Below are positions 1 to 64,000 of a stretch of 64,000 nucleotides of DNA, one piece after another. The first letter of the stretch is position 1, and each line of letters begins with the position of its first letter. Source of the DNA: Meghimatium bilineatum (Eukaryota > Mollusca > Gastropoda > Stylommatophora > Philomycidae); the NCBI GenBank assembly GCA_034231615.1, contig CM067307.1, positions 3,797,647-3,861,646 of the forward strand, given 5' to 3'. The position numbers and the translations under genes were made by a program. The notes beneath the pieces are model-generated. The model saw nothing but the letters and a program-made list of their open reading frames with translations, ran no database searches and was not told the DNA's origin.

Positions 1-480
1 AGCAAGCAAACCTACATCTGTAACAAGCAAACCTATATAACTGATTGTAACAGACACATTTGTAACAAGCAAACCAATATGTTCTCAGAATGAACAGCCT
101 AAGAATTCCCCAGCAGTTACTATATTGGGTACCACCCGGAGTAAGAAGAAGAGGGAGACCTAGAGAAACTCTACGAAGAACCATTAATAGAGAAGGCATG
201 TCAATGAACCTAAACAACGCGCAAGAATTAAAAGACATGGCAACACAAAGACAAAAATGGAAGGCTATTGTTTCTGCCCTATGCGCCTCCTATGGCCCTG
301 GAGGAACACAACATAACATAACAAACCAACATAACTGATTGTATCAGACACATTTGTAATAAACCTACATTTTAACAAACAAACCTACATCTGTAACAAG
401 CAAAGCTACATTTGTAGCAAGCAAACCTACATTTGTAACAAACAAACCTACATTTGTAACAAGCAAACCTACATAAACAT
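1..480. repeat. 21-bp minisatellite, interrupted by a LINE fragment
   Basis: Units close to AACAAGCAAACCTACATTTG occupy 1-85 and 345-475. A LINE 3' end sits between them. Sequence around TAACTGATTGTA...CAGACACATTTGTAA occurs on both sides of the LINE, which fits insertion into the array. Confidence 0.75.
88..322 (+). mobile_element. LINE 3'-end fragment (RRRGRPRET type)
   Basis: It translates as RIPQQLLYWVPPG, then RRRGRPRETLRRTINREG and RQKWKAIVSALCASYGPGG. This is the conserved C-terminal tail that follows the reverse transcriptase in many LINE ORF2 proteins. A second, more decayed copy of the same family lies at 52175-52430. It is strongly 5'-truncated. Confidence 0.75.
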
Positions 481-784
481 TTGGCATATGTAATGCACAC
501 ATGAACATACACTATTGGATTACAATGCTGCAGCGCGAGTTAGCAGGACATAGACTAAATAATGGTATGCATTACAGTGTGGTTTACAGCTGGCTGTGAT
601 ATACGTGGCTTTTTTCACGACACTCCTGATGAGCATATGGTATTCTGAGATATTGATAACTGCTAAACTATCTTTCTCCATTTAAATCATCGCATTTAGC
701 TTCTGGCGTATAAATAGCAATGAAACTAGCTAAACACCCTCCCACCATCCTCTCCCAATCTTTATCACATAGTTCTTTACGAAA

Positions 785-1112
785 GAAGGATTCAGGCTTT
801 TGGAAACAAGTGCTACAGACGTTTGTTAAGAATTAGCTACATAGAACACGAAACAAATATATATGTATGGTAGCAAATAAACAAACTTGCAGGTTATCAA
901 GAACCACTTTTGGCAGCGGTGACACGACATAAATTTGTTTGGTTTGAACATGTACCGAGACACGACTTCCTAATATTAGTGTGCAAGGAAGAGTCGAGGG
1001 TGAAAGGAAAAACGGAATCTGGAAGATCTTGGAATGATAACTTTAAGGAATTGTCTGGGCATAATTTATCTACACTCCTCCGAATGTCTGTGGATAGTTG
1101 TTAGGAGGGCCT
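785..1112 (+). mobile_element. LINE 3'-end fragment (FGH..RHD type)
   Basis: With frame breaks it reads RHKFVWFEHVPRHDFL, then RSWNDNFKELSGHNLSTLL, the tail of a LINE ORF2. The same family recurs at 22960-23465, 40020-40335 (minus) and 41395-41570. Stops and frameshifts show it is dead. Confidence 0.7.
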
Positions 1113-1167
1113 TTTTGTGCTGTTATCCCCAGTTTCACACCTATATGTCCATATCTTATACTTTTTA

Positions 1168-1402
1168 TGTACAGTACAAGTAGATTCCACCACGAAGTCG
1201 AGTTCTTTTCCTTCTATACGTTTGTAAATTTCGTGTTCATAATTCAATACTTGAAATATTAATTTATTTTAGGATGTGGGTTAGGATTATGATAATTCTG
1301 TTTTACATAACAAACCCTAACCCCAACCCTAAATAAATAAATATTTCAATTATTAAATGATGAACTTGACATGTGGTGGCGTCTACTTATACTGTACCAA
1401 TT
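1168..1402. mobile_element. Foldback (MITE-like) element with TTAGGGTT-like core
   Basis: The first ~110 bp (from GTACAGTACAAGTAGA) pair imperfectly with the last ~110 bp (TCTACTTATACTGTACC). The centre holds GGGTTAGG and CCCTAACCCC. No coding sequence is present. A related palindrome is at 18768-19003 and a half copy at 8820-8945. Confidence 0.65.
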
Positions 1403-1781
1403 TTTCTTATCACTATCTTAAACTTAGGGTTTAAGATTAAAATAGCAAAATATGTTTGGTGTAGACTGACGACTATTCTTTAGAAAACGATCCCTATTTC
1501 CAAAGTCGTATTTATGATCCTGATTGTACCTTTCAATTGATGAAGGCTGTTTAATCGAAACGTCCTTTTGAGTTTAATTTTGTACTTCATACAGTTATCT
1601 TATTGTTATGTTTTAATCTCCTGCTGCTTAATACACTTTATAATAAACAGCGCCATTAAAAAAAAACACCATGTAATGTAGTTTTGCAAAATATAAACAA
1701 TTAAATTCACGTTTCTACCCAAAAAAACCGTCTATGGATACATTTACTATGAATGTTTATCTTTCTACTTGTTACTTTTAG

Positions 1782-1861
1782 TGGTACATAAATCTGACAG
1801 TCAACGCAAGACAACCGGGTCTAAACTTTGAGAAACAGAAAGAGTATAGTCTTACACTATG
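1782..1861 (+). CDS. Cadherin gene exon 1 of window (end of ECa)
   Basis: Acceptor TTACTTTTAG, donor GTAAGT. It reads WYINLTV then [13 protein letters not shown], the LDxExxxxYxLTV strand of an EC repeat. It starts in phase 0 and ends after two bases of a codon, matching exon 2. It is short, and the joining codon gives Trp where Thr or Val is usual, so this is the least certain exon. No earlier exon was recognised between 1 and 1781. Confidence 0.62.
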
Positions 1862-2310
1862 GTAAGTTTATATTTTCTGATTTTGAATACAGGCACATAT
1901 CCGTTTTCTTCGTCCAATCACAAAGTGACTAAGATAACACATATTTATATTTTATATTCTTCGTCCAATCACAAAGTGACTACAATGAAACGTATTTACA
2001 ATAATAACTACATTTACTTTTCGCCCAATCACAAAGTGACTACGATAAAACATGTACATGTATTTTGTTTGTAGGTTTCAATACACAGAAATTATGCGCT
2101 TCTATGAAGCTCTTGTTTCATATGTTCAGAGGTTTCAGTAGTCTCATCACAGGTTGTCTTATTGCGTTTATAGAAAACATGTCCCGAAATTTAGGATCTC
2201 CTACAACATACCTCCGCATGGCTGAGGATAACGTTGTCTGGATGCGTTTTTTGTTTTGTTGATGCCTTCAGTGTTTTACCAACTACGACCGTGACCGGTT
2301 GTATGTCGTA

Positions 2311-2375
<65 letters not shown>

Positions 2376-3417
2376 GACCCAGCTGAATTTGTGAGCAAAG
2401 AATGATAAATCAGTAATGTTAGGGGAAAAACCTAACGCACTAAAGATGTGAGAGATGGTGCAACACACAGTATTGAGGGGGGACAACAAGAGTTACGTAA
2501 GGAGTGTTGCAACAAAATACAGAGCACACTAACGACATCAATAGAAACAAACGACGTTTCAACTAAAACGTCTTCATCAGGGGGAAAACAACAGGAAATT
2601 TATATTACGGAAAATCATGATTAAGAGTAAGTAAAGTAAAGTTAATCCATATCATTTATTAAGCCGTAGTGGTGTGAGAAGTTGATGTAAGAGCATTCAT
2701 TAATGCCGTAGGGGTGAGAGAAGTTGACGTAAGAGCAATTATTAACGCTGTAGGAGTGTGAGAAGTTGATGTAAGAGAATTTATTAACGCTGTAGGAGTG
2801 TGAGAAGTTGATGTAAGAGCATTTATTAACGCCGTGGGGATGTGAGAAGCTGATATAAGAGAGACGCGAAAGAAGATGGTACGGTAGATAAGATGATAGA
2901 AAGAAAAAGGAGAAAAAAGACAAATACGACAAGACCAGAAGAGACGGTGAAAGGAACAGTAACAGATCAAGTATTATAAGTAGAAAAGTCTAAGTAATAT
3001 CCAAGGAAAAAATACTTATTTGAAATCCGGTGTAGACGATCAGAAGGGTTTAATTAACATTGTGTGAGACAGACTAAATGTCCACTCTACCGGCGAGATT
3101 TATAATAATTATGGTGACGAAAATAAATACATGTGTGATGTTATGAATAATAAATAAATCAGAAGAGCATTCCAAATGACAACACTTTAGACAATATTCT
3201 ACGTAGAAATATCTGACTTGAAGAGGTTCCTTCTTATCATGGTTTCTACTGTCTCTCTTTGTCTTGCATTCTATCTCTGATTATGACGTGTCCCAAATGT
3301 AGCAGGGGATTCTATTTCAGAATTGTACTTTTATAGTCCCCTGTTTTCAAGACAAAAATTATGAATTGATAACAATAAGGACTGGACATGAGTAAGATAA
3401 GCATAATAATAGTAGTA

Positions 3418-3471
<54 letters not shown>

Positions 3472-6400
3472 GTAGTAGTGGTAGTAATAATAATAATAAT
3501 AATAATGATAATAATAACAATGAAGACCCATAATCCGTTATGCTCGTAGAGGTGCCACACTGGATACATTAGCACAAACAGTTCTCCAAACAACTCTAAC
3601 TTCAGTCATTCAAATGAGTGTAGAAAAGATATTCCCTGACCATTCCTAGATGTCATACATCCAGGATTGTCTTTGTCCTCCTCTCCGACTTCCAACCTTG
3701 ACTGTTTCTTGCAAAAAATTAAGATTAAGATTATTCACGTCTACATTAAAGCACTGAAAACAGAGAGGCACGGCGAGATTTTTGCTTTGGTGTTTTCAGA
3801 GCCGCACCCCTTCGACTCTGAAGAGTTATTGCTTTAATGTAATGTAATTATTCTTGTAACTTGTCCCAGTCATGTTCTGAATCCTTTGACAGGGTATCAG
3901 ACAAGAAAGCCCGGGCCTCTGCCGTACTGATAGTCAAGGTAGTTAATGCAAACGACAACAAACCTAATCTGAATGTCTATCTAGACACCATAACGATTAA
4001 CGAGGAAACTGCTATTGGCACTAACTTGGACTACTCTATAGCTTTCTCTGATGATGACGTTTCAGACAATGTTTATGTTGGCCTTATGGGTAAGTACTTT
4101 TGCTATTATTTCTTCATTGTATTCTGTTTTTTTTTTAAATTGTATTTTCTATTTCTTGATTGTTTCGTCTATTTTTTGAGTGTATCGAAGTTCAGCATTG
4201 CCTTCTTCTTAAAAAAGTTTTTCAAGTTCAAGTACGACTAGATCAGGTGTCGTCTCCTCAATGAACAATAGCAGCAATGAATGAATAATATCAGCTGTCT
4301 CTTTGTTTCGGTGCTGCACGCTGATAAACTGTGATTTGTTTATCTCATGATGTGTTTCCCTCCCACTTGTATTTTTATTCATCTCCTTTTCAACGCTTCT
4401 CTACTTATCTCACTCGTGATGCCACTCAACTGATCCCATTCGCACACATGTGGTTGCGTCTGTGGTTCTCACCAATGGCCCACTGGACATACTACCCATG
4501 CAACAGAAAACCTTAGTGGATTACGTGCCGTTAAATTGAGGTTATCTTCTTAGAGAAGCTTCATGGCACGTCATCTATACAATTATGCTTTTATTTTGTT
4601 AGTTGTTGAAATGTGTTTCATGTTTACCTGAATATATAAGTATGTACCCTCTGTGGTTGGGAGGGAGCCAGAGATGTACTGTGCAGCACTGGGGAGGAGG
4701 AAACTGACAGCACTGTTTTTTCCTATGACTGAGATCCATCATAGAGGCACAGTGACTCAGGACGTGACAATCCTTTTGACTTGAACATTTGGTTGCATGC
4801 CTGGAGCAATAGATAAGTTCGGCATAACCAGTAGTCAATTGGTGGCGGGGAATGAGCACAGTGAACCCTCTCTTGGCTGCAGTGGCCCGGAGCAGTGCAT
4901 AGGTTGAAACCTACCTTCCTGGTGGTGTGATAGTTATTCTCTGGCTCTGGTCCAGGGTGGGCATAAAATCCACAGACTTCCAAGCATTATAATGCCATTT
5001 AATAGCATTGGGTCAAAGGGCATGAGCCCATGGACCGCTGAGTCAGCAACCAATCAACCAACCATCCTACTCGCGATGCGACACAACTGATCTCACTCGC
5101 GATACTATCCAACTGATGCCACTCGCGATGCCACTCAATTGATCCCACTGGCAATGCCACTCAATTGACCCACTGGCAATGCCACTCAATTGATCCCACT
5201 GGCGATGCAACTTAATTGAGTGACACTCAATGAAATTGAGTGTGATCAGTTGAATTGCATCGCGAGTGGGATCAATTGAGTGACATCACGAGTGGAATTT
5301 TAATGTCTTCTTTCCACCTTTCTCGTGGTATACTTTTGGCTCTATATACAAATATGATTTTAGATGCTCTTATTCAGAGGCTTTATCGGAACTAATGTGT
5401 TGAAATTCTCGCGGTCCTCATTTATAGCTCCTGTTGTAGGCTTAATGCAGTGTTTACGCACTGCCGGCTTGAAACAACTAGAACTGTCGGCCTCTACACT
5501 GTATTGGATTTATTGAGACGGGGTTCGGCGCATCTACGGACCTGCTCTGAGTGAACTGATTCTTGATTAGAAACTGGCCTCACAGCACGTGGGGCATTTC
5601 CATAAGTACTCCGCCCTCTGTTCCAGCAGCCATCCTACTCGATGGTGTTTCGAGTCTAATGTCGCTGAAACAGACGTCGACATCAGGGCACAACTCTGGC
5701 CCTTGCGATAGGTTTCTTTGTTGTTCCGCCCACCCACGCCGTGACCGTAACTAGTTAAAGCATGACATCGGCCTGCCGGAACAACATGGTAACTGTTATC
5801 GAAGGTTACGACTACGGCCTGGGTGAACTGATAATAAGCTACCCTGATAGTAGGTCACGTAGCGCAGGGCGCACTGGCTTCACATATAAAAGGTCCTGGA
5901 TTCATTCCCCAGTTGAAACGGAAATATTTTTCAGATCGCAACTGCTCCCAAGTCGACGCAGCCTTAATTGGGTACCATATTAATCCGGAAAGTAAAGACT
6001 GCGAAGGAAAGAATATGGCTACCGCCCTCATATAGCAGAGCTTCGTTCATATAGCAGAACCATATGCAGATCACTAGCATCTCATACCACTACGGCAGTA
6101 ATAAATGCTATTGGTTAACTTGACTTACTCATAACCGACACGATATAGTTCACGAGTCTCGTTCTTTGTTTACATAAAATTGACGAATGCACACTTTTTG
6201 GATGTGTTCACTGCAACACTGCTACTGATGACATCATCTACGATGCTAGTAATGATGAAGATATGATGTGATTTATGACGTATGCAGCAGCGAGCGATGA
6301 CGTATCTGCACAGCGATTGATGACACTTCCTGCGATTGACAGAGCCTGGATAATATGTTCCAGAACTAGAACATTTAAGTGGATTTCACAGTGTGTCAAT

Positions 6401-9400
6401 CAAACAAGCAACAGAAAATCTCCATATGTATTACAGTTGACATATTTTTTAAAACGATCACATTGTCATCACCAAAATGGGGTGCAAAGGGAACGCATTG
6501 CTCTAGGCGGACCCAGGGTTAGCAGATAACCAAGATCCCAAATGTACCTCCACGTGGTGCACCCTGGAAACAGAAATACAGCAGCTCGTGCTGATTCTGG
6601 CCAAATCATTTGGGGATCGTGTCCGAGAATGTGGAGGTAGCAGATGGAAAGAGATTTGACTGCACAAGAGACAGACAATATCTCCGACACCACCAGCATC
6701 ACCACATATAGCAACACTGTCGACATACAGTGAAGCTAGTCAGTCCAGTCCGAACATTGGAGGGGCGGCCAATGTAAAATGCACGTAAAGGTAAATGCAT
6801 GGCGAGAGACAAATATGTTTCACACAGAGTACAATGAAACAATGAAAGGGCAGAACAGCGCTAGAGGGCAGCGCGAACTGCAAATAGAAAGTGAAAAGTC
6901 CCTAGGAAAGGGAACTACAAGCTCCGTCAGCTCGAGACGGGCTTCTAGTTACCAGAGTTCCTAACAGGCAGAGACCCAGACCCATCCATCGGCGTTTGGT
7001 AAAGCAAAAGACCTAACCCAACTCTAATGTCGAGCCTTCCTAAACCGGAAATATGCTTGCAAAGAGAAAGGGTTCTGTACCCGATGGGTGTAGGCAAGAA
7101 AGGGACAACGATGGCAGTCCTGGCCCAACTCTACTGTCAAGGTTTCCTATACCGGAAGTAACTTGCAGAGAGAAAGGGTTCTGTACTCGATTCGCTCAGG
7201 CACAAAAGGGACAACGATTTAGCCCTGGCCCAACTCTACTGTCAGGTTTTCCTACACCGGAAATACACTTGAAGAGAGAAAGGGTTCAGTACCTGATGGG
7301 CTCAGGCGCTATTGGGACAAGGACGCTCAGCTCGAGAACGCCTTGCTCTCAAACGCGTGGTGTGAGACTCGAACTTGGACAAGGGGTACACGATGTCGGT
7401 GAATGACACCTCGGCTAAGAGGGCGAAAGAGCCAGGGTCCAACTCCTCTGTTGAGTTCTTCCCCTTAAGGAACCAGGCTCATGGATGAGAAACGGTTCAG
7501 TACCCAATGGGCACAGGCACAGCACGTCCAATTACACGAGGCAAGTTCATAGACAGTGGAACACCTCGTTCGAGTGAGACGAGAGCTAGAAAATCGTCTG
7601 GGCGAAGAGTCTTCACTACGCGTGCCTGGAGACAGATATAGAGACTGTCACAGGCTAAGGGTAGCCCACCCGAATTGTCAAGGCATGCCGAAATCGGATG
7701 TGCTAGGCCTACAAGGCGCATAACGGTGGCACAACGTAATCACGCTCCCGGCGGAAATCGCACGGATATCCGTGATGGTTACAATGGAGCGAACGAAAAA
7801 CAAACAAAACAATCACCAAAATCACCACGATTTTTATCGAACAGTATCATTCAATGTATTACATTTCTGTAACCTTACGTTTAATCACATATAAGTCACA
7901 GTTCATACGCTGCAAATAGCAACAGTTAATCTGATACGTCTGTTTCTGATCAGGTGAAGACGCCAGAGTTCTCAACATCAACCCTAGTACAGGTTCCATT
8001 ACTCTCAACTCAAAGATTGACGTGGACCCTAACACTGAAATTAAAGTTCTTAAACCAATACTATTCGGTAAGTTCCGTTATCACAATCTTATTCTAGATT
8101 ATGCGTTAATTTAACGAATTTCATGTTTGGAGTATGTGAACGTTAATGGTATTATTATATCAGTAGTACCTACAAAATTTATTAACAACACAAGAGACAG
8201 AAAGTTGTGGAGAAGCATGATCGCCTTCGTCATTTGGCAAGGCACTTGATTGGTTGATTGATTGTAATCTTAGTATTAACAGTTTTGCTCCGAGATACCA
8301 ATCAATTGGTGCAATTATTGTCTCGAATGGACACAAAACCAATTTATCAGCTTATGAAATAGATTATAAACATACAATATGGTCAAATACCAAAATATAT
8401 TGACAGTGCTCATGTGTGAATCAGTTAAAATATACTTTAGCAGTAACATGAGTAATTATTTGAACATGAATAAAGTAGCGAATTGTTTCTTTCCTGAAAT
8501 TTAGCCAGCGATGGAACCCTTACATCATCTGCAACTCTTACGCTGACGGTGACTGACATCAATGATAACTCTCCTGTCTGTAACCCATCAACCTATTATG
8601 TTGAAGTTGTGGAAGAAGAGAAAGGTATTATAACAAAAATCTTGTTCTCTGATTATTCATCTGTAAGTTAACTCTTTATTTCACATTAGCTGCTGTAATT
8701 CCTAATCAGATGTATTCATTGAACCAGTATTCCAATAAATTTAAAATTCCAACGATCCATTGTACGCACTATGAAATCAATGTTTGCTACTATGACCTCT
8801 GTCCAACCCCCATTCTCATTTCCCATTAGTGTATACCTACGTAATTTGTGGTTAATTGATGTAAATATTATATCAATAAATAATCAATAATTAATTTAAA
8901 TATTCATTTTTTATGGTTAGGGGTTAGGGTTATGTTTAAGCTCACCTGTTTCACTTCACCAGCTCACCTACTAAACTTTCCTTCATCTCAGCGCACTAAT
9001 TCATTTCACCAGCTCACTTGTTTCACTTCACCAACTCATCTGTGTCACTTCACCAGCTCACCTACTTTCCTTCATCCCAGTTCACTTGTTTCCCCTTCAC
9101 CAGCTCACCCGTATCACTTCAAAAGCGGAGATGCCAACCCCCCCCCCCCTTATTTTAATTTTCCGCTCATCATCTACATCTCAGACCCTTCTCCTCATCA
9201 ATATGTTTTATCAATCTGATCTTCTTTAACTACCGATCTAACAATTTCTCATACCTGTCCCACCTTTTGCACTTGAGTTGCTATTTTTTTCACCCAACTC
9301 TTTCATAATATGATTCGTAACAATTCACGTCCCGAACCTATATCTCATCTGCTTTTCACCTGGCCAATCTGCTTTATCCGACCCATTTGACACACACGAT

Positions 9401-12400
9401 TCACCAGACCCACAAAATTTCCATAATCCGCGTGCTTAACCGTACCCAAGAGATAATACTCTCGTGTCTGGGAAAAAACCCGATACTAGAAATGCAAGGG
9501 CTGGGGTAATAAAAGGCAAATGTAAAAAATGAAAGGAAATTAACTCATTTCCGTTCACTTTTACATTCCCCTCACCCACCTGCTTGATTCCGCCAGTCTG
9601 CTTCTCTTGATTTATCTGACAAAACCTTCTTCACTGGACACACATCTGATACACTTACTTTACCTAAACCACATTTTTATTTCCACCCACCTGTTAAATA
9701 CTGTATACACATAAAGACATTATTCAAATTTATTCATTAATACCAACATCATTAATACCAACATCATTTTTTTTTTCTTTCGCTCCATTGTAACCATCAC
9801 GGATATCCGTGCGATTTCCGCCGGGAACGTGATTACGTTGTGCCACCGTTATACGCCTTGTAGGCCTAGCACATCCGATTTCGGCATGTCTTGAAAATTC
9901 GGGTGGGCTACGCTTAGCCAGTGACAGCCTCTATATCTGTCTCCAGGCACGCTTAGTGGATACTCTTCGCCCAGACGATTGTTTGCTCTCGTCTGACTCG
10001 AACGAGGTGTTCCACTGTCTATGAATTTGCCTCGTGTAATTGGACGTGTTGTGCCTGTGCCCATTGGGTACTGAGCCGTTTCTCATCCGTGAGCCTGGTT
10101 CCTTAAGGGGAAGAACTCAACAGAGGAGTTGGACCCTGGCTCTTTCGCCCTCTTAGCCGAGGTGTCATTCACCGACATCGTGTACCCCTTGTCCAAGTTC
10201 GAGTCTCACACCACGTGTTTGAGAGCAAGGCGTTCTCGAGCTGAGCGTCCTTGTCCCAATAGCGCCTGAGCCCATCAGGTACTGAACCCTTTCTCTCTTC
10301 AAGTGTATTTCCGGTGTAGGAAAACCTGACAGTAGAGTTGGGCCAGGGCTAAATCGTTGTCCCTTTTGTGCCTGAGCGCATCGAGTACGGAACCCTTTCT
10401 CTTCGCGAGCATATTTCCGGTTTAGGAAGGCTCGACATTAGAGTTGGATTAGGTCTTCTTGCTTTACCAAACGCCAATGAATGGGTCTGGGTCTCTGCCT
10501 GTAAGGAACACAGGTAACTACAAGCTCGTCTCGAGCTGACGGAGCTTGTAGTTCCCCTTTCCTAGGGACTTTTCACTTTCTATTTGCAGTTCGCGCTGCC
10601 CTCTAGCGCTATTCTGCCCTTTCATTGTTTCATTGTACTCGGTATGAAATCTATGTCTCTCGCCATGCATCTACCTTTACGTGCATTTTACATTGGCCGC
10701 CCCTCCAATGTTCGGACTGGACTGACTAGCTTCACTGTATGTCGACAGTGTCGCTATATGTGGTGCTGCTGGTGGTGTCGGAGATATTGTCTGTCTCTTG
10801 TGCAGTCAAATCTCTTTCCATCTGCTACCTCCACATTCTCGGACACGATCCCCAAATGATTTGGCCAGAATCAGCACGAGCTGCTGTATTTCTGTTTCCA
10901 GGGTGCACCGCGTGGAGGTACATTTGGGATCTTGGTTATCTGCTAACCCTGGGTCCGCCTAGAGCAATGCGTTCCCTTTGCACCCCACCAACATCATTAA
11001 TACCGACATCATTTATACCAACATCATTAATACCAACATCATTAACCAAAAGCTGATTTCCACATCATCCATCAAAGATGTTATCTTGTACCTATTACTT
11101 TCCATCAGGTAGCCGAGTGGTTTGTAACCTCAACTGTACAGATCGAGACAGTTCTCTTAACGGTAACAACAAGCTAATCTACACAATACTCCAGGGTAAC
11201 CCATCTTTGTTTGGGTAAGATTCACCTAATAATTGTGACACTTTGGGGGCTTTTAGTCTATGATATAAGTCATTTTAACAAAGAGAGAGAGTGAGAGAGA
11301 GAGAGAGAAAGAGAAAGGCAGAGAGAGGGGGGATAGAGATAGCCAGATACAGCACCAGCATGTCAGGGATGACGTAACAGGCTGCAAATGAAGATTGAAA
11401 ACACAGGAGCTACAGCAGCATGACTTATGAAGATCCTACCTGTAGTGCAGTGTTTGGTGGTCTTCAGGTGAATGTCTGGATTCCGCGTGGTCTGAGCTTT
11501 GAAACCAAACTAAAGGTTTACAGTGTAGTTGCTCTACCTTCTACGCTATATGCAGCTGAAACCTGGGCTATCTATGCTGAAACCTGGGATGTCTATGCTG
11601 AAACCTGGGCTGTCTATGATGAAACATGGGATGTCTATGCTGAAACATGGGCTGTCTATGCTGAAACCTGGGCTGTCTATGATGAAACATGGGATGTCTA
11701 TGTTTAAAGCTGGGCTTTCTATGCTGAAACCTGGGCTGTCTATGTGTGCATATAAGCGCTAAAGGAGCTGCTAGAAAAAGCATTTGAAGCACTATTTAAA
11801 GACAGCTCTTAAGCACTGCAAGATTGCCCCAAAATCTAAGGAAACCACAACTCTTGGCCATATAACATGCAAAATCCAGGGAAACCGCTGCTCGTGACCA
11901 TACAACATGCAATAGTTAGATCAGTGCTGGTATTTAAAGTTTTCTACAGAGTAGAACACTGTAGGCGATTCAAAAGAAAAAAAAACCAAAAGAAGAGACA
12001 AGACTGCCGTCCGTCATCGCAAGACCTACTACATTCCTGCTCACATTGCAACAGGTCTTTCAGAGCCCAGACTGGAATCATCAGCCATCTGAAGACACAC
12101 AAGGAATAACATATAACTTGACCGTTTTTAATGTCATGCTTCTCTCTGCATGCCAAGAAGAAGGATCATTACTATGGGGGCAGAGGGCATTGATGATTAC
12201 AACATTACTATGGGGGCAGAGGGCATTGATCATTACAACATTACTATGGGGGCAGAGGGCATTGATGATTACAACATTACTATGGGGACAGAGGGCATTG
12301 ATGATTACAACATTACTATGGGGGCAGAGGGCATTGATGATTACAACATTACTATGGGGGCAGAGGGCATTGATGATTACAACATTACTATGGGGGCAGA

Positions 12401-15400
12401 GGGCATTGATGATTACAACATTACTATGGGGGCAGAGGGCATTGATTATTACAACATTACTATGGGGGCAGAGGGCATTGATGATTACAACATTACTATG
12501 GGGGCAGAGGGCATTCATGATTACAACATTACTATGGGGGCAGAGGGCATTGATGATTACAACATTACTATGGGGGCAGAGGGCATTCATGATTACAACA
12601 TTACTATGGGGGCAGAGGGCATTCATGATTACAACATTACTATGGGGGCAGAGGGCATTGATGATTACAACATTACTATGGGGGCAGAGGGCATTCATGA
12701 TTACAACATTACTATGGGGGCAGAGGGCATTGATGATTACAACATTACTATGGGGGCAGAGGGCATTCATGATTACAACATTACTATGGGGGCAGAGGGC
12801 ATTCATGATTACAACATTACTATGGGGGCAGAGGGCATTGATGATTACAACATTACTATGGGGGCAGAGGGCATTCATGATTACAACATTACTATGGGGG
12901 CAGAGGGCATTCATGATTACAACATTACTATGGGGGCAGAGGGCATTCATGATTACAACATTACTATGGGGGCAGAGGGCATTCATGATTACAACATTAC
13001 TATGGGGGCAGAGGGCATTGATGATTACAACATTACTATGGGGGCAGAGGGCATTGATGATTACAACATTACTTATGAGGACATGCGAGTATGAACAAAA
13101 ATAGATAACATAAACTGTTAATAATAATTAAATTTGCTAACAACGAAATATATGGGCAGATGACATTTCAACTGAATAGTCTTCATCAGAACATTGTCTA
13201 TTAGCATCCAATGTGGTACCCCTACGACCCTGAAGGGTTATGAGTTTATTGAATTGATTGATTGATTGTCTATTATCTTTAAATATGTACTCAATAAGTG
13301 GCGAAATGCTATAGGAATTATCAGATTGCAGGGACGAAACTAGTCAAAAACTATAAAACAGAGGCGATCAGAGCGGCCTCCCAGTGCGGAAGTGGCAAAA
13401 GCGAAATCCAGGGACTATACAGTCGAAGTGAAGTTACTTTATGTAAACCTATATGGGATTGGAACTTATCCAGAACACTACAACTTGTAACTTCGGCATT
13501 TTCAACTTGTATAGGCTACCGTTTGCCAAGTTCTGGGAGAAATTAGAGATCCGGCACCTATGAGGTTGCCCATAGTGCATCAATTTTGATTCATAATATT
13601 AAACTAAAACCGCATAACATGAATATATTATGTGATACAATCGGTCCTAGACAAAGTTTTAACAAATTTATCATTTCAGGGTCAGCAACTCTGGAGAATT
13701 TTCTGTGTTATCTCCCTTAGACTATGAGAAAACAAAGTTAGAAATTGTTGTGGTCAGAGTTGAGGATTCTGCTATTACTGGACACTTGCAAACATCTGCA
13801 ACTGTTTCTGTAGTGGTAAGACCATTTTGTTTATAACATTTTTACTTGTTTATCTGATTATTCTCTAAGAACTAAACAAAATATTCCGTATTTATGCAGT
13901 AGAAGCAGTTTAATAATAGACTATAAGTCTATATGATATATCATCAGGTGACATCCTTTCCAGAACGTAGTCCTCCCTATCCATTCATTCATTTTCCTTT
14001 AATGCTGAAGTTAGCGCATAGGCAGAGGTCAGATCTCTCCAATTCTGTCTGTTCAAAGCTATTCTGTGCAGTTCTGGAATAGTATGAATATTGTTTGTTT
14101 TAATTTCTCTAAGTATTGTTCTTCTTACACCTCCCTATGGATCTTTTGAATTCTCAGCTGTCTTGAGCAAGTCACCCGGCCACTTTTAGTGACATGTAAA
14201 AAGTAAAGTAACCCATACCATTTATTAATGCCGTAGGGGTGTGAGATGTTAGCGATCTCACATTTCACAGGCTCTGCAAATGAGGGCAGTAGCCATCTCC
14301 TCTCCCTCGCAGTCTTTACTTCCGGGATTAATCCGGTACCCATTTAAGGCTGGGTCGACCTGGCAGCCGTTGCGATCTGAAAACATTTCCGCCTCAGCTG
14401 GGGAATGAACCCAGGACCACTCATATGCGAAGCCAGTGCGCTAACCACTGCGCTAACGCGGCTCCTCACAAAGACATGCATACAAAGAATAGAAGCATAA
14501 TTTACACCACCTCTGCTATTCTATAGGCCTATACCAAATGTATTTAAAATGATGTAATAATTTCTTCCTCAGGTAAAACCTTCAAATGATCTGTCACCAA
14601 CCTGGGGTACCTGGATACCTGATGTACCTGCAGATTTGACTTACTTTGTAAATGAGAATGCAGGATTTGGTACAAGTGTGCTCACTGTCATCGCTACTGA
14701 TGCTGACTTGGACATGGGGAATTCTGTCACCTACTCCATGGTTGTCATGGCTACAGGTCATCCATATTTATGTTTTACACTTCAATTATGACATCTTTTA
14801 TTTAGTTATTTTAGTCATACCTTGCTCAAACTGGAGACCGATATTCTGCTATATGCACCATAATCTAAAATGAAGGAGCGTAGATAGATAGATCAATAGT
14901 CATATCTTTCTTTCTATATATTGCTTCATCCACCAAAAATAAATTGAGAGATGAAGAATCCATATTATCATTCAAGATTGTTTTAACTTTTCAACAATAC
15001 ATAATGCAAAAAAATTATCACATTATTTACATTTGAAATACAACATGTGTAATCTCAGAAGTAGATGTTCTGGGGAAAATATCTAGCATGCATTTGATTG
15101 GATGAAATACTTTGATAACTCGTGAAATGAAAATCCATTTATAGCATTTATAAGATAAATCATCCATACAAAATGGCAGTGACAATCATCTTTCTAATAT
15201 ATGATACATGTACAGAGAGATAAGTATTCTTTTAGCATTGTCTATATACAACTTCACTCATCCTCATTGACCTTATTGAGTTTTCCTCAGCGATAACTAC
15301 TCGAAATAATACTAAAACATCTGAGAGAGCTTCTGAAGTGAACAGTTCTTGTACTAATCTTGTGATTCATAAATAAATACATTCTGAGGTTCTATGTTTA

Positions 15401-18400
15401 TCTTTAAAACAGGGAGTCAGACAGGGATGCGTGCTTTCACCAGACCTGTTCTCTCTATACAGTGAAAACATATTGCGTGCAATAGTAGATATCCCAGGAA
15501 TATCAGTGTCATGTGACGTATTCCTTCCAGAACGTTGTCTTCCCAATGAACTCTCTGAACCTCTCTCTGTCTTGGGCGATGTGGCTTGCATTTTCTAGCG
15601 ATGTATTCATATTATCTTTAATGTCGTCAGTCCATCGTCTTCTTGGTCTGCCCCTTCTCCTTTTCCCAGGTACTCTTCCCTCCATATATATCAGTGGGAA
15701 TATCAGTGGGAGGACATAACATAAATAATTTGAGATATGCGGATGACACTGTTCTGATTGCAAAAAAGTGAGGAAGACCTTCAAAACTTAATTAAAGTAG
15801 TAGTCACAGAAAGCAAAGAGAAAGGCCTCTTCCTAAATATCAAGAAAACAGAAGTAATGGTTATTTCAAAGAAAGAAAATAACACACCTTGCAAGATCAT
15901 AGTGAATGATATAGTATTAAAACAGGTCCACCAATTCAAATATCTAGGTACAATTATTACAGCAGATGGAAGAAGTTCAACAGAAATAAGATGCAGAATA
16001 GGACAGGCAAAAACAACATTCAGAAAAATGAAAAATATACTGTGTAATATGACCTTGTCATTAGAGGTGAGAAAGAGAGTTCTGCAGTGCTATATAACCC
16101 CTATACTAACATATGGGTGCGAGTCTTGGACAATAAACAAACTGGAAAGTGGGAGATTGGAGGCAACAGAGATGTGGTTCTACAGAAGAATGCTGAGAAT
16201 ACCATGGACTGCCAGAAAAACTAATGTGGAGGTGTTAAAAGAGTCAAATGCGAAACAGACCTTTATCAATAATATAAGAAATAGACAATCTTCATTTTTT
16301 GGCCACTTCATGAGACAGGGAGGTTTGGAGAACACAGTCACGACAGGCAAGATTGAAGGCACCAGAGACAGAGGGCGACAACGTGAGAAAATATTAGACA
16401 GTTTGACAACCTGGCACGGCAAAGAAACAACAACGACTTTGATACATAATACTGTGGACAGAGAGCTGTGGAGAGCCATGACCGCCTACGCCACCCTGCA
16501 TGGCACCTGATGATGATGATGTTTGATCAAGGTTTAATAAAAATTACTTAGATGTCTAGATCTGGCCAGTGGATATAAAGCTGAACAAAGCTATGGGGTA
16601 GCTGCTTTGACCTGGAGAAAAGTCAGCTTTGCTCTGGCAACACATTTGATAATCTAGGATGACCACAGATTTGAAAGCTGAAGAAGAGTAACTTTTTTGA
16701 CCATGATATTTCATGATTCAGCAGTTTAAGTTTTATGAAATTGAAATAAGAATGTTCTTCATTTCTGTTATATAAAGAAATAACAGTTTGTTATACACGT
16801 TTTTATTGTAACTCTCCATGATAAGATCAGATTGTCCCATCTGGGAAGGGGGTGGTGGGGGATGTGTGAAAGCAGAGCAAAGAATAACAACACTGTTTAC
16901 CTACCATTCATGCTGTGAGATGCGAGTAGGAGGTTATGAGTGTGAAGTTGGCTGTACCATCCCATGGTCGTGCTGAAGTCAGATGTGTCAGGCTGAAATG
17001 TGAGTTATCGCAGCAAAGTTGTTAAACATGACACACTGCATTCCATTATCTGGAGTACATCCTGCTAATGTGCAGGAGTTTGAGAATCAATGTGGACGAT
17101 ATCATTTTTTTAATGGAGTCCAATTTTATTTAATTGTCTTTTTTGTGATGTGATACAGAAAAAAACAGCAGAATTATTCTCTTCTTCCGTGCTGTCAGAG
17201 AAAAGGGACCAGTTTTCCTCCATGCTGTCATAGAAAAGGGACCAGTTTTCTTCCTTGCTGTCATAGAAAAGGAACCAGTTTTCTTCCTTGCTGTCATAGA
17301 AAAGGGACCAGTTTTCTTCCTTGCTGTCATAGAAAAGGAACCAGTTTTCTTCCTTGCTGTCATAGAAAAGGGACCAGTTTTCTTCCTTGCTGTCATAGAA
17401 AAGGGACCAGTTTTCTTCCTTGCTGTTATAGAAAAGGAACCAGTTTTCTTCCGTGCTGTCAGAGAAAAGGGACCACTTTTCTTCCATGCTGTCAGAGAAA
17501 AGGGACCAGTTTTCCTCCATGCTGTCATAGAAAAGGGACCACTTTTCTTCCATGCTGTCATAGAAAAGGGACCAGTTTTCTTCCATGCTGTCATAGAAAA
17601 GGGATCAGTTTTCTTCCATGCTGTCATAGAAAAGGGACCAGTTTTCTTCCATGCTGTCATAGAAAATGTACCAGTTTTCATTATTACAATTATTTGTACT
17701 TTCAGGGGGTGGTCCACAACCAGATGCATTCAGCATTAACCCAGTTACTGGAGTATTAAGTACACATTCAATACTTGAGAGGGATGGACAATATGGAGTA
17801 CCCCAGTATACAATTACTGTACAGGTTAGTGTTCAGATTGGTTACAATGAAATAAAAATTATGTATCTACTTGCATCTTTGTTATTTGTAGTGTGATCTG
17901 GTTAACCCCTTAGCTGCAGAGACATTCTTAAGGCTATGATGAAAATCCACCGACATGTTGCGGAAATGCTCCTCGTCTTAGCTTCCCAGGGAAAAAATCT
18001 GTCTGCATGCTTATAATAAAGCATTAAGATGAATTGTTTCCCTGGGAAACTAAACAGAAGAAGATCTCTGCAAAATGGCAGCAACATTTCATCATATTCT
18101 TAAGGATACCTCCGCAGTTAAGGGATTAAGAAAGGATTGAGTCACTTTACTGAAGAACTCAGGTTGTTTAAAATAGTTTTTGGAAAAGGAATCATGCCTG
18201 ATCATGTGGCCAAAACACATGTTTGTTCTTCTGTTAGTGTGATCCATGTAATGTTCTACATATTGTATCCAGGAATTATGGGATGTGGTGCACGGAATGA
18301 CATCGGAGAAAATTGGAAAATTAGAAATGAACAGTTTGTGTGTTGTTGGCCCAGAAGGGGAGCAAATAATAGTGACACTGTTACCTGCTATGTATGCTGT

Positions 18401-21400
18401 AAGAGGTGATGAAATAGGTTATGGAGTGGAGCTGCCTGTCCCATCTCATATGTTGTCAAAGTGACCCGAAAGCCATGCTGAGTCAGATGTGTCAATCTAA
18501 AAGATGCAGATATGGCAGCTGAACTATTAACTGTGACACAATGCATTAAATTCTCTGGAATCTAACCTGCAGAGCTGGAGGAGTTTGAGAATGAACACAG
18601 AAGAAGAAGAAGAAAATCGCATCTAGGATTAACAAGGATTTCCTTTAATCATGAAGTCTACTGAAGACCCATACCTGTAAGGTTACTATTAGCAGAGATT
18701 GAGCCATAGCATGTCTGTAGCATGTTCCAAGATTTCAAGTACGCTAAGGCAAATGTGGTCCAATCCCATATCAGGTGCCTCTAACTATTTTGATTATTTC
18801 CCTTGGCTATGTTTATCAGTTTATGTTTATCATTTATTAATTTAAATATTAATTTATTTAGGGTCAGGATATTTGTGTCTTACATAACTAACCCTAACTT
18901 TAAATAAATTATTGTTTAAATTAGTAAATGATAACATAAACTGATAGACCTAAACATAGCCAAGGGAAATAATCAAAATGGGTAGGCACCTGATCTGGGA
19001 ACAGCTCCCAGTCATCTAGAGCATGTAATAGTTTGATATCTTAATTATTGAATCCACTACTCTTTTTTCTCCTCATCTAGCATCTCGCCATCATATTCCA
19101 ACATCTGAACCTTTTCAATCATCACTCCTTCTATCTCTCTGTCCTTTATATTTTCTCCCTAATCATCTTCTTCATCTTCTCTTTCACAATTTATCTCATC
19201 ATGTTCTCTCTCAACATAATATCTCGTCATGTTCTCTCATCATTTATCTCTTCTACTTATCACACACGCAGGCGTCTGATGGTTCAGTCAACACTCACAC
19301 AATCAATAGAACAATCTATCTGGTAGTAAAGGATGCCAATGACAATGCCCCACGGTTCCTTGGAACACCTTACCCTGTCATTGTCCTACAGGAAGATATG
19401 GCTCAAGCGGGAGCTGTTGTTACAAGAGTGAGTATGATAGTGTTTGAGTGATAAATGTGGGGGGGGGGGGTGCATGATGTGAGAGTTCTTATTTTTTTGG
19501 AACTTTTTGTATGAGAAGTCGACTTAGTAGTAGGTTGAATCAAAATCCGGCCGTTAACGTTCTACTGGTGATACAATTTAGTGTTGTAGTGGTGCCTTTT
19601 TTCTTTTGTGCGATTGGAATGTGCTTATATCTTTTTATCATTATTATTATCATTACATACTCATGAATGGAACTTTATTTATTAATATGATTAGATACTC
19701 ATATATCAAGCTTAATTTATTAGTACGATTAGATACTCATATATGGACCTTCATTTCCTGTTTTCTCGATTCATCTTGTCACTGGTTTTAAATGAGGTCA
19801 ACAAGAGAATGAGGTTGACTCTTTGCACAACTATTCCTCCCTGAAATCAACTATTCCTCCCTGAAATCAACTATTCCTCCCTGAAATCAACTATTCCTCC
19901 CTGAAATCAACTATTCCTCCCTGAAATCAACTATTCCTCCCTGAAATCAACTATTCCTCCCTGAAATCAACTATTCCTCCCTGAAATCAACTATTCCTCC
20001 CTGAAATCAACTATTCCTCCCTGAAATCAAAATCCCCCAGGGCAAGTCATTTTCACATCCACAAAAATTCACTCAGAGGGAACAAAAATTTTCCTCTGAC
20101 TTTAGGTGCATGCAGTTTCGTCGAGCACGTCATGTAGTACATATGCCAGATCATCGCTTGGCTAAGATACTTGTCTATGGTGAGTTACAGAAGGACATGC
20201 CTTCTCAGGGTGACAAATACAAGTGCTACAAAGACCTCACTGAAATTCTTTGAAATAGACCAAAATACATGGGAAGAATTTGTAGCTGCATGACACTCTA
20301 CAGTCAAAAAAAGGTGCAGCATCTTGTGACAAGAGGAGAAATGAAACAGCTCAACAGTGAAGAGTAACTAGAAAGTCACGGGTAGACCAGAAACCATCTA
20401 CAGTGATCTTCCCATGCCTAAATTATTCAAAAACATTTGAGGTCAGAATAGGGCTCACTAGCCATCTGCAAACTCATAGACAAGGGCATAACTCTTAACT
20501 GTATTTCAAAGGGGGATGTAACAAATGGTCATCATCATCATGTGATGGATGAACAGCAACAACACAGTCAAGTTATGACATGCTGAAGAACACATTGAAT
20601 ATGAGAAATGAGCATCGGTGGACATGTGTCGAGGGCCATGATGATTGTCTCATCAACCAATTATTGTTACAGAAGGAAATCTTTGAGAAAGTTGTTGGAG
20701 TGAGTTATGAGAAAGTTGTTGGAGTGAGTTATGAGAAAGTTGTTGGAGTGAGTTATGAGAAAGTTGTTGGAGTGAGTTATGAGAAAGTTGTTGGAGTGAG
20801 TTATGAGAAAGTTGTTGGAGTGAGTTATGAGAAAGTTGTTGGAGTGAGTTATGAGAAAGTTGTTGGAGTGAGTTATGAGAAAGTTGTTGGAGTGAGTTAT
20901 GAGAAAGTTGTTGGAGTGAGTTATGAGAAAGTTGTTGGAGTGAGTTATGAGAAAGTTGTTGGAGTGAGTTATGAGAAAGTTCTGTAAGTGTTATGGGAAA
21001 GTGGTTGGAGTTATGAGAAAGTTGTTGGAGTGAGTTATGAGAAAGTTGTTGGAGTGAGTTATGAGAAGTTGTTGGATTGAGTTATGAGAAAGTTGTTGGA
21101 GTGAGTTATGAGAAAGTTGTTGGAGTGAGTTACGAGAAAGTTGTTGGAGTGAGTTATGAGAAAGTTGTTGGAGTGAGTTATGAGAAAGTTGTTGGAGTGA
21201 GTTATGAGAAAGTTGTTCAAGTGTTATGGGAAAGTTGTTGGAGTTATGAGAAAGTTGTTCAAGTGTTATGGGAAAGTGGTTGGGGTTATGAGAAAGTTGT
21301 TGGAGTGAGTTATGAGAAAGTTGTTGGAGTGAGTTATGAGAAAGTTGTTCAAGTATTATGGGAAAGCTGTTGGAGTGAGTTATGAGAAAGTTGTTCAAGT

Positions 21401-24400
21401 GTTATGGGAAAGTTGTTGGAGTGAGTTATGAGAAAGTTGTTCACGTGTTATGGGAAAGTGGTTGGAGTTATGAGAAAGTTGTTCAAGTGTTATGGGAAAG
21501 TGGTTGGAGTTATGAGAAAGTTGTTGGAGTGAGTTATGAGAAAGTTGTTGGAGTTATGAAAAAGGAATAGAGTGTGAAATGAGGCATCAGATGATAGCCA
21601 TAATATTGTATACGAATGAACTCTAGCTAACTACCATCATGTGACATAAAACAAAAGATAATCGTAATATAAAGTGCTAGCTTTGTATAGAAGAAGATCT
21701 ATTACTATAGAAGATCACTAAAAGGATTGTCAGATGACATCAATGATATACTGCATAAATATGAATAGTAGTAGGTTCCTTTCCGTCCTTCCAAACGATA
21801 GTATTATTGTTGTGCTACAAGAAATATAATCTACAATATGTACTAGGAATTACCGGACTGCTTGTACATCTGTGTGATGTTGTGTGTCTTCATAGACATG
21901 CAGCCCTCAAACAATCTGCTACCATTTTCTCCTTTGTCTTTATACCATTTCCTGATATTCTCCTCCATGCAGCATGATCTATGATATCCTGTTCCCATGA
22001 TTCCATATCAATGACAATAAATATGAATAAAGCCAACACAGCCTGATATAACCAACATAGTCTTCTGTCTTAGATTGAAAGCGTCGTGCTCCGGCCAAGG
22101 CTTTAATCCCTCATTTAACAAACAAACAAATACAATGTAACATATCTTGTTTTGAATCATGAATTGAAACTAACGATTATCATGACATGATATATTGCAG
22201 ATAATAATCATCAATCGCCCGTGTGTTGCTGGGGATTAGAAAGGCGAGCAAAGAATAGCAACACTGTTTAACTTCCATGCATGTCAAAAAAGGCGACTAA
22301 GGATGTTATGAGATGGAGTTGGCTGTCCCATTCCATATAGGGTCAGTGACCCAGAGCCATGCTGAAGTCGGATGGGTCAGGCCGAAAGGCTCAGATATCG
22401 CAGCAATGCTGTAAACCATGACACAACGCATTCCGTTCTCCGGACTACATCCTGTTAATCTGCAGGAGTTTGAGAACAAACGCAGAAGAAGATAATCATC
22501 AATGCAGCTGGGTCAAAAGTCATGAGTCCATGGACCGCTAGATTAGCAACTAACCAACCAACCATCGATACATATGACAATAGGTTATGGAGAGTCGCTA
22601 TTACCAACGCTAGCTTACGTGACATTATATTTTTATATTTTTCAGTGTTACAATGCACCCTCAGTTTTTCACAAGCAGGTGGTCTTTAGTTGTTGAAAGA
22701 AAACATTTGATATAAGAATGGTACATTCATACACATTTATTCAGCCTGTGCCACTTAATTGTTCTTATGTTGTTGTTTTTTTCAAAGGTGTCTGCATCTG
22801 ATGACGATGACTCAAGTTCAACTAGTCTGACGTTCAGTGTTAGTGCTGTTCTTTCTGGAAACACTCAATGTGAGCCTTCTGTTTGTATTCTTAGGCTTGT
22901 ACATTGTCTTTGTAAACAAATGTTGCAGACTGAATAGTAAAGAGCAAAATAATGGCAAACAGAGATGACAACACAACTCGGCTAACATCTGGGTGAATGG
23001 ACAGTAACTGGAAGAAGTTGATACCTTTAAATACTTAGGATCTGATATGAGCAGCGATAAGATCACTGGCAAAGAAATAAAGACAAGACTTGAAGTAGCC
23101 TCAGCTGCAATATCTAGATTAAATACCATATGGAAGAGCAGAATACGTACAGCCATGAAAATAAACATATATAAATCTCTAATAATTCCTATTCTTTTGT
23201 ACGGATGTGAGAGTTGGACAATTACTGCAAAAATTGGAGAGGAGAATACAGGCTTTTGAAAACAAATGTTACAGATGAATTTTACGTATCTATTATACAG
23301 AACATAACACTAACATATACGTGGAAAACAAAATAAATACTCTTGCAGGTCAATATGAATAAGGGTCTATATCATGGCAGTGGAGAAACATAGTAAATTT
23401 GTGTGTTTTGGCCACGTAATGAGACATGCTTCCCTTTCGAAAACTATCATACAGGGAAGATCAATAATATACTGTTCAAAAAAGGGAAACGCAACTTTGC
23501 TGGAGTTACTTTTTTTAAAGATATTTGCTGATCGGACATAATTCAACCTATCGACTGTATCTACCTGGTCATTAAGTTCTTGTGGTTACCTGAATTGTAC
23601 TCACCTCATGATTCGTGAGGTCATGATAATGGTCAAGGCCAAAATAACATTTTTGGCAATATCTCATGACAAGTTCATGAGAATCCCATGAAATTTAATG
23701 AACAAAAAAAACTCACTGAACATATTATTTCTTGCCTGTAAAAGTTTCATGATTCTTGAATAAATTCAGTTGAAAATTCAATGCACAAGTAAGGCTTATC
23801 TCACTACAGAACAACAATACATCATCATCGAACGCTTACAGACTGGACAATCATAAAGTATTGTAGCCAGACAATTTAATGTGGTTAGAAGCACCATTAG
23901 TCACCCTTGGAGGTGATTACAGCAAACTAGCTCAGTGGCAGACCCATAGTCACAACTACTGCAGAAGACCACAATATGGCTGTGTCACCTCAGAAATATA
24001 TTTGCATCTGCATCCTCCACAGTTCACTCAATGTCAGCAGCTTTTTGGGGCCTGCCACAAAAGGACAAAGTTTCATTGTTTACTGACCTGCATCTCTCTG
24101 TCACCCACAGGGACCATTTAACAGAAGATGCAAGTAAGAAATCCAGGCAAAAATATGCAGTGAAAATGACTTTTTCCGCAGGTGACAGGTTACCAGCTCA
24201 TCCCCAAACTTTCTTTAGTTATCTTGTATGACATGTCTGGAAAGAAGACAGCGGTTCTATTCTTTGCATCTTGAATCGAAGTCCAGGTCCTGGTTGGTGC
24301 ATGGGTGTTGAATCAAATATAGGGATTTTAATAGCTATCAACGTAATGAAATTCCAAAATGGTGTAGACTGTTATAAAGGGTTGAGAAGTCGTAGAGGAT

Positions 24401-26833
24401 TGACTCCACTGTACTCGGTTTCCCATATGTACTCTGTCACTCTCAATGAAGTGGCACGCTGCCTGCTGAGAGTACCACTCATAGCACGTAACTCCATAGC
24501 TTCAAGTGATAATCCACAAGACCGTTATAAGTTGATTTCAAGGTTTACTTGGGGAGTTTGCTAGGTTTCAAAGTTTGCTATACTTGCTTTGACTTATAAT
24601 CAAGTTTATGTAGCTTTCGTACATACCTTGATTGTAAATAAATGTGTCTGCCATTTCATTATTTCAATTATCTGCTCTCATTCTATCAGTAAACACCTGG
24701 AGGTTTAGCACCACACAGCTGGGACAACTAGAACTTTCCACTGTCTTGGATCTAGACGTAGATAATCCACCCTCCGCTGTATCTGTGATAAGGGTTAGTA
24801 GTCGGCCTATGTATCAATGGGCTTTCAGTTTTGTGCTTATTATAATTATCTTGATTTGTGCACAGTTGTTTGATTACACCATTGAAGGATAATATACCAG
24901 CATTCATTAAAATGCACCAATCATTGAAAATGCACCACTTTGTTTTAAGCGTAGCAATGTTTTGTGCTTAATTTAAAATATACAAAACAAGTAATTTTGC
25001 AAATCTGCCGTAATCAATTTATGGACCCAAATGTCAATTTTTCTAAAAAGTGAACAAATTCAGGACCTAAGTTTTAATAAAGTCCAGTAATTCAGGGACA
25101 TCATTAATAACATTATGACCCCTTGTAGCATCAAAACAAGTTTGGCATCGGCATGTCATGCTATTGCAAATTGTCTGAAAAAATGTTTGGGGTATGAGAT
25201 CCCATTCTGCAATGATTGCTCTCTCAAGATCATGGACATCGTTGATGACACGCTGGTGGACCCTTGGACGGTCATTGGTTGTACCTGTAGCCAGAAATCT
25301 CTCATTCAGCCTCACTATAGTGAAATAGTCACAATTAAAATGTCTGGCAACATCTCTGGTCGCTATACCACTTCTCAGCATACCAACAGCCTGCCATCAC
25401 TCTTGTGATGAAAGTCAAGGCATCACAAACACAAAAACACACTTCCTTTTGATGAAAACAAAAGATGACATTTTACTCCCTGAAACACTTTACTAATGTG
25501 TATGCCAAATTTCAACTTCATTTGACTAGTAATAGGGCCCCCTATGGCCAGAAGTCAGCAATGTGATGTTTTGCACGTGTAGCATGCAAAATTGGTATAA
25601 AACATGACAACATCAATAAAACGTGAAAACATTAAAGTTAACCTGTACACATTCATGTGGTTTGAAAATCGCTCACTGAAATAAACAATTCAAGTGTGAC
25701 AATAGATCTTGCTTTTGGTGTGTTTTTTAATGATTACTGGTATATAAACAAAGTATCTTGAAGTTCTACATTGTCATTCATCTCTATATGATGACTGCTT
25801 CTGCAGAGAATCTCACCATAAATCTACATTCCCAGATATGTTTTGCTGAATCTTAGGTGTATCATTTGACAAAAATACAACCACATTTTTATGAGAAATG
25901 GTAGGACAACCTCTTATTAATTGAACAGGAAACCCTAAAAATGGAAGTGGTAATGGATAAATAAATAACAACGAATTTTCTAGGCTTGGCATTATGTAGT
26001 TTGGCCAAATTTTGGCATTTTTATTTTTTACATATATTTTGTCACAAACTGTCCAGTTTACTGGAAACCCTGAGATTATATCTGATCTAAATGACAAACC
26101 AATCATTGCAGTTAAATCCTTAGAAAACAAGCAGATTAAAGTGAGTAAATAAACATTTTTAGAAGTAGGCCATATAATGTCAGATAAACACAAGATCATT
26201 GTAAAAAACTTGTTTAATTAAAACAACTTTTTGAGGATAAGAAAATATGAAGGATAAGGATCTTTGTAGAGGGTTTGTCATCAAGATAACCAGTCGTAGA
26301 AGGCATAAGTTAACCAGTGTAGTTGGATGTTGATCTGTCCGTGACTTTCTAGCTACTCTTTGCTGTTGAGCTGCTGCATTTCTCCTCTTTTCACCAGATG
26401 CTGCACCTTTTTTGATTGTAAAGCGCTATATGGCTCTATTTTGTGCACGTTTTTCCCATGTGTTTTCGTTTAGTCCACAGACTTTCAGGTCTTTTAACAA
26501 GTCCTTGTAGCGCTTATTTTGGCCACCTTGAGAACGTATGCCCTTCAGCAATTCATCATAGAGAAGTATCTATGGCAGGCGATGAACTGGAATATGTACC
26601 AGATGTCCTGCCCAACAAGTCTGTGTCTGCATCAAATTCCGGGGTAGAATGAGGAAGATATTAAATCAAAACAGTACAGGATCTATCAACACAAATACTA
26701 CAGACTGTTCACTGTTTGCTGAAAGAGATGGAGACTCCTATTAGAATGCCCAAAGTGCATCACCGTTGGTTTAAAAAATCACAAATCACTGTTTCACACC
26801 TTGCCCACCTCTGCCTATGGTGATTTTATTGTC

Positions 26834-26920
<87 letters not shown>

Positions 26921-29018
26921 CATCCATCCATCCATCCATCCATCCATCCATCCATCCATCCATCCATCCATCCATCCATCCATCCATCCATCCATCCATC
27001 CATCCATCCATCCATCCATATAATCCTAAATCTAATCTAATCTAATATCCAATCTAATCTATCTAATCTTTCTACCTACCTTCATCCTATTCATCCTATT
27101 TATCCAATCTATTCATCTATATATCTTTTCTCTGATTTTTCTGTAAGACTTCACGTGATTGAATGACGATCGGTTTTTGTTTTATAGCACATTCGGCTAT
27201 TTGATATGCAGTAATATTGTGGTGTCTCAGAATGTTGGTAACTTGATATGCAGTAATATTGTGGTGTCTCAGAATGTTGGTAACTTGATATACAGTATTA
27301 TTGTGGTGTCTCAGAATGTTGGTAACTTGATATGCAGTAATATTGTGGTGTCTCAGAATGTTGGTAACTTGATATGCAGTAATATTGTGGTGTCTCAGAA
27401 TGTTGGTAACTTGATATGCAGTAATATTGTGGTGTCTCAGAATGTTGGTAATGCCTTCATTCTTTTTGGTCTTCCTCTTCATCTTACTGTTTACATTTTC
27501 ATGTTGTATGTTCTTGCCACTGGCCAAAAAGGTCCCATTCTCATTAAGTGGCTGAACCATTCAGTCTCTGTTTTCAATTTGATAACAAATGTTGTTCCAA
27601 CATTTCTTGTAATCTCATTTATCACATGATCTTGTTCTGTTTGCTGTTTTTCTTAGACGTCTCATTTCACACGTAGTAAGCTTTCTCTCTTGTTTTTTAT
27701 TTTTAGTGTCCATTAATGACATTGAGGAGCGCGGTAGCCTAGTGGATAGTGAGCTTGCTTGCTATCATCTGGTTACAGCGTGCCAGGTTCGAAACCACGT
27801 CCGGACATAAAAAAAAAATCTGGGTTGTGATTTCTCACTTGACACGACCACTCTTCCAGTCGACTCAGCTGTAAATGAGTACCTGACGCATGAGTTAGGG
27901 AAGGTAAAAAACAGCAAGGAAGGGAACTGGCCACCCCACCTAATAGTTGCTGCGGCTTAGTACATGAAGAGTTATCTTCATCCCCGACGGCAGATGCCAT
28001 GGGACCACCTTTACCTTTACCTTAATGACATTGATAATACAATGTTGGGATGAATATTGAATTTATGATATTTCAGTTGGTTTCCATCGGGATAGATTTG
28101 TGTTTCAAAATTGGTGTATGTTCATAATTCACATTGTTGGCTTTTTTAATTCCCTTCTCGAACTCTCTACCTATTCTTCTATTATCTGTAAAATTTCTCC
28201 CAAGATATTCAATTGTCTGCAGGTTTGATTGTATTGTAATGTTTTATTTTCCAGCTTACAGTCAGAGACAATGGTGTTCCAGAACTAACAAGTACCGCAA
28301 CTCTGACTGTTAGTATTGTCCCGGATAATGAGTATACACCAACTATTATTTCACAGCCTGGGATGACTCCCATTCAGGTTGGTATACCTGTCAGCCTCAA
28401 GTTGATATTTAGATGTGATAAACAAAATGATAATATAGATTTATGTATTTGTCAATTTGTTACAATGGCGAAACTCTGTAACAAAGATTCGTTTGTTTGA
28501 TTGTGCATTATTAGTATAAAGATGGCTTAGCTTTGATCACAAAGAATTGTACTAAAGATTATATATAAAAGTCCACCTTGTACACAAGACAACACAAGCC
28601 GGATTTGAACCCATGACCTCTTGAACACAAGGCGAACAGCTTAACCGCTATGCTAGGGAGATCCCCTGTATATATATCTAAGGAATATGGCTAAGAGACA
28701 GGATGATGAAGGAGGACATCCGACAAAAAACCAGCACTAACCAAATCTTAGAATACATCAAGAGACAACAGATCAAATGGTTTGCACACATCAGCAGACT
28801 ACCATCAGACAACATACCACAGCAAGCTATGCTACACAGATACAGTGCAGGCAGACTTAGAGGCCAACCACGACAACGATGGACCACTGAAATAAAAGAT
28901 GTGACAACATCCACAATATGCTTAGCACACAAGAGGGCCGTCTCCAGAAAATTCTTCTACCCCTGACAGCGAAAGGCAACAAAGGGTTTCAGCGAATATA
29001 TATATATATATATATATG

Positions 29019-29077
<59 letters not shown>

Positions 29078-32000
29078 CAGGTGAATAGTTTCAATTATTT
29101 AGGAACATTAATAACTTCAGATGGTAAATGCAAGACTGAAATTATAAGCATTATAGGACAAGCAAAAGCAGCATTCCATAAAATGAAAAATATCCTATTG
29201 CAACAAGTACATATTGATGAATACTAAAACACATCCTCAAATGCAACATTGAACCAGTGCTACTCTATGGAAGTGAAGCATGCACAACAAATAAGATATC
29301 ACAAAAATCATTGGAGGCAGTGGAAATGTGGTTTATTTGAAGAATGTTACGCATTCTTTGGACAGCAAAGATTACTAATGAAGAATGTCTTAGAAGGATG
29401 GATGTGAAAAGATGCATTATTGATAATATAAGAAAAAGACAGTCAACATTTATTGGGCACGTAATGAGAAGAGGAGTTTCTGCCATTGTTTTAAAAAATG
29501 GATCCATCAAATAGTCTTTTAATCAATCCAATTCCACCACTAATCGACCTCTCATCCTTCTAACAATAATGACTTCGTCTAGATTACGATCTAAATATAT
29601 ATTTATATTCAAATTTGTATGCTTTCATGCTTTCATGAAGTTATTCTGCGGTCATTTAACTTAGAGCATTTTCTTTTGGGAGCACTTGTTTGTTGTTTCA
29701 GTATTCAATATCAAATATGTTGGTTATTTTTTTTCCTTTCCTTTATTCTTTTTAATAACTATTTAATCTTTGTATAGTGTCAAAAATTAGCACAGTAGTT
29801 GAAACTCTTCATGAATTAATAGAACATGCATTTATTAATATTATTTGCAACAACACACATATCTCATGGTTGTATGAAAGGGCAGTATTGGGGTCACAAA
29901 ATGTTAGTTAACTTTTAAACAACGGCTAGTTATGCAATTAAATTTATTCTCACCCCAGGCAGTGCCAGGTATTGCTTCTAGTATATATATATATATATAT
30001 ATATATCAAGTGACATATATTCCTTCCAGAACATTGCCTTTGTCATGGATACTCTGAACTCCTCTCTGTCCTAGGTAAATGGCCTGCATTGAATAGAGAT
30101 ATCTGCATACATTCTTTGATGTCACTTTTCCATCAATCTCATGGTCTTCCTCTTCTTTTCTTTCCTGGTTCTCAGCCCTCCAGAATCAGCCTTTCCATTT
30201 CATCATGTCTCTTTAAGTGTCCACAATATTGTAGCTTTATTCTTATGATTACATTTAGAAACCACCCTTCATTTAATTTCAGTGTTTCAAAATTTCTATA
30301 TTTTTCTTTTTCTCTGTCCATGATATTCGTAGGATATTTCTGTAGCACTTTATTTCTGAATTTATTCTTTTTTGATATTTTCTTGTTTAAATTTCAAGTC
30401 TCGCATTTGTATGTTGCTACTGGGAAAACATATGATCTTAAAATGGTTACTATAAGTTATACATATAAGAATTGCAGCAGAGGAAGATGTATTATTTGCC
30501 AGAAATCAGTTGTTATAGGCATATCCATAATTATTTATGATATCTGTAACAGGTGTCAGAGACCACAGCAAAGCGTACACAAGTAACCCGGATAGAGGTC
30601 GTTGATCGTGACAAAGGACAAGAGGGAGTATTAATCTACTCTATAACTGGTGGGAAGCATGTTCTCCTGAACTATGTTCATCATGTCCTCCTTAATCATC
30701 TCCTTAATCATGTTCTCCTAAAATACTTTCATAATTTTTTCTATAATTATGTTCTCCTGAATCATGTTCTCTGTTTCTGTTTTTATTTTCTTAAATTTTG
30801 ATGTTTATGTAATTTATGAGTTCAGTTCTCTGAAGCACAATCAATGGGACCACAGTTAGTAAACATAATTTAATATCCATCATATGCCAATGTGTTGTTG
30901 GGCCTGAAAGAGGAGCAAATAGTAGCAACACTGTTACCTACCATGCATGTTGTAGGAGGTGCCTAAGAATGTTTTGAGATGGAGTTGACAGTCCTATTCC
31001 ACAAAGGGTCAAAATATCTAGAAGACATGTTAAAGTCTGATGTGTCAGGCCAAAATGTGCAGATATGCTTTAAATCATGATCATCAATGCATTCTGTTCT
31101 CCAGACTAAATCCTCCCAATCTCCAGGAGTTTGAGAATCACTGCAGAAGCAGTATTCCATTGGTGATATCCCTTCCCTGGTGCAGTGGTAAAACGGGTAT
31201 CATTGTTTTGATGAGATTGTCAATCAGAATGCATAGACTAGTCTGTAAGTGTATTTTTCAGAGGTTCCTTGAGATTTTTGTTTGAGGTTTTTTTATCAGT
31301 TGTACTCTCAGCAGCAGTTTGATTACTCTCAGCAGGCAGTTTGAGTACATATAAGGAGACATTAGTACAGCCAAGTCAATTCTCTAAGGACCTGTTTATT
31401 TTATATTATTTGCTGTATTTTCAGTGCTAAGTGTAATCTTATTTTTTACACTCCACTCCCACATGTCATCCATGTTTAGTATCTGTAAGAGTTCTATAAT
31501 GTGCCCAACAGTCACATGAGATCTTTAGTTTTTTTCATCCAGCTCCAATGAAACACTTTAGGCACATGGTCAAGGGCCATTTCAAAATTGTTATTGTTAA
31601 ATTTTTAAAACTTCAGTTAGAGTTATGTCTTTGACTATGAGCTCGTTGATGATTGATAAATGCTACTCTGGCAGCAAATGTCCTTGAACAGTTTGGGCAT
31701 GAGATGACCACTATAGATGGTTTTTGGTCTACATGTCACCTTCAAACTACTCTCCAATGTTGAGCTGCTGCATTTCTCCTCTTTTCACAAGATGCTACTA
31801 TTTTTTTTTTAACTGTAGAATGCTATGTGGAACTATTTTGTGCAAGTTTTTCCCATGTGTTTTCATCTAGTACAAAGACTTTCAGTAGGGTCTTTAACTA
31901 GTCCGTGTAGGGCTTGTTTTGACCACCTTGAAAAGATATGTCCTTCTGCAATTCATCATAGAGAAGTATCTATGGCAGGCAATGATCTTACATCATTGAA

Positions 32001-35000
32001 TCTTTTCACTAGTTTCTAAAACTCAGTACCTCCATGACGAGAGGTCAATGTTGAACCTTACAGTCAGGCCAGTCCCTTTAGTCTTCAAGTGCAAAAACTT
32101 ATAGGTCCTCTTTGCATATTTCTTAGACCAAACAAATCTTTATTAAAGTAAACCTAGTTTGTGTAAAAACAAATTGAATTAACATTTTGGTATAATGCAG
32201 CTGGAAATACTGGCCAAGCCTTCAGTATAGATTCCAGCGGATGGATCAGTACACAGTCAGCCCTAGACAGAGAGACTCTGAGCACATACACTTTGACTGT
32301 GCTAATAAGTGACTCAGGAACAACAATTGTCCGGTATGTATGTAAGATTAACTCTTTATGTCTAGCAAGCCATTAATATGGCCAGTTAATCAGACCTCTT
32401 CTTCTGGTAAGTCAATAAAACATCTATTTGTATAGTTACTTCTCAATACATTATGACAAGGTAGGTAATTCTCTACGGAAATGAAGAATTAAGTAGTTGG
32501 TAATGACTGCAGTATGTAAATTATGAGTGTACACTAATCTTGAAACACAAATCTTTCCTGGTGGACAGAAAAAGGTAAATCACAAATTTAACCTACTTAC
32601 CAACATTGTTTTACCAATGTCAGGCTTAGACACTAACTAAAGAACATAAAGAAAGCTTACTACCTGTGAAATTAAATATCTAGGAAAAGCAACAAACAGA
32701 ACAAGAAGAGATCATGTGAGGAATGAACAGGAAGAACTGTTGGAAAAACATCAGTGGTCATTTATGTTGAAAAACACAGAATAAGTTTTCTTTTGGTATC
32801 TGTTGTTAGTGTCCACTTTTGACATTGGTAGCGTAGTAATGGTATGATGATCATTTTATATAATGCAATATTTGTATTCATGCTCACATATTTATTTTTG
32901 AAAACAGGAGACATTTACCCCAAGATCAGGTATGCTGGATTTCAGTTTGATTTTTAATGTCGTCTTCTGAGACATCTTCATATTTCCTAAGAGTGTTTTT
33001 GTTCTACACTGTCAGTTTGCTAGACCTGTCACAATGCTGTTTTATTGTCTCCAAATGGTTAAACCATGTTCTAATCTATCACATTCAGAAATAAATCACA
33101 TATTCCATTTAGAAAGATCAATAATATGTACTTGCTGTGCAAAACTGAAATCCAACAGGTATATCCAGGAACTGGGTATTGAAGTTTTGCAATTAACTCA
33201 CGACACACATAATCACACATGCTAATGTTTTGACAAAAAGGCCTTTATCAAGACAAAAATTTTAACATACAACAGAAAACAGTTTTAGCTTTATCCAATA
33301 GAGTATTATTTGTTTGTTAATCTTATGGTATTCTTTACTTCTCACTCACTTTTTCACTGTGTTTTCTAGTGAAATTCATATCTGGCTATATACTTATATG
33401 ATAAAACTGCAGCATAACTATGAGATAACAAAGGAAGAATTAGGTAGATAACATAGATAACTCAGGGTAATGAAGTTTTTTGAGTCACTGAAAATAAACA
33501 CAAATTAATGTTTTGACCAAAAAACCTGTAACAAGAACACAACACAGCTTAAAATAAGCAAGGGACAACACTGCCTATTCTCAGAAGTAGTTAGTATTTT
33601 GTAGTTCTCACAAAACATATTGTAACCAGTGTCTAAATAAGTATTTTCTCCACATATTTAGTTCAGTGACAACCTCTGTCACGATACTGATCACTGATGT
33701 TAACGACAACAACCCAACATGTCAGTCTGAGTCTGAGTCCATCACTGTTGCAGAAAACACACCTGTAAACACAGTTGTAAGTCTTATTTAAATTCATCTT
33801 CATAAGTTTTTTAAATGTATTTTGAACAAGTATCAGTTTTTATATTGTTTCATTTATATCTTAACGGGGTATTAGTTTTTTTATTGTTTCATTTATATCT
33901 TAATGGGATATCAGTTTTTTGTTTCTTTGTATCTAAAAGAGATATTATTTTTATTTCATTTGTCAAGAAGTAAAATCTGGCATTTCGTTGTATCAAACTG
34001 TAGAGTTGCCAGAAATAAGCTCTACAGTCGGGGCTTGTCAACCAACAAAGAACAGGTACTGTCAGTCATTGTGTAATGGTTGATACACTCAAGTGAAGAT
34101 TAGAGCTTTTATGAATATGTCTGGAGTGTATTGATGATGATCTGACCACTAACTGAAATCTGGCTTCCAGATTTAAGTTAGTGCCATTCTTGATAATCTT
34201 TCTGATGAGGAAATTTCTATATTCTTCTTCAAATCCTAATTGGCTGCTTGACTTAACTCTATATTCCTGATATCTTCTTCCCAGTGACATGTCCGGTACA
34301 GAGCGTTGCCCTCACTGCCACTCAGAAATCTCCTTGGTTCAGTGCAATCTGTCCTCTTTCTTCCAGTGCCATAATAAAAAGATCCTTGATATCCTGTGTC
34401 CATCGGTGTCTTGGACAGCCTCTTGCATCATGAGTTTCTGGCCATTTGGGTACATCTCAGTAGTTTGTCATTACTTTCTGAGTCAGTTCTGGCAACTTAT
34501 CAGTTATCATCTTCGACTCACCCTCAGCAAGATAAGGACCTTTCTAACTCACCTGAGTAGCTGTAAATACTTCAGCTGATTGACCAAAGCCATTGCCTGG
34601 GGATTGCACTGCAATTAACAGACATACAAACATACACATGGGGCTATATGTCTTTCATTTGTATAGTCTTCTAAATATGTTGCTGCAGTACACAAGAGTT
34701 GATATGCATGTAGTGTACAACAGCGGCATAAGTTGTGCAGTCCCTACTCCACAGTGAATGTTTATATCTCCTTCTTCAGTGTTCATTCTCAAACTCCTAC
34801 TGGATCTCCCTTGTAGTAAAACAATGGTCCTACTATAATTTAAGAAAGATTTATTCCAGAGAATGAAAATGCTTTGTGTCTCCATTGTGTTTGAACCAAT
34901 GGCCCAACATATCCATCTTTGGCAATTGATTTTGATATAGTTTCCTCAGAACACTGAAAGCACACTGGAGAGGTGGACACAGATCTCCTGCTGGATTCAC

Positions 35001-38000
35001 ATATTCTAATAATAGTAATAATAATGATAATAATAGCAACCATCACTGACATAGGGATGTTACATTGGAGACAGCACAAAAAAGGCCAGTATAGAAAAAT
35101 CATGCCTGAATCATTCCTTGATGATGTCAATCCAGGATATCAATTTACCAGTAGTCTAGATAATAATTATAAATCTTTAAGATGGTATGAAATAACCCAC
35201 TCATGTAAAAGATGAAGCCCATACACTTAGTAATTACGGAGTACAGAGACAATATAGGTGTTCAACTATTGATAAACACACTATAACAGGATCGTCTCTG
35301 CAAAACAATTTATGGGGAGTCTACAACAACCTACAACAAATCACTTTATACACAACCAATACCAGGCTAGAGAAATAGTAATTGATTGCAGATAAAGAAG
35401 AAGAAGCACCATAATTGCAACTGCTAACTTGTAACTTCTAACTTGTAACTGCTAACTTGTAACTGCTAACTTGTAACTGCTAACTTGTAACTGCTGACCT
35501 GCTACTGCTAACTTGTAACTGCTAACTTGTAACTGCTAACTTGTAACTGCTAACTTGTAACTGCTAACTTGTAACTTCTAACTTGTAACTGCTAACTTGT
35601 AACTGCTAACTTGTAACTGCTAACTTGTAACTGCTAACTTGTAACTGCTAACTTGTAACTGCTGACTTGTAACTGCTGACTTGTAACTGCTAACTTGTAA
35701 CTGCTAACTTGTAACTGCTAACTTGTAACTGCTAACTTGTAACTGCTGACTTGTAACTGCTGACCTGCTACTGCTAACTTGTAACTGCTAACTTGTAACT
35801 GCTAACTTGTAACTGCTAACTTGTAACTGCTAACTTGTAACTTCTAACTTGTAACTGCTAACTTGTAACTGCTAACTTGTAACTGCTAACTTGTAACTGC
35901 TAACTTGTAACTGCTAACTTGTAACTGCTAACTTGTAACTGCTGACCTGCTACTGCTAACTTGTAACTGCTAACTTGTAACTGCTAACTTGTAACTGCTA
36001 ACTTGTAACTGCTAACTTGTAACTTCTAACTTGTAACTGCTAATTTGTAACTGCTAACTTGTAACTGCTAACTTGTAACTTCTAACTTGTAACTGCTAAC
36101 TTGTAACTGCTAACTTGTAACTGCTAACTTGTAACTGCTAACTTGTAACTGCTAACTTGTAACTGCTAACTTGTAACTGCTAACTTGTAACTGCTGACCT
36201 GCTACTGCTAACTTGTAACTGCTAACTTGTAACTGCTGACTTGTAACTGCTGACCTGCTACTGCTAACTTGTAACTGCTGACCTGCTACTGCTAACTTGT
36301 AACTGCTGACCTGCTACTGCTAACTTGTAACTGCTAACTTGTAACTGCTGACCTGCTACTGCTAACTTGTAACTGCTGACTTGTAACTGCTAACTTGTAA
36401 CTGCTGACCTGCTACTGCTAACTTGTAACTGCTAACTTGTAACTGCTAACTTGTAACTGCTAACTTGTAACTGCTAACTTGTAACTGCTGACCTGCTACT
36501 GCTAACTTGTAACTGCTAACTTGTAACTGCTAACTTGTAACTGCTAACTTGTAACTGCTGACCTGCTACTGCTAACTTGTAACTGCTGACTTGTAACTGC
36601 TAACTTGTAACTGCTGACCTGCTACTGCTAACTTGTAACTGCTAACTTGTAACTGCTAACTTGTAACTGCTGACCTGCTACTGCTAACTTGTAACTGCTG
36701 ACTTGTAACTGCTAACTTGTAACTGCTGACCTGCTACTGCTAACTTGTAACTGCTAACTTGTAACTGCTAACTTGTAACTGCTAACTTGTAACTGCTGAC
36801 CTGCTACTGCTAACTTGTAACTGCTAACTTGTAACTGCTAACTTGTAACTGCTAACTTGTAACTGCTGACTTGTAACTGCTAACTTGTAACTGCTGACCT
36901 GCTACTGCTAACTTGTAACTGCTGACCTGCTACTGCTAACTTGTAACTGCTGACCTGCTACTGCTAACTTGTAACTGCTGACCTGCTACTGCTAACTTGT
37001 AACTGCTGACCTGCTACTGCTAACTTGTAACTGCTGACCTGCTACTGCTAACTTGTAACTGCTAACTTGTAACTGCTAACTTGTAACTGCTGACTTGTAA
37101 CTGCTAACTTGTAACTGCTGACCTGCTACTGCTAACTTGTAACTGCTGACCTGCTACTGCTAACTTGTAACTGCTGACCTGCTACTGCTAACTTGTAACT
37201 GCTAACTTGTAACTGCTAACTTGTAACTGCTAACTTGTAACTGCTAACTTGTAACTGCTAACTTGTAACTGCTAACTTGTAACTGCTAACTTGTAACTGC
37301 TAACTTGTAACTGCTAACTTGTAACTGCTAACTTGTAACTGCTAACTTGTAACTGCTAACTTGTAACTGCTAACTTGTAACTGCTAACTTGTAACTGCTA
37401 ACTTGTAACTGCTAACTTGTAACTGCTGACCTGCTACTGCTAACTTGTAACTGCTGACCTGCTACTGCTAACTTGTAACTGCTAACTTGTAACTGCTAAC
37501 TTGTAACTGCTAACTTGTAACTGCTAACTTGTAACTGCTAACTTGTAACTGCTAACTTGTAACTGCTAACTTGTAACTGCTAACTTGTAACTGCTAACTT
37601 GTAACTGCTAACTTGTAACTGCTAACTTGTAACTGCTAACCCCTAACAAGAAATCACATTATGTCTAAAAGATGGTTTCCTAAAATAACTGAAAGAACTT
37701 GTCATTCTATCAGCATAAGAATTACAACCATCTTCTGCACAGATGTTTTGGTGTGAAATTTTTTTTAAAGAGGTGACTTGTGAACACCCTGTATTTTGTC
37801 TGGAGTATTCTGGTATTACCATTACATCTTGTATCTGTCAACATATCTTACCATTACATTGTGTACCTGTTAACATATCTCATCATTACATCTTGTATCT
37901 GTTAGTATATCTTACCATTACATCTTGTATCTGTCAACATATCTTATTATTACATCTTGTATCTAATATCTTATCATGTAAATATAATATCCACAGATAT

Positions 38001-41000
38001 CACGTATCTCTTGTACTGACCGTGACTCAGGTGATATCTTAACAGCAACTGTCAAATCTCCCTTGGATACCATATTTGGATTTGATTCACCTGTAAACCC
38101 TTCTAGAAATGCATCTACCTGGGAATTGAAACTCCTACGTGGTTTGTAACTCAGTTAATATTTTTTATTTAACTTCCCAATGACTCTGTGATTTATGTGA
38201 AAATTATTCGGATTAACTCTCCCGATGATTCTGTGATTTATGTGAAGATAAGGTTTAACTGCTTCAAGTGTGTTATTTGTTCGATCTATAACAGAGAGGT
38301 GATGAGGGAATATCAGAAAAAAAAGTGACCAAGTTCATGGCTGAATTAGTAAAAATATTTTATGTCACACTGCTGGTGGCTGGTGCCAAATGGACATATT
38401 GTTGAATTCTTGTATGGAATATTGTAATTTTTGTTACAATTCTTTGAAACTTTTTACTGCTAACTTCTACTATTTCTGTTCTAGAGCTGGATTATGATTC
38501 AATCACTCAAAGATATCAAGTGGAGATTACTGTCAGTGATGGAGAGAACAACTTAGAAATCAATGTTGCAGTCATCGTAACGGCAGTTAATGAAGAAAGA
38601 CCAACTTTTCAAACAAACCCAACAGTGACTGTCTCAGAGAATGCGGCTCCTGATTCTATTATTGTCTACCAAGCAGTAGATGCTGATTACAGCCCTCATA
38701 ATATTGTATCCTACGCCATCAGTTCAGGTTAGTAATGATGATGTTGTAAGGTAAATATCACCCTCGCATATCACCCTCGGTTTACATCACTTTTCACTTG
38801 CTCCCACTCACTCATATCACTCAATTACACTCTTTAATCTAAAAAAGGGCTCAAGAATCACAGAGGATTGACTTCATTGTACCAAAATGTACTCCATCCA
38901 ATTCTGTGAAGTGGCACACACCATCTGTCAAAAGTACCACTCATACCAAATAACTTCATAGCTTCAAGCAATAATTCCCAGAAATTGTCCACAAAAATAC
39001 ATTTACAAACAGAACGTCAAGAGTGAGATAAGAGAATGCCACTCTCATCTCACTCAAACCTACTCTCTCGTATAGCACTCACATTTTCTTTCTCACTCCT
39101 GCTCTCTAATTTCCTCAGTGCTACTCTTTAATCTCACTCACTCCCACTCTATCATTTTACTCACTCCCACTCTCATCTCACACGATTGCACTCACTCATC
39201 TCAAATTTACATTGAATCAAATAGACATCAGGGATGTAAGTACGTCTCTCAGTACTTCTCCACTTCTCTCTCAGAAACAGTTCCTCTCACAAAGGCAGTA
39301 TTTGTGTAGTAGCAACAACATGACATATGTTCAAGTGTAGTAGCTATGACATCTACAGCATAACATCTGTTCACGTGTAGTAACCACTACATCTACAACA
39401 TGACATATGTTCAAGTGTAGTAGCTATGACATAACATCTGTTCACGTGTAGTAACCACTACATCTACAACATGACATATGTTCAAGTGTAGTAGCTACGA
39501 CATGACATCTGTTCAAGTGTAGCAACTATGACATGACTTCTTTTCATATGCAGAAGTTATGACATGACACCTGTTAAGTGTAGTAGCTACGATATGACAT
39601 CTATTCAAGTGTAGTAGCTATGACATGACATCTGTTGTGTGTATTATAAACTTTATAGCCCTACCTGTCTTATAATTTTTCTTGCAGTGTCCAATAATGG
39701 AGCACCACTGTTCAAGATTGATTCGAGAACTGGACGTCTGCATCTCTTGTCTGCTCTTGACTTTGAGGCACTGCCACCTGGAGAGAATACGTATAGAATT
39801 ATCGTCGTTGCAGAAGATGGAGGTGGACTTAAGGTAAGGGCTCAGTGGCTCACGGTAAGAGCTCAGTAACTCAAGGTAAGGATCAATATCAATGAGTTAG
39901 GGAGGATGTATACAACAGAACAGGCTGAATTATGAGACATTTTCTGACAGGATGTTATTATAAGAGTGACAATTTGTGAAGAAACTGCTCTATGCAAAGT
40001 TTGCTAACCCATAGGTAGTATACTTTGTGCGGCCTTATTCCCTATCTCTATCTATAAACCTGTAACCTGTCAGTGTCATAGACAACCACATTGCATGCAT
40101 CAATGCACAAAGTTCTCCAGTGATTTGTATCATCAAAAATGCAGACGAGTGTGGAAATATTTTGTCTTGTCCAGTCCTTGATGTTGTCTGTCCATGCTCT
40201 CATTTCTTCTCCTCTGCTTCTTCCAACTTTGACAGTTTCTTGCAGCATTGTTTTTGACAAGGAATTATGTCTGCATACATGTCCAAACTTTGCAATTTTT
40301 CATCATTTCACTATTGACAGCAATGGTTCTTGTGGACCTGCATAGGTCTACATCTAAATTTCATTTCTTACATTCACATTTATCTTGTGCTCACAATTGG
40401 TGATTCATAAGGATAACTGGAGAGGAGATGGACACCACCATCTAAACCTTCACCCATTGAAATATTTCAATGGATAATCAAACTAAGAGATGAAAATTAT
40501 AACCTACACACGCGGGTGTTTTAATATTGGCTCCAGCTTAATGTTTCTTTTGATATTCTGTTTATAGAAGAGGAGAGGATGTTTTCTCTCCAGTTGTTTT
40601 TACTTAGATCCCTGGTGAATGATTTAATGTAAATGTAGGATATAATGTAAGATTCCCACGAATCACGACATGCTGAGGATAAATGGTTGATTCACAATTT
40701 CACATGAACCATCAGCAGGTTTTAATTATCACAGCAAAATTTATATCAATCATTGTTTCATTAGGCAGATACATCTGCTCACCAATGTGTTGCTAGGGTC
40801 CGAAAGGGAAGTAAAGAATAGAACACTATTTACTTTCCATGTATGTCGTAAAAGATGACTAAGGAGGTTACAGAGTGGAATTGGATGTCCCATCTCATAT
40901 CAGACGTTTCAGGTCAAAAGATCGATAATATGTACTTACTGCGCAAAACTGAAATCCACCAGGTAAATCCAGAAATAGGGTAATGAAGTTTTGCTAATAA

Positions 41001-44000
41001 CTAAAGATGCATATAATAACACACAAATCGATATTTTGACCAAAAGGCCTTTATCATGACAAAAATTAAAACAAAATTGTATGTTTTAATTTTCTTTCAA
41101 TTTTTGTCTTTATAAAGGTCTATTGATTGAAACATCGATTTATGTGTGTTATTATGTGTGTCTTTAACAAAACTTAGGTCAAAAGACACATATCACAGAA
41201 AAGCTGTAAACTATGACACGCTGCATTCCATTCTACAGCCTGCATTCTGCTTCTCTACAGCAGATTTAGTATCAACACAGAAGAAGAAGATACTTGTGCT
41301 AATAGAACACACCCTAGATAGATGAAACCTTGGCCAGTATGAAACATGACTCTGTTGCTTGAAGCAAAAACATGACTGATAACTAGTAATTCTATATTAT
41401 ACTTCAATGTGCATGGTTTGGACATGTATGCCGAAATGATTCCTTGTCAAAAATAATCATGCAGGAATAGTCAAAGGTGGAAGAAGCAGAGGGGAACAAA
41501 GAAAATCATGGACGGACAACATCAAGGACTGGACAGGTCAAGATTTGTCCTCACTCATCTGCATCATTATTTATTTGTTCTTTTGTTTATTGTCTAGGTG
41601 AATGATGGTTGATTGTATCCATACTCACTATTAAGCTTAGTGGTGGGAGTTGTATTTGTCACTGCAAGGCCAGATGTGTTGCCTTGGTTGTGTTGAGTTC
41701 ATGTTTATTTGAGGTTATCTTGATGCTTTCCATGCATTGTTTTCTTGGAATACCTTTGACTTTATGTCTGGATATTCTTTTGTTATATACTCTTATTGAT
41801 ATTTGGTTTTGTTTCATGCACATAAAGTGATCTAACCCTTTTACTTGTCTTTCAATATTTATACATAATATAATGCCTACTCTTTTCCTAATGTATTCAT
41901 TTCTTAATTATATCTAGTGTTGTAACCATTGCAGCTTTTCTAAAACATTTCATTGTTGAAGATAGAAATCGCTGGAGAACTGTGTGTTGATGCATCCAAT
42001 CTGGTACCCCTATGACTGATGGTTACGGGTATCCCAGATAGATAGATACTTCACCTAATAGTACTTTCTCATATTTAATGATGGTAATATCTTGAAGTGA
42101 TTAAGATAGGAATAAATCTTTAAATTGCAATTAACTCTTAATATGCTGACAGAAAATCTTCATTTTCACACAGAGAGGACTTTTTAAAGCCACTTCAGGT
42201 GATTTTAGTAACAAATTATGATGATAGAAAATAGAAAGCAACTTCAAATGGCATATTGCATTTAAAGAGTTAAGCTACATATATAATTATGTTTGTATTG
42301 TTCACACAGGGTACGGGTACAGTAACAGTCAGTGTCACAGATGTGAATGATAACAATCCGGTGTGTGATCACTCTCTATTCTTTGTTCAAGTCAGCGAGA
42401 AACAAAGTAAGTTACATAGTAATTACCATTCACTTCTGTACGAGGAAGGTTGGCAGGTTTTACTGTTGCACGAGGAAGATTGGCAGGTCTTACTGTTGCA
42501 CGGGGAAGGTTGGCAGGTCTTACTGTTCACGGGGAAGGTTGGCAGGTCTTACTACTGGCTGACCTGACAAACTGTCATACTACATAATGATTCTAGTAGA
42601 TGATTTGATAATGTTGTGAGATTTTTCTTTCAGTGAAAATGGGTATGTACATGGATTTACTGCCATGAGTAGGCCTATGCTGGAATGTCATAATAAGATA
42701 GAGTAGACAGACCTGCATCAAATACCCTTATAGTCTGTCAACTGAAGAGAATTAGTTTGAGTATGACTATCCACCTGCAGGACAAAATAAGCTGCGTGTT
42801 TTATCAGCAAGCCATGGAAACTATAAGTGTGATACATTTTGGTTGGGTGTGGGGGAAATTTTACATAAGAAAACCGGATCATTTCATTGTGGGAATTTTA
42901 GTGTCATTATTTGGGAAAATCATTTAAGGAGGTAAGGATTTACTCACTTCTTGGCTTGCTCCCAAGTATTAGATGTCATATTTGAACCTCCACGTAAGTA
43001 AATCTATGGATATAAGTGTGCTTAACCCTACCACTCGACTTATGCTGTTGATGGCTGAACACCTATGGACATGAGTGTGATGGCTGAGCACCTATGAGTT
43101 TGTTTGCACTGAAGTGACATAAATTTATAACTAATAACTAATTATTGACAGACCCGTAGACAAGGGGAAGTTGGAGGATCCACACACACACACACACACA
43201 CACAAACCCCCCTCCCCCACAACAGACATGATATTTGTATTTTTTATTTGTATTTAGAACTGTGCCACAAGGTGGGTAAACCACCCTCCCCCATCCAGTA
43301 GATAATCAAATTTTTCATAAAATTGCTGAATTTGCGTATGAAAAACCTCACAAATGACCTTTGTTTTTAGGTAAACCCCAGCCCCAATAAGGAGTCTTGT
43401 TGTAAACGTCATCATAATATTGTAATGTGACGCACACACAGCTATTTTGTTAGAAATAAGCTGTCCATGTTTACTAGCAATTGTATTTGAATCACACTTT
43501 GTCCAGTGAAAATAGTATAATAAAATCCATAACCTGTGAGAAACAAAGTATGTCACACTCAAGACATCAGCACATAAACCCATCAGAATTGTTGGGTGTC
43601 ACACTCAAGACATCAGCACATAAACCCCATCAGAAATGTTGGGTGTCACACTGAAGACATCAGCACATAAACCCCATCAGAAACGAAGGGTGTCACACTC
43701 AAGACATCAGCACATAAACCCCGTCAGAGACAAAGGGTGTCACACTCAAGACATCAGCACATAAACCTTGTCAGAAATGAAGGGTGTCACACTCAAGACA
43801 TCAGCACATAAACCCCATCAGAAACGAAGGGTGTCACACTCAAGACATCAGCACCAAAGACCCGTCACAATATTTCAGTATTGAAATCATTTAGATGATT
43901 GTTTTAGAAATCGAGCCCAGACAATTCCTTGATGTTGTCAATTAGTACAAGTCACACGGTGATTCTAAGTTAAGGTGGTAATGAATATTGTTGTTGTATC

Positions 44001-47000
44001 AATCATATTTTCACATTTAATTCAAAACTAATCTCACATTCATATATATTTCCAAGATGGGAGTGGACCATATCTTGTCCTTTCTGACCTGAACTGCACA
44101 GACATAGAGCATGACAAGAATTTTACCTACTTGTTGTCTCAAACACCAGGTGACCATTTTACCATCACAAAGAGTAGGATATTTTTGACGACAGGTAAGT
44201 TAACACATGTCTGTTTTTTCCATTTGTCTGAATAGTACTTTGTTGTCAGAGAAGTACAGTTGTCTGAATAGTACTTTGTTGTCAGAGAAGTACAGTTGTC
44301 TGAATAGTACTTTGTTGTCAGAGAAGTACAGTTGTCTGAATAGTACTTTGTTGTCAGAGAAGTACAGTTGTCTGAATAGTACTTTGTTGTCAGAGAAGTA
44401 CAGTTGTCTGAATAGTACTTTGTTGTCAGAGAAGTACAGTTGTCTGAATAGTACTTTGTTGTCAGAGAAGTACAGTTGTCTGAATAGTACTTTGTTGTCA
44501 GAGAAGTACAGTTGTCTGAATAGTACTTTGTTGTCAGAGAAGTACAGTTGTCTGAATAGTACTTTGTTGTCAGAGAAGTACAGTTGTCTGAATAGTACTT
44601 TGTTGTCAGAGAAGTACAGTTGTCTGAATAGTACTTTTTTGTCAGAGAAGTACAGTTGTCTGAATAGTACTTTGTTGTCAGAGAAGTACAGTTGTCTGAA
44701 TAGTACTTTGTTGTCAGAGAAGTACAGTTGTCTGAATAGTACTTTGTTGTCAGAGAAGTACAGTTGTCTGAATAGTACTTTGTTGTCAGAGAAGTACAGT
44801 TGTCTGAATAGTACTTTGTTGTCAGAGAAGTACAGTTGTCTGAATAGTACTTTGTTGTCAGAGAAGTACAGTTGTCTGAATAGTACTTTGTTGTCAGAGA
44901 AGTACAGTTGTCTGAATAGTACTTTGTTGTCAGAGAAGTACAGTTGTCTGAATAGTACTTTGTTGTCAGAGAAGTACAGTTGTCTGAATAGTACTTTGTT
45001 GTCAGAGAAGTACAGTTGTCTGAATAGTACTTTGTTGTCAGAGAAGTACAGTTGTCTGAATAGTACTTTGTTGTCAGAGAAGTACAGTTGTCTGAATAGT
45101 ACTTTGTTGTCAGAGAAGTACAGTTGTCTGAATAGTACTTTGTTGTCAGAGAAGTACAGTTGTCTGAATAGTACTTTGTTGTCAGAGAAGTACAGTTGTC
45201 TGAATAGTACTTTGTTGTCAGAGAAGTACAGTTGTCTGAATAGTACTTTGTTGTCAGAGAAGTACAGTTGTCTGAATAGTACTTTGTTGTCAGAGAAGTA
45301 CAGTTGTCTGAATAGTACTTTGTTGTCAGAGAAGTACAGTTGTCTGAATAGTACTTTGTTGTCAGAGAAGTACAGTTGTCTGAATAGTACTTTGTTGTCA
45401 GAGAAGTACAGTTGTCTGAATAGTACTTTGTTGTCAGAGAAGTACAGTTGTCTGAATAGTACTTTGTTGTCAGAGAAGTACAGTTGTCTGAATAGTACTT
45501 TGTTGTCAGAGAAGTACAGTTGTCTGAATAGTACTTTGTTGTCAGAGAAGTACAGTTGTCTGAATAGTACTTTGTTGTCAGAGAAGTACAGTTGTCTGAA
45601 TAGTACTTTGTTGTCAGAGAAGTACAGTTGTCTGAATAGTACTTTGTTGTCAGAGAAGTACAGTTGTCTGAATAGTACTTTGTTGTCAGAGAAGTACAGT
45701 TGTCTGAATAGTACTTTGTTGTCAGAGAAGTACAGTTGTCTGAATAGTACTTTGTTGTCAGAGAAGTACAGTTGTCTGAATAGTACTTTGTTGTCAGAGA
45801 AGTACAGTTGTCTGAATAGTACTTTGTTGTCAGAGAAGTACAGTTGTCTGAATAGTACTTTGTTGTCAGAGAAGTACAGTTGTCTGAATAGTACTTTGTT
45901 GTCAGAGAAGTACAGTTGTCTGAATAGTACTTTGTTGTCAGAGAAGTACAGTTGTCTGAATAGTACTTTGTTGTCAGAGAAGTACAGTTGTCTGAATAGT
46001 ACTTTGTTGTCAGAGAAGTACAGTTGTCTGAATAGTACTTTGTTGTCAGAGAAGTACAGTTGTCTGAATAGTACTTTGTTGTCAGAGAAGTACAGATGTC
46101 TGAATAGTACTTTGTTGTCAGAGAAGTACAGTTGTCTGAATATTACGTAGTTGTCAGAATAGTACTTAGTTTTCTGTATAGTACTTCATTAGTTCATCTT
46201 CTTCTTCTTCTTCTTCTGCGTTCACTCTCTTACAACCACAACAAATAAATCATGTGATTTCCTCAGGGGAGCGTGAAGTACATTGTACTGCTAGTTCCAC
46301 AGTTGCACACCTCGATTGGCACACTTTGTGGCCTGGATATCTGAGGTCCAGTACATCTGTCTTCATCTTGCTTTTAATTCCGGTAGTAGGCTTCCCAAGC
46401 CTGTGACAGCCTGCCTATCTGTCAACGGGCACACAGGTGTGTAATGACTCTTCACCGAGATGGTTGTTATTCATGTCTACCTCAAATGAATTGTTTCCCA
46501 GTCAGTGAACTTACCTTGTGAAGTTAGACATTTTGTGCCTGTGCCCATTGGGTACTGAACCTTTTTTAATCAGTGAGCCTGGTTCCGATTAAGAAGAACT
46601 CGACAGAAGAATTCAACCTGAATTCTTTTGCCTTCTTAGCCAAGGTATAGTTTCATGAAACAACCTTGTCCCATTTATTCCTGAGCCCATTGGGTACGGA
46701 AACTTTTCTCTCTGTGAGCATGTATCCGATATTGGAAAACTCAACATTAGAGTTGGGCCAGGGCTGCTTTCTTTGCCGGACACCCACGATTGGGTCTGGG
46801 TCACTGCCCGTAAGGAGCAGCGATAACTGGAAGCATGTCTCAAGCTAACAGAGCTTGTAGTTCCAATTTCCTTGGAATGTTTTCCCTTTTTATTTGCACT
46901 TATCACTGCCCTTGGAGCTGTGCTGCTCCTTTATTGTACTCAGTATGTTGTCTTTTAATTTCTCACCATGCATCTACCTTTTAGTGTCGTTTTCATTTGC

Positions 47001-50000
47001 TGCCCCTCCAATGCTGGGAACGTACTGACTAGCATCACTGTGTGTCAACAGTGCCACTGTATGTGTTGGCGCAGTGGTGTCTGAGATATTGACTGTCTCT
47101 TTTGTAGTCAGTTCTCTTTCCATCTGCTTCCTCCATATTCAAGGACACGATCCCCAAAAGGTTCAACCAGATTCACTACAAGCCGCTGTATTTCTGTTTC
47201 CAGTGTGCACCATGAGGAGGTACTTTTGTGATCTTGGTTATCTGCTAACATAGGGTCCACCAAGAGCAGTGGGGTACGCTTTGCCCCCTTCAGTAGCTCA
47301 GTTGTACATTCAACACACAGAGTATCTGACTATTTACATCCACTCATCTTCTTGTGTCTTTATCTCTAATCTTGCTGTTATGTGTCAATCAATACAAGGT
47401 AACTGCATGAAACGTAACATGTTATGTGTCAATCAATACAAGGTAACTGCATGAAACGTAACATGTTATGTGTCAATCAATACAAGGTAACTGCATGAAA
47501 CGTAACATGTTATGTGTCACAGGTTTGCATGATGATCAGTTTTTGTGCTATGGTATGGCTTGATGTGTGGCTCAGAAACATGGACAATAAACAAACAACT
47601 AGAAGACAGAATTGATGTCTTTGAGATGTGGATATATACAAGAATAGGGAGAACATCATGGAAAGAGAAGAAAACAAACAAAGAAGTTCTAACAACACCC
47701 AGTATGAAGAAAGAATTATTAAAGGAAATAAAGATCAAGCAAATACAATATTTTGGACACATTAAAAGGCATGACACCTTGTTGAAGACCTTACTTGAGG
47801 GAAGACGAACAAGAGGTAGTCATAGATATAAGTGGGAGAGTAACATCACAAGATGGACAGGTTACAGTCTAGCAGAGTACACCACCAAAACAAAACAAGA
47901 GACAGAGGATGTTGGAGGTTTGTTGCAGCAAACCTTCGTTGTGGAGACGGCACTTAATGATGATGACAATGAGGTTTTGATGCAAGATATACAAATATGT
48001 TATGATGTCATCATATGTCTGTTATGATGTCATCATATGTCTGTGACTCCTTAAATCCACCTTCTACTTCATTCTCAACTGCCATGTAGTGTTGAATTCT
48101 CAAGTTGAATGTTTTTGCTACTGACCAATGCATGTGTTGACGCAGTGGTGTCAGAGATATTGACCGTCTCTTTTGTAGTCAATTCTCTTTTCATCTGCTG
48201 CCTCCACATTCAAGGACACGATCCCCAAAAGTTTTAGCCAGAATCAGCACAAGCCGCTGTATTTCTGTTTCCAGTGTGCACCATGAGGAGGTACTTTTGG
48301 GAGAAAGTACTGACTGTTCATTCTCATTAATTTGCAGAACTATTTCAGTCTCTGTTGTTCAATATTTCTTACCACAAATGTTCTATTCAACAATTCTTGT
48401 GATCTATTTATATAATGATGCACCTGAAATATGACTGATACAATTAACATTATAGACAATCTTGTCAAATGTATAATTGATTCATATATTTATTGGATAA
48501 ATAAATTGTCAAAATCATAGTTAATTGTTAAAATGTATAACTGATCTGTTCTACTTCCAGACTCCCTGGACTACGAGACATCACCAGCTCATACATTAAC
48601 TGTCACAGTGATAGATTCTGGAATTCCGAGTCTAACATCTACTCTCACAGTGTATGTCACAGTTATTAATCAGAATGATGGTGGTCCGATATTTTCTGCA
48701 ACACGTCCCGTAAACATTTCTGAATCAGTAGATGTTGGCCAGTTTGTTGTAGGTAAGTTCTCATACTTTTGAAACCAACAATTACTTTGCCCATGTGGTT
48801 TTAAAAATTATCATTTTGACAGAATACTATTCTACCTGATGATCCAGACACACATGCAAAATGTTCGTTCTCAAACTCCTGCAGATTAGCAGGATATAGT
48901 CAGAAGAACGGAATGCACTTTGTCATGGTTCACAACTTTGCTGCACTATTCGATCAGACACATCCAACTTCAGCACATATGGCTTCTGGATCACTTTGTC
49001 CCTACAGGGGATGGAACAGCCAACTGAACCCTCCTTAGTCACCTCTTATGACATGTATAGAAGAGAAACAGTGTTGCTATTCTTTGTTCCCTTTCTGGCC
49101 CTGACAACACACAGGCACATTTATTTTTATACCTAGGACTTATGAGCGATGAAACTTGTGATTCCTATCTGGAACAGAGAGATTTTCATACATTTTTTAT
49201 ATATTCAAAAGACTCTTAATGTTATGCAATGATTTCAGAAGTGTCTTCCTCCTCAGATGGGTTCTAAATCTGTATATGGAAGCTATGTTCCACCATTTTG
49301 TATTCCCATATATTATTTTTCATGTTCTCTCTCAAACTCTCATTGGATCTCTCTTATAGCCGGACTATTGTTCTACTAGATCTCTCTTATAGCCGGACAA
49401 TTGTTCTACTAGATCTCTCTTATAGCCGGACAATTGTTCTACTAGATCTCTCTTATAGCCGGACAATTGTTCTACTATATCTCTCTTATAGCCGGACAAT
49501 TGTTCTACTAGATCTCTCTTATAGCCGGACAATTGTTCTACTAGATCTCTCTTATAGCCGGACATTTGTTCTACTAGATCTCTCTTATAGCTGGACAATT
49601 GTTCAACTAGATCTCTCTTATAGCAGGACAATGGTCCTACTAGATCTCTCTTATAGCAGGACAATGGTCCTACTAGATCTCTCTTATAGCAGGACAATGG
49701 TCCTACAAGATTTCCAACAGGATGTGGTCCAGAAAATGGAAATGCATTGTGCCGCTGTTTCATTTGCGTTTATGGCCCCACACACCCAACTTTGGCATAT
49801 ATGCACATATTAAATCAAATGAAAATTTGCAACAATTTAGTAGTGTCAGTGTTCACCTTACAGACAGCAAGTTGTTCAACAATTTAGTAGTATCAGTGTT
49901 CACCTTACAGACGGCAAGAGCAGTAAAGAAATACACAATAGATATAGTGAAGCACACCAAGCCCAATTTCCAGAAACAAAAATGGAGATTTAAACACCAA

Positions 50001-53000
50001 AATTAACATTATTCAAAACAATTGTTATGCCAACGCTGTGTTACCAATGGCAAACATGGACAACAATAGCACAAGACAAACGTAAACTTGTGACAGCTGA
50101 AATGGCATGCTTACGCAGAATCCTAAGAATATTGCTAAGAGACAGAGTGAGAAATGAGGACTTTAGACACAGAACTGGCACTGCCACAATCTTGGAATAT
50201 ATTAAGAGCAAACAGATCAAATGGATTGCAAACATCAGCAGACTACCACCAGACAGCATACCACAGCAAGCTATGCTACACAGATACAGTGACGGCAGAC
50301 CTAGAGGTTGACCACGAAAACGAAGGACCATCAAAATAAAAGAGGTGACAAATTCTACAATATACTCAGCACACACGAGGGCCATCTCCAGAAAACTATT
50401 CTAACCCTGATGCTGAAAGGCGATAAAGAGTTTAGCGAATATAAAAATAGAATGTTCACCTTTGACTTCATGGTTTGATAGTGACCATAGCATAACACAA
50501 ATAGCAAAATGTCACTTGAATATAAAAAGGCAATGATAAAAACAATATTGTCAAAATTTTTGTCAAAGATGTGACAGCTGTAGACCCAGATGGAAATGAC
50601 ACAGAATATGGTGATCCTCAATACAGCATCATAGCTGGAGACACATTGAATCACTTTTTTATTGATGCTTACAATGGTCGTGTGTCTACCAGGAGAAAGC
50701 TAGACTTCGAAACAATTCCATCATACCAGCTAGTGATACAAGTAAGTGTATTTCTTTGTAATTCTTTAATAAAAATATCAGGTATGTATTCATTCATATA
50801 AACAATAAATATAATCCATTTTGAATCATGTAAGATCACATAATAAACATTTACCTGTTCCTGTGTTTTAACACTCTTGGATGAATGAGTTGCCATAGTG
50901 TAATGTTAAGTCATTCGCCCATTGACCAGCAGACCCCGGTTTCAAGTTCATTTGTCATTCACCCATTGACTACCAGATCCCAGTGTCAAGTTCACTGGTT
51001 AATCATTGTTTGAAATAAAAATTACTTCTGTTGTTCACCCATCCATCAGAAAGTAGGACCATGGCTCATACTCCGGTTAGGTAAAGAAACGGCATAATAG
51101 TTACTGGAAAAGTGCGAAGGTGACACTACTCCGGAAGTTTCTGCTCACAAATTAGTAGGCAGACGTGCACTTATGGGAAAAATGATATTGTATGACACTG
51201 GATCATAACTCAGCTTAGAGTTAGTTTGTCAGTTGTCTCGTAATCCAGGGAGTCTGGAAGTAGAACAAATAAGTCATAAATTTTAACAATTTAAAACAGC
51301 TTAGAGTTACCTTTACCTATACTTCTAGATGATTTGTTGAGCAAAGTATTTGATGCAAATATTCCCTGTGCTTTGATGCAAATATTCCCTGTGCTTTGAT
51401 GCAAATATTCCCTGTGCTTTGATGCTGATTTCTAATCAAGAATTTTCAACACAATTTATTGTCTCTTGAAACAAACACTGTACTGTGAAAGATATTATTT
51501 AATATTCTTAACAGGCAAAAGAGAAAATAGGTCCTAATTCATCATTGGTGACCCAACTGATCAACGTAATTGACGTTAATGATGAGAAACCGGTTTGTGG
51601 CACCACTTTCTTAGTGACAGTCCCAGAAAGTGAACCTGTCAATCATACTGTGATTGATCTGTTGTGTAATGATGCAGATGCTGGTACAACCTTGACATAC
51701 ACTATTGTGTCGGGAAATACAAGCATATTTAAGGTAAGCTGTTTAAATTTGCTCAATAAATGTCTTTAAAAAATAACTCTTGAATATTGGTTGGGAAGAA
51801 TTTTAGCAAATCAAGTAAGAGAATACACCAAATATCAATATATTTCTACAACAATAAGAAGAATTTCAGCAAATCAAGTAAGAGAATACACCAAACATCA
51901 ATATATTTCTACAACAATAAGAAGAATTTCAGCAAATCAAGTAAGAGAATACACTAAACATCAATATATTTCTACAACAATAAGAAGAATTTCAGCAAAT
52001 CAAGTAGGAGAAGACACCAAACATCAATATATTTCTACAACAATAAGAAGAATTTCAGCAAATCAAGTAAGAGAATACACTAAACATCAATATATTTCTA
52101 CAACAATAAGAAGAATTTCAGCAAATCAAGTAGGAGAAGACACCAAACATCAATATATTTCTACAACAATAATATGAAAATGATGGACCTATATCAGACA
52201 TGTACTTAGGATGAATGAAAGCAAACTGCCACTACAAATATTAAAATGGTGGCAAAATAAAACGAGAAAAACCAAGAGAGACTCTTTGCATTCCAACCAT
52301 CAAAGAAGGCATGACTATGGGTCTCAACAACATGCAAGAGTTACTCAGAGTAGCTTCACATCGCTCGAACTGGAGAGCTTTGGTTTCTGCCCTATGCACC
52401 ATATTCAGCAATGAAGGGACATAGATAAATAGATTTTGATGTGTATGTTAGAATCTTCATGTCTGTACCAGTTTATTCTTGAATCTCTTTCATATACAAT
52501 AATCCCTGAAGCAATGCATTATTTCTGTAGAATTAATAAATGTACACAAATGCACTGGGTATATTGTTTTTGTGACAGCATGTTGGTAACATATGTATTT
52601 ATGACACAGCAATCAATCCCTTATTGTTTGGCTGTGGTGTTATTCTAGGCAATATAAATGTATTTAGTATATTGCTATTGCTGAATAAACAGTCCTAATG
52701 CTCATTTGTCTACAGCATGGTTTGATCCTGGTACCTTGTCTGTCTAAGACGCAATCTGTACCACATTACTATAGTACCAGATGTGACATCAAATCTGTCT
52801 TTGTGACATGTTCTTTAGAGAACGTTGACCTCACTGTCACGCTGTAAATCTCATGGTTTTGTGCAAGCTTTCCGGCCTCTGCCATGTTCAGAAGGTCTTT
52901 GATATCCTATGTCCATCGCAGTCTTGGTCTACCTCTTGTTCTCTTTTGTGTAACTTTTCCCTCCATGGTTAATCTTTCTAAACCATTGTGTCTTTTTATA

Positions 53001-56000
53001 TGTCCAAAATATATTATCTTGCATGTTCTAATAGTTTTGAGGAGAAATGACTTCTTCAATGTTCAGGTCTTTCCGGACATCTCTGTTGATTCATTATTCT
53101 GTCCATGATATACTTAGGACAATCACATATTTAATTTCAAATACTGATATATTCCTTTCCATTATTTTTCTATATATACTTGTCTATGTATTTATATTAG
53201 GCAATTCTAAATATTTCCAACAAATTTCTTGCAGATGAGTGGAAGTCAAATCAAGTTGCTGAGAAAGTTGGACTACGAGGAACTTCCAACATCAAATGAT
53301 TTGATCATCTTGGTCTCTGATTCAGTAGCCAGTCATGATCTGAATGTCTCTGGAAGTGTCATTACTGGAAGTGTAGATGAAGGTCCTCCAAGATTTGAAA
53401 GAGGTAAAGATTTGATTCTCAGGAGAATAAGTATAAAATGTTTAACCCAATGTAAAATATATTTTTTTATAAATGGTAGGGAAGATGGGGATTCAAGTCT
53501 CAATTTTCTGTTTTCATGTATAGGCCCTAATTATTCTGCCTTTCAAGATATTATTTTTATTTTGTGATCATTTGATAGCTCATCCATTCCTCTAAGAACA
53601 GACTAAGTATAAACCCAGATGTTTTGCCCCAGTACAGTGTAAAGAGAACGTTTCACCATCGGTATCAGAAACAATGAAGATCTAAAGTAATTTGCAATGA
53701 AACGAGAGACATGGAAATCTATGACATCCACCCTATATGCCGTCTTAGGTCCTAAAGGAATAGTTAACTAACTAACAGTGTAAAAATTTAATTAAATACA
53801 TCAAAAATTATAATGTGACATTTTGCCTCAGTGCTGTGTAAAAACTCACAGTCAAAGGGAAAAAAAGTTTCAACTCATTATTCAATCATAAATTATCTCA
53901 ATTATTCACAATTGGCAGAAATATGTGTTCCCATAGCCTGGTTCTATCAGAAGAGGACTTTGAGAAAAAATGCAGGACATAAGACAGGGATAACTGGGGA
54001 CTTTACAATCAGGAAAGATGAACAGTAATCCATTCAGTTTTGTATTTTTTTTTCTACAGAAATTAGACCACCAGAGTGTTTCCACAACAGCAATCACAGT
54101 CTTCCTATTAAATGTCCCCTGATCTTTATAATGCTTGTAGGTTCTCATTTGGGCAACCTGGGGACAATTTTTTAAACATTTTACTATGCTTATAATTAAT
54201 AATATAATAACACAACTTATCTCTTAGAATACAGAGACTAAAACCAATGTTTTTAAGAGATGCTATGTCAAGAACTAAGATTGAAGGCACCAGAGACAGA
54301 GGGCGACAACGTGAGAAAATATTAGACAGTTTGACAACCTGGCACAGCAAAGAAACAACGACTTTGATACATAATACTGTGGACAGAGAGCTGTGGAGAG
54401 CCATTACCGCCTATGCCACCCGGCATGGCACCTGATGATGATGATGTCAAGAACTATTATTTAAAGCCACATCAGGTGACTTCTAGTATAAAATGAGGAC
54501 AACTGAAAGCCGTCTCCAGTTGTGTCTTATATTTTAAGAGTTAACAAAAAGTCTGACCATAACAATCACGAATATTAACACATAATACATAACCTTCAAT
54601 AGTAACAACTTGTAATTGAAATTCACTAACTAAATCTGTCACATAAGATACAAACTGTTTGATGTGAAAGCTAATAAATATAGTTTTTGTGGGGCAAGAA
54701 GTCACAGCTACCTAACATAGACCCTATTGTGACTATTACTCCCACCCCTAAAAATAATTTACCAGTTGGTCGCAGAAAAATTGGATATATTCCATTTGTA
54801 ATACATTTACTCTACACTAGTAAATGGTTGATGAACCATTCAAAAATCAAACCATTTTGTCAATGACAAGTTGTGTTAAACTCACCTTTTTTAAGATCCT
54901 GTATTTCAACATCAGGCTAGGAAAAAATGCAAAAGTGGGATAATTACAAAAGTATTAGGAGCATAGTTCCCATATTTTGCTGCATTAAGTTTTGTACCAG
55001 AAAATAAATGAAACAGTACAAACATTTTCATTGTCTCCACTTCAGATTTCTGTATATGTTATACATGACTTTTTACACTTTAGACTTTAAGCCTCATCTT
55101 ACCCTATTGAATGTATTGATAGACCCACCAAAAAAAGGCTTTTGGTGCTCAATTCATCCTTTTATTTTATTAAAATACGCATAGGCCCCTATAAATTCTA
55201 AAATCTACAAATTTATGAAAAAATACATTGATAGTTAGTTATATAGAAATTTTTTTTACAATAATGTATATGATTCTAAAATAATACCCAGCATTGATAA
55301 TATGTGTAAATGGGTTTCCGTAGTGTTAAGTGTCATCATATAAAAAAACATGAGTTCTCTTTATAACGTCATTGTTTTCTGTGTCAGTTCTGCTACTAGT
55401 TGTACAAATATCCAATAATTCTAAAGATATTCAATCATTTCATGATGATTAGTTTTGTTTATTGCCTCATGCTATTTAATTCATCTTTCTATTGACTGTG
55501 TTATGATGATTTCTATCTTTGTTATTTTTATTACATGCATTTTTTAAATATTAATGAACCAGGCATATCTTGAATAATTTACATTCTACAATATTCAACA
55601 ATTTGTGTTCTACAAAACACAAGCACACAAAGACCCACTGAAAAATATTACATCATTTCTGTTTAATCAACATATTCTATGGAGATCCATGTGCATACAT
55701 TTTCAAAATTGTCTGTTTAATAAACATATTCTATGGAGATCCATGTGCATACATTTTCAAAATTGAATATTATATTAGAATCCCATACAGATAATAAATA
55801 TAGTACACATATTTTCTGGTAATAATACTTTTGTGAACTAGCATGTGTCAACCTTTCCTATACTAGAAGCTTAGAAAAGGGTTCAAATATGGTGATTGAT
55901 TTTATTGTACTTCGGTTACATGTTGAGAGTACCCCTTACAGCACGTAACTCCATAGCTTCAAGCAATAATCCATGGATCTCTGAAAAAATCCACTTTATA

Positions 56001-59000
56001 AACAAAATGTTACCAACAAGACTTTAATCATGCTTCCCCGCTGAAGACAGATGTGTCGGGCCACTGGCACAAATAAAACGGCCACACAATGCCTTTACAT
56101 TCTCTGCACTGCATCCTGCTGGAAATCTAGTAGGATCATGGTCCTGCTACAAGGGACCTCAAGCGGGAGTTTGAGAATGAACACTGAAGAAGAAGAATAA
56201 TCATGCTTCCATGGAACCTAACTTTACCTTTAGTAACCATTGCATATTTTCCCAAACAGTTCATTTTGCATGCAATGTTTTTGCTTCCATGCCTAGAAAG
56301 AGGACAGTGAACCTAGATTTTGGACCCTGAACTAGAAGACCTTGGCCCAGTTGCCACAATGAACTAGAAGACCTTGGCCCAGTTGCCACACTGAACTAGA
56401 AGCCCATGACCCAGAGGCCACACTGAACTAGAAGACCTTGGCCCAGTTGCCACACTGAACTAGAAGACCTTGGCCCAGTTGCCACACTGAACTAGAAGCC
56501 CACGACCCAGTTGCCACACTGAACGAGAAGCCAATAGCCCAGTTGCCACACTGAACTAGAAGCCCATGATCCACTTGCCACACTGAATTAGAAGCCCATG
56601 TCCCACTTACCACACTGGTGATAAAGATAATCTTCAGTAAATTACAAACTGTCTGTCCAGACAACAGGCGTTACGAACAATTAACGTCCAGGAAGGCTGG
56701 CTTCTGAACACTATATTAAAGAAAAAGCTAGTTTTTTTGGTCACATTAAGAGACACGACGGCACGGAGAGTGTGTTACTGGAGGAGATGATAGAAGTTAA
56801 CAGGGGCAAAGGCCGACCAAGACGCCATTGGACAAAAGACATTCAAGAATGCCTGCACATGTCACTGAAAGATGCAGGGCAACTTGCTCAAGACCGCGGA
56901 GAATTCAAGAGATCCATAGGAAAGACTATGTTCTGGAAAGAATATGTCATTTGATGATGATGATGTCCAGACAAAATTTTCACACCACATAATGCATTCC
57001 TGTATTTCACATATTACATTTCTGTATTTCATATGAAGCATTTTTGTATTTCACATAATACATTTCTGTATTTCACATAATACATTTCTGTATTTCACAT
57101 AATATATTTGTGTATTTATCAACATGTTCACTCATTCTATTTTTAGATACATATCTAGTTCATGTTCTGGAAAATCAGACAGTTTACAGCAGTATCTTTG
57201 CTGTGACTGCAACTGACCCAGACTCACCTCGTGATTCAAATGGACAAGTCAAGTATTCATTGATGGTTCCCCATCCTCCATTTTCCATAGATGCACAGAA
57301 TGGACAGGTTAGAAACTACTTAATATCAAATATATCTTTTTATTTGTATAATAGCAACCCATTAGTTAGTTCAAGAGCTGCTTGTCTAAGAGGACACACA
57401 ACAGCATCCGTTGGTGCAAGTTGCTTATGATTCCTTGTATACACTGTGGAAGAAATTGTATCACTCAGATTCGTCTTGTGAGTCACATTCATCATGGCCA
57501 AGAATCTTAGATTAAATTTCTTATAGCACAATAATAATTTTGTTCTATAATCCACAAGTTATAATGACTATTTGTCACATCTAGTTTTGAAATTAAGTTG
57601 CTCATGTCTTTGGCTATGGGCTCTTAGATGGCTAATAAGCCCTACTCTACTTGTGACTTTCTTGCAACTCCACTCTGCACAGCTGCTGCATTTCTACTGT
57701 TTTTATAAGATGTGCTTTTCTTTACTGTAGTTCTGTTTTCTGCAAGTTCTTCCCATGTATCTTAGTCTATTTTATAGACTTTAAGTGAGGTTTTTAATGA
57801 GTCCTTTTAGCGCTTCTTTTGGCTTACTTGAGATCGTATGCCCTTCTACTACATACCATAGAGAAGTACCTTGGCAATGTATGCTTATTGTTCCCTTCCG
57901 TTGAAGGATGATTCTCTTTCAGGCTCCTAATTTGATCCATCTCTCATCCTTGGTTGGCTGCAACGTATCTCAAACATCTCCTGTCTCTTGTCTTGGTGGT
58001 GCACTCTGCTAGACTGTAACCTGTCTATCGTGTGATGTTACTCTCCCACTTGTATCTCTGCCTACCTCTTGCTCGCTTCCCTTTGACTTTACCCTCAAGT
58101 AAGGTCTTCAATAAGGTGTCATGTCTTTAATGTGTCCAAAGTATAACATATTTACAAGCTACAACACAGAGAATGGAAGCCCCCAATGTAAAACAAAAAG
58201 TCTTTATAAATTACAACCATAAAGTGTAATATCTTTCAATTTATATCCAGATTTTACTTACTGGATTGTTAGACAGAGAGAAAGAGGCTGCACATATGTT
58301 GGTTGTCAAAGCAGAGGATGCTCAAGGCTCTAACTCTGCAACTGTATCAGTTGTGGTTGACGATGTCAATGACAATAATCCACTGTTCACATCATCTGTA
58401 TACAGGTAAGTCATGTTGTTCACATCATCTGTATACAGGTAAGTCATCTTTATTCTACTTTAAATATAAATCCATAATTTTGAATAGAGTTCGGGGAATG
58501 AAATCTTAATTTTGTAAGGACACAGCACTTTCAATGAGAGATTAATTATATTTTGGATTGCTTCTAGTGTCTGTAATCAAAGGCATTAGGTATGTTGATT
58601 ATCACACCGGATTATCACACCGGATTATCACACTGGATTATCACACTGGATTATCACACTGGATTATCACACTGGATTATCACACTGGATTATCACACCG
58701 GATTATCACACCGGGTATATCCATAGATCATCAGATCTCTGCTTCAATAAATCTCTCAGTTTATACCCGCTGATGGTTACGGTTCTGTTTTGGTTCAGTA
58801 CTGTTTTTAAAAATCTTTGTCAGGTGTTCAGTTTTGTGTGTTTATTTCTAGGTTGTTCCTTGGTAAAGGTCCCTGTTTGACCATAACATTGAAAATGTCA
58901 TTATAATACAATATACAAGTACATTATAATATAATATGCCAATAAACTAACTATAAAATTGCACTATAATGTGTAGAATCCTAAAAGTAAGCAGTCATAT

Positions 59001-62000
59001 ATTCCTATATATAAAAAGTTCCTTCATCAACCATCATATCAGCTGAAATACCATGAGAGAAATTACCTATGCGGAACTCAGCCAGTGGTTGGTGCATAAC
59101 ATTTACTCGGACGGGTCGGTCATCCATCACCAGCGATGCGCATAGGCCTTTACTGTCAGATCAAAAGGGAAAACAGTACACGAAGCTAGTGGTGCACGAA
59201 ACAGTTGATGTACGTAGGGAATGGGCATAGTCATTGGAGAGAGCTAAATTGCGGGCATCACTATGAAAACTCACGCTTATTTTTGTCCCTGGACATGCGG
59301 GTGTGGAGGGAAACTAACGTGCTGACAAATTAGCTAGTCTCGCCACCACAACAGACGGTCAGCCTATGGACCGAGCAGGCATACTCACTGCTCTTCGTGA
59401 GTCCTCATGATCAGAGGATTTTGAGATGAATAAGCACGAGTCAATATCAAGAATGCAAGAACTGGGAGTGAGTATGAGCGTGGCCTGAAGATAACCCTTA
59501 ACAAATATTTCAAAAAGAGTAGTGAACCAACAAAGAACCAAAACCATCAGCCGTTATACCCTGAGAGATTTACTGAAGTGGAGATCGGAGCACCTATGGA
59601 CGTGTCCGGTGTGTGAAGATAACAATCAACATACCTAATACCTAATGAAAAATGTCCTTCTTCCTTTGTTTTTTGCTATCTCTCATTGGCATTATTTTGC
59701 TATTTATTAGTTATATTAATAATCAGAGACAATAATACATTATCACCGTTATTATCGCTTTGAGGTCACATATTTGCACAGTAATTACTTGCATTACTAT
59801 TGTTGTCCTTGTACTATAATGGATGGTTCAGTGTATAAGGCACATGATGCTGGTTTGTGCATCACAACTGCTCTTGATGTAATGATGGTAAAACCAAATT
59901 CATAACAGGCTCAAGCAATAAGATCCATACTTATTTTAAAGATACTAGTAGCATTGAGCTGTACACAGTTCTCTGCAAACAAGTGGCTGTGAGTATTGTC
60001 TACATTTATAATTAGATTCATTTCAGTTTGCATTCTCAACAGATATGCACAGATCTATTCCTGGCCTATCATTCTGGAAAGCATCGCTTAGCATAGTCAA
60101 AAACATCATGTAAAAGTGCATTAGAACCTGGACTATTTCAACTATACTCCTTTAGTCGAGTGTTAATGACACGGGATTGAGTGTTAATCACACGGGATTG
60201 AGTGTTAATCACAAGGGACTGAGTGTTAATCACAGAATTGAGTGTTAATCACAAGGAACTGAGTGTTAATCACACGGGATTGAGTGTTAATCCCAAGAGA
60301 TTGATAAACCATGCATGATATAGTTTAGCCTATCTCTGCGGTGGCAAGGTACTGAGCATGTATGTTATGGCCAAAGTACTGGGTTCGAATCTAGCCACAG
60401 GGAATTGTGCATCCGGATTCTTAGAAAGCAATAAAAAACTACTGAACATATTTATATTGCTTATAAAATCACTAAAGCCAAGAATTTCTGGGTTGACTGC
60501 TACCGTAGGTCTACATCCTGAATGCTACCAATGTTTAAATATGAGTTTTAGACTTGTGTGAAATATGAGTTTTAGACTTATGCGACTATAATATAATTTT
60601 TTAAACATTTTTTACTCTCCAGGGGTGTTGTCTCCGAGACAGCAGGTGAAGGAACCAGTGTCCTGACAGTTCAAGCTACTGATGCTGATGACTCTAATGT
60701 TAATAATCATGGAATTGTCACATATCAAATCTGTAATGCAACTTTTTTTTCCATCCATCCATTGAATCTGACATATAACTGAATCCCATCTCACAGCAGT
60801 TCCTTTCCATTATAAATGTGATACTGTGGTTTATTTTGGTAGACATAGCTGAACTTGACATTTTTATTTCATTAAGTAAAATGTAATTATTATGGTGAAA
60901 TATGCTCCACTCAACCGCAGATGTTAGTCCAATTTGGTTATATCAGAGCCCTACAACCATCAAAAAACAGTGACGGTCACAGTTCTGGTTTTGTTCATCT
61001 GCCAGTGCAATTACCTGCCTGGTGGACACACTGGACAAACATCTGCAGATGTAATTACCTGCCTGATGGTCACACTGGACAAACATAGGTTTATTAGGAT
61101 TGTAATAAGGACTTTAAACATTTGTGAAATAAAAATAATCTAGTAACATATTCTTCAATCAATCTTCTTCTTCAGCATTAATTCTCAAACTCCTGCTGAA
61201 TTCTCTTGTAGCAGGACCATTGTCCAACTAGATTTTGAGCAGGATGTAGTCCAGAGAATGGAATGCGTTGTGTCGCCGTTTTATTTGCGCCAATGGCCCA
61301 ACAAATCCGTCTTCGGCGGCTTCAATCAATCAATGTGTTCAGTGTGAAAATGAAAGATATTTGGATGGAGTGCATGATTAATGAGAAAATGTATATGAAT
61401 TGATATAAATAACATTATAAAACACTGTAGGCCTAGTCATTTATTTAAGTCAGTTCTTGTTTTTCTTGGAATTATGATCTCTGTTGAGTTGAAGTCCTGT
61501 CTTGTGTATAGTCTAATCATAAAAATTTGCTTGGTGTGTCAAATTGGTTACACCTTGCGGCCCTCCCATTTCTTATTTCACCCACACCAAAGCTTTATAA
61601 CTTGTTAAAACTAAGAGATCACAAAAGTTTAGTCTTGATTAGTTCTTGAAAGAATATCAATATTCATTAGTTCTTGAAATAATCTCACCAGGTTCATTAG
61701 TTCTTGAAAGTATACCTATGTTCATTAGTACTTGAAATAATCTCCATGTTCATTTGTTCTTGAAATAATAGCAATGCTCATTAGTTCTTGAAAGAAAATC
61801 CATGCTCATTATTTCTTGAAAGAATATCCATATTGTTTAGTTCTTGAATGAGTAGCCTAGTCATAGTTCTTGAATGGGTAGCCTAGTTATAGTTCTTGAA
61901 GGAGTAGCCTAGTCATAGTTCTTGAAGGAGTAGCCTAGTCATAGTTCTTGAAGGAGTAGCCTAGTCATAGTTCTTGAAGGAGTAGCCTAGTCATAGTTCT

Positions 62001-62271: not shown

Positions 62272-62274
62272 GTA

Positions 62275-62940
62275 AGTTTCCTCGGTATAGAATTCTAAAA
62301 TAAACAGTAGGCCCTATAATCTCTACATAAAACGATTGAAGATTTCTAATGAATATGAATATTACTGAGATAAAACATAAGGTCAATCAGTTTTACAATG
62401 AACATACTGTCTATCAGACTGTCGGATATGTGTATGAGAATATACATAGGCCCCTATATCAGTATACAAGATAGGTTCAATGTTTCAACCTTAATATTTT
62501 TCTAGGTTTATTTTCTAACAAAACAGAAAGTAGCCTCTTCACAAAGAAAACAGGAAGTAGTTTCTTTTCCACAAATATTACAAGTATTTTGATTTCTAAA
62601 ATATGGAAGTACATCTAATTTCTGTGGAAACATAATCAAATAGTTTTTTTTGTAAAACAAATCCGTATCAGGAAAGTCTGCAAGTCTTACCAGTGGACTA
62701 CTAGACTAACCAGCACCCTACTGTATAGTCTTACTTCTAGCAGATAATATGGTTATATTACGAGGATTTTCATCCAATGACAATTCCACCAGAATTTATC
62801 TTTATGTTTATAAATGTTTCTTGTTGTATGTTCTGTTGTCTCCCACCCACCCATGGGTTAAATGGGTGTCTCAATTTCTGACTTTTATCTCATATCAAAT
62901 AATCCCAGTGAATGACGAAGAGATGCAAGCCTTGTGGACA
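62275..62940. other. Sequence after exon 28, unassigned
   Basis: AT-rich. AATCCCAGTGAATGACGAAG near 62902 looks faintly like a V-NDE linker but lacks surrounding EC sequence, so I do not call an exon. Confidence 0.4.
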
Positions 62941-62944
62941 TTAC

Positions 62945-63385
62945 ATCTTTATGTTTTTATAACAGACTCTTAGGTGGCAGGGATTGCCAGACGGAGCTGA
63001 AGATTGCATCTTTATGTTTTCGTAACAGACTCTTAGGTGGCAGGGATTGCTAGACGGAGCTGAAGATTGCATCTTTATGTTTTCGTAACAGACTCTTAGG
63101 TGGCAGGGATTGCCAGACGGAGCTGAAGATTGCATCTTTATGTTTTTGCAACAGACTCTTAGGTGGCAGGGATTGCCAGACGGAGCTGAAGATTGCATCT
63201 TTATGTTTTTGTAACAGACTCTTAGGTGGCAGGGATTGCCAGACGGAGCTGAAGATTGCATCTTATGTTTTTGCAACAGACTCTTAGGTGGCAGGGATTG
63301 CCAGATGGAGCTGAAGATTGCATCTTATGTTTTTGCAACAGACTCTTAGGTGGCAGGGATTGCCAGATGGAGCTGAAGATTGCTG
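62945..63385. repeat. 63-bp minisatellite, 7 units
   Basis: TTTATGTTTTTGTAACAGAC plus TCTTAGGTGGCAGGGATTGC and CAGACGGAGCTGAAGATTGC; the last two units lack one T (62 bp). Confidence 0.98.
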
Positions 63386-63589
63386 CCATTGCTGTGGATG
63401 CGTCAGCAAATATAAATGAAGAACTAGTTGACCCAGTGTTGCACTCCTAGCAGGATGTAACAATCCTAGGATATTGCTGCACTGTAATGCCTCCCTTCAA
63501 GGACATGCATTGATAAAACCTTTGGCAGAACATGTCTTTGGCACAATGAACCATATTGTTAGTAAAAATAGGGGCTCTCAAAACTACCT

Positions 63590-64000
63590 GCTCACTAGGG
63601 ACTCTCAAAAAATTCCTGATCACTAGGGGCTCCCAAAAATACCTGCTCACAGCTGAAGGGATTACTTCATCATCATCTGTCAACAACTACCTGCTCACAG
63701 CTGAAGGGATTACGTCATCATCATCATCTGTCAACAGCTACCTGCTCACAGCTGAAGGGATTACTTCATCATCATCATCTGTCAACAACTACCTGCTCAC
63801 AGCTGAAGGGATTACTTCATCATCATCATCTGTCAACAACTACCTGCTCACAGCTGAAGGGATTACTTCATCATCATCATCTGTCAACAACTACCTGCTC
63901 ACAGCTGAAGGGATTACTTCATCATCATCATCTGTCAACAACTACCTGCTCACAGCTGAAGGGATTACTTCATCATCATCATCTGTCAACAACTACCTGC
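63590..64000. repeat. 51-bp minisatellite running off the window
   Basis: CTACCTGCTCACAGCTGAAG plus GGATTACTTCATCATCATCA and TCTGTCAACAA, about seven units that differ by one CAT triplet. The array continues past the end. Confidence 0.97.

Follow-up and report, generated by a model that had tools for sequence, protein, structure and literature searches.

A giant cadherin gene

The window, a stretch of 64,000 nucleotides of contig CM067307.1 of Meghimatium bilineatum, is, in our gene model, the first part of one giant cadherin gene with about 30 EC repeats and probably a single predicted membrane span. The gene extends beyond both ends of the window: EC1 starts about 940 bases upstream and EC30 is reached past the right end. 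We placed exons with a splice-aware profile search run by a custom script, after masking minisatellites and retrotransposon pieces for the final spliced model, using a joining profile trained in part on this same gene. This gave 28 exons inside the window, all on the forward strand. The GT-AG borders found at all 28, like the open reading frames, were conditions imposed by the script, and are hence not independent proof. Most exons were also recovered by a profile search seeded from other cadherins of the same genome.

The exons of the window that are not described further below are part of EC1 (1782..1861), the exon joining EC1 to EC2 (3893..4089, with linker 1, NANDNK, at 3945-3962), the middle of EC2 (7954..8067), the later part of EC3 (13680..13815), the middle of EC4 (17724..17824), two exons of EC5 (22788-22869 and 24690-24793), two of EC6 (30553-30649 and 32201-32333), the middles of EC8 (39688..39833), EC10 (50569..50741) and EC12 (57147..57307), and two exons of EC13 (60623-60732 and 62161-62271). 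For the middle exon of EC4, an acceptor at 17706 in an earlier model was replaced by the start at 17724. Exons that the spliced model had put inside minisatellites or retrotransposon sequence were rejected and such stretches masked, and filler exons at 99.7-101.8 kb were removed by hand. The middle of EC23 is an exon at 102779-102857 with a GC donor.

By its sequence, the protein is a member of the cadherin superfamily: its tandem repeats, 30 in the model, match the Cadherin profile PF00028 in part of the pieces scored (cut-off 28.8), with 104.8 bits for the piece EC3-EC5 and 43.9 bits for EC1-EC2, the EC30 piece (28.1) and EC7 alone (27.1) falling just under the cut-off. Its role is probably adhesive or that of a long mechanical tether, by analogy with other giant cadherins. 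Pfam and PDB searches pointed to no closer family within the cadherins; the PDB hits were unspecific, with CELSR1 first. For the stretch between EC30 and the membrane exon, joined by eye so that intervening exons could be missing, Pfam had no match and PDB sequences gave nothing with E < 0.5 (Septin-2 only, E 0.54 or worse). On reading, it appears to have a strand- and helix-like pattern. Among the 70 of 234 candidates scored in the genome there was no close paralogue of EC7-EC12: the best-scoring match is 35 percent identical, and shorter, weaker matches reach 41 percent. A tRNA scan gave none with ARAGORN and one tRNA-like match with Rfam.

Two types of joints that mostly alternate

The joints between repeats are, as judged from their sequences, of two types that mostly alternate. 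Canonical linkers occur after EC2 (DINDNS, 8555-8572, in the exon 8505..8624 that ends EC2 and starts EC3), EC4 (DANDNA, 19332-19349, in 19272..19427, from the end of EC4 to the start of EC5), EC6 (DVNDNN, 33696-33713, in 33662..33776, which starts EC7), EC8 (DVNDNN, 42340-42357, in 42310..42406, from the end of EC8 to the start of EC9), EC10 (DVNDEK, 51572-51589, in 51515..51733, from the end of EC10 into EC11) and EC12 (DVNDNN, 58362-58379, in 58251..58405, from the end of EC12 to the start of EC13). The degenerate ones lie between them: PSNDLS after EC3 (14579-14596, in 14573..14756, which starts EC4), PDNEYT after EC5 (28321-28338, in 28255..28377, from the end of EC5 to the start of EC6), AVNEER after EC7 (38583-38600, in 38485..38727, from the end of EC7 to the start of EC8), NQNDGG after EC9 (48668-48685, in 48561..48752, from the end of EC9 to the start of EC10) and SVDEGP after EC11 (53370-53387, in 53235..53403, from the end of EC11 to the start of EC12). 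These eleven linkers match, letter for letter, those of an earlier sequence-only reading of this part of the gene, and the strict alternation that it described holds for them (6 of 11 canonical; chance at that composition 0.0022).

Along the whole gene the alternation is a bias and not a strict rule, because the 17 linkers past that stretch have D-x-N-D after only 7/8 even versus 3/9 odd repeats (p = 0.036 one-sided, 0.050 two-sided). The rule weakens past linker 12, where canonical linkers follow the odd repeats 15, 19 and 29 and linker 28 is degenerate. Over all 29 linkers, the motif is complete at 16 joints, 13 of the 14 even and 3 of the 15 odd ones (Fisher 1.2e-4). Because the alternation was spotted in the very sequence on which it is tested, the statistics for the window are optimistic; p-values here and below are uncorrected for the number of tests. 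Within the literature listings that we searched, no title or abstract opening showed a cadherin with alternating linkers.

Most calcium ligands are kept at degenerate joints

In the structures of classical cadherins, the first Asp of DxNDN belongs to the middle calcium site. Of the 13 degenerate linkers, a single one keeps it; 11 keep the Asn, and 11 have an acidic residue at position four (Asp in four, Glu in seven). At each joint we also scored six calcium ligands outside the linker (XEX, DRE, DXD, XDX), counting the third position of DRE as kept if Asp or Glu. Over the 29 joints, 164 of 174 such positions are kept, and the degenerate joints (74/78) do as well as the canonical ones (90/96); inside the window the figures are 29/30 (five degenerate linkers) and 34/36. 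The sequence-only reading had equated loss of DxNDN with loss of calcium binding, and these counts speak against that claim. Degenerate joints probably still bind calcium. With the three linker positions included, they keep 90/117 ligands versus 138/144 at canonical joints, so that they appear weakened rather than emptied. Some odd joints could nevertheless be nearly empty of calcium, because linkers 11 and 28 lack all three scored linker ligands (the register of linker 28 being arbitrary) and because only 90/117 are kept overall.

Cysteine pairs lie beside canonical joints

Four odd repeats of the window carry a pair of Cys, as had been reported, with spacings of 24, 24, 27 and 23 residues. 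The codons were checked. In EC3, the Cys at repeat positions 3 and 27 are encoded at 8579-8581 (exon 8505..8624) and 11135-11137 (exon 11109..11214, the middle of EC3 with TDRD), the latter exon also encoding a third Cys at position 23 (11123-11125). In EC7 they are at positions 3 and 27 (33720-33722 in 33662..33776; 38012-38014 in 37997..38141), in EC9 at 3 and 30 (42364-42366 in 42310..42406; 44095-44097 in the middle exon 44057..44194, which adjoins a minisatellite), and in EC11 at 3 and 26 (51596-51598 and 51665-51667, both in 51515..51733). EC5 has none and remains the exception it was said to be.

Across the gene, the pair is found in 8 of the 30 repeats, all odd-numbered (3, 7, 9, 11, 15, 19, 21 and 23), always in the same two alignment columns and with a spacing of 20-27. 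Beyond the stretch read earlier there are four pairs, every one on an odd repeat (p = 0.029); both linker type and Cys pairs keep a two-repeat period there. The first Cys occurs alone only in EC14 and the second never does (co-occurrence, Fisher 1.5e-6). This co-occurrence and the topology of the repeat point to a predicted disulfide from the start of strand A to the end of strand B. EC16 has Cys at 77 and 90, 13 apart.

The bond had been proposed to offset the degenerate joint that follows. This is unlikely because the two Cys sit at the N-terminal top of the repeat and adjoin the joint before it, a canonical one in 8/8 cases (Fisher 0.003); the joint said to be compensated is about a domain length away. 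It is degenerate in 6/8 cases (Fisher 0.09), the pairs of EC15 and EC19 coming before canonical linkers.

The same traits were sought in further cadherin loci of the genome, 11 in all: the eight best Cadherin hits and three others, several of which are long-frame and protocadherin-like and may not represent long atypical cadherins. The pair occurs in 0/48 of their repeats and the second Cys alone in one; under another profile, one repeat start of locus L028 has the first Cys alone. Their linkers have D.ND in 38/49 cases; some of the other 11 are probably misparsed, and among the 11 is one x-x-N-E that lacks the first Asp.

Did the array grow by pairs of repeats?

The two-repeat period had also suggested growth of the gene by duplication of pairs. 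This idea gained little support: the tree and the introns go against it, and a borderline similarity and one group of repeats go with it. In a tree of 29 repeats (EC23 left out), odd and even repeats do not cluster (9 changes; 156 and 196 of 500 shuffles are as low), 0/26 inner branches reach the program's mark of strong support, and the end branches have a median of 1.69 changes per column. EC3, EC9 and EC11, which carry the Cys pair, group at 85/77. Intron positions are not common to repeats of the same parity (p = 0.83). With linker and Cys columns removed, same-parity repeats are slightly more similar (p = 0.02 without EC23, 0.05 with all 30); within separate blocks the values are 0.34 for EC2-14 and 0.16 for EC14-30. 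Repeats with the Cys pair are slightly more alike (p = 0.05). None of these three lines, tree, introns and similarity, is convincing as a sign of paired duplication.

Comparison with known cadherins

How stiff a cadherin is depends on the calcium at its joints, and the giant ones serve as mechanical tethers and polarity cues. PCDH15 has 11 EC repeats and CDH23 has 27; the membrane-adjacent domains of PCDH15, CDH23 and CDHR2 have a ferredoxin-like fold; the stretch after EC30 gave no Pfam or PDB match at the thresholds above. Fat and Dachsous are reportedly self-bending, in the words of a paper title. The publications compared below are cited from excerpts of their text. Dachsous1 (27 EC) and Fat4 (34 EC) have most repeats joined by calcium-binding motifs (PMC9935876), and the slug-genome protein resembles them in its very long array with mostly calcium-motif joints. 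In Fat, EGF and laminin-G domains precede the membrane (PMC9935876); here none were found after EC30 in the stretch joined by eye, where intervening exons could be missing. Regular alternation is not mentioned for Dachsous1 and Fat4 in the excerpts of that paper.

Non-canonical joints have been described in several cadherins. PCDH24/CDHR2 has nine repeats and a membrane-adjacent domain; at its EC2-3 joint the DXE and DXNDN motifs are altered, but two calcium ions are bound, the joint is straight and simulation did not show it to be weaker (PMC8691648). Like the degenerate joints here, this linker retains part of its ligands, and the F-G disulfide of PCDH24 EC2 (C187:C201, 14 apart) resembles the Cys of EC16 in spacing (PMC8691648). 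The calcium-free joint of PCDH15 EC9-10 has all five motifs replaced (PMC5120219), unlike our 13 degenerate joints, where 74 of the 78 non-linker positions are kept and the ligands on the two sides are thus not lost. In LI-cadherin EC1-4, the EC2-3 joint lacks the calcium motif, binds no calcium and lies between canonical joints (PMC8427231), and DN-cadherin has complete and partial calcium-free joints (PMC8325961); in neither case do the excerpts show such joints alternating over an extended array. The passages on PCDH24, PCDH15 and CDH23 likewise concern single non-canonical linkers, versus linkers repeated along the chain here. Human CDHR3 reportedly has one native disulfide, C566-C592, within EC6 (PMC6301718), presumably at the start of the repeat. 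It is intradomain and its spacing of 26 falls within our 20-27; unlike in the giant cadherin, just one of the six repeats of CDHR3 has such a bond (PMC6301718).

A proposed chain of stiff and softer joints

The account that we moderately favour as a whole combines two joint types, odd joints that are weakened yet calcium-bound, and a Cys clamp at the complete joint. The even joints, 13 of 14 with the full D-x-N-D, would form a complete calcium site. At the majority of odd joints the first Asp is missing, and seven degenerate ones have Glu for the second, with ligands outside the linker kept. The odd joints probably still bind calcium, the middle site being weakened (fewer ions or lower affinity), and would be softer than even joints without being empty hinges. 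In 8 of the 15 odd repeats, the putative A-B strand disulfide would fasten the upper end of the repeat, close to the complete joint. The PCDH24 EC2-3 joint and the CDHR3 disulfide are precedents, as is a D-to-E change in DXNDN of PCDH19, described next. The outcome would be rods of two repeats with a stiff inner joint, linked by more compliant joints that still depend on calcium.

It has been proposed instead that the odd joints are calcium-free hinges, with a disulfide in the preceding repeat making up for the loss. D.ND is indeed altered at 12/15 odd linkers, linker 11 lacks all three scored linker ligands, and the D-to-E change D341E in DXNDN of PCDH19 is listed with patient mutations taken as a sign that even slight changes could disturb function (PMC5115871). 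The retention of non-linker ligands, set against their replacement in PCDH15 EC9-10 (PMC5120219), and the position of the Cys pair at the opposite end of the repeat make this reading quite improbable. A somewhat stronger contender, which we still think unlikely, is that linker types and Cys pair are inherited markers of an ancient duplication of a two-repeat block, with no special mechanical meaning. It would account for two traits sharing a period of two, for the slight same-parity similarity and for the group of EC3, EC9 and EC11, but has against it the unclustered tree, the introns and the block-wise tests; moreover, traits that persist over a median of 1.69 changes per column would seem to need selection. 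Finally, the alternation might come from chance and a flexible reading of motifs, or from a wrong exon model, given that it was found in the same sequence, with a profile partly trained on the gene and uncorrected p-values. Its recurrence in 17 further linkers, the four additional Cys pairs on odd repeats and their absence from 48 repeats of other loci leave this very improbable.

A further and decidedly speculative possibility is a chain graded by calcium. Even joints, which have the full site and in 8 repeats a putative disulfide clamp, would remain occupied and stiff across a broad span of calcium concentrations, and odd joints, short of one ligand at the middle site, would lose their ions while calcium is still comparatively high. 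A drop in extracellular calcium would then soften every second joint of the tether, giving the protein an inherent two-step mechanical response that recurs over a large part of the 30 repeats. More generally, an altered DxNDN alone should not be taken as a calcium-free hinge. Two joint types in turn offer a natural series for the effect of one missing ligand on a joint, and the same protein lets one ask whether stiffness is patterned along the chain.

A single gene with 30 cadherin repeats

Using a custom splice-aware profile aligner (window coordinates −50 kb to 144 kb, with a repeat-masked rerun over −3 kb to 131 kb), we identified a single gene with 30 cadherin repeats (EC1–EC30), totalling 3,162 residues in the gene model. 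The window (CM067307.1, 3797647–3861646, from a 1.61-Gb genome of 32 contigs) contains 28 of its exons. EC1 starts ~940 bases upstream of the window, on the plus strand; the final repeat inside the window is EC13, and EC30 ends near 127.9 kb, beyond it. In the profile search, all cadherin-like exon matches of at least 6 bits were on the plus strand, three minus-strand matches scored lower, and the region upstream of EC1 to −50 kb gave just two cadherin matches (both ≤5 bits). A candidate membrane-span exon was read by eye near 137.3 kb, beyond the window. The intervening stretch (about 127.9–137.5 kb) gave no Pfam match and no PDB sequence match with E below 0.5; its strand- and helix-like segments, judged by eye, perhaps resemble the membrane-adjacent domains of tip-link cadherins. 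Exon joins come from this model, whose script itself imposes GT-AG borders and open frames, and single junctions may be a few codons off (e.g., two acceptors near 17.7 kb between aligner runs). The middle exon of EC23 (102779–102857, beyond the window) has an apparent GC donor, CAG/GCAAGT.

The window also holds several other sequence features. At 58384–58447, a 33-base tandem duplication (1.9 copies, 100 percent) extends across the donor of exon 58251–58405 and creates two GTAAGTCAT 5' splice sites, the second of which, if used, leads to an in-frame TAA. A 58-base inverted copy (51234–51291, minus strand) of the start of the EC9/EC10 exon together with its acceptor (48523–48580, plus strand), at 91 percent identity, sits in the intron preceding exon 51515 and accounts for a weak minus-strand cadherin match at 51216–51266. 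Minisatellites are abundant (35415–37640, 44224–46186, 12167–13073, 20684–21554, and others), including a 28-base unit in ~80 copies and a 36-base unit in ~54 copies at 99 percent; the latter starts 30 bases past the EC9 exon and has long open frames on both strands. The intron within EC4 carries a reverse transcriptase fragment (15758–16507, plus strand; RVT_1, 20.2 bits, under the Pfam cut-off). A tRNA-like Rfam match (14390–14462, minus strand, 32 bits), absent from the ARAGORN output, is perhaps a tRNA-derived short repeat.

Linker types follow a period of two

The sequence-only reading had proposed that canonical linkers (complete D-x-N-D) and degenerate ones (without it) strictly alternate. 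The gene model reproduces its eleven linkers as listed, and alternation is strict across them, but it ceases to be strict at linker 15. Because the pattern was first found in the window, statistics computed there are optimistic, and the remainder of the gene is a fairer test: among linkers 13–29, the motif occurs at 7/8 even versus 3/9 odd linkers (nominal p 0.036 one-sided, 0.050 two-sided). For the protein as a whole, the counts are 13/14 and 3/15, respectively (Fisher 1.2e-4, nominal), and 23 of the 28 pairs of neighbouring linkers are unlike, versus 14.3 expected (nominal p 0.0005). A period of two along the repeat chain is therefore well supported. Linkers of the form x-x-N-D/E, lacking the first Asp, account for 9/29 here versus 1/49 in 11 other cadherin loci of the same genome (Fisher 4e-4, nominal).

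Degenerate joints keep most calcium ligands

We scored nine ligand positions per joint: the Glu of XEX and the two acids of DRE in the preceding repeat, the three DxND residues of the linker (Asp, Asn, Asp), and the two Asp of DXD plus the Asp of XDX in the following repeat. The six non-linker positions are retained at 74/78 in the 13 degenerate joints versus 90/96 in the 16 canonical ones (29/30 versus 34/36 for window joints alone). With the linker included, retention is 90/117 versus 138/144. Of the degenerate linkers, 1 keeps the first Asp and 11 keep the Asn; at the fourth position, 4 have Asp and 7 have Glu. By this scoring, linkers 11 and 28 retain no linker ligand. In the calcium-free EC9-10 joint of PCDH15, as described in PMC5120219, motifs are replaced on both sides, unlike the joints studied here. 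The account of PCDH24 EC2-3 in PMC8691648 describes altered DXE and DXNDN motifs, yet two bound calcium ions and a straight joint that is no weaker in simulation. The PCDH19 patient mutations reported in PMC5115871 include a D-to-E change in DXNDN, and such a change is thus unlikely to be neutral. Our reading is that the degenerate joints are weakened but probably still hold calcium.

A cysteine pair on odd repeats

The four Cys pairs described from the sequence alone are present in the gene model, and four more occur in EC15, 19, 21, and 23, all on odd repeats (nominal p 0.029; 8/8 for the whole protein, nominal p 0.0011). The pair occupies two constant alignment columns, one at position 3 of the repeat, two residues past the linker Pro, the other two residues ahead of the DXD position. 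The first Cys is found in nine repeats, the second in eight, and both in eight. None of the 48 control repeats from the 11 other loci has the pair, and one has the second Cys alone (0/48 versus 8/30 for the pair, Fisher 2.5e-4, nominal).

In the cadherin topology, the first half of strand A is antiparallel to strand B. By motif definition, as given in PMC5120219, the DXD and XDX of a second repeat are part of the joint before it. Together, these place both Cys at the top of the repeat, where they could plausibly form a disulfide. It had been suggested that this bond compensates for the degenerate joint. The joint following a Cys-pair repeat is indeed degenerate in 6/8 cases, but the Cys adjoin the joint before the repeat, canonical in 8/8 cases, making compensation unlikely. 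The single native disulfide reported for human CDHR3 in PMC6301718 (C566–C592, EC6) has a similar spacing and probably lies at the start of the repeat. Beyond the window, EC16 (about 71715–77203) has Cys 77 and Cys 90, read as lying in strands F and G, 13 apart, against a spacing of 14 for the F-G disulfide in PCDH24 EC2; in EC14 (about 65411–68250), the first Cys is present at position 3 and could be partnered by Cys 94.

Origin and possible role of the pattern

Duplication of repeat pairs, also put forward in the sequence-only reading, would explain the period of two. In its favour, EC3, EC9, and EC11 group together (support 85/77) in a maximum-likelihood tree of 29 repeats built without the Cys and linker columns, and Cys repeats are slightly more similar to each other (p 0.05). 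Against it, repeats do not cluster by parity in this tree, and intron positions are not common to same-parity repeats (p 0.83). Same-parity similarity is borderline (p 0.05; 0.02 without EC23; 0.34 and 0.16 for the gene halves taken apart). Divergence between repeats is too great to settle the matter.

At ~4.5 nm per EC repeat, the protein, if straight, would measure considerably more than 100 nm. The pattern would probably yield a chain of two-repeat rods, each with its inner joint clamped, linked through softer, calcium-dependent joints, in a protein that may act as a tether.
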